A stretch of 64,000 bases of DNA from Tribonema minus (lineage: Eukaryota > Sar > Xanthophyceae > Tribonematales > Tribonemataceae): NCBI GenBank assembly GCA_017506865.1, contig JAFCMP010000017.1:186001-250000 (forward strand), in the 5' to 3' direction. The translations under genes were made by a program, and so were the position numbers. Of the stretch, positions 1-64,000 are shown piece by piece. Each line of letters starts with the position of its first letter. The stretch's first letter is position 1. The notes beneath the pieces are model-generated. The model had not been told where the DNA came from. It saw nothing but the letters and a program-made list of their open reading frames with translations, and searched no databases.

Positions 1-139
1 AGCATGCGCAGCATTGCTCAGAGCTGGTGTTGCCGAACACACTTTGGTGCGCCTCAATGCACGAGGCGCCACTTGAGGGTTCCGCCACGTGCATTGTCGC
101 TCGATTTTGCGCCCTGCGCTACTGAACTGTCACGTGCAA

Positions 140-416
140 GCACGTCACCAGCAGCAGCACTAGCCTCAATCACCACCATCACCCTCACCACCAACACCAG
201 CACCACTACCAGCAGCAGCACCACCACCAAGATCAGCAGCAGCACCAGCCTCCTCTTTATCACCACCACCGCCACCACTACCACCACCACCAGCAGCAGC
301 AGTAGCACTCAGCTCATCAGCACCACCAACACCAGCAGCAGCAGCAGCAGCACCACCACCGCCACCACTACCAGCACCACCACCAGCACCACCACCAGCA
401 GCAGCGCTAAGCTCAC
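140..416. repeat. CAC/CAG-type trinucleotide tract in a CEP135-like intron
   Basis: Mixed CAC, CAG, CAT and GCC triplets on the plus strand fill the intron immediately after the donor of the last visible exon of the minus-strand CEP135-like gene. The tract begins within about 10 bases of the splice site. It reads open in several frames, but only because of triplet periodicity. It is low-complexity intron sequence. The remaining 139 bases to the left edge show no recognisable exon. Confidence 0.8.
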
Positions 417-3400
417 CTGCTCCAGCGCCGCCGCCAGCTGCGCCGCGCGGCGCGCCTCGGCGTCCGCGCGCGCCTGCGCCTCCGCCAGCGCCGCCTCGCG
501 CGCGCTCAGCTCGCCGCGCGCCGCCGCCGCCGCCTCTGCGCTCGTCACGAGATCGTGCTGCAGGTCGTCGCGATCAGCGTCCAGCTGGCGCAGCGACGCG
601 CGCAGCGTGCGCGCCTCCGCTTCACGTGCCTGAGCAGTATGGCGATCGCAGGGTGTGGAGAGGGTGACGGGGGTGCGTGTGTGTGGGGTGGGGGGTGTAT
701 AGGGGAGATGGGGGGTGGGGGGGTGAGGGATGGGGTGAGGGGGTGAAGAGGGGTTGTATGTAGGTGTGTGCAGTCACAGTGCTCAACACACCACCGCTGG
801 ACACTAGCATTCATGTCGCTCGGCAGCGCATATGGCGTCTGCGCGCCTGAGCGGTGCGGCGGGCATATGGCCGAGGGGTGTGAGGTATGGTGTGGGGCAT
901 TGATGTGGGGGGGGGGGGGGGGGGGGGTTGACCCGGTGATGTCGGTACTTTATGTAGGCACGTGAGAGCTCAGTGGTTGACGTCAGGGTTAGGATATGGC
1001 GCCCGGTGCGCCCCGCGCCCTGCGCTGAGCCCGCCCGCCTGCCTGCAACGGTGCCGAGGAGAGCCTGCCGAGTTCAGCACCAGTACACACGCCAAACCCT
1101 CTGTACCTCGACGCACCGCACGCCAGCAGCGCTCAGCGGCGCCGCCATGCACCTGTTGCAGTTGAACTTCAACCCATACTCATAAAAGTGGGATCATCTC
1201 AGTCCGCGCCGGCGCGCGCGGAGTCCGCGTTCGCGCACCTCGAGGTCGCGGCGCAGCGACTGCGCCTCCGCCGCCGCCGCGGCGGCGCGCCCCTCGGCGT
1301 CGCGCGCCTGCCGGTGCGCCGCCTCCACGCGCGCCGCCATATCATCGTGGTGGCCCGCAGCAGCGCGCGCCGCGGAGCGCGCCGTCTCGAGCTCCGCCTC
1401 GCGGTCCGTCAGCGCCGCGCGCGCCGCCGCGAGCTGCGGAGGCGCGGTGTGGGGGGGGAGGGGGGGGCAGGGTGAGGGCGGCAGCGTTGCGCTGTTGATC
1501 GAAGTACTTTGAAGGAGGGTGCTTTTACGATGCTTTCGAGAGAGGTGTTGCTCTGTTGCTTGAAGTAGGTGCTTTATTACGATGCTTTGACAGAGATTCC
1601 GGCATGCGTGCTCTGGCAAACAGTGAGGGGGGTGGCGGCGCGGTGTGAGGGCGGCGGCGCATCAGCTTGAAGTGTGGATTGAAGTGTGGATTGAAGTAGG
1701 TGTTTTGACGATGCTTGTGAGGCGCCGGGTTGAGGTTAGGGTTCAGGTTAGCGCGCCGTTGTGTGTGGACTGCAATCGAGGCCATCTCAAGTGTGGAACC
1801 GGACGGCACCAGGGCTGCTGGGGTGAGTTTAGGGTTAGGGTTGGGGGTTAGGGTGTGTTTTTTTTTCATCAGCAGCTGCCCCTTGCAGTCCATGGCTGAA
1901 ACCGAGGCGCTGATGCCCTGTCAACCGTGTGTGCCATATAACCTGCCGCCGCTGATGACGTCAGCTGATGGATTACAGGGAGGCTGTGGGGATTCAGCAC
2001 ATGGTCAGCATGAAATTGGCCAAGTGGAGCACGACAAGGGTTGCAGGCGCATGGGCACACGCAGTGTCACAATGTGGCGCTGCATGGAGCAGCGCCACAC
2101 GCGTGGAGCGTTGACGCGACCCTGTTGCCACGCTAGGCAATGTGACGCGCTGCGCCACAGAATCGCGCGCTGCTATGAGCATCGCATACTCCTTGAGCAC
2201 ATCATCGTCAGCGCCAGGCCAGCGAGTCCAAGCAGAGCCCTCGCAACCTCGCCAGCGGGTGTCGCTCTCTCTCTCTGCGCTTGCGCCCCCCATCGTCACC
2301 TGCTGCTCAGTGCTCAGCGCGGGGGAGCGCTGCCTCAGCTAGACTGAGCATCATTCTCACCTGCTGCTCAGCGCTCGGCGCGGCAGAACGCTGCCTGTCT
2401 GTCAGACTGAGCATCATCATCGCCACATACTGAGCATCATCGTCATCACCTGCTGCTCAGCGCTCAGCGCAGCGGAGCGCTGCCACAGCCAGGACTGAGC
2501 ATCATCACCACAACTGCTGCTCAGCGCTCAGCGCGACGGAGCGCTGCTGTCAGTCTGTCATCGTCATCACCGTCATCGCCTGCTGCTCAGTGCTCAGCGC
2601 GGCGCAGCGCTGCTGTCAGCATCATCATCACCGTCATCACCTGCTGCTCAGTGCTCAGCGTGGCGGAGCGCTGCTGCCAGTCTGTCACTGAGCATCATCA
2701 TCATGGTCACCTTCTGAGCACCATCATCTCATCATCGTCACCTGCTGCTCAGCGCTCAGCGCCGCGGAGCGCTGCCGGTCCGCCTCCGCGCGCGCCGCCG
2801 CCAGCGCCGTCTGCCCCTCCAGCACCTGCGCGCGCAGCACCGCCGCGGAGGCGCGCAGATGCTGCAGCTCGGAGTCCAGGGCGTCGGCGCGCGCGCGCCG
2901 CGCCGCCAGCTCTACCGCCGCCTGCGCCGTCTGGTCCCTGCGTGTGCATGTGGTGTGTGTGGGGGGGAGCGGGGACAGGGAGGAGGGTTGTGTGAGGGGG
3001 GGGGGGGGAAGGGGGGGGGGGGGGGGGGGGGGCAGCAGGCGCGTGTCGGTGTTCGCGCGCCGGCGCAGGCATTCGTACCTACTCGATAGCAGGATCAATT
3101 TGCGCTGTATGCTGCAATGCCCGGCGCAGCCCGCGCCGGGTTCGCGTAGGCACACTGCCGTACGGGGAGTGCGGGGAGGGGGGAGGGGGGTCCCATGAGC
3201 AGTCGCGCGAGCGCGGCAGCCCACATGCGTGCGCGGGCCATATACTTGGGGATATGTATGAGGAGGATGACCAGGGGTAGGCATGTTTGTACCTTACATC
3301 TCAGGGTATGTACGTAGGAGGGTGATCAGGGGTACGTCAACAGGCACATTTCATTGTCTAGGGTATATGCGTACGTGTGGATGACGACCAGGGGTTATAT

Positions 3401-6400
3401 AGGCACATGCACACCAAATGTTAGGACATGTCCCTGGTGGGGGTGACCAGGGGTATGTATCTTGCGGTGTATCGATACCCGACGCCAATGGCGCGCCCCA
3501 CATGCAATCGACGAGCACTTTTTGCAAAAACACTGTACGCATACATGTGGGCGGACAGCGCGTCACATAGACAGCAAGCCAGGAGTGGTCAGGGGTAGGC
3601 ATCTGGCGCAATGACGACCAGGGGTATGTAGGTATACGCACACAAAGTAGTAGGGTATGTATTTGGTGGGGCAACCAGGGGTAGGTGATAGGCAGACCAC
3701 GGGTATGTATCCGTGCATATACCTTGCGCCGCCGGTCCTGCGCTCCTCCTCCAGGGTATATGTGTACGTGTGAGATGATCAGGGGTAGGCAGGTACATAC
3801 ATGCCACATGTTAGGGCATGTATCTGGTGGGGGCGGCTAGGGGTATGTATCGCTATACGTACCTGGCGTCGGCGGTCCTGCGCTCCTCCTCCATGACGCG
3901 GCTCGACAGCGACGACACCTCGGCGCGCAGGCTGCGCACCTCCGCCGCGCTCTCCTCCAGCATCGCCTGCGCGTGCTGCTCCGCCTGGCCGACACGGGCA
4001 TCGCGGCAGGGCACACGGGCCGCATATAATCATTTTAATGGTGACGTCTGACATCTGTGTCGTATGTATGACTCGCGCCAACTTTGACGAATCGAGCAAA
4101 TGAGAGGCAGCGGCATGCTGGTGCAGAGATTGACCAGCTTCATGGGGGTGATGGCAGTGCGGACACTCGAGAATCACGAGAGGATCAGGCTAGAGCTCAA
4201 CGATGCCCTGATGTGATCTGACGGCAATCACGGAAGCTGCATAGGGTGACGGTGGCATACAAGTGCCTATCGCGTGGCTCCTGCTTTCATGCGAGCTCGC
4301 CACAATTTCACTCAGATTCAGCAGTTCCAAAAAGCTTGTGCGCCTCTGACATGGCAATTCTCGATCACTCATGGCTGTTCACGTTAGCTCATGGCCGCAC
4401 TTGTCCGCTGACGCGATGCAATGTACATTACAACGGCAGCTACGTAACATGCAGACATCAGCGGCGGCTGCACCAAGGGTTAGGGTTAGGTGGAAGCGCT
4501 TCCACGCAGTACACCAAGATGCATCTCATTGGGAAGAACGGCCAGCCTGCCCCCTGTGCCGATATGTCTTACTTGAGCCCTAACCCTAACCCTAAGGCGC
4601 GTCACAACGCACCTGAGCGCGCAGCGTGGCCTCCAGGACCCCCGCGTGCGCAGAGCGCTGAGCATCCGCCACCTCCTAACCCTAACCCTAACCCTAACCT
4701 TAGGGCGCATCACAACGCACCTGAGCGCGCAGCGTGGCCTCCAGGGCCCCGGCATGAGCGGTGCGCTGAGCATCCGCCACCTCCCCCTCCAGCCCCCTCT
4801 TCTGCCCCGTCAGCGCGCGCAGGTCCGCGTCGCGCGACGCCAGGGCATCTGCCAGTCGCGCGCGCTCCACGGCAAGCGACTGCAGCAGCAATGGACGGGA
4901 TGTTGGGTAGGGTCGGTGTTTAGTTAGGGATAGGACTAAGTTAGGGTCAGGGCTTGACATCCCCAGGGAGTCCGCTAGTCGCGCGTGCACCACAGCAAGC
5001 GCCTGCGATGGGGGCGGACGGGGTCTCAGTTAGGGTTAGGGCTAAGAGGTTGGGGCTAACTTAGGGGTAGGCTAACAGAGGGTGAGGGCTACGTGCCCGC
5101 GGCGTCTGCCAGTGGTGCGCGCTCCACAGCAAGCGCCTGCGACGGCGATAGACGGGCTCTCAGTGAGGGCTAGGGTTGAGTTGCATTGGGGCTACTTTGG
5201 GATTAGGGCCCAGCTTCCCACCCGCATGCGTTCCGCGGCAAACGCCTGCAAAGGCGACGGACGGACTCCCACTTAGCATCAGACATGAGTGAGGGTTGGG
5301 GCTAAGCACCCCAGGCGCCCGCCGGTCGTGGGCGCTCACAGGCGCCCGCCTGCGACAGCGACAACTGGTTCAGGGTTCAGGTTAGGTCAGGGCTGCGATC
5401 AAGTGCCAGAGGCGCGCTGTCCAACTGAGCGATGCAACACGTGCTCTCCATCCCTTAAGATGGCACCTGCACAGTGCGGCAGCATCGCGCCCCCTGATGG
5501 CACCAACAGGCGCCGCCACGCAGCGCGGCGGCATCGCGTCTGCTAAAGGCACACATATCATAGTAATACTTCTATAGATATATACCAATAAACGGACGCC
5601 GCCGCGAGCATCATCGCTGAGCATCACCACTCACGTCGAGGGCGTCGGCCTTGGCGGCGACGTCGCGCTCCAGCTGCGTGGCGACGGCGCGCGCAGCGAA
5701 CAGTTCCTGGGCCTGCGCCCTGGCGCGTTCCTCGGCCTGCGCCAGCTCGGCCTCCAGCTGTAGTGCACGCAAGCGGCAGCGGAACGAGTCGTGAGTATCG
5801 AGTCAGCAAAACAGGGACTGACAATGGCAGAGGGTCGTCGTGCTCTGCGAGGCGTGAGGAGGTAGGCGCGACGCTGCGGCCGCTACCTTTAACCTAACCC
5901 TAACCCTACCCTGACCTAACTCAAAGAGGCGCGTCCGCCCGCGTGCTGTGACCAAATCCTCGGATGCGATTCCTGCATCCATTTGACCCAACAAGATGCT
6001 ACCTTGCGATACCCATACCCAAGGTCGCACTGACCCGTGCGCAGCGGACCCTAACCCTAACCCTAACACAATCATACCCATCCCTGAAAGTGCCCCGGCC
6101 CGGGCGCAGTGGAACGGGCTGCGGGCAGCTCCGCCGCACCGCAGTGGCACGCCCATGAAGCAGACCGGCACACCGGTGAAGCAGACATCGGCAAACGTTT
6201 CCCAATTTTACTGACTACCGCGCCACGTGATTTCCTCCGACGTGTGTGCATCCCACCGGTGACACACATACTCACGACCGCCGACTTCCTTGCGTTCACC
6301 TGCCGCGCGCGCGTGCCCGCGCCCCCCTCCCCCCCCCCCCCCCCTGCACGCGCCGCCGCCGTGAAGCACTTCGCTCTGTGCAATAGCCGGTCGGCAGCGC

Positions 6401-9400
6401 CACTTTTCAACACCGCGGCCTGTCAATCACCTGCCGCGCGCGCGCGCCCGCGGCGCCCTCCGCCGCCCCCGCCGCCGCCGCGCCGCGCGCAGCGCTCAGC
6501 GCCTCCTCCAGCCGCGCCACCTCCGCGGCGCGGGCCGCCGCCGCGCGCTCCAGCGCCGCGCGCTGCTGCTCGAGCGCGGCGCAGCGTGCCTCCGCGACGT
6601 CGGCGCGCGCAGCCGCGGCGCGCGCGGCGTTGAGCGCTGACTCTCGCGCCGCCGCCGCATCTGGGGGGGGGGAGGGGGGGGTGCGCGGAGCGCGTGAGGG
6701 CGGCAGTGCTCAGTGGGTGATGTCGAGCAGCGCTGTGAAGTAGTGAGGCAGGCGCGCTTCGAGGGCGGATGACTGGGCTGCCGCGCTTTCCACCTCTGGC
6801 AGCTGGCGTGTGTGGCGGCCTGGGGAGCGAGAGGTGTCGTGCGCGCAGCGTGTGAGTGAGGGTGGCAGTGCTCTGTGTGGAAGTTGGGGCTGAGCAGTGG
6901 TGTACTGGGGAGGGGGGGGGCAAGAGCGCATGTGCAGGGGCTGCCGCGTCGCGTGCCGCAGAAGCCCTCGAACCCTACGGTACTACACGGTAGTGTTGAG
7001 TTATTGCTGAACACTGCTGCAGCATCTACATATGCTGTGGTGGTCAGTGACTTGAACCGTTTGCATGATCTACCAGATACATTTCAAGGAGAAAAAAGTC
7101 AACGACATGGGCATACCCGATGACTCTTACGCTGTTTGGGGTTCAAATCTGAAACGTTCGTTCCTGTGCAATTATCCATCAAATCGTTGTGTGCTTGACG
7201 GCAGAAGGTGACTGACTCGAGACTGTTGCTGTGCAACATGTGCCATATCCCCCCACACCCGCCACAGCGTCAAGACTGAAGCAGCGCTCTATTTGACAAA
7301 CTGTGCGCCACATGATCGCTCACCTGACATCGCGGCAGCCGCCATGGACTCCCTGGCGGCTCTGTCATCCTGCTGCTGTCGACGCTCCTGCTGCGAGAGG
7401 CAAGGACAGCGTATGCTCACATGAGGCCGATGAACATTCATAGGTATTGCAGACAAGACACCTTTCACGCAGGCGTCACCAGACAGGATACGACCATTGG
7501 GGCAGCAGGTCGTGCGGTAGGCGCTGCATCGTCATGACCCCCGCCATCACCGCCCATGCCACAGACTCCCGCAACGTGCCCACCCAACACAAACCGCAAT
7601 CGACGCTGCGCGCAGAGAGCACACAACGTGCCACGTTCACGCGCCCGCCGCTCACACCGCCGGCGCTGCCACATCACACAGAGCGCTGCCGCATCAACTC
7701 ACTCCCTCGCCGCCACCACCATTGTACCTACATACCTGTTGGGGGGCGGCGCGGCCGTCTGCAGCGGCGGCGTGAGCGCGCGTCAGCTGCGCGACGGCGC
7801 TCGCGCGCTCTGCGTCCGCCGCCTCTGCCGCCGCGGCGCTGCTGCGTGCAGCGCGTTTCAGTGCGTCCGCCTCCCGTCCAGCGTCGGCCTGCGTGCGCGC
7901 GCAGGAAGTAGGGTTGGGTTAGGGCTAGGCACACGCGGGGGGGCATGGTGCGGGGGGGCGGGGGGGGGAGGGGGGCTGCGGAGCGCTGCTGCGAAGCGGC
8001 AGGGACAGCTACAGCAAGTGGGGTTTAGGCTATGGCTAGGCATGTGTGGGGACGTAGTGCGGGGGAGGGGGGGGAGGGGCTGGAAGGGGGGGCTGCGGAT
8101 GCGGAGCGCTGCTGCGGAGCGGCATGGTATAGCTTGCTGATGAGCATTGCCATCATCAACGCCTCGGTGAGCGGTTTCCGTATGCGATGAGTCAGCGTTG
8201 CACGCCGTGAAGCAGGTCACTGCGCTGGCGGAGCGACACGCGTCACAGTTGAAGCACCTCAAACTTCAACATCAGGGCGCCCCACGTACAGCTCATCAGG
8301 ACATGGAGCTGGGAATTCAGAGATTGAAAGGCTTCGAGTTTCGCCAGGTCACGCCATGCAAGACTTACACCATACACCGGCTGCGCCTGCAAACTACTCA
8401 CGCAATTTACTCACCAGCTGCGCCCGCAGGCCGCGCTGCGCGCCCTCCAGCTCCCTCAGCGACTGCACGGCAGCGCACAGCAGGCACGTGTCAGCGCTCA
8501 AGCATCAGCTTCAAGTTCAACTGCATGTGCCATCAGTCTAGCGCGATTGACGCTCAGTATTAGCGCGTACAGCGACGCCGCGCTGCCTATAGTGCGGGGG
8601 CCACATCCTGTTGACATTGGTGCAGCCGTGTCCATGGCACACGCTGACATGCATCGTTGATGCAATGCAGCATGTACACACCCCACAGGGGTGTGTAGTG
8701 TAAACAACGCTCTTCAGTGTTCACTAAAACACCTACTGAGAGGTTCATCGCCAGCGTATTTTTGGGCGGCTGCTAGTATCACAGCAGAGAACCACACCAT
8801 GTCAGCGCTGCTTTGATTGCATGTCACCTACGTAGAACCTTGATAGCATCACTTGTATTGTACACAACTACAAACAATCACAGGGTGCAGACAATGCGGA
8901 ATTGAAAGAGCCACAAGCAACTCCGGCAGACCTGACGCGCCATTGAATGATGTTCTTGGTATCTTGCCCCATACAAATGAGCGCATGTGGCACGTCACTG
9001 CTTTATTAAATTGCACTCACAATACTTTTCAAAAGGAATCAGCGCGCACCGCACCTTGCGCAGGCGTTCGCACTCCTCGTCCGCCTGCTCGACGCGATGG
9101 CTGAGCGCCTCGGTCCGCGCATCACGCGCCCCCACTGCCTCGCGCAGTCGCACCCTGGAAAAGGCGGCACGGCGGGGCGACGTTTAGGTGGCAGTTGCGC
9201 TCATTTGGCAGTTACATTAATGTAAGCTTCAAAGCATAGCGCCCTGCCAGCACCTCACGCAGTCACACACTGGAGAAGGCGGCACGGCAGTGCGACGCGC
9301 AGGTGGCAGTTACGCGGGTATTTGGCACTTACATTAATGTAACCTTAAAAGCATAGCGCGAGTACGGGGCGAATGGCGAGGCAAGTCTTGACGGGCGAGC

Positions 9401-12400
9401 AATGCGCAGGCCACGCTTATGCTCTCAGCGCACAGTTGGCCGCAGTCCGCGGCCAGCTGCCATGTGTGCGTTCGACTGATACTCAAGTGGCGGCGTGGAA
9501 AGGGGCTGCAGGTGTTACGAGGTGTGCTCGATCTGCACGACGCTCAGATGGGGATCATGTGCACGTGGCAGCGAGAAAGGGGGCTGACAACATGCTGAAG
9601 TTCAGTCTTTGAAGTTCAGTAACTTCCAGCTTAGCATGAGGCATCATCATTGTGCAAGGACGGAAGGCGCCTCATGAGCGGAGCGCGGCACCATTGACCC
9701 TTAACCCCAACCCTGACCCTACTTGACCGAGACCCCATCCTATCACAGCCCTCATTGCGTACCCTGGTCCTCAAATTCATCCCAACCCCACGCACCCCCA
9801 TACCTCATCCCTAACCTGATTCCTACGTTACATTAGTTCTACAGTGACCCCTATCCCGATGCCAGCCCTAGGCTGGGCCACCCTAGCCCTAGCCCTAACG
9901 CCGACCCCCCTGTACTGCTCGCTTTTGCCTGGGCCGCTGCACTTTTGTCAGCTCGCCGATTGGGGTCCACCACCAACTCCCCGTCGCATGCCCTCATGCA
10001 CCCCCCCATATCCCCATCCCCGACTCTCCTGCTCACACCAACCCCTAAGTAGTCCCAGCCCTGCTCTCAAACCCTTGCCCTGAGTCCCGTGCTGCACATC
10101 TTCGCCTGAGCCGCTGCACCTCCGCCATTACTTCACGGGCAGGCCGTGAGCGGAGCGCCGCACCACCCCTTACCCAGACCCCAACCCTGCGCAATGTGAT
10201 GCTTTCGACAGCAACGCTTCTGCGCAGCACAGCGCATCCTCCCCTCAGCCGCTGCACCTCCGCCAGCAGTTCTCCGCGGGACGCCCCCAGCAACTCCTCG
10301 CCACATGGCCTCACGTACCCCCCCCACCTCATCCCCGACAGTCCTGATTACGCTAGCCCTAGTCCCAGCCCTCCTCTCAAACCCTAATTCTGCGCGTCCT
10401 CACCTGAGCCGCTGCGCCTCCGCCACCAGCTCTCCGCCAAACGCCCCCAGCAACTCCCCACAAACATGCCCTCTTGCCCCCCCCCTACCTCATCCTCTTC
10501 TTGCGCTAACCCTAAATCAAGCCCGATTACCAAACCCTAGCCCTAATTATCGTGCTGCGCGTCCTCACCTGAGCCGCTGCACTTCCGCCAGCAGCTCCCC
10601 GCTGGACGCCCCCAGCAGCTCCGCGCCAGACGCGCCTGTGTCGCCGTCGTCATCGCCTCCTGAGCGCTGTGCACGCGGCAGTGAAGCGTCCGTCGACGAG
10701 GCCACGCTGCGCTCGTCGTCGGAGGCCGGCGACGCGCTGCCGCCGCTGCTGCTGCTGCTGGCGCCGCTGCGCGGTGGTTGAGCGCTGCTGCAGGAGAGCA
10801 GAGTAACGATTCATCGAACTGCGGCTGAGGGGCGGTGTGTCACAAGGCATTGAGTGCGGCGGGTACCGGTGGCAGGTCCTGGAGGGGGGCTTAAGAGGGC
10901 ATCTGCACGACGCATCGTTGCAGGTGCGTGCTGGCATCGAAAATGGCGGCAACAACCAGCTTCATCTATAAGCAGGTTCATCTTCGAACTGTGCAGGTGT
11001 ATGGTGCGTAGGTATGCTCCGTGCGGCAGTTGAGCGCGCGCATCGCCGCGGTGCTGCAGCGCGTGCGCCTGCAAGCCGCGGTGCCAGGGTCGGGACAGGA
11101 GGCCATTGCCCCCCTCCGTGCCCGTGCCGTTTCCAACGCTCTGCCGAGGGAAACACAATGGGAGGGAGGCTGTGATGCGCCCACACAACCCCAGCATTGG
11201 CGCTTAAGCACAACTCTGCTGGTCATATGCGCGCGCCCGGCCATGCGCGCTCACTACACAACAGCACCGCCTTCGCTGGCTCACAACACATTGCAGACAC
11301 CGCTCGCTCACCGCGCAGCGCCGCTGCCGCCGCCGCCGCTGCCGCTGCCGCCACCGCCGCCGCCGCCGCCGCCACCGCCGCCACTGCCCTTGTACAGCTG
11401 CGCCGCAAGGGCGGAGCGCGCAGCCTCCAGCGCGCGGTTTGCTGCCTCAAGTGCCTGCACGCGGTCCCTGAGCCGCGCGTGCTCGTAGCGCGCCAGCTCC
11501 GCGGCGCGCGCCTCTGCCTGTAGTTGCGTCAGCTGCAGCATCGGCGGCGCGTGCGCGGACAGGTTGTGTGCGTGAGGTCATCAGGTGTATGGCACCACGC
11601 GCACGGGGGGGGGGGGGGGGGGGGGGAGGGGGGGGTGAAGCACACGCTCGAGTACACGCTTCTGATCCTTGAGAATACACGGCGTCAGCATAATATGTAC
11701 ATTTGCATGTTACAAGCAGTGCGTATGTTTTGTGCAAGTTACACGCAATGCGTATGTTTTTTGTGTGTGAGAGTGCGCGTGTGTCACCGCACATGTAAAG
11801 CGTGTTACCAATTGCTGAGCTGTGCACGCTTGCAGCATCCTGGTCCGCCCAATATCGTGAAGCGCGCGCACGTGGCGCGCAGTCACCTGCGCCACATGCG
11901 CGGATCTGCTACTTGAAGTGTTGTGAAGGCTGAATGAAACGTAAAGGTGAAATTGCGCTTCCCATCGATTACCCAAATGAAATGCACTGAGAACAACCGA
12001 CATAGTTGGCATGAAAGCGCGTTGCTCCTGTCCCTGTCAGTGCCAGCAGGCGAGATGGTGACAGCCTGTATAGCTCTGGGGGCAGTGGCGGTGGCCGTGC
12101 CGGTTTGAAATAGTCAAAAGTTCAATGTGACTCACAATCCAACAGCCAGCTCCGAAGCCGCTCCAAAAGCGGCGCTATCCGCAATACTTGGTTGCTCTGC
12201 CAATCCACATTGACGCGCGTGACCCGCCCGCCTGCGCATGCTACCATCCGCCAAGCACTACCAGCAAGCCTGATGCGTCCAGAAAGCCCGACAGCAAGCG
12301 AAGGCTGCGCCGTGCACCGGTGCCACGCTGCACCCAGTCTGAGCACCAACCTTCGCCGGGGACGCAACACGCACGCGCTGCCAGCAGCACATCAGGTCCA

Positions 12401-13701
12401 ACACAACATTATACTACTGCGTAACAAACGCGCACCTGCGCCTCGCGGTTCGCCAGCTGCGCGTTCAGGAAGTCCGCGTGCCCCTGCAGCTGCTCGACGA
12501 TGCGCCGGTTGGCGGCGGCGGCGTCGCGCGCGCCCGCCGCCGCCGCGCCCCTCCCCCCGTCCAGCTGCCGCCGCAGCCGCTCGACCTCTGCGTCGCGCGC
12601 CGCCGCCCCCGCGCTCGCGCGCGCTGCCTCCGCCTCCAGCGCGTCGCACCTCCGCCGCGCCTCCGCCAGCTGCCGCCGCAGTGCCGCCGCCGCGTCCTCC
12701 GCCGCCGCCGCCGCCGCGCGCCCCGCCGCCGCCGCCGCCGTCGCCGCGCCTGCACTCTCGCTGTCGCTGGCGCGGCCGTCATCGTTGGCGGCGGCGGCGT
12801 GCGCGGCGGCGTCGCCGCCCACGACGGCCGCGGCGGCGGCAGCGGCGGCGGCGGTGGCGTCGCCGTCCAGCGTGCGGCGCAGCGCCCCCTGCAGCGCCTC
12901 ACAGCGGCGCTTGGTCTCCTCGAGCGCGGCGTCGCGCTGCTGCAGCGCGCCGCGCAGCTCGGCGAGCTCCGCGGTGAGGCGGCTGCGCTCGAGGAGCGCG
13001 GCGCGGTCGCGCGCGCTCGCGTCCTCCGCGGCCTTGATGAGGCGCTGGTGCAGCGCGTTGTTCTCTCGCACGAGTCTGCAGAGAAATGGGTGGGGGTTCG
13101 GTGCATTGTGTGCGCAGGGTGTGTAGGCGTGAGCGTAGCGCTGGATGGGATGCATGCTTTTTTGCTTAGAGCGGGTGAAGAGAGGCAAGGCGGATGCTGC
13201 AAGCCGCTTGGTGCCTACTGCTGCAGCTGCTGCTGCAGAACCTGCTGACCCTCCCGAAGTAAATGACAAGACAGAACCCGAGAGGTACCAAGTCCATGCT
13301 CTGCTGGTCGTTCAAGCCATCGTTTGTCAGGCGTTCTAGAGAGGAGGCGACTTTTCCAAGAAGCGCACCGGCGCATGTGCAAAGCATGATCTTTTTGGCT
13401 TTGACATCGATGGGCTGTAAGAAAGGTCGCTATCACTAGTCGCAGACAGAACGTACCTGGCATTGTCCTTCTTCAGAGGGAATAGCTGGCCCTGACTGAT
13501 CGCCAAGTCATGTGCTGTGGCCTCCTCTTTGGCATGAAGCCGTTCATAGCTCTCCGTGGTGGCCAGCAGGTCCGAGAAGAGACGAGTCACCAACGCCATC
13601 GAGTCTGGCCCGAATGGCTCATCGTACTCCACCGCCTGCAGCCGCTCCCTCAGATCCGACATTCGCTTCGACAAGTTGCCGCCTTGCACCTCCTCGACCA
13701 T
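417..13701 (-). CDS. CEP135: CEP135/Bld10-like centriolar coiled-coil protein (3' end outside window)
   Basis: Fifteen minus-strand exons, all closing in phase, give 977 codons: 13457-13701, 12436-13075, 11312-11532, 10569-10787, 9055-9154, 8415-8462 (a 48-bp exon), 7736-7888, 7324-7390, 6431-6660, 5635-5757, 4721-4879, 3863-3984, 2742-2937, 1239-1433 and 417-629. The ATG is at 13701. The first ~110 residues match the conserved CEP135/Bld10 N terminus: LRERL near residue 18, LVTRLFSDLLATTES near 37-51, then RLVRENNALHQRL across the exon 1/2 junction. The rest is Ala/Arg/Glu-rich coiled coil with a Gly/Ser linker at the end of exon 3. Exon 15 carries LDADRDDLQ. CEP135/Bld10 is a cartwheel and centriole-wall protein needed for basal-body assembly. 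No stop is reached, so the gene continues past position 1. Exon 14's donor (GAG|GTGCGC) is the least certain. Family assignment rests mainly on the N terminus. Confidence 0.83.
907..927. repeat. Poly-G run in a CEP135-like intron
   Basis: About 20 consecutive G on the plus strand, read as poly-C on the transcribed minus strand. Similar runs occur near 2997-3033, 11606-11627, 23868-23886, 36468-36490 and 58436-58457. Confidence 0.9.
1734..1855. repeat. Degenerate TTAGGG-type telomeric repeats in an intron
   Basis: Several GGTTAGGG/GTTAGGG units occur around 1734-1750 and 1828-1852, inside the CEP135-like intron between exons 13 and 14. Units are interrupted and diverged. Other tracts lie at about 4474-4488, 4578-4595, 4677-4702, 5028-5040, 5888-5910, 6050-6068 and 39864-39890. 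Confidence 0.75.
2291..2740 (-). repeat. Array of duplicated donor edges of CEP135-like exon 13
   Basis: The end of exon 13 (2742-2937) plus its GTGACG donor is repeated about six more times in the downstream intron. Copies start near 2295, 2356, 2445, 2505, 2573 and 2635, spaced about 60-100 bp. Each copy carries TGCTGCTCAGCGCTCAGCG followed by a variant of GGAGCGCTGCC (plus strand). Copies differ by substitutions and short indels, so this is not an assembly echo. Only the copy joined to the full exon keeps the coiled-coil frame. Confidence 0.85.
3240..3862. repeat. Degenerate minisatellite plus a copy of the exon 12 donor edge
   Basis: A diverged repeat built around CCAGGGGTATGTAT and AGGGGTAGGCA recurs roughly every 60-80 bp in the intron downstream of exon 12 of the CEP135-like gene. 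Within it, 3715-3755 is a second copy of the last ~35 bases of exon 12 (GGCGGTCCTGCGCTCCTCC-type sequence), about 141 bp from the genuine edge at 3863. Confidence 0.75.
4565..4720. repeat. Duplicated donor edge of exon 11 flanked by CCCTAA tracts
   Basis: About 105 bp containing the 3' end of CEP135-like exon 11 with its donor, starting CACAACGCACCTGAGCG, occurs at about 4602-4680 and again as the real edge at 4711-4790 (period 109 bp). Each copy is preceded by CCCTAACCCTAA telomere-like sequence (4578-4595 and 4677-4702). The copy carries a different middle section and is not needed for the reading frame. Confidence 0.85.
4885..5380. repeat. Array of duplicated acceptor edges of exon 11
   Basis: The genuine acceptor edge of exon 11 (4861-4885, CACGGCAAGCGACTGCAG) is followed by four diverged copies of the same edge near 4980, 5116, 5222 and 5328, spaced 106-136 bp. 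They contain variants of CACAGCAAGCGCCTGCGA. Degenerate TTAGGG units lie between copies. With the donor-side duplication at 4565-4720, both sides of this exon are duplicated. Confidence 0.8.
6296..6345. repeat. Copy of the exon 9 donor edge of the CEP135-like gene
   Basis: TCACCTGCCGCGCGCGCG at about 6297 repeats the genuine exon 9 edge and donor at 6427, followed here by a C-rich run instead of the exon body. The distance is about 130 bp. Confidence 0.7.
9243..9360. repeat. Tandem copy of the acceptor edge of exon 5 of the CEP135-like gene
   Basis: About 118 bp covering the start of exon 5, its acceptor and upstream intron (9130-9242) is repeated directly at 9243-9360, including the shared word GGCAGTTACATTAATGTAA or close variants. 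The copy lacks the rest of the exon. Confidence 0.85.
9930..10560. repeat. Array of duplicated donor edges of exon 4, period about 164 bp
   Basis: The genuine edge of exon 4 at 10561-10630 (TCACCTGAGCCGCTGCACT on plus) is repeated with variation near 10397, 10233, 10098 and 9934. The first two spacings are 164 bp. Each copy keeps the donor-side CCTGAGCCGCTGC core and part of the coding edge (CGCCAGCAGCTC, CGCCCCCAGCA), followed by CCCTAACC-like intron sequence. The copies are progressively more diverged away from the exon. Confidence 0.85.
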
Positions 13702-14244
13702 TTTCTGTGCGAGAACTTTAGGCTTGGTGTAGGGTCAACGGCGCGATGGCAGGCAGAATGTGAATTCGTATCCTTGTCACTAGTTACCGATTGCTACACC
13801 ATGCCATGCTATCTGCTGTCCACAGCTGAGCTCGCGCCTGACATTTGAATCACCGACCAACTGCCAAAAACTGTTGAAGTTGGAGGCCTGCAACTTCGAC
13901 ACCGCGACACCGCTGGGATTATTGGATTCGGGTGTCGTGCACCATGATGCGGATTTGCGCATTGGGATGATGAGAAGTGGTGTATTGGCAACGGCCACAC
14001 AGGATAGTACCGTGTGAGCAAATCAACCACAAGTAGTGTCATCTATGCACTTGATACCCCCTCAGATGTGCTGCTGGTGATATGGAGCAAGTAGATATAG
14101 AATGTCGAGGCATCCGGCCGTCCTGCGCATATTTTCTATGCCCAGCTCAACTTGTCATGCAAAGCTCACATCTGCATGCCACAGCAAACAAGACACACAG
14201 ATAAGCAAACCAGTGACGACATTTCCAGGGTGTGTGCAGCGTAA
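13702..14244. other. Intergenic: CEP135-like promoter and methyltransferase 3' flank
   Basis: A 543-base gap between two minus-strand genes. It contains GTTGAAGTTGG near 13877 but no coding pattern, tRNA or recognisable transposon. The 3' flank of the methyltransferase (just below 14245) shows no TGTAA polyadenylation word of the green-algal type. Confidence 0.5.
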
Positions 14245-15890
14245 CTATGTGCCATTAGGTTTTTGTACATGATGTCTGTACACACGGACATTGCCGCGCT
14301 GCGCCACGGGCTGCCAGTCCGGTAGCGCAAAGCGATACAGCACCACATGCGTTCCTTCGCGCATCTCTCTCCGCACCTTGCATGCATACATGGAACAACC
14401 AGGAGAAGCAGCAGCAGACAGAGAGCAATGAGTTGCGCAAGCATGCAGCAATTGGATGGTGCTATGTGTTTTTAACTGCTGCGACTTGGCAATTGCAGCA
14501 AGGCCGCGAACCTGCACACCGCCGTGAATGCAAAACTGTGCATTACTGGGCGCCTGTACTTCCTAGTAGCGGGAGTACTACAGAGTCACTAGCATGTGCT
14601 GGGTGAGCTGCCGTTACGGCAGGCCATGCGCACCATGACGTTACACAGATTCTGGTCATTCGGTTTGAGTCCAAGGTGATGTTTTGCGTCACAGATACAA
14701 TATACATAAGTAAATTGGACATACTCTTTCTGCTATGTAAAGTCTAGTGCCGATGCGTCTCCGACAGTGACGAAAGCCATGTAATAATGAGAAAAGCTAT
14801 GTGCTCCTGTCAACATGTGCAGTAGGTGGGTCTTGAGGTAGTCCTTGCAGTATTGTCAGTATTGCACCACACCCAGCTGTGTATCAGCGCACACGCAATC
14901 CCTGCTGAGGGTTTGCTCTGCCACACGCACACGTTTCGTAATTGGGGACGGGTAGCAACCGCAAAACTGTGAAAAAACATTCACTTTGCTCCTATACGCA
15001 CACATGCAGACGACCCCCGGCGTGCAGTTTCACTACTGCTAGGGAATTTGTCATGATAAACAGAGCCAAAATGAACCGGAGCATCACCTTGTCAGCCAGG
15101 CGCGGCATCAGCGACGGCACGCCGAAGCACATGACCACATCGTACGGCGCCAGGGGCACCGCGAACATGTTGCCCCAGGAGAACGTCGCTTTGACGCGCG
15201 CCCGCCGCGCTTGCAAGCGGCTCCAGAGCACCAGCGCAGGATTGAGCTCCACTCCATGCGCTGCGTAGCCGCGCCGCGCTGCCTCTATTACCGCACAGCC
15301 GTCGCCTGTGCACAACGAGATGCGGCGTTGATGTCCGTTGGCGTGCAAGTGGCTGTGCGGCCTGGAATCCTGGGTAGTGGCCGCATTGCAGGTGCTGCCA
15401 GGTGCATGCATGCACACGCACTCGTTGAGCGACTTGCTCTGCATGCCCTGACACCGAGCATGTCTGATGGAAGTCAGCAAGTGTTGAACCTGGTCTGTGC
15501 CTGAAATTTCCACATGAACAAAAATGGTTGCACTGCTGCGCTCCTGTGCTGGCACTGCTAACAATCTGTCTCACCTGAACCAAGATCCACAAACGTGCCA
15601 GTGGCTCTGCCTGCACTCCTTGCCTCACTCAGCAGTGCGAATACTTCACTGAGCTGATGTTGAGGGGTTTGCATCCATGGCAGCGCACCGAAGACGCGCT
15701 TGGGCAGCCATGGAACCACGAGGAAGGGCAGCAAAGCGACTGAAGCTGCGGCAGTGGCCCCCGCTAGGCCCCAAAAAGCGTAGGTGCCCGCCCGATGCGA
15801 TGCACCTCTGCTTGATGAGGCTTCGCTCGCCAGCTCCTGCAAGCGCGCTTCGACCTGCCGCTCATCCTCTTCGTCAATCCCACTGCGCAT
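14245..15890 (-). CDS. ATPSCKMT: FAM173/ATPSCKMT-like protein-lysine methyltransferase
   Basis: Three exons, 15575-15890, 15088-15305 and 14245-14376, join in phase to 221 residues, the usual size for this family. A hydrophobic segment at about residues 37-60 (WGLAGATAAASVALLPFLV) is a likely membrane anchor. It is followed by the class I SAM-binding motif FVDLGSGDG across the exon 1/2 junction, then GVELNP. The C-terminal exon contains VVLYRFALPDWQP, matching the family's end. Human ATPSCKMT trimethylates the ATP synthase c subunit in mitochondria; the same role here is inferred from family, not shown. The ATG at 15890 was chosen because the reading frame upstream holds only GTG. It shares a 272-bp head-to-head promoter with PRPF38A. 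Confidence 0.85.
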
Positions 15891-16162
15891 CACAACAAAA
15901 CGTCTCGCGGGCTGCGTTCAATCTGGCAATGACATCATGCCCTGCAAGAGATCGTTCCTTGGCTCAAACCTCAAGTACTTGAAGTGGCTTGAGTTTGAGC
16001 TGAAGGAGAGCCCTCCAGCGCTGCCTGAGCAGCAGGAAGAAGCAGCTGGTCTTGCTGGCGACTTCTCCTTCCACTGGAGTACGCTGAGAGGCGCACCAGG
16101 GTTTATCCGCCATTCGATTTGGGTTTTGCAGGCAGCACAGCTATATCTGAAAGCAGGGCACC
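15891..16162. promoter_or_regulatory. Shared 272-bp head-to-head promoter, methyltransferase / PRPF38A
   Basis: The interval between two divergent ATGs contains CTCAAGTACTTGAAGTGG near 15970, a palindromic form of the ACTTCAA/TTGAAGT word found across the window. No TATA box is evident. Promoter function is inferred only from position. Confidence 0.5.
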
Positions 16163-18525
16163 ATGGCGAACACTACAGATCCGTTCGCGATCAGCGTGCA
16201 TGGCACCAACCCGCAGTATCTGGTGGAGAAGATCACCCGCACCAAGATCTACAACAGTCAGTACTGGAAGGAGCACTGCTTTGGCCTCACAGCTGAGGGC
16301 ATCGTTGAGAAAGCCGTGGATCTCAAGTATGTGGGGGGCAGCTACGGAGGCAATGCCAGGCCCAGCAAATTCCTGTGCCTGGTCCTCAAGATGCTGCAGT
16401 TGCAGCCCGAGAAGGACATCGTCATAGAGTTCATCAAGAACGAGGAGTTCAAGTACGTGCGCGTCCTGGGGGCCTTCTACATGAGACTAGTGGGCCGGCC
16501 CATCGACATCTACCAGTACCTGGAGCCCCTCTATAACGACTACCGCAAGGTCAGGGTGCGCCAGACCATGGGGTGGGCCATGAAGCACGTCGACGAGATC
16601 ATCGACGAGCTGCTGCGCGGCGATCACTCGTTCGACATCGCCCTCCCCCACCTCCCCAAGAGGGGCGCGCTGGAGGAGACGGGCGCGCTCAAGCCGCGCA
16701 TCAGCGTGCTCGAGGACGCCTGGGAGGAGGAGGAGCTCGTCGCGCAGGCCGCCGAGGAGGCGGCGGCGGCGGAGCGCGCGGCCATCGCGGATGCCAAGGC
16801 GGCGGAGGCGGCGGCGGAGGCGGAGCGCCGCGCGGAGCAGGACGCGGAACGCGCCAAGCACGCCGCCGAGAGGGAGGAGCGGGACAAGGAGCGGCGCCGC
16901 AGGCACGAGCCTGCGGTGAACGGCGGCGGCGGCGGCAACAGCGACGGCGAGGAGCGCGATGAGCGGCACCGGCGGCACCGCGGCGACGACGGCGGCGAGC
17001 GTCGCGACGGCGAGCGGCGCGAGTCCAGCAGGGAGAGGGGGGACGCTGGCACCGCTGCCGCCGCCGCTGCCGCCCCTGCCGAGAGCGGGGGGGACAAGGA
17101 GCGCGGACGCAGCGCGGAGCGCGGGCGCGGCCCCAGCGCGGAGCGCGAGCGCAGCGCCAGCGGCGCGCGCAGCGACATGAGCGTGGACAGCGGCGACCCG
17201 CGCGGCCGCAGCCGCAGCGCCAGCGGCGACCGCATGAGCCTCGACAGCGAGCGCGAGCGCGCAAAGAGCAAGAGCCGCAGCGCGGAGCGCAGCGGCAGCG
17301 CCGCACGTGCGCGCAGCCACAGCCGCAGCAGCAGCGGCGCGGCCGGCCGTTCGCGGGAGCGCGACGGCAGCCGCGACCGCGCTCGGGACAAGGAGAAGGA
17401 GAGGGAGCGGGCGCGGGACAAAGAACGCGCACGCGAGAAAGAACGCGCCAAGGAAAGGGAGCGTGCACGGGAGAAGGACTCGGAGGCCGAGCGCGACCGC
17501 CGCCGCCGCGACGGCGACCGCGACCGCAGGCGCGGCGGCAGCCGCTCGCCCGCGCGCCGCGACAGGAGCGCGGAGCGGCGGCGCGACAGGAGCGCCGACC
17601 GGCGGCGGCGGCGCGATGACGACAGGGAGGCGGGCCGACGCAGCAGCAAGGACAGACACGCCGACAGGCGGCGGGAGAGCGACCGGCATGCAGACGACCG
17701 GCGTGGCGGCGGCGGCGGCGGCGGCGACGGCGGCGCCAGCAGTCGCCGCGACCGCGATCGCCGGCGCGGCCGCAGCGGCAGCGCGGACCGCGACGACCGC
17801 AAGCGCGCGCGGCGCGACAGCAGGAGCCGCAGCCGCAGCCGGCGGCGCCACGAGGAGCGCAGCGCAAGCCGCGCGCGGCGCGAAAGGAAGTCGCGCAAGG
17901 ACGCCAGCCGCTCGCGCTCGCCGGCGCGGCGCGGAGGCGGTCGCGACGAGACGCGGCGCGGCCGCCGCGAGCGCAGTCGCAGCGGCAGCGCGCCGACGGA
18001 CGACCGTCAGCGGCGGCGGCGGCGCGACGGCGGCGGCGCGAGCAAGGAACGCAGCCGCAGCCGCAGCGCATCGCGGCAGCGCAAGCGCCGTGACAAGGAC
18101 GAGGACGGGGGAGGGTCGCTGCGGCGGAAGCGCGGGGTGTCTGCGGAAGGCAGCGAGCGCGGCGGCGGCGGCGGCGCGCGCGCGAGAGCGGCCGCAGCAG
18201 CAGGCGGAAGCACCGCGACAGCGAGGACGCGGAAGACGCGCGCGAGGCGCGGCCGCAGGAGGGCGCCGCTGCCGCCGGCAGCGATGCCGAGGCGCCGCCG
18301 TCGCGGCGCGGCGACAAGCGGGTGGCGGAAGCCAGTGCGAAGGAGACGACGACGCGGAAGGAGAAGAAGCCTAAAGGGCACTCGCTGTTCAAGAAGCAGA
18401 AGGGGGACACGTCGGACGGTGAGGGTGGGGGCGGGGGCGCTGCGGGCGGCAAGGTCGCGGAGGGCAGCGTTGAGTACTGGAACCTGGAGCGCGCCAAGCT
18501 GGGTCTTAAGCCCCTCAAGGGCTAG
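16163..18525 (+). CDS. PRPF38A: PRPF38A pre-mRNA splicing factor, with an apparent frameshift in the RS tail
   Basis: PRPF38A is a U4/U6.U5 tri-snRNP-linked factor needed for spliceosome activation. Residues 1-190 match it closely, with HGTNPQYLVEKITRTKIY near 14-31, YWKEHCFGLTAE, FLCLVLKMLQLQPEKDI and YLEPLYNDYRKVR. A very long Arg/Ser/Asp/Glu-rich tail follows, longer than the human protein's. The gene has no intron before the break, unlike most neighbours. From about 18181 the plausible tail is in another frame: SSRRKHRDSED, then GHSLFKKQKGD and a conserved-looking end YWNLERAKLGLKPLKG, stopping at 18525. The original frame instead runs to 18568 through biased Arg/Ala sequence. The switch lies in the GGC/GCGCGCGC run at 18160-18185, so an indel or sequencing error is likelier than an intron. 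The ATG has a good context (CACCATGG). Confidence 0.93.
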
Positions 18526-19297
18526 GCCAGTTGAAGTACTTCTTGAAGTATTACAAAAGGGCGCTTAGGCCGCTTGAAGTGGGGCATGGCGCGGCGCGCT
18601 CGATGACGCCGTGCACGTTTTGACCAAGCGCTGCCGACCCAGCATGGACAGAAAGCGCGCGCGCGCTCGCGTGCCGTCGGCGGTTCGCGGTCTGCGCTCT
18701 ATTGCTGCACTGCTAGGGCTTGTAGGGCTCTCGGCAGCTGTGTGCGTAGTGCGTCATGATGACGTACAGTAGGCAGTGCACACAGGGAGGCTGCGCCACG
18801 GACAAGTCAGTTGCGTTTGTGCTGCTTTGCATGGCCTGCCTCCGCTTTGCGCAGGCATGCATGTGGCGCAAGCAGGCGCCGTATGAGCACGCCGTTAACA
18901 CAAACACAGCCCTGCGCATTCGTGTACCACCAAAGCTCTCTTTCAGTCGTCATTGTTGTGTGTTGGGATCTGTGCTGTGTTGCTCTGTGTAGCTGGAACT
19001 TGTCGCCGTGGAATAGGTGCCCGCCATGCGCAGTGAGGCTGCATCTTGGCAGTGGCATCAGGAAAAAAGCTCGCGCGTTGACAAAACGCCGTTTTTTACA
19101 AGTGTGCTGATGCTCATTGAGTCCTGACATGAACGTCACTGCGCGCGACATACGTGCAGACATGATGATACCCTGCTGACATCCAAACGTCATGATGCCG
19201 CGCTGGGTAGACATGCGGACACACGTGCATTGTGGCACCGTGGCCGCGATCTCAGCATGGTGCAGCGTCTGCCAACAGCCTCCCCCTGTCAGAGCTC
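18526..19297. other. Convergent intergenic region, PRPF38A / ADAT1
   Basis: About 770 bases between the 3' ends of two converging genes. Directly after the PRPF38A stop lie four TTGAAGT words (18531-18580). The rest has no coding signature, RNA gene or clear transposon. Confidence 0.5.
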
Positions 19298-22110
19298 TCA
19301 GTGCACGGATGATGTCGGCAACACTACAGTGCCAGAGTCGGATTGCGCGCTCTCAGGCGCAGCGGCGCCTGCAGCGGCGGCGCCCGCTGCTGCTACTGCT
19401 GCAGCAACCGCAGGCACTGACGGCGCAGAAGCAGCCTCTATGACAAATGCCTCTTGCACAGGGTCTGTCACGAGCCAGCCTCGGAAAGGCGCGGATTCCA
19501 GGAGCGCCTGGCGCTGAGCGTTTGCGCTTTCGCATGCCGTCGCTTTCGCTGCAGCATACGTCAGCCCTGCAAGCGCCGCAGCTATCATGTCAGCCGCAGC
19601 GGTCCCCTCACTGCTGCCGCCGCCGCCATTGGCGCGTGCTCCGCCGTTGCTGCGGCTGTCGCCGCTGCTGCCGCCGCCGCCACGGCTGCTGCCGGCGCCG
19701 CCGCTGCTGCCTGGCTTGCCGACCGCCTTGCCGTCACCACTGCTGCCGCAGAGGCCCTCAAATATGCACACCTTGCAGAGGCGCGAGCGCGATGCCGCGT
19801 TGATGCGCCGTCCCTGCCGCCGCCCCAGCGCTCCGAGCGTAACTTCCGCCTCGCCGGGGGCGCCGGTGCTGCGCTGCGGCAGCGGCGCAGCGGCGGCGGC
19901 GCCGAACGGCAGCCACCAGTTGAGGCAGAAGCCGCAGGGTATCGGGCGCGCCGCTGCGGCATCAGCGCCGGATGCGAGCGCAGCCGCCTGCTGCTGCTGC
20001 GCCAGCAGCTTGCCGCGGTTGTACTGTGCTTCGACTATGTACAGCTCCAGGGCTTGCGCAGCAGCAGCGGCGGCAGCAGCAGCGGCAGCTGCGTCAGTGC
20101 CATCAGCGATGTCTGAACCAGGGATCGCCGGCGTGCTGGCAGCGACAGCGGTGGCAGCAGCGACAGCGGCGGCGGCGCGGTCGCAGATGGCGCGGCGCAT
20201 GGCAGCGCGCTGCGCGTCGGGCGCGGCGCGCGCATCGGCGCTGACGGTGACAGAGCTCAGCAGCACGGGTTCCAGCCAGCGTCGCAGCAGGCGCCCCTGC
20301 AGCCCGAGCACCGCCCAGCGCGCCAGCTTGTCACTGCAGGACATGCTGCACGGCGCGCGTGCACAAAGTAATGGGAGGGCTGTGGTTAGGAGGGTGTTGG
20401 GTGACTGACAGGCGCAGCGTGGGGCGGCGGTGCTACGTGGCAGCCGTATAATGGCGTCAATGTTGAACATGGACAAAGCGGCAGCTGCAGCGACTGCGGC
20501 ATAGCGCCGGGGAACCGCGCACTGGCCACTGCCAGATGGTGAAGACGAGGACTTTGATCGCTGTGTGACGTGCATTTCAGCGTGCACACCCTCATGCAAG
20601 ATGCTCATCAAGATGCTCAGCAATGGGTAGACCACCACATCATATGTCCAGGACATTGACTGGCATGGCACTGCCGACAGGCGCAAGGCGGGCGGCATGG
20701 CCACTAGAACGCCACCATTGCTGCAGATCGAGCTGCATGTTCCCTCCACATCACACAGCCTGGCGCTCGAGCGTGCCACGCACCAGCGTACCCAAGGCAC
20801 TCGGTGGTTGGCTGCTGATGACGCCACAAGCAATTTCTCCAACACGGCACATCCTCACCTCTCAGTGCGGTCTTCCGGCCGCAGGTCGCTGCGGCCCGAC
20901 TTCAACCGCAACTGCCCCACCGCCTGCCGCACTTCCCGCTCCAGCGTCAGCGCCTTGGCTCCCGTGTACGCCATCGCCACTGCACCCGCTGCGTGCGCAC
21001 CACTGCCACCCTGGCCGCCAGCCACCACATCGCCGTTCTCTGCAGTTACAGCCATTGTGGCGCCATCGCTTGGCAGCCCTGAGCCCTCGGTGCTGTCCCC
21101 GTTCAACTTTGGTTTCTTAGCGTGCGGTGCATCACCTGCGCCGCTGTTGTTGGCGCGCTTCAGCGGACATGTAGGGCTGTTGACACTATGCGAGGCGGCT
21201 GCGGGGGCGGGAACCATGGTGGCTGCTGCTACAGACACTGCTCTTGCCGCTGGCACTGAGGCCGCCGCCGGCAGCGCAGTACCAGTGTGTGCTGCTCCTG
21301 CAGCGGCAGCAGGCGCTCCTGCCGCCGCCAGCAGTGGCGCTGGTGCTGGCAATTGAGTTGCATCCAGTGCTGCTTCTGCAGTTGCCGTGTCGGCACGCGC
21401 TGCCGCTTCCACCGCTGCAGGCGGCGAATCTGCAACGCGCGGGTAGATGGACGCATCGCCGCATGGCGGCTCGCTGATGTACAGGTGCAGCCTGTGGCCG
21501 CGCCTCAGCCTGAAGCGCCCCTCCACGCCGGTGCTTTCCAGAAAGTTCCTGGAGTCGTCGCTGCCACCGGCGCGTGTGAGAGCTGCGCGCAGGTGCTCTC
21601 CCAGCAGCCTCACCAGGCACCGCCGCGCCAGCACCTCGGCGTGAGAGTCGTGCACGATGGAGCCGTCCGGCGGCAGCTTGCTCTGGCCCATGCACTTGGT
21701 GCCTGTCGCCAGAGCTATCACGGCCAGCGGGGCGTCGGCGCTGGAGGTTTGCTGCGCAGGCAGAGATGTGTGGCAGTCGATGAGGCAGTGGCGCTGTTCT
21801 TGGGCAGGGATGGTGATATGTGTGTGTGTGTTGACGGGTGCGGGCAAGCCTGTGCAGTATTGAGCATTTGTCTCAATGTAAAGGAGCACAGGCGACTCTT
21901 GGAGGCTGAAGTTGGGTTCCTGACTGCATTTGTGGTGAGAGCAACACACGCAGACAAATGTGTTCCTCGTGTTCCTCATTGCAGCTCCACAGTTACCTCA
22001 AGCACGAGGCCAGCCAGCACTGTATACTCCCGACCCTGAGGCTTGCCAGTCTTTGGCAGCTGAGAGTAACGCTGAAGCACCGCTGCCGCCACTTCATCGC
22101 CGAGTGCCAT
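19298..22110 (-). CDS. ADAT1: tRNA-specific adenosine deaminase 1 (ADAT1)
   Basis: Three exons, 21997-22110, 20859-21751 and 19298-20345, give 684 residues. ADAT1 deaminates A37 of tRNA-Ala to inosine. The N terminus has LPKTGKPQGREYTVLAGLV as in ADAT1. The deaminase core shows HDSHAEVLARR (zinc His75, proton-shuttling Glu77), SEPPCGDAS (zinc Cys135) and MSCSDKLARW (zinc Cys339), the last created exactly at the exon 2/3 junction. Near the end, EVTLGALGRRQG and SRLCKVCIF match the family. The protein is longer than human ADAT1 (502 residues) because of Ala/Gly/Ser-rich inserts at roughly 170-290, 410-440 and 520-560. Catalytic residues are all present. Its 5' end faces PLRG1 across a 313-bp gap. 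Confidence 0.93.
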
Positions 22111-22423
22111 CGCTGCAGCTCACTGCGCGAAGGCGCAGAAGTTGTTGTGCATAGTTCAACAGAGCGCGTCGCCCTGCATCGCACGCATTGCCGGTCCGTG
22201 ACTCTTATCTTGCTTTTTCTTCTTTTTCCAGTTTCACCAACTTCAAGCACCGACTTGAACTAATCACGCCTGGAGAAAGAAACACACAGCATTGTAGCTA
22301 CACGGGGCTGAGATTCTTGGCTTCCTTGACCTCTGCTTTTGACAGCATAGCTTAGTGGTTCGAGTCTCGAATCCCAGGATCTTGCTGCTACTCATAATCC
22401 AGTCCTGCCATACACAGGCCAAG
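22111..22423. promoter_or_regulatory. Shared head-to-head promoter, ADAT1 / PLRG1
   Basis: A 313-base divergent interval. It contains CAACTTCAAGCACCGACTTG at 22239-22258, with two half-sites of the recurrent AACTTCAA word. At 22348-22368 lies a tRNA-like fragment (A-box-like TAGCTTAGTGG overlapping GGTTCGAGTCTC) that cannot form a full tRNA. Confidence 0.5.
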
Positions 22424-25400
22424 ATGGCGCAGGTTGCCCCAGCGGCAGAGCAGCATGACGGAGGCGCTGCCAACGCTCTCAGCGATCTGATGCTCCTCAA
22501 CATGAAGCGGACCTTCGAGATGTTCGTGGACAGGGAGGGCAATCCACCTCCGGAATTTGAGCCTTCCCAGAAGGTGAAGATCGCGACGCGCATGGCCGCG
22601 GAGTACGCCGCGGTAAGAGAGCCCCCCACCACCATGCCCGTCGCGTCCAGTGCAGCAGCGGCACCAGCAGCATCGAACTCAACGAATGGCGCGCCAGCAG
22701 CTGCGGCAGCCGGGGGCGGGGACAAGGACGTCACTCGCATCGTCTCCCGCCTGGACGAGGAGAAGCGAGCCAAGGAGTACGCCGCGGCTGCTGCGGCATC
22801 AGGCTCGGCGAGCCTGGTTCTCTATGCGCCGAGCACAGAGGCCGCTGGGGGCGGAGGGGCGACGGCGGGAGCGGGGGGGGCGCTGGTGGTGGCGCGGAGA
22901 CAGGGGCCCAGCGTCCCTAAGCCCACGTGGCACGCGCCCTGGAAGCTGCAGAGCGTCGTCAGCGGGCACTTGGGTTGGGTGCGCGCGATAGCGTTCGACC
23001 CGGGGAACGAGTGGTTCGCTACGGGCTCCGCCGATCGTACCATCAAGGTGAGCGCTGTACGTCGGCAGGTGTGTCGCCTGTTTGGCGGCACTTGGCGTCT
23101 GCTGCATGGTACCAGGCATGCGTTGGTGCATTCAGGCAGTAGTAGTGCTCTAGGCACAGCCGATGACCTCATGTTGGCGCACCAGCTCAGCATCTCCCCT
23201 CAGGAGTCGGGTGCGGGCGGTTGTTTGCATTTCGCACACTGGTAGCACCGCATTGCATCGAGGTTCGATGATGTCAACAGGCTGCTGTTCTGTAAGGGCA
23301 GTGCTCAAGCGCCTTTCTTTGCTTACTGTAACGCACATAGTCTGCCATCTTCTTCGCTCTTTTGCGGTAGTCAACATTTCTGACTGGTGCCAGGCCGGCC
23401 ACTGCCATCATCTTTTGGGTGCACCTTGTGTAGAGTGTGTGCAAAAAGGCATTGCGCTCATTGCAGACTCCTTTTCAGCCACACATGAAGCACGGCACCG
23501 CGTACGCCGTCGCCGATCTTCAACTTCAACCCTCGCCTCGTGACTCACCACTGCGCACGTCGCTGCCAGGTGTGGGACCTGGCGAAGTGCGCGGCGGGCG
23601 CTGAGGGCGGGTTGAAGTTGACTCTCACGGGCCACATCAACTGCATCAGGGGGCTGGCCGTCTCGCCGCGGCACCCATACATGTTCTCTGCGGGCGAGGA
23701 CAAGAAGGTCCTGTGCTGGGACCTCGAGTGCAACAAGGTGTGTGGGCGGCGTTGACGGTGTGCGCATGCAGCGGATGCACTTGCCATGACATGAACTCTG
23801 GACGTGTGCCGTGTGCTGCAGACCCGGAGGGGGCTAGTGCGTACCTGGTCTGTTGTGGGGGTATTTGGGGGGGGGGGGGGGGGGGGTGCATGCATGAGTC
23901 GCAATAAGTCACACTCTCTGACCCCCCTTCAAGCAGTCTCTCTGGTAGGCGCAGTAGGGCTGCCAGAGCGCACACGCCTCAAAACTGCCTCCGCGTCACA
24001 AGGGCAGCTCCACTGTGTCAGACCTCACGCATGCCCGAACTTGCTCTCTTTTGCCCGGAAACTGCTGGCTTTGTCTTGGCGCAGGTCATCCGGCACTACT
24101 ACGGCCACCTTAGCGCATCTACGCAGGGCACATACGCATGCACACTCTTCCCACACACCAACAAGCAGTCGCTCTAGTAAGTGCAGTAACGTTGCACTTC
24201 TCTGTGTCTGTGCTCATGCGTGTCGCTCCTGTTGTCTCTGTCGCTGTTGTCGCCGTCTCGGCGCAGGTCATCCGGCACTACCACGGCCACCTGAGCGGCA
24301 TCTACGCGCTCGCGTTGCACCCGACGCTCGACATACTCATCACGGCCGGCAGGGACAGCGTCGCGCGCGTGTGGGACATGCGCTCCAAGCAGCAGGTGAG
24401 CGCTGGCGCGTGGGTAGGTAGGTATTTGTAAAGAGAAATATGGAACGTGCGATGCACGTGTGGGGCGGGGCGTTTCCTCCAAGGCAGCATGTGAGCGCGG
24501 ACGCAAGTTTAGGTAGGTAGTCGTGTGGAGAAAACATGCGCGACAGGTGCGCAGATGAGGCATTCGGCGTCGCAAGCGTATGAGATATGCGTTTCAAGCA
24601 GCAGGTGAGCACGGACGCATGTGTAGTTAGGTATGTTGTTGACAAGCAACGCTTGCGACAGGCGTGCTCGTGGGCAGGCATGCTCCTTGTGACGGGCATT
24701 GCAACAGAACACAGAGGCGCTGCATCACCAGCGGTCGCTGGTGCGCCGGGCGGCCGTTGAGCAGCAGGCGAGCTCGCATATGGGCATGCGCGTCAGAAAC
24801 GCCCGTGTGCGTAGGTAAGCAAGAACGTGTTGCAAAGCACTGTGACAGATGTCAAGTTGTTGTCGACCGATCATTGCTAGCAGCTCAACGGTTTCGTGGA
24901 GAGTTCCAAGTGCACTCCTGAACTCGTCGTGTGAATTTGTCAATGATGTGTCCCTCACAAAACATGAATCATTATACGGATCGACTGTTGCACACATATG
25001 ACCAATGTCGGAATGTAGCAGCAAAGAGCTTTCACACTCCTTATTAGAGGTCTTTCGTCATGTCAATGCGCGGTATGTATGTATGTGCAAGCGCCCCGGC
25101 AGCACATGTCCACCAAGCCCCAGGCTCCAAGGCACCAAGGCGGCCATCATTACTGTATGCGGTTCCACCCTGTTTTAGTGTTTGCCTCTGCTCATTTCTC
25201 GCCAACTGCCGCTGCTGATTTCCGCTTCTGTACGCTGCGCGCCGCGCAGATACACGTGCTGGCAGGGCACACGAACGCGGTCGGATCGCTGCTGACCAAT
25301 GCTGCAGACCCGCAGGTGCGTCGTGCTGCCGCTGCCATGTGCGTTTTGCCCCCATGCTCTACTTCAAGTTGATTAATTAAACTTCAGGCTGAGCGCTGCA

Positions 25401-28400
25401 GGTGCGTCACTTTGCGGCGTGCGTGTGTAGATCCGACAGCGTGTGCGAATGCATGCACATGAGAGGCGTGTCTGTGATGCTGGCGCAGTGTACCATGCTG
25501 CACTGCTGAAGACCGGTTGCCGCTGATCTGCACGTGCGTCATGCTGCCACGTGCATTTTCCATGCTCTACTTCAAGTTGAACTTTCTTATCTGAGCGCGC
25601 TTCAGCTAGCGACAGGACTGAGCACGCCGCCGCGCCGCGCAGTGCAGGTTGTAATCGGCGGCCACAACTGCTTCACCATCCTGGTAGTTCAGTGCAGCAC
25701 GTAGATGGCGCATGCATTCATCATCAGACATCAACTTGCACTTGAATTCGTGCCAGCAGCGCTCAGCACGCAGCCGCCGCTGCGCCTTGCAGGTCATCAC
25801 TGGCAGCCGACTGCACCACTTTTCTAGCAGTACGCTGCCCTGTTCACCCAACGACTGCAAGTCGAACTTCAAGTAGCAGCACCGCTCAGCACAGCACGCA
25901 ACCGCCACGTTGCACTGCGTAAATCATTACCGGCAGCCGCAACAGCACCAGTATGCTGCCCTGCTCACCCAACGACTGCAGCTCGTACTTCAAGTAGCAG
26001 CGCCGCACACACGCAACCGCCACGTTGCACCACGTCAATCATAACCGGCAGCCGCAACTGCACCAGTATGCTGCGCTGTTCACCCATCAACTGCAATTCG
26101 TACTGCAAGTAGCAGCGTCGCTCACACCGCACGTAACCGCCACGTTGCGCAGGTCATCACCGGCAGCCATGACTGCACCATCAAGCTGTGGGACCTGGTC
26201 GCCGGCAAGTCGTTCACGACGCTCACGCACCACAAGAAGGCCGTGCGCGCTCTCGCCGCGGGCAAGAGGGAGTTCTCCTTTGTCAGCGCCGCCGCCGACA
26301 ACATGAAGCGCTGGCAGGTGGGTCGCGCGCCGCTCCGCTGCATTTGAGCGCTGCTGCTGCGCATTGTGTACCAGGGGCAAGTTTTTTGCAGCGTTCAGCC
26401 AGCTCGAGCGCCGCTGTGTGTTGTTTCGGGGTTGACACAGCTCAGTGATGCTGTGCGCTGTGTGGGCGAGCTGTCAGCAGCGCTCAGCCAATGCCCTGAG
26501 TGCTGCTGTGTGTTGTTTACAGGGCGCGGGCATTGCTCAGCTTCATCTGAGCGCTGCTGCATGCATAGCAGTGTTTGCTCTACACAAGAGCATGTTTATT
26601 CAAGGGCGCTTTGCAGTTGAGCGACGAATAGCTCCATGTGCTCCTTCAACACACTCATGTTTGCCTGCGATTTGCCAGGATGGTGATTCCGCGCTGTGAT
26701 GACGCCGGAAGATGAGCGCTGCCGACTTGTTTAGGTTCAAGGCTAGCGTCACCTGTCACACACACGTGCTCACTGATAGTGCGCTCTTCAGCACGCAGCG
26801 TGCTGGACCCTTGAAACGCTGTGAACGGCTGATTATCCACGCGCGCGAGCGTGTTCTCTGAGCAGTGCAGCAGCGTATGCTGCGCACGACGCACATGATG
26901 GGTTTCTTTCTTCAACTTGTAGCATGCACGGTACACGCTCACCGCGTTTGCTCAGTACTGCTGCAGACTTACGCTACGCACATGGAGCACCTGATGTTGT
27001 TCTCGTTCGTTTGCTCGTAATCTGAACTGTGTACGCGCTGCTGCTGCCGCCGCAGGCGCGCGACGGCATGTTCCTCAACAACATGCGCGGCCACAATGCC
27101 ATCATCAACACGCTGTCATCCAACGAGGACAACGTGCTCTTCAGCGGCGGCGACAACGGCAGCATCACCTTCTGGGACTACGACACGGGGTACCCGTTCC
27201 AGGTGCGCTTTGTCTGAAGTTGAAGTTGAGGTGCTTGTAGGGTACCCGTTCCGGGCGTGCTTTGTGAATGCGCGTGTGCGCTTGTTGATGAGCAGCTACT
27301 TGACATCTGGTTCTTGAAGTTGAAGTTGAGCAGGCATCACGTTCTGGGAGTACGACACGGGGTACCCATTCCAGGTGCGCTTGCATGTACGTATCTACAT
27401 GGAAACGAATCAGAAGCGCTTCGCGACCTGGGCATCGCACGTACGGAAGTTACAGCTGGTACGTTGAAGTTGAGGTTCGTACCCACTACGTCAGTGGACC
27501 CATAGTAGCCGCAATGAATGGCAGGCTGCCGAGCAGTTGCAGGCTTCTTGCAGAGGCGATTCACCACGCCACATGTAAATTACGCCAGTACCTGCATTGC
27601 CCGCAGTGTAGGGCACAGCACAGGCGCGCAAGCTCTCTCTCCCGCGACGCTGGCGTCAACAAAAACGACGACAGCGCAGCCCGCCAAGCCGCCAGCGCCT
27701 GCGCATGATGCCGCAGCAACCAATGGCAACGCATCGTGTCCGCTCTGCGCGGCGTCTCAGTCATCGCATTTGGCTAACTTCTACCCTGAGTTCAGCCTTC
27801 AACGAACTAGGATGATTCCCGTGCCGCGCTGAGCTACATGCAGCTGTCCCCTTGTCTGCATTGATCATGCCGCTCAGTGCAAAGGCGCCCCCTCCCCCCC
27901 CCCATCCTGCACCCCGTGCCGAAATTACTGTAGCCCATCAGCTTCACAATAGCCCCCTCCCCCCGTCCCACCCCTCCTCCCTCACTGTGCAGAAAATGAC
28001 GAGCGGCGTGCAGCCTGGATCGCTTGATGCAGAGGCGGGCATCTTCTGCAGCAGCTTCGACGCTTCCGGCAGCCGCCTGGTCACCGGGGAGGCCGACAAG
28101 AGCATCAAGATATGGCGGGAGGTGAGGTCTAATGTGGTGTTTCTGGTTGGCGAACGACCAAGTAGGGGGTGGTTTCGCGCACATGCCTCAGAGTATAGAG
28201 TCGGCGGCCCACGCTGGGCAAGGTGCCTAGGCACAATGCCTGCAACACCCGCTGACATCTCGTGGAAAGTTTGCACAGCGTCTTGCGACGGGCTGCGCTA
28301 TTTCGCGGAAAGCTCACAACTCTAAACTACAAGTTCATTACAGCAAATGTTCCAACGCTGCCGCCGTTCGCATATCTATTGACCCACAGTTTGCAAAAGA

Positions 28401-28634
28401 TGAATTGAGACATAGCAGCACGTTTCGGCCGCATCTTTTTTGTGCATGGACGCATGCCATCATGGCCAGGCGCGGACAATCCATGCACTTATGTACAGGT
28501 TCTCTGCTGAGTGTGCTGCGTGTCCCTCAACTCTGCGCGCGTGCTCGCCATGACAGGACTTGGAGGCAACGCCCGAGACGCACCCCATCGACATGAAGCA
28601 GTGGGCCAAGGACTACACGGCGCGTCGGCGATGA
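22424..28634 (+). CDS. PLRG1: PLRG1/PRL1 WD40-repeat splicing factor
   Basis: Eight exons, 22424-23047, 23570-23737, 24267-24395, 25250-25315, 26153-26317, 27056-27202, 27993-28121 and 28557-28634, all phase 0, encode 501 residues (human PLRG1: 514). PLRG1 is a core subunit of the Prp19/CDC5L complex, which activates the spliceosome. After a ~190-residue N-terminal region come seven WD40 repeats: [89 protein letters not shown], and [22 protein letters not shown]. The last is characteristic of PLRG1. The C terminus ends in ARRR. Introns 2, 3, 4 and 6 contain diverged copies of adjacent exon edges. Confidence 0.95.
24080..24135 (+). repeat. Decoy copy of the 5' edge of PLRG1 exon 3
   Basis: GGCGCAGGTCATCCGGCACT at 24080 repeats the genuine acceptor and exon start at 24261, followed by a near copy of the next ~25 coding bases before it diverges. 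The copy has an intact AG and lies 181 bp upstream of the real site. Surrounding intron sequence is also partly duplicated. Confidence 0.85.
24470..24810 (+). repeat. Diverged copies of the 3' edge of PLRG1 exon 3
   Basis: The genuine edge CCAAGCAGCAGGTGAGCGC (near 24385) is echoed at about 24482, 24592 and 24757. Each copy has a variant of AGCAGCAGGTGAGC followed by GGTAGGTA-like intron sequence. The 24592 copy retains a perfect CAG|GTGAGC donor; the last has GC in place of GT. Confidence 0.8.
25785..26152 (+). repeat. Array of copies of the 5' edge of PLRG1 exon 5
   Basis: The genuine acceptor edge at 26143-26180 (CACGTTGCGCAGGTCATCAC) is preceded by diverged copies near 25785, 25911 and 26024, spaced about 113-130 bp. 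Each holds a variant of GTCATCACCGGCAGCC and GACTGCACCA. Only the first retains a GCAGGTCATCAC acceptor; the others have mutated AG. Two copies also share ACTTCAAGTAGCAGC. Confidence 0.85.
27236..27385 (+). repeat. Two copies of the 3' edge of PLRG1 exon 6
   Basis: GGGTACCCGTTCC at 27240 and GGGTACCCATTCCAGGTGCG at 27360 repeat the genuine edge at 27189. The second copy reaches back through CTGGGAGTACGACACG, about 50 bp of exon sequence, and keeps the donor. Each copy is preceded by TTGAAGTTGAAGTTGAG. Confidence 0.85.
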
Positions 28635-30479
28635 GGGCTGAGCGGCGTGGCACACAAAAAATAGAAAAGTTCAACATCATCTTCAACACCAATCTCACTG
28701 TCGACTGTTGAACACCAGCAAATGCACAGTTGACAGAACGCGCGGCACCACGTGTTTTGGCGGTCAGCTGCGTAGGTATGCTTGTCTTCACATGCTTTCA
28801 GTCGCAGTATCCAAGAAATGTTGTACCGCCATGGGTTTCCGTCTGTGCGCAACAATTCTGTCATGTGCAGCCTTGCTCTTTGGCAATTGTTTGCCATAAT
28901 CTGCGCACTCAAAGGGCTGTACAGTCTGCACTTTGCTTGTCATCTGCACCGGTCACTCATTGAATGCCCTGAGCAAAGGATATGCACATTTGCACGCCAA
29001 CCAGTACTGCAAGCAGGAAAAAGTTCAGTGGATGTGGCATCATGCCAATGCCATTACGACTTGCCTGCGTCCCCTCGGTGCTGCCAGTATGTGCACATAA
29101 GCGGCAGCTGGCAGTGATCTCAGCTGCTGTGGAAGATGTTGCGGTCAGTGCGCCTTCTTCGCCCCTACTCGTTACTACGCCAGTACTTACACAAAGCGCC
29201 ACACTGCAGTAGGTAGTGGCACACGCAACAGCCACTGTGATGCACGAGGCCGGTGAAGGGAAGGGGGAGGGGGGGGGGGAGAATGGATTACCCTGTCACA
29301 TCTGCGGCGCCACACCGCCATTCAAGCAGTTGCCACCAAAAAAGAGCTGCATAACAACGTCGCCCAGGTCACAAAATTCGTGCCTGAACGCGCCTCTTTG
29401 GCTGTGCTAGGACCGCTCAAACATGGTTCCGTCAACACCTCTCCGTCGCTTTAGAAAGGGGACCTCTACACTTGGGGTGTGTGCAAATGACCAGGAGCTT
29501 ATTAAAACTCGACCTCTACGCGCCGTGGCTCGATGTGTGTGACATGAAATTGAGGAGCTGCTGCAGAAACGGCACCATCGTACGCACGAGTGTTGATGTG
29601 CCATACACGAATCGAAGAAGGCACGCCGCTCGGCTGCATCCTTTCTCAAGTGTGTGCGGCGCTGCGGTCCTTGGAGTCTGTTCACATGCTTCAACTGCAT
29701 GGTTGCGCTACCAGAGTGCTGTGTGTGCAGAGCTGCAGAGTTTTGGTGGCGCCGCAGCCGCCGGTGCTGCGCATACAGGTCTGCATAGCGGCACCATTGC
29801 ACTAATTGGCATTGCTGTGCCGTACGTATATCGAAGATGGCGTGCTGGTTAGCTGCATCGCCGCGAATCTCCAGTGTCTGCAGCGGTGCTGCGATCCTTC
29901 CGCGTGCGCGCACTTCAACTTCAACGTGCAGCTTCGTGGAGCTGCGTCAGTGCACGCATTGACGTACCAGGCGCAACTGAAGTAGGCACCATGCTCAATG
30001 CAGCACTAAATATATGCACGGTTTCAAGTGTTTGTGACGCCCGCTGCGCGCGCGCGCTTCAACTTCAACGTGCAGGTTTGCCGCTACCAATGACGCTGGC
30101 CAGTTGCGCGCTGCACACTGCAGTGGCACACGTTTCAGTGTGAAAGTAGTCCCTGGCGGTACACCGTGAATAGGCATACAGGCCTGCGATGCCACTGCAA
30201 TGCAACAAAAATATGACCTGTTACAATATGATGAAATTTTCATGCAAGGACCAGGGAGGTATACCTGGGCAATGCATTCCAAACAAGCATTCAGAGCTCC
30301 ATCCTTTGTCGGTGCTCAACGCTCACATGAATGGTATGATGCTGCATTTGATGCAGTCTCTCGTGGCATTTGCATCTGCGAGCAGGCAGCTCAGCTGCTG
30401 GTGCACCATGCTTTGATGGTGGTAATGCTGCCCATACCGAGGCGATGGTGACAATTAATATGATTGTGATTGGCTCGCC
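28635..30479. other. Intergenic region downstream of PLRG1
   Basis: No gene is supported here. Two diverged ~120-bp copies lie at about 29570-29690 and 29785-29905, both containing CGGCACCAT and ATCGAAGA. CGCGCTTCAACTTCAACGTG-like words occur at 29903 and 30055. Short open frames in this stretch show no family match. Confidence 0.45.
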
Positions 30480-31436
30480 AAGGGGGACGGCGCGGCGGCA
30501 CCGCCTGGGGGGTACGAGTGGATGCGGCGAGAGGGGGCGGTGGCGGAGTGCCCCGTAGACAAGCGGAGGTTGCTGATGGCGTGGGACCTGCAGCGCTTCT
30601 GCGGCTTCGTGTTCGAGGGCGCGCGCAGGGCGTGGGTCACCATGTCCGCAGCGCCTGCTTCCCAGCAGCGCCGGTTCTGGCAGGTGGAGGGGGTGCCCGG
30701 ACCGCTGTTGGAGAAACGAAAGCGCGACCCTCTGCTGCTGGTGCTGCTGGCGTTTTGAGTGGTAGCAGCGCACCCGCAGGCCGACGGCTTGGGCTTCGCC
30801 ATATTCCTCAACGGACGCATCGAGCTGCTCAACGCACGCTTGGTGCGCGGCGCACAGCACTTCCTGCAGCTCTCCACGCCCCGCTACCGCGGCACCATCG
30901 CGTGCGGCAGGCACCTGGAGGGGGGGGGGAACGGCGTCGCGCCGGACAGCCGCGAGGCGCGGCTCGTCGCGGTCAGCAAGCTCGCGCAGCAGAACGCAGC
31001 AGCGTTCTGCCCCCCCCCTCCTCCAGGTACCTGCCGCGCGCGGCGGTGCCGCGGTAGCGGCGCATGGTCTTTGACAGGGGTGCTGTGCGCCGCGCACGAA
31101 GCGTGCGTTGAACAGCTCAATGCGCCCGTTGAGGAGTACGGCGAAGCCGAGCGCGTCGGCCTGCGGGTGTGCTGCTACCACGCCAATTTTACGCCAGCAG
31201 CGCCAGCAGCAGAGGTCGCACTTTGGTTTCTCCGGGCCCCCCTCCACCTGCCAGAACTTGCGCTGCTGGGAAGCAGGCGCGGCGACCCACGCCCTGTACG
31301 TGTCCCTGAACATGAAGCCGCAGAAGCGCTGCAAGTCGAACGTCATCACCCACCTCCGCATGTCTACAGGGCACTCCCCACCTCTCGCCGCATCCACTCA
31401 TACCCCGCAGGCGGTGCCGCCGCGCCGTGCCCCTTG
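30480..31436. repeat. Large inverted repeat with coding-like arms (arms ~430-450 bp, ~80-bp spacer)
   Basis: The left arm, about 30480-30930, reappears as its reverse complement at about 31011-31436, with moderate divergence and short indels. Both arms read as the same protein segment outward to centre: YEWMRRE, then ECPVDKRRLL or ECPVDMRRWV, DLQRFCGF, APASQQR, FWQVE, and later NGRIEL and ARLVRGAQ. Frames are broken in each arm. I do not recognise the family. It could be a duplicated, decayed exon pair, and a transcript through it would fold into a long hairpin. Both arms begin just after an ...AAG|GG junction that may be a former 3' splice site. Confidence 0.8.
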
Positions 31437-32072
31437 AAAATGTCGACTTCGTCCCTCAGCAACACACGCCTGCTTTTGAAAAGCGTCCATGTATTGCATA
31501 CTTCCGTCGCTGAAGAGAAAGCAGCCAGTACGAGATGAGCTGCAGCTTCAGCACAATCTCACCAAATATCCAGGTCCAAGTCACTTTTCTGAATTTGTAA
31601 GAAGTCTTGTTGATTCCTCTCATGCCAGGCAACAGCTGACACCGCACTGATTACGGCACTTGGACACGAAAAGGGAGCGTCACGTGCTGGTTCTGTTCTC
31701 ACCTAGGGCGACGCGCCTACTTCAAATTTGCCTCAGACGGCAGGCTACCACAGCACCTGTGCTCACTAGCTGCGATTCAAAATGGGCTATGCCAGACGCC
31801 GTTGCTCCGCTTGACTGGATCACAGGACCAGGACTAGACCAACAGCAGGAGGGGAAAGCGCGATCCAGAAGCGCTGCTTGGAGGGTTGTATTTTGGACAT
31901 CACTTGCTGACTGCCTGGCGTCGCGGCGACTCAATGCCGCTGCTATTACGTCAAGACTGCACATCTAGAACCACTGCACTTGGGTGACCACCGCCGCCAA
32001 TCTTAGGAACATCGAGCTCATCGGCAGGGGATACTCACGTGATCGACCCGTTGAGCTGTCTGTCGGCTGTCG
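31437..32072. other. Upstream flank of the GHKL ATPase gene
   Basis: About 640 bases with no supported gene. It presumably holds the promoter and 5' UTR of the next gene. TTCAAATTTGCC lies near 31720; no clear core promoter element is visible. Confidence 0.4.
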
Positions 32073-35000
32073 ATGAACGCCCCGCCAGAGGTGCGGCAGA
32101 TAGAGGCATTTGCGGGGCCCGCGCCTGCAAGTGTCACCCACTGCATAAGCACCTTTGCTGCTGACTTTCCGCCCATACCGCTGCCGGAAAGCCAGAGGAA
32201 ACCGGAGCTGCAAATCGGCACCAGCGCCAGCCTAAACATGGCACCCACCTACATGGCCAACAGCGAGGGTTTTGGGCACGTCCGCGAGCTGACGCAGAAC
32301 TGGTTTGACAGGCAAGCCTTCATAGTGCAGAATCTAACGTTGCCGTGCGCTGAGAGCCTGCCGAGTGCCTCTAGATGCTGGGCTGAGCTGTACATGGTGT
32401 ACCTCCAAGTCGCTGCAGCAGCCATGACTTAGCCTCTCACACCAAGCCCTCTTCTGCGCCTGTGCCGCGACGACAGATGCAGTGCCTGGTCTCAGCAACT
32501 AGGGACCACAGTCAGGCTGTGGGGACCAGAACAGTGGCAGCGAAGGGTTCGTATTCTACGGCATGGTTGCGGTGAGTTGTCGTCGTTGGCTCGGAATAGC
32601 AGCCGCGCTGATAGCAATAGCAACGCGGCAGCGTGCATGTATGCTTGCAAGGTGTATGGATCGCTTGCGAATGAAGTTAGCCATGCTTGCAGCTGCAGCA
32701 GCAGGAGCAGCAGCACCAGCAGCGGTGCCAGCAGCACCACCCCCGTTGTGGTGCTGGTTTCTACTGTTAGTACTGTTTCAGTAGGGAGAAGACCCTCCCT
32801 AGCAGGTGTAGAGTCAAAGCACGCAAACATGCGTTTCGCCGTTCACCTGTTGTGAACCCTCAACCGACGCGCTTGAGGAGCCGTGTCACCTCAACATTGT
32901 CACAACTTCAAGCGTGACTCCCCTACGTGCCTGTGCAGGACTACCCCCCGCCAGCCGACGCCACCGCCGCGCCGCAGCAGCGGAGCTGGGGCCTCGGCTA
33001 CATCGCCGAGTGGCGCGACGCACTCAGCAACACATGGACCATACAGCTCACGAACTACGGCACGCAGCTGCCGGCGGACGTACTGGTGCTCGGCGTCAGT
33101 GAGCACGGCAGCGCAGCCGCGCACGCCGGCGCATTCGGCGAGGGCATGAAGGTGGAGATCAACAGGGTGACGGCTGGCGGCGCGCGCGTCGTGGCGGCGA
33201 CGGGCGCGCACCTCTGGACCTTTGCGCACGAGCACATGGCGGCGCTCGGCGGCGGCGTCGCCGCGGCGGCGGCGCGCACGCTCGTGGTGCGCGTCGCCGC
33301 CGCCGCTGCCGGGTGCGACGCCACGGCGCTCGCCGCGCGCGGCCTGCGCGCGCGGCTCGACGCGGAGGACACCCTGTTTCTGCAGCAGCGCTCCGCGCGC
33401 CCGTCGCTGCTGAGCCGCGACGACTTCCCGGCGTCGACCGTGGAGCTTCTCACCGCCTCGCGCCACCGCGGCGCCGTCTTCGTCCACGGCATCCGCGTGA
33501 AGCGCGCCGACCCCGCGCACCTCGCGGCGTTCGGCATCAACTACACGGGCCCTGCGGCGACGTACCGCGAACTCGGGCTCACGCGCGACCGCAGCGACCT
33601 GCGCCGCGGCAGCGCCGCCATCGTGTTCGGCGTCAGCGGCGCGGCGATGATGGCGGCGGCGCTGCCGGCGGGCGACCCGCGCGCCGCGCAGCGCGCCCCT
33701 GCCCTCGACCTCATCTGCACGGAGCTGCACCGCCCGTGGTCGGCGCTGGCAGGGCTGGGGACGTACACGGGCGGCAACGCGCATGCCTTCCACGGCGCAC
33801 TCTATGCGCACGTCTCCGCGCAGTTCGGCGAGGCGGACGACGGCATCGTGCCCGTTTTGCTCGGCGCCGACGCCAGCGACTTTGCCAAAGACGCCGTGTA
33901 CCTCGGCTTCAAGGTGGTGTACGTCGAGCGGCCGCTGCTCACCGCGCTGCAGAGCGCGCCCGCGTGCCCCACCACCGCGGAGCAGCTGTGGGCAAAGCGG
34001 CGCGAAGCCGTGCTGGCGGCGTCGCCCGCGGAGCCCGCCGGCGATGCGCAGCGGTGCTTCCGCGGCGAGCTGGTCGCGCTCGCGCGCCGCGTGTGCGCGC
34101 CGCACGCCGCATTCTTCTCCGACATCCTCTTCCGGCGCCTCGGCGCGGGCTCCAACACGGTGGTCGTGAAGACGACCAATGCGCGTGGCGAGGCGGTGCT
34201 CGTCGTGAACGGCGACTTCTTCTTTGACGCACCCTTCGGCGCCGCCGTGCACGCCAAGCTGCAGCGGGAGGGCGCCGACGCGTGCGAGGGCGACGCGCGC
34301 GCGTGCGGCTGCGTCCGCGCCGTCTTCGTCGAGGAGGTCCTGAAGGCCGTCTTCCGCGGCAACGAGCCGGAGCGCCGCCGCCGCGAGCGCGCGCTGCTGC
34401 ACCGCTGCCTCGGCCAGCTGCCCGGAAACCTGCCAGCGGCTCCGGCAGCGGCGGCGGCAGTGGCGGATGTGGCGCCGGCGGCGCCGCCCGCTGTGAAGAG
34501 TGCCTGCGAGCCTGCTCGTAGCCCGACGGCGGCGCCGCCGCCAGCGCCGCATGCGCCGCACCACGGCAGCAGCGGCAGTGGCAGCAGCGGCGGCGCCAGT
34601 GGCAGCGGTGGCGGCGTTTGTGGCGGCGGCGGCAGCGCGAACGCGGCAGGAGGGGGCAGCAGCGCAGCAGCTGGCAACGCTACCGCCGGCGCCGGCACGC
34701 GTCTGCCGCCGCGCGTGGGGCACCGCGGAGGAGCAGCGGCAGCAGGCGCAGCGCATTCTTGCAAAGTGCCTCGGCGGCCTCAGCGACGTGTGGTCCAACG
34801 CCGCCGCGTTCGACGCGCTGACGGAAGCGCCGGCCGCACCGCCGCCGCCGGCAGCAGCGGTCTGCGACACCTGCAGGGGCGTGTCGCTAGTGGCGCTACA
34901 CGGCCACGGCGTGGCGGCGCTGCGCGGCGCGCCGATCTTCGTGCCGCCGTCGTGCTCACCGGCGCTGGCGGCGCGCGTCGCGCGCGCGGCGGGCGCCGTC

Positions 35001-35450
35001 GCCGCGTTCTGGGCGCTGCTGACGGACGTGCTCGCGGTGCGCGTGTTCGCGCTGCCGCCATGCGACGCCGCTGCGAAGCTGCGCCTGTTCTGGGAGGAGG
35101 AGAGCGAGGTGATCGCCTTCAACAAGGGCAGATCGCTCTTCTTCAACATAGACTACTGGAACAGGCAGCACGCGCTAAAGAGCGGTGGCGGCGGCAGCGG
35201 CGGCAGTTGTGGAGGCAGCGGCGGCAGCAGCGGCGGCGAAGGCGGCGGCGGTGGCGGCAGCGACAGCGCGTGCGATGCCGCCATGGACCGCATCAACTTC
35301 TGGTTCGTCACATTCTGCCATGAGCTGGCGCACAATGTCTCCGCGGGCCACGACAAGGCGCACGAGGCGGCCATGGAGGTCGTGCTGCAGAGCCACATGC
35401 GCAGGCTTTTTCAAGTCATGGCTCAGGAAGGGGGGGACGAGTGTGCGTGA
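32073..35450 (+). CDS. GHKL/HSP90-like ATPase with C-terminal HELAHN metalloprotease-like motif
   Basis: The tentative model is exon 1 at 32073-32311 with a GC donor (CAG|GCAAGC), a small exon at 32535-32571, and a main exon 32939-35450. Exon 1 carries ELTQNWFD, resembling a Bergerat-fold N-box (Glu and Asn). The main exon has NYGTQLPADVLVLG, where the G1 Asp is apparently Asn, then the G2-like GAFGEGMK. These suggest ATP binding. Near the C terminus, EVIAFNKGRSLFFN and TFCHELAHNVSAGHDKAHE give HExxH with a third His six residues on, as in WLM/Wss1-type and DUF3684-type ends. The reading frame switches between about 34500 and 34715, in Gly/Ser/Ala-coding repeats; either an indel or a short intron explains it. 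The stop is at 35450. Function is unknown; a chaperone-like or DNA/protein-quality role is a guess. Total length would be about 930 residues. Confidence 0.6.
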
Positions 35451-36944
35451 GAGCACAATGGGTGCGCAGTCGGTTGAAAGTGCGCCCATGTGCAGAGCGC
35501 AGCGCCGGGGATGGCGCAGGTGCCCGGAAGGGGAGGAACGGAGGTTGCGCGTACCTGATGTGCACACAGTGCCGGCGTGTAAACGCGTGTCATGTGTGTC
35601 TCAGGGACGTGTATGTGTGTGAGTGAGATCGGCCTTGGTCTGAGTGAGGAGTCGTGGGTGATGCCTCTAGAGTTCCGGGTGTGCAAGTTGTTGGCGGCCT
35701 AGCTGACACGAGCACGCATTGTCGGCCGTGCGTGACGCTTTCGGCCACATGTGATCACAGATTGGCAGAAAATTTAATGTAGTATTTGGTGGTAAACAAT
35801 CATAGCTAATCACAAGTTGCAGATCGTTTTGTCCTGCTCAAGTAATAAGAAGCTTGGAATCAAATGTGCTTCAGTTTTGCTGCCTCGATGCTTGTGCCAT
35901 CCCATCAATGCAGGCATGCAGACACATGGGCATTACAGCATAGTTCGAAGTACGACTTGACAAAACAAGGCTGGCACTGTGCCCAATGTACACATCACAA
36001 TGTGCCCTGCTACATATTCAGAGCGTTCCATGAAGCAGGCACTGCTATTGCGGCCTGGGGCGCGTGCACCTGGGTTGTGAATATGACTATACATCTGTAG
36101 CTTGCTTCACATTCATGGTTCTCACCCTTAGAACCAGTTGATCAAAGTGGAGAGTAGTTGCCTCTTCACCTGGCGCAAGACTGAGGCCCCCCCATCCCGT
36201 GCACTAGGCTGTACAGGTAGGCTAAGTGGACAACAACAGTGCAGAGATGTCTGACATGTCTGAACTGCGTTCTCTGTCTCTCATTCTGCTGCGACCAACA
36301 GTCGCCTTGCGCACAATCAATTCAATCACACATGTAGACATCTACACATCATCACACGCCGACCGCTTTGCAGCGGCATTGCCCACAGAATTCATGAACT
36401 CATTTCAAAGGCACCCCCCCCCCAAAGCAACAGCAAACAACTTCAAAAGAATGGGCACGTGCTTGGGCGGGGGGGGGGGGGGGGGGGGGGTCACAGTCAG
36501 GTTTAGAGCTGCTGAAGGGCGCAATGTACGTACATACTGCGCTGCAATGCGTCAGTGCTCCGCGCCGTGGCACAGCGCGCGCGCCACAATCCAGTGCGCG
36601 CCCAGGTGTCGTCGATGCAACGAATCTCGAGCGCCGTACAGGACATTGAGATGCGACTCGTGTCGCCGATGATGCAAGGCATCGCGCGTGTGTGGCGTCG
36701 TGCGCACACCGCCATGCAAGCATGCCGAGCGCCACACGCGCGCTGGCATCTTCGCGTCTACGACCAAACCCTCAGTCAGCGCACCCTCAGCGGCAGAGCG
36801 CCCGTACAGCCCCTGGGTGTGGCGTCATACGCACGCCGCGAGGCAACGCACGTCGAGCGCCATACTACCACTATGTAGTGCAGGCACTGATGTCTTCGCG
36901 TCTACGACCGACCCCTGTGCGCACCCTCGCTTGCAGAGCGACCA
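35451..36944. other. Intergenic: GHKL ATPase 3' flank to presenilin 3' end
   Basis: About 1.5 kb between converging genes. A poly-G run lies at 36468-36490. At 36740-36944 there is a tandem duplication (period about 144 bp) with CTTCGCGTCTACGACC repeated at 36750 and 36894, the second copy reaching the presenilin stop. No gene or RNA is supported. Confidence 0.5.
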
Positions 36945-39900
36945 TCACACGTAGAGCCCCTGACTGCCCAGGTGCACCAGCGCCGGCTGCATGGCGAAGC
37001 GCGTGACAAAGTAGGTCGCGACGCCCAGCGCGATGCTGATGGGCAGCGCCGGCAGCGCGGCCTTGTGCAGGCTCAGCAGCACCAGCGTCGCCATGAGGCC
37101 GCACAGGACGGCGCACAGGCATGACACGAACGCCGTGAAGCCTGCGCCGCAGAGCAGGCAGGAGACAATGGGTACCTTGTTGTCATGTACAAGCACAGGA
37201 CGGCGCACAGGCACGAGACGAATGCCGTAAAGCCTGCGCCGCAGAGCAGTCGGGAGACAATAATTACGTCATTGCCCAGTATTTGAAATGACTGAGTGCG
37301 GTTTGTGTGCAATTTGCAACAGTGACACGAGACGAACGTCGTGAAGCCTGCGCTGCGGAACGGGCGGGAGATGCGGCGCGCGTCACTGTCACGTACGACA
37401 CGGCGCACAGGCACGACAAGCCTGCGCCGCAGGAAAGGCGGGAGATGGGGCGCGCGTCATTATCATGTACAAGCACAGCACGGCGCACAGGCACGCGACG
37501 AAATGCCGTGAAGCCTGCACCGCAGAGCAGGCGCGAGGCAGCGCATACTTGAAGTACGTCATTGCCAACTTCATGACCGGGTGGCTGCAGCCGTTCATGC
37601 ACAATGAGGTTGCGCCAACATTTGTCACGCAAACCGTTCCACAGTGCAATCTCTCTGCAATAGGCAGCATTGGCATGAGTCGAACGCCTTAAAGCCGCAG
37701 GAAAAAGAGACAGGCAGTGCTCACAAGTCCGATGGCGAGAAATTGTTCTGGCGCCCAACGGCGGCTTCTGGAGGAATGCTGTGGAGTGACCTGGCAGCGT
37801 TCCATACGCCACCAAGCAAAAGCCTTGTGACGCCTGTAATGAGGCTCTGTGGCGCAATGTGACCTCTTGCATCAGAGGTACGGCACCTCATGCACAGTTC
37901 ACGCAAGTAGACAAAGAAGCGAACTCCATGCTCGTCAACGGAGCGGGTCAGATCGAAACGTGCGGAGTGCGCGTGCAGAACATGTGACGACCCTACTCAG
38001 GTGCTTCGAGGTCTGTGTGGCACACTTGTTGACATCCCCCTGATCAGGTATGTACTTACACATGCACTTCAAGTATCTAACCCTTGTTGGCAGTCGATGA
38101 CTGAACACAATGTTTCAACCTGATGCATGCGCACAGCATTCGCCGCATGGACAAGACAAAGAACACTGGAGCACTCACTGTAAAGGCCCGCCTTAGACAC
38201 AAGGACGGAGTAGAAGACAAAGTCCCCAAGGCCCAGCTGCACGATGAGAAGACAACAAATGCAAGAAGCGATTAGCTAGATTATTGGTGACTGTCCCAAG
38301 AAGCCACAATGAAACATGGACATGGCTGATCAGTAAGCTATACACTCTGTCTGCGGCCATAACAACCACAATTACAATCAAGTTGGTAATACGTTCGCTA
38401 ATGTGCGGCCGTATAAGATGATAACACACATACCATATTCCCTCAGGACTCATATATCCGGCAGCACTCGATCATGACAGAATGTGGAATGGGTAATCCT
38501 TTTTTCAACCCTAGCTCGCTGTACAGATAATGCCGAGAGCTGGCTTGCATGTAATCGAGCATGTGCCGGATCAGGCAATAGAGGTGCGCGCGCGCCACCG
38601 GCATGAGAGCAATAGCGGCAGCTCTACGCCCCACCCTGCCCCCTTGACCCTGCTCCTAGCCCTATTTTTGACCCCCCCAAGCGCGCGCGACAGCACAGAG
38701 ACGCAGCTGTCGGCGCAAAATGACATGCGCGTATGCGATACAGTGCGCGCTTCAATGCACGGCCACAGACTCGCAGATACTGTCAGGCAGCAGCGCTCCA
38801 CGCATCACAGCGGCGCCACGTGCGCGCTTGACGTGCAACGCGACGCGACGCACTAGCCCTCAGCGCCGTGCAGCAGCGCTCCACACCCGCAACAAGCCCG
38901 CACAGGCATCTCCACTCACACGGAGCACGCCGCAGCCGTACAAGCCTGCACAGGCTGGTTGGCTCTGTTTGCCTGAAGCGATCCGTTCCGCCGCTCTACA
39001 GATAGCGTAGCATACAGCCATGTATATGCTCCACGCGCACAAAGCACCCACAGCCGCACCTTGATGTTCCGTTCTTCTTCCTCGTGCGCATGCCCCCCCT
39101 CCCTCCCAGCGCCTGCCCCCCCACTCTCCCTGCGATGCGCATCGCCGCCGGTGCCGCCCCCTGAGTCTCCGCCTTGTCGCGGTGCCTCCGCCGCCCCCTC
39201 TTCGTTGAGCATCAGCACCACTGCCGACGCCATGAGCCCCACGCCTGACAGCGATGCAGGCAGCACATTATCAGTGCTCAGCAGGATATGGCACGGCTCA
39301 GTGACTGTCTTTCTGTGCTCAGTGCTCAGCAATGCCTCATCAGTGCTCAGTAGGATATGACACGGCTCAGCGACTGTCTTTCTGTGCTCAGTGCTCAGCA
39401 ATACCTCGTCAGTGCTCAGTAGGATATGGCACGGCGCAGCAGATGCTGGCTGCGCTGAGTGCTCGTGAAGACGTCTCAGTGCTTTGGCAGGTGTGGGGTC
39501 GCTCGGTACCAGAAAATTGTAGCATGGCTCAGCACCAGCTGCGCCACCGCCCTGCGTGATGCCGCTGTTTGCCGGCGCGCGCGCGCGCTGCAGCAGTTTG
39601 AGCAGCCGCTGGAGAGGCAGCAGCGCTCAGCAGCAGCGCTCAGCGCGCGGGTGCCTGCTCGCATCACCAACCCCAGCAGGCTGCAATGGTTGCTCAACAG
39701 GCTGGACTGGATGCGCACCGCGCTCTAAACCGACAAGCTGCTACAGCGCTCAGGAACCTGGCCACAACAAGCTCCTCTTTCACGCCCAACAACGTCATCA
39801 TTGACGCGGCGCTCGCTGGCCTGCATCATGATCACGTAGACCTCCTCCCCTTAAGCTTCAGGGTAGGGTTAGGGTCAGGGTCGGGGTTTGTATGGACCCC

Positions 39901-42900
39901 CCTCGCAAGCTGTCACGGTTGACAAGGCAGCAATCCCGATGTCGCCTCCCAGAAAGCCCGCAAACACCTCTGGGCGCGACACGCAACACTTCAACACTGC
40001 AACTTCAAAACATCAACTTAATCACTCGCGCCGCACCTGGCCCCACGTCGTAGTCTTGGGGGTCTTCGCTGGCGAGACGTGCCCCTGCGGATGACGCTCC
40101 CCTTGTTGAAGTTGCCTGCGACGCTGCGGCCGCCGCCGCCGCCCTCGCCGCCACCGGCCGCGGCAGCTCCGCTTCGTACAGCAGTCCCGGCATGGGCTCG
40201 TTGTACTCCTGCCGGGCCGCCGACGCAAAGAGGGTGAGCGCTGTGCGAGTTGAAGTTGAATCGCATCCGATAACGCGATCGTTTCATAGTGTAGAGAAAG
40301 GGCGGCATGCAGCGTCACCGCTGGTTACGAAACTAGTGCCAAGTTGAAGATACCAGCGCTGTGAAGTTACCGCCACAGATTGCAGCGCGCCGCGAGGCAC
40401 AGCAGTGGCAGTGAGCGTAAAGGTTAGGTTTAGGTTGAGGATGAGGCTCCAATGACTGCAGGTCCGAGCGTTGACATAGCAGTCACCTGAGTTGCCTCAG
40501 GGCAGGTGTCTCAGGGCAGAAACGCGTTGTATTATGTATGCACTCCATGATTTGTCAGTGTTGATGCCTTCAGCCTGGGCTGGGTGCAGCACGAAAATGC
40601 ATCTCTTCATCCTGACCTAGGCGGAGCCGGGTTCCGCCGCACCTACACCTTGCAAAAAAACTGCGCTGTATTGGCAAGGGAGTTCACAGCCACTGTGAGG
40701 GAGGCACGGGTGGATACACTGTCAGTCCATCAGATCCTACGCTCCTACACATTGCAGAAAACGGAGTATCACCATCGTCTGCATCAATTCAAGAAGTGCC
40801 TCGCCTTCTCTGCACACAAGACCTACGCTTAATCCCCTGAGCATCTCCATCACCTGCATGAGGTTGACGAAAACGCTCCTTGAGGGGGCCGCGGGCGGAC
40901 AGCACCGCACGTACATGCCTTGACATGCTGAGTAATGATATGATAACCTGCATGAGGTTGACCAGGGCCTTGAGGGGGGCGCATCGGTACAGCACTGGTG
41001 CACGAGTACTAATGCAAACGAATCAGAAGATCGTAGAGCTCTAGGTGACAAGGTGTGGTTGGCCGCAAATGCCTTCCACCAATAACCGTGGTCGCCGCTG
41101 CTGCGGCAATTGGCCCCTAGTCACCCAGTGCCACCATATCCACAGCAGTCAAAAGACTTCTGCGTGCAAGCTTCTTAGCATTCGAGGCATGGGTGTTCAG
41201 TATGGAAAGGTCTCACGTGTTCAGTAGGCCAGCTCCACTTTTATCATCACCTGCATAAGGTTGACAAGGGCCTTGAGGGGGCCGCAGGGGGACAGCACGG
41301 CACAGAGGTCGTACATGGCCAGGACGACCAGCAGTGCCCAGCCCGTCCACTCATCAAAGCGGCTCAGCTGCCACGCCATGATCACGCTGGTCGCCACCTG
41401 TCGTGATAGAGGATAGAACTATGACTCATGAGTGTCAAAACTTACATCAGGTGAATACAACAGGGACAGTGAGGATTAGTACTATGTGTGTCAAAAGTAG
41501 TACCAGGTGAATAGGGATAGTATTTTGACGCCGATAGTGTATGATGTTCGGCTTTGCATGTGGAAGAGGCGAACCATATCGGGCGGAAGGTGTCGGCCAG
41601 AACATAATTATTAAGGACTGTACATGCATCGTACGATCACCTCTGGGTTTGGCCTACAGCGCGCACAGATCTGTGGCATTCGTCGTACACGCTTCTGCTG
41701 TAATATACCTGTTCAGCGTAGCGGGTGAATGACGTGCATCAAAGGATGGGGCCGACCAGTGTCGGTGAGAGGCTTGCCACTGGTGCGATGTTGCACAAAT
41801 ACCTGTCGTGACTATAAGGTATATATAGGTTTTCAGCTGTTTGTGTGCGAGGGGTGTGTCAGGCAACTATTGGCCAGAGCCTAGGTACCTGGCACGTGAT
41901 GACGACTCTCCTTTTATTTTATTTAAGTGTTGATGAATGACCTGTGAGCTGATTTGCGAATTGGGGGGCATCCATGAAAGCAGCGATTGATGCGACACCA
42001 GTCAAAGTGTCGGTGCTGGCATGCGGTCACATGATGTGTCTGCAACAGACATGCGGGCTGCAATGTTGATGCGCCAATGTCAAACAAACGCTTGACATTT
42101 ACTCTCAAATTAAGCAGGGTCCATGTGCCTTGACCTCTTTTGTGAGCCACGACGAACCGCAGCAGTTGATGCTGTTCTGCATTGGAGCAAAGTGCAGCAT
42201 TACGTGTGGAAACAGAAGAGCAGCTAGTGACAGTGCTCAATGAGTTGAACATTGATTCAAAACTTCAAATGTGACGCACCACAACTCACCAGGTATGCCT
42301 GTGTGACCACAGTCGGCAGCCCCTTCTGGTAGAAGATGGCAATCACCCCCACCGCCGCAAAGTTCCACAGACACATTATGAACGTGAACATGTCCATGGG
42401 TATTTGCCACATGTCCAAAGCCTGCACACAAGGTGTGGCGCGCAGCAAGGCATGCAAAGCGCGCGTGTCACGAGTCCCGAAAGAGCAGCACATCTGCCGA
42501 AAGCCAAGCAGATCCAAACATGATGCCGCTTGCATAGCCAACCGCCAAGCATATCCAAACTTGATGCCGCATCTACACGAGGAGCAATACTCTGGCATCC
42601 TGATGCGTGAGCTTATCGATGCTCGGTGTCCACAGGCAGGCTGCAATAATTATCTGTCCTCTTCCCTAGATGGTTGGCAAGCCACAGATAATGCCATCAT
42701 TGAGATCCACACAAGCGCAAGAAGGAAGGTGCCAACAGGTCAGCGGGCTACCGCTTAGCCCGGCGAACGCGAACAGCGAGGCGCAGTTCGCCATACACAC
42801 CGATGCGGCTTGCAAACGTATCCTTCCTTGATAGCATGCATGTCTCAAAGCACTGGTGAGTGTAGGAGTCTGACACTGCAGCTTTCAAAGGCTGAACTCA

Positions 42901-45176
42901 GCACTGCCGAACGATACTAACTTGCCGCTGAGCGTTGCAGCAGTCCGCGTGTCACAGCAGCGCTCAGCGCGACCGTCATTGCACACCGCGGCACATCACA
43001 TCACACTGACACATCACGACACACGGACAGCCGCTGCCGCCTACAGAGAGCGCGGGGCAGCGCAAGCGCTGCGGCGCCCGCACCAGCTCGGCAGCACTTA
43101 TAATATCACAGGTGACTGTGATGTATGACACGGCAGTCGCGGAAATCTGACCTCCGTGACTGACCAGCAATGCGCCTACTGGGCATGTCTGCGTGCGCAG
43201 TACTGTCACGAGTGTACCTGTTATGCGGATCGTTAACTCGTGGCTGATGGCTGCAGCAGCGGCGACCACGATGGAAGGCACTTGCGGCTCACCACACCTT
43301 GTCACCTAGCGCTCTACGATCTCGTGGTTCATTTCCATGCGGATTGTTGACGCGCAGGCAAGCACTGCTGCGGCGCGCGCGTGCAGCACTGCGGCAGAGC
43401 TCAGCAACGTCAGCGCTCACCGTGAGGAAGACGAGGCCGCCCATGAGGCCGAGCAGCGACACTGAGGACAGCATCATGTAGCCGAGCAGGCAGCGCATGC
43501 AGCGGAACTTGTAGAGCAGCACGATGAGCGTCGTCGCGACCGCGAGCACCGCCACTATCACCAGCGAGTTGACGAGGCTCTTGCCGAGCAGCGCGGAGCT
43601 GGTGTTGCCGCTGTTGTCGCAAACGCGCGGGCGAGCAAGCGAGCGCGCTGTCAGCTCCAGTCGGCAGAGTAATACTGTTTACGCGGCAGGTGATGTGCGT
43701 GGACTTCAAGGTGTCGCTGCCCGCGCGATGGGGCGGCGGTGTCGGCACATGAGCACCGCCGCTGCCGGTGGTACAGGGGACGGGGAGTCAGGAGCGTAGC
43801 AACCACTGCTTGGCAAGGTGCCACGTTCTCCAAATGAGCAGCTCCACCGAGGCAACAGCAGCAGCAGCACGTGCCAATGTGAAAAGCTTAGACAAAGTCA
43901 GCGCTGCAGAGCCTCTTTGAGTCAAAAAGAGTACGGCACGGAAGCTTCCCACGTGGTCCCCCACCGTAGTACTAGCTCCGCTCAAGGGTGCTTAACTTCA
44001 GCGATCGGACGAGAGCTGGTGCTGTCACCATGATATGGCCGTACCCATTTGGTCAAAATCAGTTGACCACGTAGCACTTGACAACAGCATGGTATAATCG
44101 GCATCAGAGCACACACATACAACACATACAATGCCTGGGCCTCTGTGCTTAGTGCTGGCAGTTCAAAGAATGGACTTGTCCCAGACACACCATTGACACC
44201 TGCCTCTGTGCAGAGGTCGCATGCAAGGAGACATTTGTGAGTAATGATTGGTAGAGTCCATCAATGGGGTATGGTTTGCACGTGAAACCACAAGATGAAG
44301 CCAACAGCAGACCTGCTGCCAAACGCGCCGACAGGGCCATCATGAGCGTAATTGCGGCCAATGTGACAGGTTACAGTGCGCCTGCTCAGCAACTTCTTTG
44401 CGAAGCGCTTGGAAGCATAACGCCAAGTGTCAAATGGCCCATGGCTGGCTGGGCGCGGTCTTCCACTACATAAAGGTAGGGGAACCGTGAAGTGTCTGCA
44501 GGCAGCTGCTGTCCATGAAGGTGTGGCTGAGCTGTGCTGCTGCACGACTTCACGACACCGATACACGTGCAGATGGTGGCCCTCAGGAGGCTAGCAGGCT
44601 CGTGAATCCGAAGACAAAATGTCAAGATACAATGTTTCGTCATCACAGCAACTGACGACTCACGTGGTCTGATCCATAGAGTACACCTCGTAAGCGCCCA
44701 TCCCCGATGAGCCCCCCCCTCCGGCATCAATGTAGGCAGTGCACAGCGCTGCCAGAACCATGGTCAGGCAAACAGGCTTGGCCACTGCCATGAAGGAATG
44801 TGCGGCGTATAGTACGTCGTCTACACTCAGCTGCTGCGCACGGCCAAGCCATGTTCAGCGGAGGACAGGTGCACGAGCAGCAGCAGCAAGCCTGATTAGC
44901 AGAAGTGTCCCAATGACATGCTTGTAGGTGATCGACCTGTAACGAATGAGAAACATGTTGCCTTGTCGCTGCATGTCAGGCATCGTCATCTCAAAGCTCT
45001 CCCTCAACTCATGTTTCTTGCAACTTCAATAGCTAGGCATGACCTACCCCAACAGGCTCCTGTGACTGCGGCTGCTCCGCGGTGGCATCGCCATTGTGCA
45101 TGGTTGCAATTGGACGGCCCAGCGGATCAAACTGCGAAGACATCAGCAGCGCCTGCTCCTCTGCTGCTGCTGCCAT
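36945..45176 (-). CDS. PSEN: Presenilin, catalytic subunit of gamma-secretase
   Basis: Eight exons, 45048-45176, 44664-44833, 43421-43610, 42290-42421, 41251-41397, 40026-40208, 38179-38236 and 36945-37141, join in phase to 401 residues. Presenilin is the aspartyl protease of gamma-secretase, cutting membrane proteins within the bilayer. TM1 follows LSVDDVLYAAHSFMAVAKP; TM2 has LVIVAVLAVATTLIVLLYK. The TM6 active site is LAMYDLCAVL (Asp237), the TM7 site LGLGDFVFYSVLV (Asp322), and PALP is at 367-370. The loop holding the autocleavage region begins YNEPMPGLLYEAE and is short. All three signature motifs are intact. Exon 2's acceptor could be 3 bases later (44830); exon 6's donor CGA|GTGATT is weak. 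Introns downstream of exon 5 and upstream of exon 8 carry duplicated exon edges. The gene faces the HAD gene. Confidence 0.93.
37185..37545 (-). repeat. Array of copies of the acceptor edge of presenilin exon 8
   Basis: The genuine edge at 37110-37160 (GTGAAGCCTGCGCCGCAGA on plus) recurs with changes near 37225, 37338, 37415 and 37508, each with CGGCGCACAGGCACGA-like coding sequence and the CCTGCGCCGCAG acceptor or a variant. Some copies also share CATGTACAAGCACAG. Spacing is about 75-115 bp. None is joined to the downstream exon body. Confidence 0.85.
39860..39893 (+). repeat. TTAGGG-type telomeric tract in a presenilin intron
   Basis: GGGTAGGGTTAGGGTCAGGG, the G-rich strand on plus, lies inside the intron between exons 6 and 7 of the minus-strand gene. 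Confidence 0.75.
40845..41000 (-). repeat. Two copies of the donor edge of presenilin exon 5
   Basis: The genuine edge at 41245-41300 (CACCTGCATAAGGTTGACAA on plus) recurs near 40850 and 40949 as CACCTGCATGAGGTTGACGA and AACCTGCATGAGGTTGACCA, each followed by a GCCTTGAGGGGG(C/G)-type coding edge. Translated on the minus strand the copies read LVNLMQ-like, matching the end of exon 5. A third, weaker echo is near 40780. Confidence 0.85.
41030..41117. repeat. Dispersed inverted copy, partner at 43244-43325
   Basis: GTGACAAGGTGTGGTTGGCC at 41044 and surrounding sequence to CGGTGGTCGCCGCTGCTGC is the reverse complement of 43244-43325, both in presenilin introns 2.1 kb apart. The ~85-bp match has several differences. 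Confidence 0.7.
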
Positions 45177-45728
45177 GCCTGAATCTGCCTACGAGCACGC
45201 AATGAAGTCCGTGAGCTCTCCAGCCCCCATTACTGAGACAGCCGTAAGATCATCGTCACAATCGACTACTAGTTGAGCACTACAGGTGCACCTCGTCAAC
45301 GCTGCCAACTGCAAGTTCAGACTTCAACAACCGTTTCACTCAGAGTCACCGAGCGAGTAGGAACTAGACATTCTCTCAGAAAATTTGCAACTCGTGTGCC
45401 CTCAGAACGCATCGTGGTCAGCGTGCACAACCAGCTTCACTCAAGAGCCACACTCTCCCGCCACATCAACTTACATCGACCCTTTTAGCTTTCGTCAACA
45501 GGTGAGAAATCTCATATCTTTCGGCAAGTGTCTCTGAACCCTGGCTCACCTGGTCTGTATCAGGCGCCTGCTCTGCTGATGTGCAATCTGCGAGGCCGCT
45601 GCTCCTCTGAGGCCTTCATGGTCGGTGCACATGCAATCGTGATTTGATCATGGCAGGGAGCTGCGCGTCAAGTCATTTGTCTTAGCGCTCTTCGTTGTTG
45701 ACCTTCTCGACCCCGTGCGACAGCAATC
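45177..45728. promoter_or_regulatory. Head-to-head interval, presenilin / HAD hydrolase
   Basis: 552 bases between divergent start codons. ACTTCAACAACCG lies near 45315. No coding signature is seen. Promoter role is inferred from position. Confidence 0.45.
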
Positions 45729-48700
45729 ATGTGCGTCAACGGAACCACCAGCAGCATCGCTGTCCTGTTTGACTTCGACGGGACCGTGGGTGACACGGAG
45801 ACTCCCGCCATGGAGGTTGCTTTCTGGGAGGCCGCGCCTTACCTGCCCAACATCGGTGAGCTTCGTCGTGTGTTCCGAGACCCGTCGAGATGCATGGAAG
45901 ACGCTAGAGACACATCATCGGCACACATGGCCAGCTCAATCACTTCTGTGCTCAATTGACTACTGTTCTCTGCATTGCGCTGCAATCAAGGACCAGCTGA
46001 TGTGCTGAAGGGCGGCATGTGTTTTTGTCGCCGTCATTCGCATCATTTGCCTCAACTGTGATTGGCGACTCTTGCTGTGCTGCACATGCAGCTCCTTCCG
46101 ACCTCATCACCCAGCTGCCTGAGTACATCCGCAACAACGCTGGCAAGGCCTTTGAGTTCATGATGGAGGCCACGGATGAGGACCGCAAGAAGGCCGGTCT
46201 CGACACCGCTGAGGAAATGCGTCAGGTGCGAGAGCAGCCCCACTCCAATCATATCAAACATTTTGAGTGTGCATGTTAGGTAGGTTAATATATTTCAGCA
46301 GCATTTTATGTCCCGTATCTCGCCATAGCCCCTTCGGTCGCCCCTGAGTTTTCAGTAAGCAATTTGTAGACCAGGTGTGCACCTGTCGGATTCCTTGGGG
46401 TGGACCACGAGGTTCAGGCATGTTGGAGTGCTGCGAATCTGTGATCTGACCACATCAGTTGCTGACATCTGTGTGCGCATGCTCACACCATGCTGCTAAA
46501 CCTCTCAAACTTCAAACGGCACCTGTGCCATTGTCAAGTAGAAGGGGCAGCCGCGGCGAATGATGTGCCACCTTGAGGGCCATCTTTTACATGACCTTTA
46601 GCACTCTTCAACTCACATGATGACTTGAGATTTCACCGAACGAGTGAGATTTCACACCAGCAAGGGTCAATGGCAGTGACTTGTTTTCACACCAGCAAGG
46701 GTCAATGGCAGCGACGCAGCAGCTTTCTTCAGCTGTGCCCAACATCATCATCACCCCCAGCACCTGTCGCCCGTGCCCTCAAATTTTGTTTTGCAAGTGC
46801 ACATCACATGCATCAACAAGATGCGGCTGATGCCCTTACCACATATGCTGACCTCTCAAATGCGCAACAAACAATTGCCGCCCATGCAGGCAAAGCGCGA
46901 GGACCCTGCGGCCGTGGAGGTGATTGACGGGTACCGCAAGAAGTTTGGCCTGCCGCCTCTGCGCGAATGCAAGTACGCGACGCTGCTGGAGCAGCAGAAG
47001 CTGGAGACCGTGGAGGCCCTCTCCAAGGTGGGTGGAGTGAGCGGTACTGGTCTTTCGGCATTGCCTAAGAATGTCCAGATACGCTTCAGGAGGGCAGAAT
47101 CTCTGGTGGTGGGTTGCTGTGATTGTTGTACTCGGTCGGCACTTCAGTTTTTTTGTGGTAGGCTTGCAGTGAAGGGTATTGGTGCTCATTGACGATTTCA
47201 CTGACTGACAATTGCACAGCAGCATCCGCCTTCTCGCAAATCATGGTCTCCGGGAACGTGCCCGGGGACATTCTGTAACAGCAAAAACGGAAGGAAGGAG
47301 CTTGCCCCAGCCAGCACGGTCACCACTGACCTTGCACAGCAATTTTCCTCAGGCATATTCTTATCAACTCACCTCGCATCACCATATCCATGTCTTGGCT
47401 ACATTGACAGGTGGCACAGCCCTGCCCCGGCATCCCGGAGACCCTGGATGAGCTGGTCAAGATGGGCATCCCGTTCTGCATCTCCACCACCAGCCCCAAG
47501 CCCCGCGTGCCCGTGAGCATCTCGTCCTGCGGCCTTGACCACCACTTCCCCGCTGACAAGGTGAGGTTCGGCTGTAGGTGACGTGCCTCACTGCCAACTT
47601 CAAATGTGTATTGATGGTTTTGTCCTTGGTTACAGTTGGGGAGCGCTATCTTCCTGGTCTGGGGGTTGTTGTGTCGGTGATGCTGGTGGGAAAGTTTTTG
47701 AAGGTGCAAGGGCGGGCCTTCAGCGAGCTGTGTTCATAGACCTGTCGTGTCGCCTCGACGTGTGTCGATGCATTGCAAAGTAACGGTGCAAGTCGATCAG
47801 CACTGTTGCTGTACGGCCTGCGGGACGCAGGAGTGGCATCACATGCACTGTGGCGCTCTGGAAGTGACTCACATCTTGTCCACTGTACCTCACACTTTGT
47901 TGCATTATGTTAATTTATGTACAGGGCGGTAGGTTCAGTCATCCTTACAACACACAGAATGCTCATAGTGCAGTCCTATTTCTTGTCACATCACTTCAGG
48001 TGCACAGCGGAGAGAATGCTCATAGTGCGGTCCTATTTCTTGTCACATCACTTCAGGTGCACAGCGGAGAGAGTGACTTCACGCCCCCCAAGTTCAAGCC
48101 TGCCCCGGATGTGTACCTGAAGGCGGCCAAGTCTGAGGGCAAGCCCCCTCACGATTGCGTGGCGGTGGAGGACAGCGGCTCTGGCGTTGGCTCCGCGGCG
48201 AATGCGGGGGTTGGGATGATAGTGGGGTACGTGGGCGCCAGCCACATCCGCGAGGACAAGAAGGTGAGGGGTGGCATTCGCTTGTGAATACACAGCTGTG
48301 ATGTGGTACAAGCACATGCGCCATGCCGCAGTATGGTGGTGAACATGCCCTTTCGTTCTTGCATATAGAATTATCTGCACATAGTTGCTGATAGTAGCCT
48401 TTTTTGAGCCGGGTAATTGAGAATTGTACTGGCCTAATTACCCACACACGTCAAACGCTGTTCCCCTTGCCCACTTCAGCTGTAGCTTGCATGATTCTAT
48501 GTAACATTGAGAGGACTCAGGACTTGATGCAACTGGTTTCTGAATGCAAGTTGTTCCGGTAGCAATAGCTTCAATGATTGAGCTGCAGCTAGCGCAGGTA
48601 CGCGGCAGCGTGCCTCTCAGCGGATTTTACGCAAGCATCACCTTCATCTACGCACTGCTTGATAAGCACATCATCTGACATGCATCTTCACCTCTCGCGT

Positions 48701-48933
48701 GTCGTGGCATCGCTCAGGACTCGCACGCCAAGATGCTCATGTCCGGCGACCGCTCCAAGGACGGCCGCGGCGCCGACATTGTCATCAGCAACATGCGCGA
48801 CCTGCCCAAGGTCATCGCGTTCTTCAAGGACCAGCGCGGCGCTGGCAAGAGCGCGCCGTTCACCTTCCCCGAGGACCTGCTCGCGTCGCTCGAGAAGCCT
48901 ATCTGGAAGGCTGGCGAGCAGCTCCCCAACTAG
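45729..48933 (+). CDS. HAD-superfamily hydrolase
   Basis: Six exons, 45729-45855, 46092-46225, 46890-47027, 47411-47560, 48057-48263 and 48718-48933, join in phase to 323 residues. The HAD motifs are present in order: motif I FDFDGTVGDTE with nucleophile Asp15 and Asp17; a helical cap (residues ~40-130); motif II ISTTS at 157-161; motif III KPAPDVYLKA with Lys197; motif IV VEDSGSGV with Glu221 and Asp222. It probably acts as a phosphatase on a small phosphorylated molecule; the substrate is unknown. The C-terminal exon adds about 70 residues ending AGEQLPN, including MLMSGDRSKDGRGAD. An in-frame 57-bp duplication offers a second acceptor for exon 5 at 48000. It is head to head with presenilin. 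Confidence 0.87.
47943..48056 (+). repeat. 57-bp tandem duplication creating a second acceptor for HAD exon 5
   Basis: CACTTCAGGTGCACAGCGGA occurs at 47993 and 48050. The 57-bp unit includes upstream intron, the polypyrimidine stretch, the AG and the first 15 coding bases of exon 5. Copies differ at only a few positions, so this is recent. Using the upstream AG would add 19 residues with no stop and no frame change. Confidence 0.92.
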
Positions 48934-51480
48934 ACGCGATCGCAGTAGACGACGCGCGCTGAGTCGCGGCGCTGGCGTAGCACAGTGGCTATGCTGCGCA
49001 TGAGTGTTTTGTTGCGCCGCGCGCGCCCGCAAGCTCAGCGGGAGCTGCGCGCGCGCTGCTGTTCAGTACCCTTTTTGACCTGTAGCACACGTGAGCCGGC
49101 GCGAGCGGGGTCCATGGCACCGCCAGCCCTGCTGACGGCACACACATGGCTTTTACCGTAGTTGCCGGAGAAAGGTGCTGCGGCTGCGAACAGCGGCAGT
49201 GGTTGCTGATTCTCCTGATGGCTGCTGTGATTTTCGCAAGTATCGGCCGGCAAGGCAAGTATTCAGACACCAAGTGAGGGCGATCAATTTCACGTGCGTG
49301 TGCACGCGCCGGTGCGCTGCGCGGCTCGCACCGTCATGTTCTTACCGACTACAAGACCCCCCTGGGAGGGTGCAGGGTCGGGAGCGGTTCAGTGGACCAG
49401 CTCTCGTGATGTTTAGAGGGAGGGGCTACACAAAAGGGCTGGCAATGACACCTTACACAACACTATGAACTTGTGTCTGCCCATGCTGCATCTACATGTT
49501 CTGTACTGCGGTTGTTGTTTTTTTGCCCCTTGTGTGCTTGCAACATTGCATGCTCACCAGCTGTGGGGGCAGTAACGTCAACTGTGATGGAACATGTCTA
49601 TGCCGCAGCAGTTCTTGACTGTTACGTCAAATGTATCACTTCAAGTACATCTGCGTGTGTCTGTGGAAAAGTTTACACCCATGTACATACCTACTACATA
49701 CCCAAATGGTAGAACAGTAATGCATCTGGTGTGCTGGAAGTGCAAATCATGTCCATCTGGTGTGCGTCCTGCTTCAGTAGCATGCTTCTGGATGAGATGA
49801 TAATGCAATGTCAATGTCAATATGCTGAGACAGTACTTAAGTCTAATGCTGGCAGCATTGACAAGACTAGAATTTGCCAAGAAGCATGTTTTGACGTAAT
49901 TGTCAAGAACACTCAACTCACACAAAGTGGTAAAGTCAAAATCTGAACTACAAGTGCTCTCTATATTCTTATACCAAAAGCAAGTCCAAGACATGCATAC
50001 ACACCTGCAACTACCACTGTATGTACACAGGAGCTGGCTGTGCCAATCACGCCAAAGTTCTGACCTGCATATCACATGATTCATACATCACGCGCCGCTC
50101 TCACTACCCTCCTCCCCTATCCTTGGCCCAAAAACCATAGGGAGCAGTTGACGTAGTGGGGGGTCGCAAGCGAACAGCAGAGCAGCAGAAAGGCCGACAC
50201 TGGTTCATTGGTGGTGGTGGGGGCCTTCACAGCAGTGCTTGCTGTGACAGGGACTGTGAGTGATTGAAGTGTGTATTAACAGATGAGGCCAAGGAGACGA
50301 CACTCCGCATAGGGCTGGAACTCAGGACCTCGCACCTAGGGCCTGGAGCCCCTATCCACATCACAGTGGGTGGGTGCTTCTGCTACTTGGTCTCCGCCGC
50401 CTTGGCTGCTTGTTCTCGCCTCTCCCAGGCAGCAAAAGCGAGGCTCCAGTGGGCCATGGCGATGAGTCCTTAATATTGGACTCCTTGAAGACCAAGCTAA
50501 ACTTGCCACTTTTGGTTCCCCAGAAACTTGTTCTGTCAAAGCCAAAAGATCGTTTTTTGCCCCTATTCAATGTAAAGCTCGAATGTTGCTCCACACAGGA
50601 TCTGTTTGGCTATAGCCAAGTTGGGTCCCTCTTGTCTATATCATGTTGACTACATCATAGTCCGAAAAAGACATGCTGCAGCACTGCTCATCTGCTGCCA
50701 CGACTTCGTGAAGCAGGCATTAAAGAGCTACGCTTGCTGTGACACATCAGCACGGTGTCGTCGAGAAGCAGTCGATCAGTTGAGCTTCGTCTGCAGAGGA
50801 GGTTTCTTGCCGTCCTGCACGAGCACAAAATGCGGAAGCGGCACGCACTTCAAGCTCAGCACTGATAAGTTGTGCTTGCAGTTTGCTTCAGCCGCTGGGT
50901 TGTAAGCTTTGTGCATTTAAGGGGCAAACGGCCATGTGGTTGAACTCCCTCAACAGATTGGGCTTCGTGCGACCCTGCACAGGCACACATGTGTACACTG
51001 AACCTAGTTGTGGCTGCAGGTGTCGGGTTATATGTGGTGTACACGAGGTAAAACACGGGCAGACGCAGCTGAAGGACTGTTCAGGTCCACTGCTGCTGCG
51101 AATGCATGATCATGCGACTAGCAAGATGGCACTGGCTAGTGTTGTTTGTATCTGCAAGTATTGGCCAAGATAACGTTGTCAGACACAGGTCTTCATGCCG
51201 TAGTGTCAGCAGTGCAAGCCGGATGCTGCTCGATAACAGTCATACTCTACGCACGCCTATTCATGATACGTTGAGGCACCGTTGAGGTAGGTCAGCAGCC
51301 GCTGCACTGGGATGGCATTAAGCAGCTCAAACTGCCACCGACGGCATGGATGCACTGTTGTACTTGTTTTGGTGAGGACAAGTGACATGATGCTAGCCCC
51401 GAAATGGCTGAATACTTATGTTGTGTGGTGCTAGGTAAGCTGGGGCTCCTTTGCTGTAAAAAGCACTGTTTCACTACCTG
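48934..51480. other. Convergent intergenic region, HAD hydrolase / membrane protein
   Basis: About 2.5 kb, more AT-rich than the genes. No coding gene is supported. At about 50100-50640 the sequence includes a possible tRNA-derived SINE in minus orientation. The rest, including short open frames at 49473-49712 and 50883-51173, has no family match. Confidence 0.5.
50280..50640 (-). mobile_element. Possible tRNA-derived SINE remnant
   Basis: On the minus strand, GAGTTCCAGCCC (50312-50323) resembles a pol III B box and TAGCAGAAGC (near 50383) an A box, about 60 bases apart, with a tRNA-like AGGTGCGAGGTCCTGAG between them. Flanking sequence is unlike its GC-rich neighbours. No poly-A tail or target-site duplication was found, and no second copy is visible, so this is weak. 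Confidence 0.3.
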
Positions 51481-52026
51481 TTAGTCACTGCCGTCAACAT
51501 CACTTGCATTGGGCAGCAGGGGGCTGCTGTGTGCCACCTGGTGATCGTCGCCGCCGGCGTCGTGTATCTGAAAGAAGCGCCGGTGCAGCCGACTCAACGC
51601 GCAACCCACGCCAAACGCGACCGCGTGCGCGACGGAGGTGATGGCGTCTTCAACCATGGCATAGTAGACGGTCAATCCCAGCGCGGTGCTGAGCGCAGCT
51701 GCAGTCGCGAGTCGCGCTGGCCTTGGTCTGTACATCGCCGGCATCAGCCTCCACCCTACCGCTAGAAACCCTGCCTGCGCAGCCCACACTGCCGAAATGC
51801 CCTCAGCATCAGCGCCGCAGTCAGCGCCAATTTGCAGCACGAACAGCCCAGCAGTCAAGGGTATCCATGAGCTCTGAGCGTAGTTTCTGTATCGCCGGCA
51901 GTGTTTGGAAGCAGGGCGTAGCACCACCGCCACTGCTGTCGTGCAGACAACAAGACCGAAGTAGTTCAGTCCAACGTCGAGCTGGCTGCCGCTGTAGGTG
52001 AGCGCTGAAGAGATCTTGCAGCTCAT
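51481..52026 (-). CDS. Small multi-pass membrane protein, unknown family
   Basis: A single open frame of 181 residues from the ATG at 52026. Hydrophobic segments include LNYFGLVVCTTAVAVVL (~24-40), WIPLTAGLFVLQIGA (~57-71), ISAVWAAQAGFLAVGW (~79-94), and LATAAALSTALGLTVYYAM (~109-127), followed by a likely fifth, VAHAVAFGVGCALS. The C terminus is hydrophilic (DAGGDDHQVAHSS). The frame continues upstream without ATG to about 52098, so a short 5' exon may be missing. I do not recognise the family. It faces RBM39 across about 400 bases. Confidence 0.5.
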   Translation of the reverse strand: MSCKISSALTYSGSQLDVGLNYFGLVVCTTAVAVVLRPASKHCRRYRNYAQSSWIPLTAGLFVLQIGADCGADAEGISAVWAAQAGFLAVGWRLMPAMYRPRPARLATAAALSTALGLTVYYAMVEDAITSVAHAVAFGVGCALSRLHRRFFQIHDAGGDDHQVAHSSPLLPNASDVDGSD

Positions 52027-52422
52027 CTGATGATCTAGGCTGCTGCTGCTGCTGCGGCGGCGGCGCGCGGGGTGGTGGAGCGCCGGCAGGAGGGTCACGA
52101 AGAGAGAGCGTATCTAGGGGGACGGCATCACGAGAAACCGAGGTGGTGACTGCCAAGCAAGCTCACTACCTCTTTTTACGAATAAACTTCAACGTGCAAA
52201 CTTCAAACCTGGTCCGAAACTTCAAAGTGCCTGGTTTGAGCTGCGGTGTAAAAGTTGGAGAGGCTCTGCTCTCAAGTGAAACAGGAAACAGCACTAAGCG
52301 CAAGCCTTTGCAGAGAGACCGGAGCCCCAATCCATTCCTGCGGCATCAGCGGGCTCCGCCTCTCCCCTTTGCCCAGGCGCAAGCTGGATATTCGCCACCG
52401 CTCTGGCGGGCGTAAAGCAGCT
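52027..52422. promoter_or_regulatory. Head-to-head interval, membrane protein / RBM39-like
   Basis: Three ACTTCAA words occur within 52186-52226 (AAACTTCAACGTG, AAACTTCAAACC, AAACTTCAAAG), the densest cluster in the window. The position between divergent genes suggests a promoter role. Confidence 0.45.
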
Positions 52423-55400
52423 ATGAGTGACGGGATAGATGACTATCTTGACGCACAGCTAGAGGGTGTCAAGTCTGGCCCTGGACCTCAGAAAGTGCAG
52501 AGCCCGGCGCGGTCAGACAGGTACATGGACGTTTGTGGTGCATTTGGTTGATTAGCTCCGTCCGCTAGGCGTGCTGCTGCTTGTCCAGGCTGATCTTGTT
52601 TGTAGCCGTCGTTCGCTCTGTGAATAGCACGATCACACACATCTGATTGCGGGCAACGCACCTGACACGCATCAGCCAGCCGCTTTCAATGGCATAGATG
52701 GCTGCTGGCACGTGACAACTGTTCTCACAGGGCCATGCATCCCCTGCTGCCGTGTCTCCCATCGGCGTTTTTGAACCTGCCATTCGCTGATGCTGTTCCA
52801 TGGCTCAGTCACTCCCCATTTCGCATCGCACCGCCGCATCACCCCACCACAGGAGGTCGCCAGCCAGAGAACCGTCCGGCAAAGACGCGCAGCCGCCCCG
52901 GAAAGAAAGGGACGACAGGGACGGACGGCGCGACCGCGATCGCACCGCCGACCGCGACCGGGATCGTGGCAAGGACCGAGAGCGCGACGCTGATGCAGAT
53001 CGCGACCGGTACCGCAAACGGAGTCGTGGAGACGCAGACGGTGAGCCCCGTGACAGGGAGCGCGATCGCGACGGCGACAGGCGCAGGGACAGGGGCGACC
53101 GCGGCGACGGCGACAGGGACCGCGACGGCGGCAGGCGGCGGCGCTCCGAGCGCGGCCGCGACGACTCGGAGCCGCGCAACGGTCACGCGAAGGACGAGCG
53201 CCGCGCCTCTACGGACCGCGGCGCCGCCTCCAAGGACGACGCCAGGCGCGACGCGGATAAGGCGGCAGCGGCGGCGGAGCCAATGGACGTAGAAAAACCC
53301 GCCGCGGCAGCCGTGGAGGGGCGCGGGCGCGACGGCGACGCCGCCGGCGGCGGCGGCGCGGCGAACGGCGGCCGCGACGACAGGCGGCGCCGGCGCGAGC
53401 GCTCGCGGTCGCCGAGCGCGGGCGTCCCGCTGCTGGGGCGGCAGGCATCCGACGCCACGGACGCTGGTGAGGCCAAGGGCGAGGAGCTGCTGGAGCGCCC
53501 GTCGGCGCGCCGCGGCGGCAGCAAGGAGCGCAGCGCGAGCCGCGGCGGCGGCGGCGCCGGCGCCGGCGCGCGGCGCGAGCGCAGCGGCAGCAGGGGCAAG
53601 GACGAGCGGCGGCGGCGCGCGGACAGCCGCGAGCGCAGGGGCGACGACCGGCGGCGCCGCGGCGGCGGCGGCGGCGAGGACGACAGGCGCCGCAGCCGCG
53701 AGCGGCGGGAGCGGTCGCGCAGCGCGGGGGCGGGGCGGCGGCGGTCGCGATCGCGGGACCGCAGGCGGCGGCGCAGCAAGAGCAAGAGCGACAGCCGCTC
53801 GCGCAGCAGGTGAGTGTGGCGCGATTCGCAGAGCCGGGGTCGCGGGTGCCGGCGCAGTGCGGGTTGTGGTGGTGATGTTCCGCTGCACTTGCCGGCTGTT
53901 ACGCGCCTGGCGCCTAGTGGGAGGAGACGGGTGTGGTTCAACGTACGCGTGGGAGTCGCTGTTACTGGGCCATGAGATGAGGTGCCCAATCGCATGCGAG
54001 GTGGTCATCGCTGTGTTACCTTCACCACGCTGCGAGGAAGCGCAAGAGACTGAGAATCTTTTACATACAATCAGCAGACCAAGAGTCTCATGCCCGAGTA
54101 CAAAAGGCAGCATAGGCCGCAGTGCGCATGAGTGTGCACCACAGTGCTATTGCCTTGTTCCTTCTATTCAATGTGCGCAAACTCTGAAGTGCCACGGTTG
54201 TTTGGTGTTCAGCGCCACAGGCCTCCAGCGAGTGACCTCTTGGCTGCTGTTCACAGCACCAGCAGCAAGCAGGTATCCTTATCACTTGATGACTGGCAGT
54301 TACCCGATGAGTGGCAGTTATGCCCCCCTTATCTGAGTGCTGCCCTGCATGATCGCTGCCCTCGCGCCCGCTCACCAGCGGAGGAGCCCGAGACCGCCGT
54401 GCAATCTACGCGACAGTTACACCGCTAACCGTCTTTGAGCACTGTCGCATGTGTGGTGCACGTGCGGGCTGTAGTCCATCGCCGAGCGGCACTTGCTCTG
54501 AATGCAGCTACCCGATGAGTGGCGGTTACGCACCCTTATCTGAGCACTGCCGTGCATGTTCGCCGCCCCTGCGCGCAGGCCGCGCCCGCTCACCGCGGAG
54601 GAGCGCGAGGCCGCGGTGCAATCTAAGCAGCAGTAACGCCGCTGTGTGGCAGTTACACTATGAGCGCCGTCTTGTAAGTGGTGCACGCGCAAGCTGTAGA
54701 CATGCCGAGCGGCACTGCACCTCTTGTAGCGGCAGTTACGCCCCATTCACCTGAGCACTGCTGCACGCGCGCGCGCAGGCCGCGCCCGCTCACGGCAGAG
54801 GAGCGCGAGGCGGCGGTGCGGCAGGCCGCGATCGACGAGCTCACGCGCGACCAGCGCACCGTCTTTGTGAACCAGATCACCGCCAAGGTGCGCGAGAAGG
54901 ACCTGAAGCGCTTCTTCGAGAAGGCCACCGGCGCGCCCGTCAAGAATGTCATCATGCTGCGCGACAAGATGACCAACCGCCACCGCGGCTTCGCGTACGT
55001 GGAGATGCAGCAGCTGGACTCGGTGAGTTGAAGTTGAGGTTGAAGTGTGGTACCGGTGTGGTGCTCCCCTGCGGAGATGATCATCGTCATCAGTATGGCT
55101 ACAGTAGCAGCACAACGTACGCAAGGCGCTGGCCCCGCACGGGTAGACTCGCTCCTCTGCAGCGTGCAAAACATCATGATATAGGGCGGCCCTGCAAATT
55201 GCGTGAAGGCCACTTCAAATATCATGCATGATGTAGCAGGAACTTCATGCAGCTGTCCTGCGGCTAGACAGACTTACATCTCGGTCGTCAGGGTTTCGCC
55301 CCTGGTGCGTGTGCGTTGCTGCGAATCGCCGCGGAATGGATTAGCATAGCATTGTTTTGCCCTCTACGCGAAGCTAGTGCGCAGTACATATAGCTAGTAC

Positions 55401-57988
55401 CGCTGTTGAGGGGTGCACCTGTAATGTTGGCTGCTCGCTAGTCCTTGTCCACACCGTATGATGCCCAGGATGTCTGCAGTGCCAGCGCCTCTTGCAGTGA
55501 AACGGAGACTGCCTGCTGCTACACTCCAACCGCAGTTGCACCACTGCAGATGCCGCAACGCTCCTGCGGCGGCCGCCGCAGCCGCTGCGCAGGTGCCGCA
55601 ACGCTGCTGCAGCCGCCGCCGCCGCCGCAGCAGCAGCGCCTCATCTCACCCGCTGCGCCGCGCCGCCGCTGCCGCCGCCGCCGCAGGTGCCCATGGCGCT
55701 CCAGTACAACAACGCCGTGCCCGACTTCCAGCGCTTCCCCATCATGGTCAAGGCGAGCGAGGCCGAGAAGAACTACCTCGCCAAGGAGGAGAAGGCCGTA
55801 ACCGCTGCCGCCAACTCGGCGCTCGCGACCGCCGCCGCTGCCGCCGCGGCCGCCGCCATGCCCACGGGCGTGCGCATCAGCAACATACACCCCGTCGTCG
55901 GCGAGGACGACCTCATGACCATGGTGTCGGCCGTGGGGCAGGTGCGGTCGCTCACGATGGACAGGGCGGCGGTGGCGGCGGGCGCGGGCGCGGCGGACGT
56001 GGTGTTCGCGGACCCTGCAAGCGTCGACGCATGCATGGAGGTGGGTGGGGCCGTAACTTTAAGTGTTGAAAACAGTGTAATGGCTGTAAACCTGCCGGAG
56101 TTGGTTGCCTGGATGCTGGCCGCAGAGGCGCAGCAAGCAGCAGCGCTGCAACTGTCGCTGGGGCGAGCAATGTATTGCATCTGAGCTGCTGACGCAATGC
56201 ATGGACTGAGCTCTCAGTCGCGCATCAGAGGAATGCGTCACGCTTTCTGTCGCTCTCGAGCAGAAGACATGTCCATCACACTTCAGTGTTCATGAGCTGA
56301 TTCTGTCAGATCTGCAGCAGCAGCAGCAGCAGCCTGCAGGCATCGTTTCTTATTCGTGGCCGCACTGGGCTCACGCCACTGCTGCCGCGCCGCGCGCCCC
56401 GCAGAAACTCAACGGCCTGGACATCGGCGGCAGGGCGCTGCAGGTGGCGCGCGCGCCCGACTCGCAGCAGCAGGCGCAGCAGCAGCAGCTCCTGGCGCAG
56501 CAGGCGGCGGCCGCCGCCGCCGCCGCCGTCATGGCCGGCAACGCCAGCGGCAACTGGCGCCTCGACGACGACACGGGCTCCGCGGGCGTCGCCATGAACA
56601 GCAACAGCAGGGTCGCGCTCATGGCGAAGCTCGCGCAGGGCAAGGGCCTGCCGGCGCCGGAGATGATGGGCATGGGGGGCATGGGGGGTATGGGTATGGG
56701 AATGGGCATGGGGGGTATGGGTATGGGTATGCCGACGACGGGCCTGGACCCCGCGGTGGCGGCGGCGCAGGCGCAGGCGCTCGCGCTCGCGCAGATGCAG
56801 CAGCTGCTGCCAGGCGCGCAGCAGGCGGGGGTGCAGCAGCAACCCGCGATGGCGCCGGGCGTGCCTCCGATCGGCGGGACGCGCAGGTGCGTGTTGGTGT
56901 TGCGTGAGTGCGCAGCATCCGGTCTGCCAGGCAGCACGTGCGGCCGGTTGTAGGTGTGTCATGGCTGTATGTACACGCAGCGCGCTTGCTTGTTTGTTGA
57001 GGCATATGGCGCTGCCACCAATGTGACTAGCCACGTGGGGCCGGCAGATTGACGGTGTTCGCGCACAATCTGTGGAGGCAGGACCAAATAACTCGGTGTG
57101 CCTCAGCTGTCACGCTGCGATCTCGTGTCTATGAGTCATGAGTCACTCCTGAAGCATATGATCATACTTCAAGTATATAGTTGAAGTAGTGATGTGCTTA
57201 GGTATCATCAGGTGCATGAACCTTCTACTGCCTTCTACTGAACCTCATTGTTGCAAGCCCTGCAACAGTCTGTGCGCCCCATGGACACTGTTAAAGCCGC
57301 CAGTTTTATACTTGTAGTTGCATAGTGCACCTTTCCTTGGATCAGCACACTCAACATGGTGGTGTCGTGATGTGCCATAAGCTTCATAGCAGCGCGTCAA
57401 GGCTCCTCTGGTTCTCGCTGCAGCCAGAGGTTCAGGCCCAGGATAGAGTCAATATATAACTGGCACTGAGACAACTAGCCGGCCAGTCAGTCATCCACGC
57501 ATGCAAGCCTGCCTCTGATTTGCACCATCTTCTGTGCTATATGCACCATGCTTCATGTATACTCATGCTGTTCTGGCTGTGCAATGCCGCACCGCATGCG
57601 TCTGTAACCTTTGCGGTATGCGTGCCAAAACGTGACCTCATGCCCCCTCCCCCCCCCCCCTCTCCCATCCAGCTTCTGCATCCTCATCAAGAACATGTAC
57701 AACGCCGCGGAGGAGACGGAGGATGGCTGGGAGCTCGACATCAAGGAGGACACGGAGGCCGAGTGCAGCAAGTACGGCCCCGTGCTGCACTCGTACGTCG
57801 ATGCCGCCAGCCCCGGCGGCTGCGTCTTCATCATGTTCCGCCACGCGAGCGCCGCCGCCGCGGCCGCTGCCGCGCTGCACGGGCGCTGGTTCGCGCAGCG
57901 CATGGTCACGATAGACTACGTGCCGCCAAACACGTATGTGCAGCGCTTCCCAGAGACGGGCTCCGCAATCGCCTCGTGCAGCATGTAG
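52423..57988 (+). CDS. RBM39: RBM39/CAPER-like SR-related splicing factor
   Basis: Six exons, 52423-52520, 52853-53809, 54779-55022, 55687-56040, 56405-56886 and 57673-57988, join in phase to 816 residues. RBM39 is a U2AF-related splicing factor and coactivator. Exon 2 is a long Arg/Asp/Ser-rich domain with RERSRSPSAG and SRSRDRRRRR. RRM1 follows: RTVFVNQI (RNP2) and HRGFAYVEM (RNP1), running into SVPMALQYNNAVPDF and IMVKASEAEKN. RRM2 is VRISNIHPVVGEDDLMTMVS with KLNGLDIGGRALQVA. A Met/Gly-rich linker (GGMGMGM repeats) precedes the C-terminal U2AF-homology motif: CILIKNMYNAAEE, and GRWFAQRMVTIDYVPPNTY. The order RS, RRM1, RRM2, UHM is that of RBM39/Rsd1. The RS and Ala-rich parts are longer than usual. 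Exons 3 and 4 have duplicated 5' edges upstream. Confidence 0.91.
54350..54690 (+). repeat. Two copies of the 5' edge of RBM39 exon 3
   Basis: The genuine edge at 54770-54830 (GCAGGCCGCGCCCGCTCACG) recurs at about 54573 as GCAGGCCGCGCCCGCTCACC and at about 54362 as CGCGCCCGCTCACCAG, each with GGAGGAGC(G/C)CGAGGCCG-like coding sequence. Period is roughly 200 bp. The 54573 copy still has an intact acceptor and about 45 bases of matching exon; the frame then breaks. Confidence 0.88.
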
Positions 57989-60900
57989 CGCGCGCTGCGG
58001 CAGCGGCGGCGGCAGCGGCGGCGGCAGTGCGAGCCGATGCAGCACGCGCTGCGGCAGCAGCTGCGGCGACGGCGGCGCAGCGCAGCGGCTGCGGCAGCGG
58101 CGGCAGCGGCAGCAGTGGCGGCAGCGGCAGCGGCGACGGTCGCAACAGCGCGGGCTGCGCTGGGGTCCTCGTTCAGACTGCGCGCTGGCATATGCTACGT
58201 GCTCAGGAAAGAGCAACGCAGGCACCTGCTGCATGTTTCGCCGCAGGCGCATTTGGGGCGTCAGCAGTGGAGGCGGTGGCGGGCAATGCGTCACGGCAGT
58301 TCAGGAGCAGGCGCCAAGACCTCCCTGATAGGGGAGGGGAAGACTGCGCGGGGGAGCAAGGAGACGGTGTCAGGGGATGCCGGGGGTATCGCGTCGACGT
58401 TATAGCGGAAGCGGCGGTGACGGCGCGGCGGGGAGGGGGGGGGGGGGGAGGGGGGGCATCAGCAAGAGTTGTGCCATTCTGCTTTTCGCAGGCTTGCGGG
58501 CAGTCAAACGGTCATGGAGGGTGGAGCGGAGCAGGACGGCTGCGTTCGAGCACGGAGCGGCGCCAGCTGCGCCGCCGCCAGCAGCCGTAGGGGCTGATCA
58601 TGACCCTGCTGCTGTTGTGCTGGCAGGGCGCTGGCGGAAGTGGAGGCGCAGCATCTACGCAGCGCGCTGCATCGGGCGCGGCGCTGCTGCTGGCTAACAC
58701 GCGTGCATCGCGCAGGCTCGGGCGTCGCGGCAGCTGCGGCAGCGAAGGGCGCGTGCTCAAGGCGCAGCAGGGGAGGGGAGGGCAGGGGGCAGGGGGGAAT
58801 GGGGGGGGATCGTACCATCATATTTCGCTGAGGCAAATCCTTGCTGTGATTGCGCTGGCAGGCTGCTGGTGAGAGGGGCAAGTGTACGGGGCGGACAGCG
58901 GCAACCATCAGGAGCAGCGGCTGATCTGCGAGCAATTCACAGGCGCTGGCGATGGCGGCGAATTACCTCCAGGGCCATCGTTTTTGGGGACAGGCCATCT
59001 GGGTGCATGTTGAGTGGCTAGGCTGCTGCTGCGTCTGTTCGGCATCGCTGTCGAAGCTTGAATAACAACATTGCTGGCTCTGCCGCTATGCATGCGCGAC
59101 AGCGCCTTCGTCCGTCCTTCGTGCCAGCCTAATTGTAGCTTTCTGCGCTCTGCCACTGACAGGATATCATGTTGAGCCATGTGGCGGGATAGCATTTCGA
59201 TGCAGGAAGGTGAGGATCTTTCTTCCCCTGTGCGAGTGCGCCAGTAGCACGATGAGCCGGATGGAAAGCGAGCAGCTTAGTCCAGGGCGAGGGTTACAGC
59301 TAGCAAGTCGGCATGACTGCACCATGAGGGTGCACAGTGCTCAGTGGGCTGTCCCCCTGTCATTGGCTGGCTTGCATGAACCACACATTTGGAGGCCTGC
59401 GGTCCTGTTGTGTGCCGTTGATGTGTTGTTTCAGCTGCGGGACGCCTACTGCACCAGGTGTGGTTTGCAACGCTGAGTATATCACCATTTGCAAGAACAG
59501 TACACAATCATCAGCAGGAGTTGTCTCTGTTGAATGCTACACAGTCAGGGCTACCTATGTGCGCTTGTCACTTGTCAGCGCTGGCGTCTTGACGCCCACA
59601 TCAGCACCCCATACCACCAACAGCTCTGTATACATCAAAGTCAGCGTGCCGGGTCCCTATCTATCTCACGTGCCTGCACGGCGCTTGTGCCCTCTTAGGC
59701 GTCTGGCGGCGCTGGTGGTCGGTGTTATTGGACCCAGGTAGGCGCGGCGAGCATTGGGTGTGGCTATTCCTTCTGCACACTATGCTGTCTACTTTCAGAT
59801 GTTGGATAGCAGTAGCATTGGTGCTCACTGCCATGTGCTGCACGCAGTGCACTCAGTGCTCAGCTGCAACATGTGTTGTGCGCACTGCCCTGCTGCAATG
59901 GTGCCCGCGCAGTAGATGGGCGTTGGAGAGCGTCTATCTGCAAATCCGAGAGTCGTGCACTTCGTACTGTAGCGGCATGCTGCGGCACAGCGGCAATGTC
60001 TTGCCATTTCGCTTATCTAGTTTGGCATACGTTCAAGCATGTCGACGTTGCTACCTTGGCGCATGCAGTACAGACTGTGAACTGTGTGGACGCCTTTCTG
60101 AACTCCTGCACGCTGCCATCTGCATCCTCCATGGTGCAGTCTTTTGCCAAGTTTGCAGGATAACCCAGTCTCAACCCCTCGATGTCCGGTTCCTCTCGTG
60201 TGATCTAAGTCACCTGAAGTATCACAGCCCTCAAACTCATGTATGCACACCGTGGTGCTGTCCAGGCAATGGCGTCGTCGGTCTGCTGAGGGCCTGTGCT
60301 GCAAGCATGCAGGTGGTAACGACGTCCAGAGCGTCGTGTTCTGCGCTCTTTGCGTTGGTTGGGTTGCTGCTCCAATTGCTGTTGGTCTCTTAGGCAAGGG
60401 ATCCGCGCCAATGCGTGCGGTAGTGATGACTGGCCATGCCATACTTTCCAGGACAGCGGTGGATCACTTCAGCTATCGTGGTACAGCGCTGTGCGACAAG
60501 AGCGCCATATGTATGCCAGGTGCTTTCCATGGCGCCAGCCCGGGAGTGCACATTGCAGTGGACATTGTGTATCGCCCAGTTGTTGTAGATGCAACGCATC
60601 TTGGCACCTGTACGACACGCCCAGGTGTGGGTATCCATTTTTGGTATGATAACACGCACAAACAACACTTGGGCTCACATTTGGTTGAGTCATGGTTGAG
60701 TGTAAGTTGCAAATCACCAGAGTACACGTACATCTGTTGTCGTGACGCAGCAGAGCCGGTAGATGCGGTCGGTACATCAAATAATGGATATGGACCAGGC
60801 CTTCCTGTTGCGTCGTGCACTGATTTCACATCGTCATGATGACGTGGAAAATTGCATACTTATTTATTTTAAAAATTCAAAAAGCATTTACTTCAGGTTA

Positions 60901-61929
60901 TGACCATTGTCCATAAGTGTCCTTGCTTGCCCTCTTACCGGCACCTGGCCTTGGTGTCTGCAACGGGAGTGAGATGGAACAATGTAGCAGTGGGGCGCAA
61001 CTGACCTCAAAGTGCTTGGAAAAGCTGACAGCATGCCACTTCACGGACTTGGTGTGTACAAGGGCCCAAAAGAGGTCTATACCCCTTGTATGGGCCGCTC
61101 CCCGCACAGCCATCAACGTTTTTGTGTTTGATGTTTGAATGCGGCCAACACCTTGAGCTGTGCATACACCAACAGCTTTGAAATGGGTGCAGAGCTGATT
61201 GGAATCTCTGTCGTGTGGCTACTTGAACAGGCATTTACAAATGTGATACTTGGCATGGTCATGAATTATGTGTGGTCAGCTTGAACAGCGGGCGCTTGCA
61301 TCCATCAAACAGCACGCAGAATTGTAGCCAAGTGTTAGTGAACGGTAATTAGTTTGGCAACCATTAAAAGTGTGATGACCTATGTACGTCAAGCACCACC
61401 GAGATGCACAGAATGACACCATGGCATGACCAGCACTTGGCAAGGTTGGACGCACTACATCAGCCTTGCTGGTCAATGTCCTGTATGGAGCACAGCACAA
61501 CTTGGGAGGAGGAGGTGTCATGTTGCCACCAGTGAGACTGTAGGATAGCAGCATCTCAACTTCAAGTTGAAAGGCACACAGCGACAAAACTCTGCGCTTG
61601 CGTGCGTGCAGGCAACCCCCGAAAGACAGCCTGAGAGGTGTGCTGACATTCGTGGCAGTCAAGCATTTCAAAGCAAGTGCGGAACGCAAGCGAGAAAGCA
61701 TCACTATGCCACCAACTTGCATTCGTATTCGCCCCAGTGATGACACTGGTCAGCGGTGGAGTTAAGAGCGGCATCAGTCAGGTCAGATGGCGTGACTGCG
61801 CGCGTTTTTTGCGCTTCTCGGGGCAGGCAACTTCAACGTAATGTTGAAGAACAAATTTCTGACCAGGTTGAAGTGCGTGTGCATCCTGCACCTGTTGCGC
61901 GCCAATTGCACGTGGTGCCCCCCCCTGAC
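57989..61929. other. Intergenic region between RBM39-like and SecA
   Basis: About 3.9 kb with no supported gene. It holds GCGGCAGCGGCGG microsatellite at 57990-58140, a poly-G run at 58436-58457, and a more AT-rich stretch at 60845-60895. AACTTCAAGTTGAAAGG lies at 61558 and AACTTCAACGTAATGTTGAA at 61830, both upstream of SecA. Open frames in 58400-58700 and 60243-60839 look like composition artefacts. Confidence 0.5.
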
Positions 61930-64000
61930 ATGGGGCGTCCACATAGGCACACCTGCCAGCGGCTGAGGGCGGTGGCGGCGCTGAGCCTGCTGTACGCATG
62001 TCGTGGCTTCGTAGTTCCTGCACCGGGTGCAAGAGCAGCAAGTCCTCGGCGATCACTGGCTGCATCTGGCACCTCAGCAGCAGTGTCCAGAGGCTTCAGT
62101 CATGCAGTCAGCAATGTCCATGCTGAGCGCGGCTCCAGGTCGCTGTTGTCCATGGGCCTCTTGGACAACTTCATGAAGCCAGCTGACGCTCCCTCCTCGT
62201 TCGAAACTAAGCAGCTGAAGCAGTACAACGAGCGAGTAGCGAGGATCAACGCGCTGGAGGACAGCATAGAGACCCTGAGCGACGAGGAGCTGCGAGCCAA
62301 AACCGCTGAGTTCAGGGCCCGCCTCGCAGCAGGGACGGAGGACACCCTGGACGACATTCTGGAGGAAGCCTTCGCCGTCGTGCGGGAGGCCGCCTGGCGC
62401 GTGCTGGAGCTGCGCCACTACGACGTGCAGCTCGTGGGCGGCTTGGTCCTGCACGAGTGCAAGCTCGCGGAGATGGCCACGGGCGAGGGCAAGACCCTCG
62501 TCGCCACCCTGCCCTCCTACCTCAACGCCCTCAGCGGCGCGGGCGGCGTGTTCGTCGTCACCGCCAACGACTACCTCGCGCGGCGCGACGCGGAGACCAT
62601 GGGCCAGGTGCACCGGTTCCTGGGGCTGACGGTGGGGCTGGTGCAGGCGGAGATGGACACGGCGGCGCGGCGCGCGGCGTACGCCTGCGACGTGACGTAC
62701 GTGACGAACCAGGAGCTGGGGTTCGACTACCTGCGCGACAACCTGGCGGTGTCGGAGGCAGGCGTCGCGCAGGTGAAGCCGTTCCACTACTGCCTCGTGG
62801 ACGAGGCGGATTCCATTCTGATCGACGAGGCGCGCACGCCGCTCATCATCAGCAAGCAGGTGCCCGCGCCCAAGCAGAAGTTCGCCCTCGCCGCCAAGGT
62901 GAGCGCCGCCGACTCCAACATAAACAGTGCTGTCATGCGCCGACGTGAGATGTGTCCTTTTTGTATGAGTTGCTTTCATCGCTTGTAGCGGCGCCAAAAT
63001 CTGCCCTCGCTCCAGCATCAACATGCTGTGCTATATCAGGATGTGTATTATGGCTTGTGTGACTGATGCGGCCTGCTCGGTGATGGCAAGGATGGCAGTG
63101 CTGATACGTGCGTGGCATTTTTCAGTCACTGCGGTCATGAACGCGGTAGCCAGGATTAGCAGCAAACGCGTTGTACGAGACGCCACACCACATAAATAGT
63201 CATGTTCAATCAATCAAATGCAGAGTGCAGGCAGAGTACAAAGTAACTGTTGCCAACTCCCCAGTGGACACCAAACCGCAACATACATACCGATAGTGCC
63301 AGTGGCGAACTTGCATTCTGCCCGTACACCAAACATGCAACAAACCAGTCAGCACATGTTGAAAAGACGCGAGAGACTGTAAGAGGAGCAGCATCAGCCC
63401 GCTCCGGTGCTTTGCTGCAGCACTCAGGTATCGGTGCAGCGCACAACTGACGCCATGAAAGTTCAGCAGATACCTACTTCAAGCATAACGCAGCGAGATA
63501 CCTACTTCAAGCATAACGCAGCATTACTGCTGAAATACACTGCTTGCGCCTTGCTGAAACGCTGGCCCGCGTGCGCATGCGTGCGCGCCCCCTCTCATGC
63601 AGATCTCCGGCATCCTCAAGAAGGGCATGCACTACGACGTCAAGGAGAAGGAGCAGATGGTGATCATGACGGACAGGGGGTTCGCGGACACGCAGAAGAT
63701 GCTCGGCAAGAGCATGTTTGACGCCGCGGACGCGTGGGCGCCTTACATCATCAACTCGCTCAAGGCGAAGGAGCTGTTTGCCAAGGACAAGGAGTACATT
63801 GTCAAGGACGGGCAGGTCCAGGTGAGCGAGGCCACGAGTGGAGGGTCAGGGGGGGGGGCAGGGTTATTCTGGGGGCCAAGTGCGTCGTCATCAGCTCAGT
63901 ATAGTCGGATTGTGGACTCTGCCAGCTGGCGCATGCTGGCAGAGCATCTCAGTGTAGACGGTCTGCACCTCACTTGAATCTGCAATTCATTATGTCTTGC
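61930..64000 (+). CDS. secA: SecA preprotein translocase ATPase, plastid-type, 5' part
   Basis: Exon 1 61930-62898 and exon 2 63603-63821, phase 0, encode the first 396 residues; the gene runs off the right edge after the donor at 63822. SecA drives Sec-dependent protein transport into thylakoids or across bacterial-type membranes. Mature-like sequence starts near residue 75 (MGLLDNF). Walker A is [13 protein letters not shown], with [10 protein letters not shown] and [17 protein letters not shown], then Walker [21 protein letters not shown]. Exon 2 ([18 protein letters not shown], then [12 protein letters not shown]) enters the preprotein cross-linking region. The ~74-residue presequence is hydrophobic at residues 12-27, then [17 protein letters not shown], like a signal-plus-transit peptide. 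The next exon is outside the window. The ATG at 61930 is the first in frame. Confidence 0.95.

Follow-up and report, generated by a model that had tools for sequence, protein, structure and literature searches.

Copies of exon edges occur in the adjoining introns at about a fifth of the exon-intron junctions examined, both in the window (the whole stretch of DNA analysed here, 64 kb in length) and beyond it, with a patchy distribution. These copies are likely to have arisen by local tandem duplication across the junctions, after which they would have drifted as intron debris.

Sample and gene models

The sample comprised 314 kb with a GC content of 58.6%, consisting of the 64-kb window, 20 arbitrarily placed 10-kb pieces and one 50-kb stretch; 250 kb lay outside the window, and the source genome has 158 Mb in 554 contigs. 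Genes were modelled ab initio with a compact, self-trained gene finder (a hidden Markov model), which used 195 exons in its last round and sometimes fused adjacent genes. It recovered the hand-assembled exons of PLRG1, apart from the final one, and those of HAD with minor differences, and this recovery is no independent test since the same hand-built exons served as training seeds. In several genes, Pfam domains continued across predicted junctions. One piece, L012, carried a junk gene model with stops and contributed zero edge copies. Its junctions were left out of the edge counts based on 137 introns, the array test with ten filter settings and the scan of 40-nt segments, and were kept in the denominators of the edge counts based on 149, the repeat-orientation count, the tally of 55 against 12 arrays, the geometry estimate, and the patchiness and coverage counts.

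For detection of edge copies, each predicted intron of 60–2000 bp was aligned with the 60 coding bases adjoining it on either side, and a score of at least 36 was required. Only the upstream exon was used in the search for donor copies, and only the downstream exon in that for acceptor copies.

Pfam families identified in the window were PRP38, an adenosine-deaminase-domain gene, a WD40 protein, presenilin, HAD and an RBM39-like gene (RRM plus RBM39 linker). The WD40 repeats of the PLRG1 gene are backed by Pfam, and the name PLRG1 was given by reading of the sequence. The coiled-coil protein called CEP135-like had no Pfam family in its first 160 residues, the part tested. Outside the window, the sample encodes light-harvesting preproteins with what we take to be an AFAP-like presequence, which suggests a red-derived secondary plastid; one light-harvesting preprotein of the sample matches antenna proteins in the PDB. 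An initial reading as a green alga was given up in view of these features. Phaeocystis globosa, at 64.6% GC (PMC11347835), departs from the value of the sample, and one further protein, selected to narrow down the lineage, had no significant match in the PDB (best E 0.092).

Exon-edge copies in the window

The pipeline detected copies at 13 edges in the window, 6 in the coiled-coil gene, 4 in PLRG1, 1 in presenilin and 2 in the RBM39-like gene, and self-BLAST added four that it had missed (HAD 48056, PLRG1 25315, presenilin approximately 41248, and acceptor 9154). With one doubtful member, 16–17 edges were thus found, in agreement with the original prediction, which had named about sixteen edges in these five genes, donors and acceptors alike, with one to six copies each. 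The copies were approximately 76–97% identical to the edge and carried private changes, which speaks to some degree against an assembly artefact; a 57-bp unit in HAD, by contrast, was nearly identical.

In the coiled-coil gene (minus strand), the donor at 2741/2742 (region 2300..2776, intron 1434–2741) had six copies, at 2300–2334, 2361–2399, 2450–2484, 2514–2556, 2580–2623 and 2641–2693, with identities of 82–97%. Single copies were observed for the donors at 3862/3863 (region 3723..3893; copy 3723–3753, 90%, distance 140), 4720/4721 (region 4578..4784; copy 4613–4672, 90%, distance 108; the unit contains runs of telomere-like CCCTAA) and 6430/6431 (region 6296..6486; copy 6300–6359, 86%, distance 131). 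The acceptor at 4879/4880 (region 4840..5156) had copies at 4963–5001 and 5095–5135, and the acceptor at 9154/9155 (region 9138..9359), found by self-BLAST, had one at 9253–9359 (84%, distance 115). Four copies, at 9929–9983, 10106–10165, 10244–10303 and 10404–10457 (76–88%), belonged to the donor at 10568/10569 (region 9929..10628).

In PLRG1 (plus strand), the acceptor at 24266/24267 (region 24073..24307) had a copy at 24073–24124 (92%, distance 182), and the donor at 24395/24396 (region 24358..24639) one at 24567–24639 (81%, distance 209). The donor at 25315/25316 (region 25300..25580), detected by self-BLAST, was accompanied by a copy at 25518–25580 (75%, distance 218), and the acceptor at 26152/26153 (region 25754..26188) by three, at 25793–25864, 25924–25969 and 26039–26084. 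The donor at 27202/27203 (region 27162..27382) had a copy at 27334–27382 (94%, distance 172), and a shorter decayed copy was seen by eye at approximately 27242.

In presenilin (minus strand), the acceptor at 37141/37142 (region 37101..37695) had copies at 37193–37233, 37380–37418, 37473–37514 and 37663–37695; a donor placed by eye at approximately 41248 (region 40848..41303), with its exon outside the gene model, had copies at 40848–40910 and 40939–40995 (83–86%). In HAD (plus strand), the near-identical 57-bp unit that had been predicted was found as a tandem copy at 47956–48072 (97–98%) next to the acceptor at 48056/48057 (region 47956..48075). By eye, this unit makes 19 codons without a stop, and either acceptor is possible. 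The RBM39-like gene (plus strand) had copies of the acceptor at 54778/54779 (region 54296..54819) at 54363–54402 and 54579–54619 (85–93%). Its acceptor at 55581/55582 (region 55546..55686) showed a 43-bp period (distance 43) in GCAGCC-rich simple sequence and is the doubtful member.

Frequency and controls

In the whole sample, a copy in the edge's own intron was found for 33 of 149 donors and 26 of 149 acceptors at the score of at least 36. Without L012 the counts were 33/137 and 26/137, comprising 45 of the 137 introns, 14 of them with copies at both edges. From one to six copies were present per edge, with a single copy at 25 of 59 edges. Comparison of the introns with their flanking exons over the 314-kb sample gave a large excess over shuffled exon-intron pairings (60 controls per edge), which reached the score in 0.01–0.02%. 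None of 298 edges had an inverted copy at the same score, and exon segments 100–160 nt from the edge matched their own intron in 1/73 and 0/73. Orientation was equally one-sided among all local repeats of the sample, with 231 direct and 1 inverted among the 232 of 962 rows that were left once simple sequence and weak rows had been taken out. Arrays detected by self-BLAST touched 70–77 of 294 junctions under loose complexity filters and 38 under the strictest.

Outside the window, at least one copy was present in 32 of 109 introns. The prediction that the pattern is genome-wide was borne out to the extent that copies recur through the 250-kb outside sample, and needs narrowing in that they are patchy: of 238 junctions 51 were positive, these came from 10 of 21 pieces, and L011 and L019 together accounted for 25 of them.

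Structure and spacing of the duplicated units

The better-preserved copies contained some 25–65 coding bases. With gap-tolerant alignment, 37 of 55 copies had spacers homologous in register, each exceeding up to 100 controls, and stricter scoring gave 27/56; judged from these alignments, the majority of copies probably arose by tandem duplication of a stretch that includes the junction. The tandem origin proposed earlier is supported for this part, and the rest lack recognisable spacer homology. In these remaining 18 of 55 copies, the exon block nevertheless differed by only 7.1% at codon positions 1 and 2 and 13.5% at position 3, a divergence about as low as in the other copies and an age at which spacers should still show homology, which speaks against plain tandem duplication for them. 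Short non-tandem insertions as the sole source, suggested by strict extension, were dropped after the lenient spacer alignment had given 37/55, and insertion of an element with target-site duplication was dropped since the spacers were common to no family.

The best copy lay at 100–199 bp from its edge in 36 of 59 cases, with a maximum of 461 bp. Among all 115 copies, 52 were at 100–199 bp, and a smaller bulge of 17 was seen at 320–399 bp. The blocks stopped at a median of 9 nt beyond the splice site (26 copies with at least 90% identity). Inspection of the breakpoints by eye demonstrated neither a motif nor microhomology; the motif AACTTCAA/TTGAAGTT, present near some copies, proved generally common in noncoding DNA (131 occurrences).

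Divergence of the copies

Between copy and exon, codon positions 1, 2 and 3 had diverged by 0.069, 0.052 and 0.164, compared with 0.177 for the intron; these values come from 49 BLAST pairs in which the intron part alone was significant, several pairs being from one array. Changes at position 3 and in the intron seem to have occurred on both sides, and those at positions 1 and 2 mainly on the copy side. Between copies (34 families) divergence was 0.164, 0.156 and 0.189, and the two sets of values together indicate that the exon is constrained and that the copies carry little or no coding constraint. Strong selection on the copies, considered earlier, was withdrawn after this copy-to-copy test. 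Of the indels in the exon blocks of 50 copies, 16 of 17 were not multiples of 3.

Most changes were private to one copy. Two copies agreed against the exon at 78 of 1206 sites (6.5%) at position 3, an excess that is as expected if the exon had changed silently after duplication, and at 46 of 2449 (1.9%) at positions 1 and 2; the latter exceeds the 0.33% expected by chance, and some copies therefore descend from copies. The nearest copy was not clearly the youngest, being better preserved in 21 and worse in 12 of 34 comparisons.

The splice dinucleotides were retained in 41 of 56 donor copies (GT) and 37 of 49 acceptor copies (AG), while dinucleotides of the exon were retained at rates of 0.82 and 0.78. 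Selection against decoy GT, suggested by a rough count (35/58), was not upheld on realignment (41/56). Single changes were silent in 94 of 160 cases, compared with approximately 42% for a wholly neutral copy by our own estimate from measured fractions, which is compatible with a slight constraint or with uneven mutation. Changes in the copies at positions 1 and 2 amounted to 6.1%, less than the 8.9% that corresponds to half of the intron divergence. Gaps per 100 positions were 0.27 in exon blocks versus 3.76 in introns, part of this difference being alignment-end bias. Copy-to-copy divergence was 0.155 in blocks versus 0.317 in spacers (random baseline 0.409), where the blocks, and not the spacers, had been selected by similarity.

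Excess of arrays at junctions

Of the direct-repeat arrays in the sample, 55 touched a junction, 12 were purely intronic, 25 intergenic and 2 within exons; 10 overlapped exons in other ways, and some of these resembled misplaced junctions by eye. The junction share was 55/67 = 0.82, and 0.79–0.83 over ten filter settings; it should be read with the caveat that arrays are clusters and larger ones touch junctions more easily. An estimate from geometry and detection gave 7–9 junction arrays expected versus 55 seen.

For comparison, uniform neutral duplication was simulated forward with constrained exons and free copies, at hand-set, unfitted rates. The simulated share was 0.32–0.46 and 0.34–0.45 for two rates (ten sets of 24 loci), 0.50 (12 to 12 arrays) and 0.38 (22 to 36) in two small runs, 0.30 in one further run, and 0.33–0.38 under other filters. 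It reached at most 0.49 when intron indels were made faster, exon copies were made to decay more slowly and the exon length was limited.

Segments of 40 nt gave a similar result. At the exon edge, 56 of 246 (22.8%) had a copy in their own intron, and intron segments had one in 6.3–9.4%. Moving inward by 20, 40, 60, 80, 100 and 120 nt, the counts were 23/226, 8/214, 1/204, 0/183, 0/155 and 1/129. The corresponding simulated values from the edge inward were 4.7, 3.8, 2.9, 2.4, 1.9, 1.3 and 0.6%, and 4.3–4.6% in introns. The exon side of the copies was cut off near 60 nt at donors and acceptors alike, the intron level was flat, and the intron homology had a median of 9 nt versus 57 in simulation. 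The edge excess and the cut-off near 60 nt therefore require more than the neutral model tested. Repeat coverage per base was similar at exon edges (0.19–0.23) and in introns (0.13–0.20), so the excess consists of arrays reaching junctions and of best-copy counts, and not of bases covered. The junction excess was some five- to sevenfold in odds; its direction was constant over the settings and its size depended on the model.

Proposed origin and persistence of the copies

The following course of events would produce the pattern. Short stretches, often of 100–200 bp, would be duplicated adjacently in direct orientation, and a unit lying across an exon-intron junction would contain some coding bases, the remainder being intron. 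If splicing stays with the outer, original site, the use of which we infer, the protein is unchanged and the entire second copy becomes intronic. Its exon part would then drift as noncoding DNA, the true exon being held by selection, and what would be left is an exon edge that can still be recognised, in many cases with its GT or AG, amid further-decayed spacers. Repetition of such events would build up arrays with one to six decoys, and the introns would probably lengthen. As the reason for the junction excess we prefer persistence: the exon would serve as an unchanging master copy, and DNA derived from it would decay more slowly than the surrounding intron.

Several other explanations have to be set against this one. 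Uniform neutral tandem duplication alone, with junction copies merely more visible because their exon half is conserved, fits the direct orientation, the spacer register, the low coding constraint, the near-neutral loss of splice sites and the near-equal repeat coverage of introns and edges; it is nonetheless improbable, given that its simulated junction share was 0.30–0.50 and that its edge and intron segments were copied about equally, which is not what was observed. Two additions to the main explanation are less improbable, each holding a minority chance. Junctions may be mutational hot spots, perhaps through nucleosome placement or RNA-DNA hybrids, a suggestion to be taken as tentative; equally tentative is the form of the units it implies, which on either side of an exon would comprise little exon and more intron. 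The surplus of junction arrays, the sharp exon limit of about 60 nt, seen at donors and acceptors alike over a flat intron level, and the distance peaks at 100–199 and 320–399 bp, which are compatible with a nucleosome repeat, argue for directed duplication; the breakpoints inspected by eye offer it no motif or microhomology, and selection against long, strong decoys could set the exon limit. The other addition, that gene conversion or unequal exchange with the exon as master copy refreshes the exon blocks as the spacers decay, is speculative to the same degree. It would explain the 18 copies with a young block beside unrelated spacers, the ending of blocks a few nucleotides beyond the splice site, the lower copy-to-copy divergence of blocks than of spacers and the prevalence of private changes. 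General refreshing is contradicted by position 3 being nearly as diverged as the intron in the 49 pairs. Other points against this addition are that nearest copies are not clearly the youngest, and the changes shared at positions 1 and 2 (0.019 against 0.0033 by chance), which imply that some copies came from copies. A combined picture, in which junctions are the seat of recurrent tandem duplication of nucleosome length and the exon edge is an invariant master that reseeds its own introns, so that exon ends, and not mobile elements, would be the source of both intron length and decoy splice sites, is possible but doubtful.

Retention of the copies for splicing regulation or as alternative exons is very improbable. 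About three quarters of them keep GT or AG and silent changes exceed the neutral expectation, but divergence between copies is almost even over codon positions, indels break the frame, distances are not biased to multiples of 3, and donor copies, in the high-identity examples inspected by eye, begin inside the exon and have no evident partner acceptor. Mobile elements that insert near splice sites, introners among them, can hardly be the source. Introners are reportedly over-represented in aquatic lineages (PMC9860276), which would favour them, but the copies described here derive from the local exon. A 3-kb PLRG1 stretch matched one place in the 158-Mb genome in a search that skips very common words. 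A 2-kb query from the coiled-coil array gave 31 other matches, all through exon parts (query 205–481 and 1731–1930) and none through the array. Comparison of 32 spacers gave three pairs at E 0.01: one of neighbouring copies in a single L019 array (77% over 111 bp), one sharing a 14-mer and one sharing G/C runs. Tandem duplication followed by drift remains the preferred reading.

Intron length, splicing and annotation

Introns with copies had a median length of 736 bp (n = 45) versus 540 bp for those without (n = 92; p = 2.4e-4). This is compatible with intron growth by the copies, and we infer such growth by duplication; longer introns also give more room for copies. Copies and intron length are thus associated, and the cause is confounded.

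The suggestion that the copies supply alternative splice sites has so far gained nothing: GT and AG are kept at about the rate of neighbouring exon dinucleotides, the frame is broken, and the distances of the 115 copies left remainders of 0, 1 and 2 modulo 3 in 36, 35 and 44 cases. The copies are partial exons, as opposed to complete alternative or mutually exclusive exons with both splice sites and a kept frame. On features of the DNA alone there is no sign that decoys are used, and occasional use is possible. The gene finder apparently took decoys as in-frame exons in three genes, according to translations read by eye: a FERM-domain gene in L022, ATG9 in L019 and myosin in L011 (domains by Pfam).

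Comparison with known systems

Minisatellite-like tandem repeats are direct arrays of a few decaying units. Most of the intronic arrays described here differ from them in reaching a splice junction and in being seeded by coding sequence.

An intron of the potato RdRp gene owes its origin to a tandem duplication that crossed the boundary of an intron and an exon (Ma, Lan and Niu 2016, PMC4974935). There too, the duplication spans the splice boundary, carrying the acceptor, the polypyrimidine tract and the first exon bases. That case concerns one gene, a new intron and added exon sequence, whereas here existing introns appear longer, the protein seems unchanged, and donors and acceptors are involved at about a fifth of the sampled edges. 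The earlier view that nothing similar had been described was accordingly too strong as regards the kind of event. Intron gain by tandem duplication of exon segments bearing AGGT, reviewed in PMC3443670, is alike in that duplicated splice signals and exon pieces land in an intron; it is unlike the present case, where the unit is part exon and part intron and lies inside an existing intron, no new intron being shown. Introners, for which a nucleosome-linker bias is reported (PMC9860276), also cause large-scale intron change by repeated DNA; here the copies are local and come from the intron's own exon edge, and no dispersed family was found. The literature searched contained no description of exon edges being duplicated into introns throughout a genome, which is weak evidence of absence as subscription papers were mostly outside its scope. 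The phenomenon is known in kind, and apparently new in scale and in its focus on junctions.

For annotation, the copies are a warning that decoys can mislead gene prediction. Any mechanism will have to account for the junction excess and for the 60-nt exon limit, both of which can be measured. If upheld with gene models based on RNA, the pattern would represent a transposon-free route by which introns may lengthen, and true-looking splice sites lying beside real ones would provide a test bed for site choice and for the origin of alternative splicing.

Repeats in introns and gene models

Near-identical in-frame repeats were observed in the translations of predicted proteins from three sampled pieces of the genome lying outside the window (L022, positions 1-3606; L019, positions 5300-9300; and L011), and these look like exon-edge copies that were called exons by the gene finder. 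Telomere-like CCCTAA/TTAGGG runs were located in introns at window positions 4480-4784, 5880-6070, and 9880-10540, and also in L011; some of these runs fell within duplicated units. Across the noncoding DNA of the whole sample, AACTTCAA/TTGAAGTT and GCAGCGCTCA were strongly repeated, with 131 and 34 occurrences, respectively.

Other features of the window

Self-BLAST of the window revealed an inverted repeat in the presenilin region, with arms of approximately 110 bp (41012-41121 and 43236-43338) that were 79% identical and separated by 2.2 kb. Among the self-BLAST pairs listed, it was by eye the sole inverted pair outside GC-rich simple sequence, and it may be a small mobile element. A 5S rRNA gene (43928-44046, minus strand; Rfam match, 104.9 bits) is flanked by two exons of the presenilin model that share its strand, one at 43421-43654 and a small, doubtful one at 44687-44701.

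Translations also showed two related coding-like stretches, CPVDKRRLLMAWDLQRFCGF and CPVDMRRWVMTFDLQRFCGF, arranged head to head on opposite strands at 30294-31413, perhaps representing an inverted gene-fragment duplication. The product read from 61744-63974 (plus strand) is, from its translation, what we take to be a SecA-like protein, and the DNA carrying this gene appears to be nuclear.
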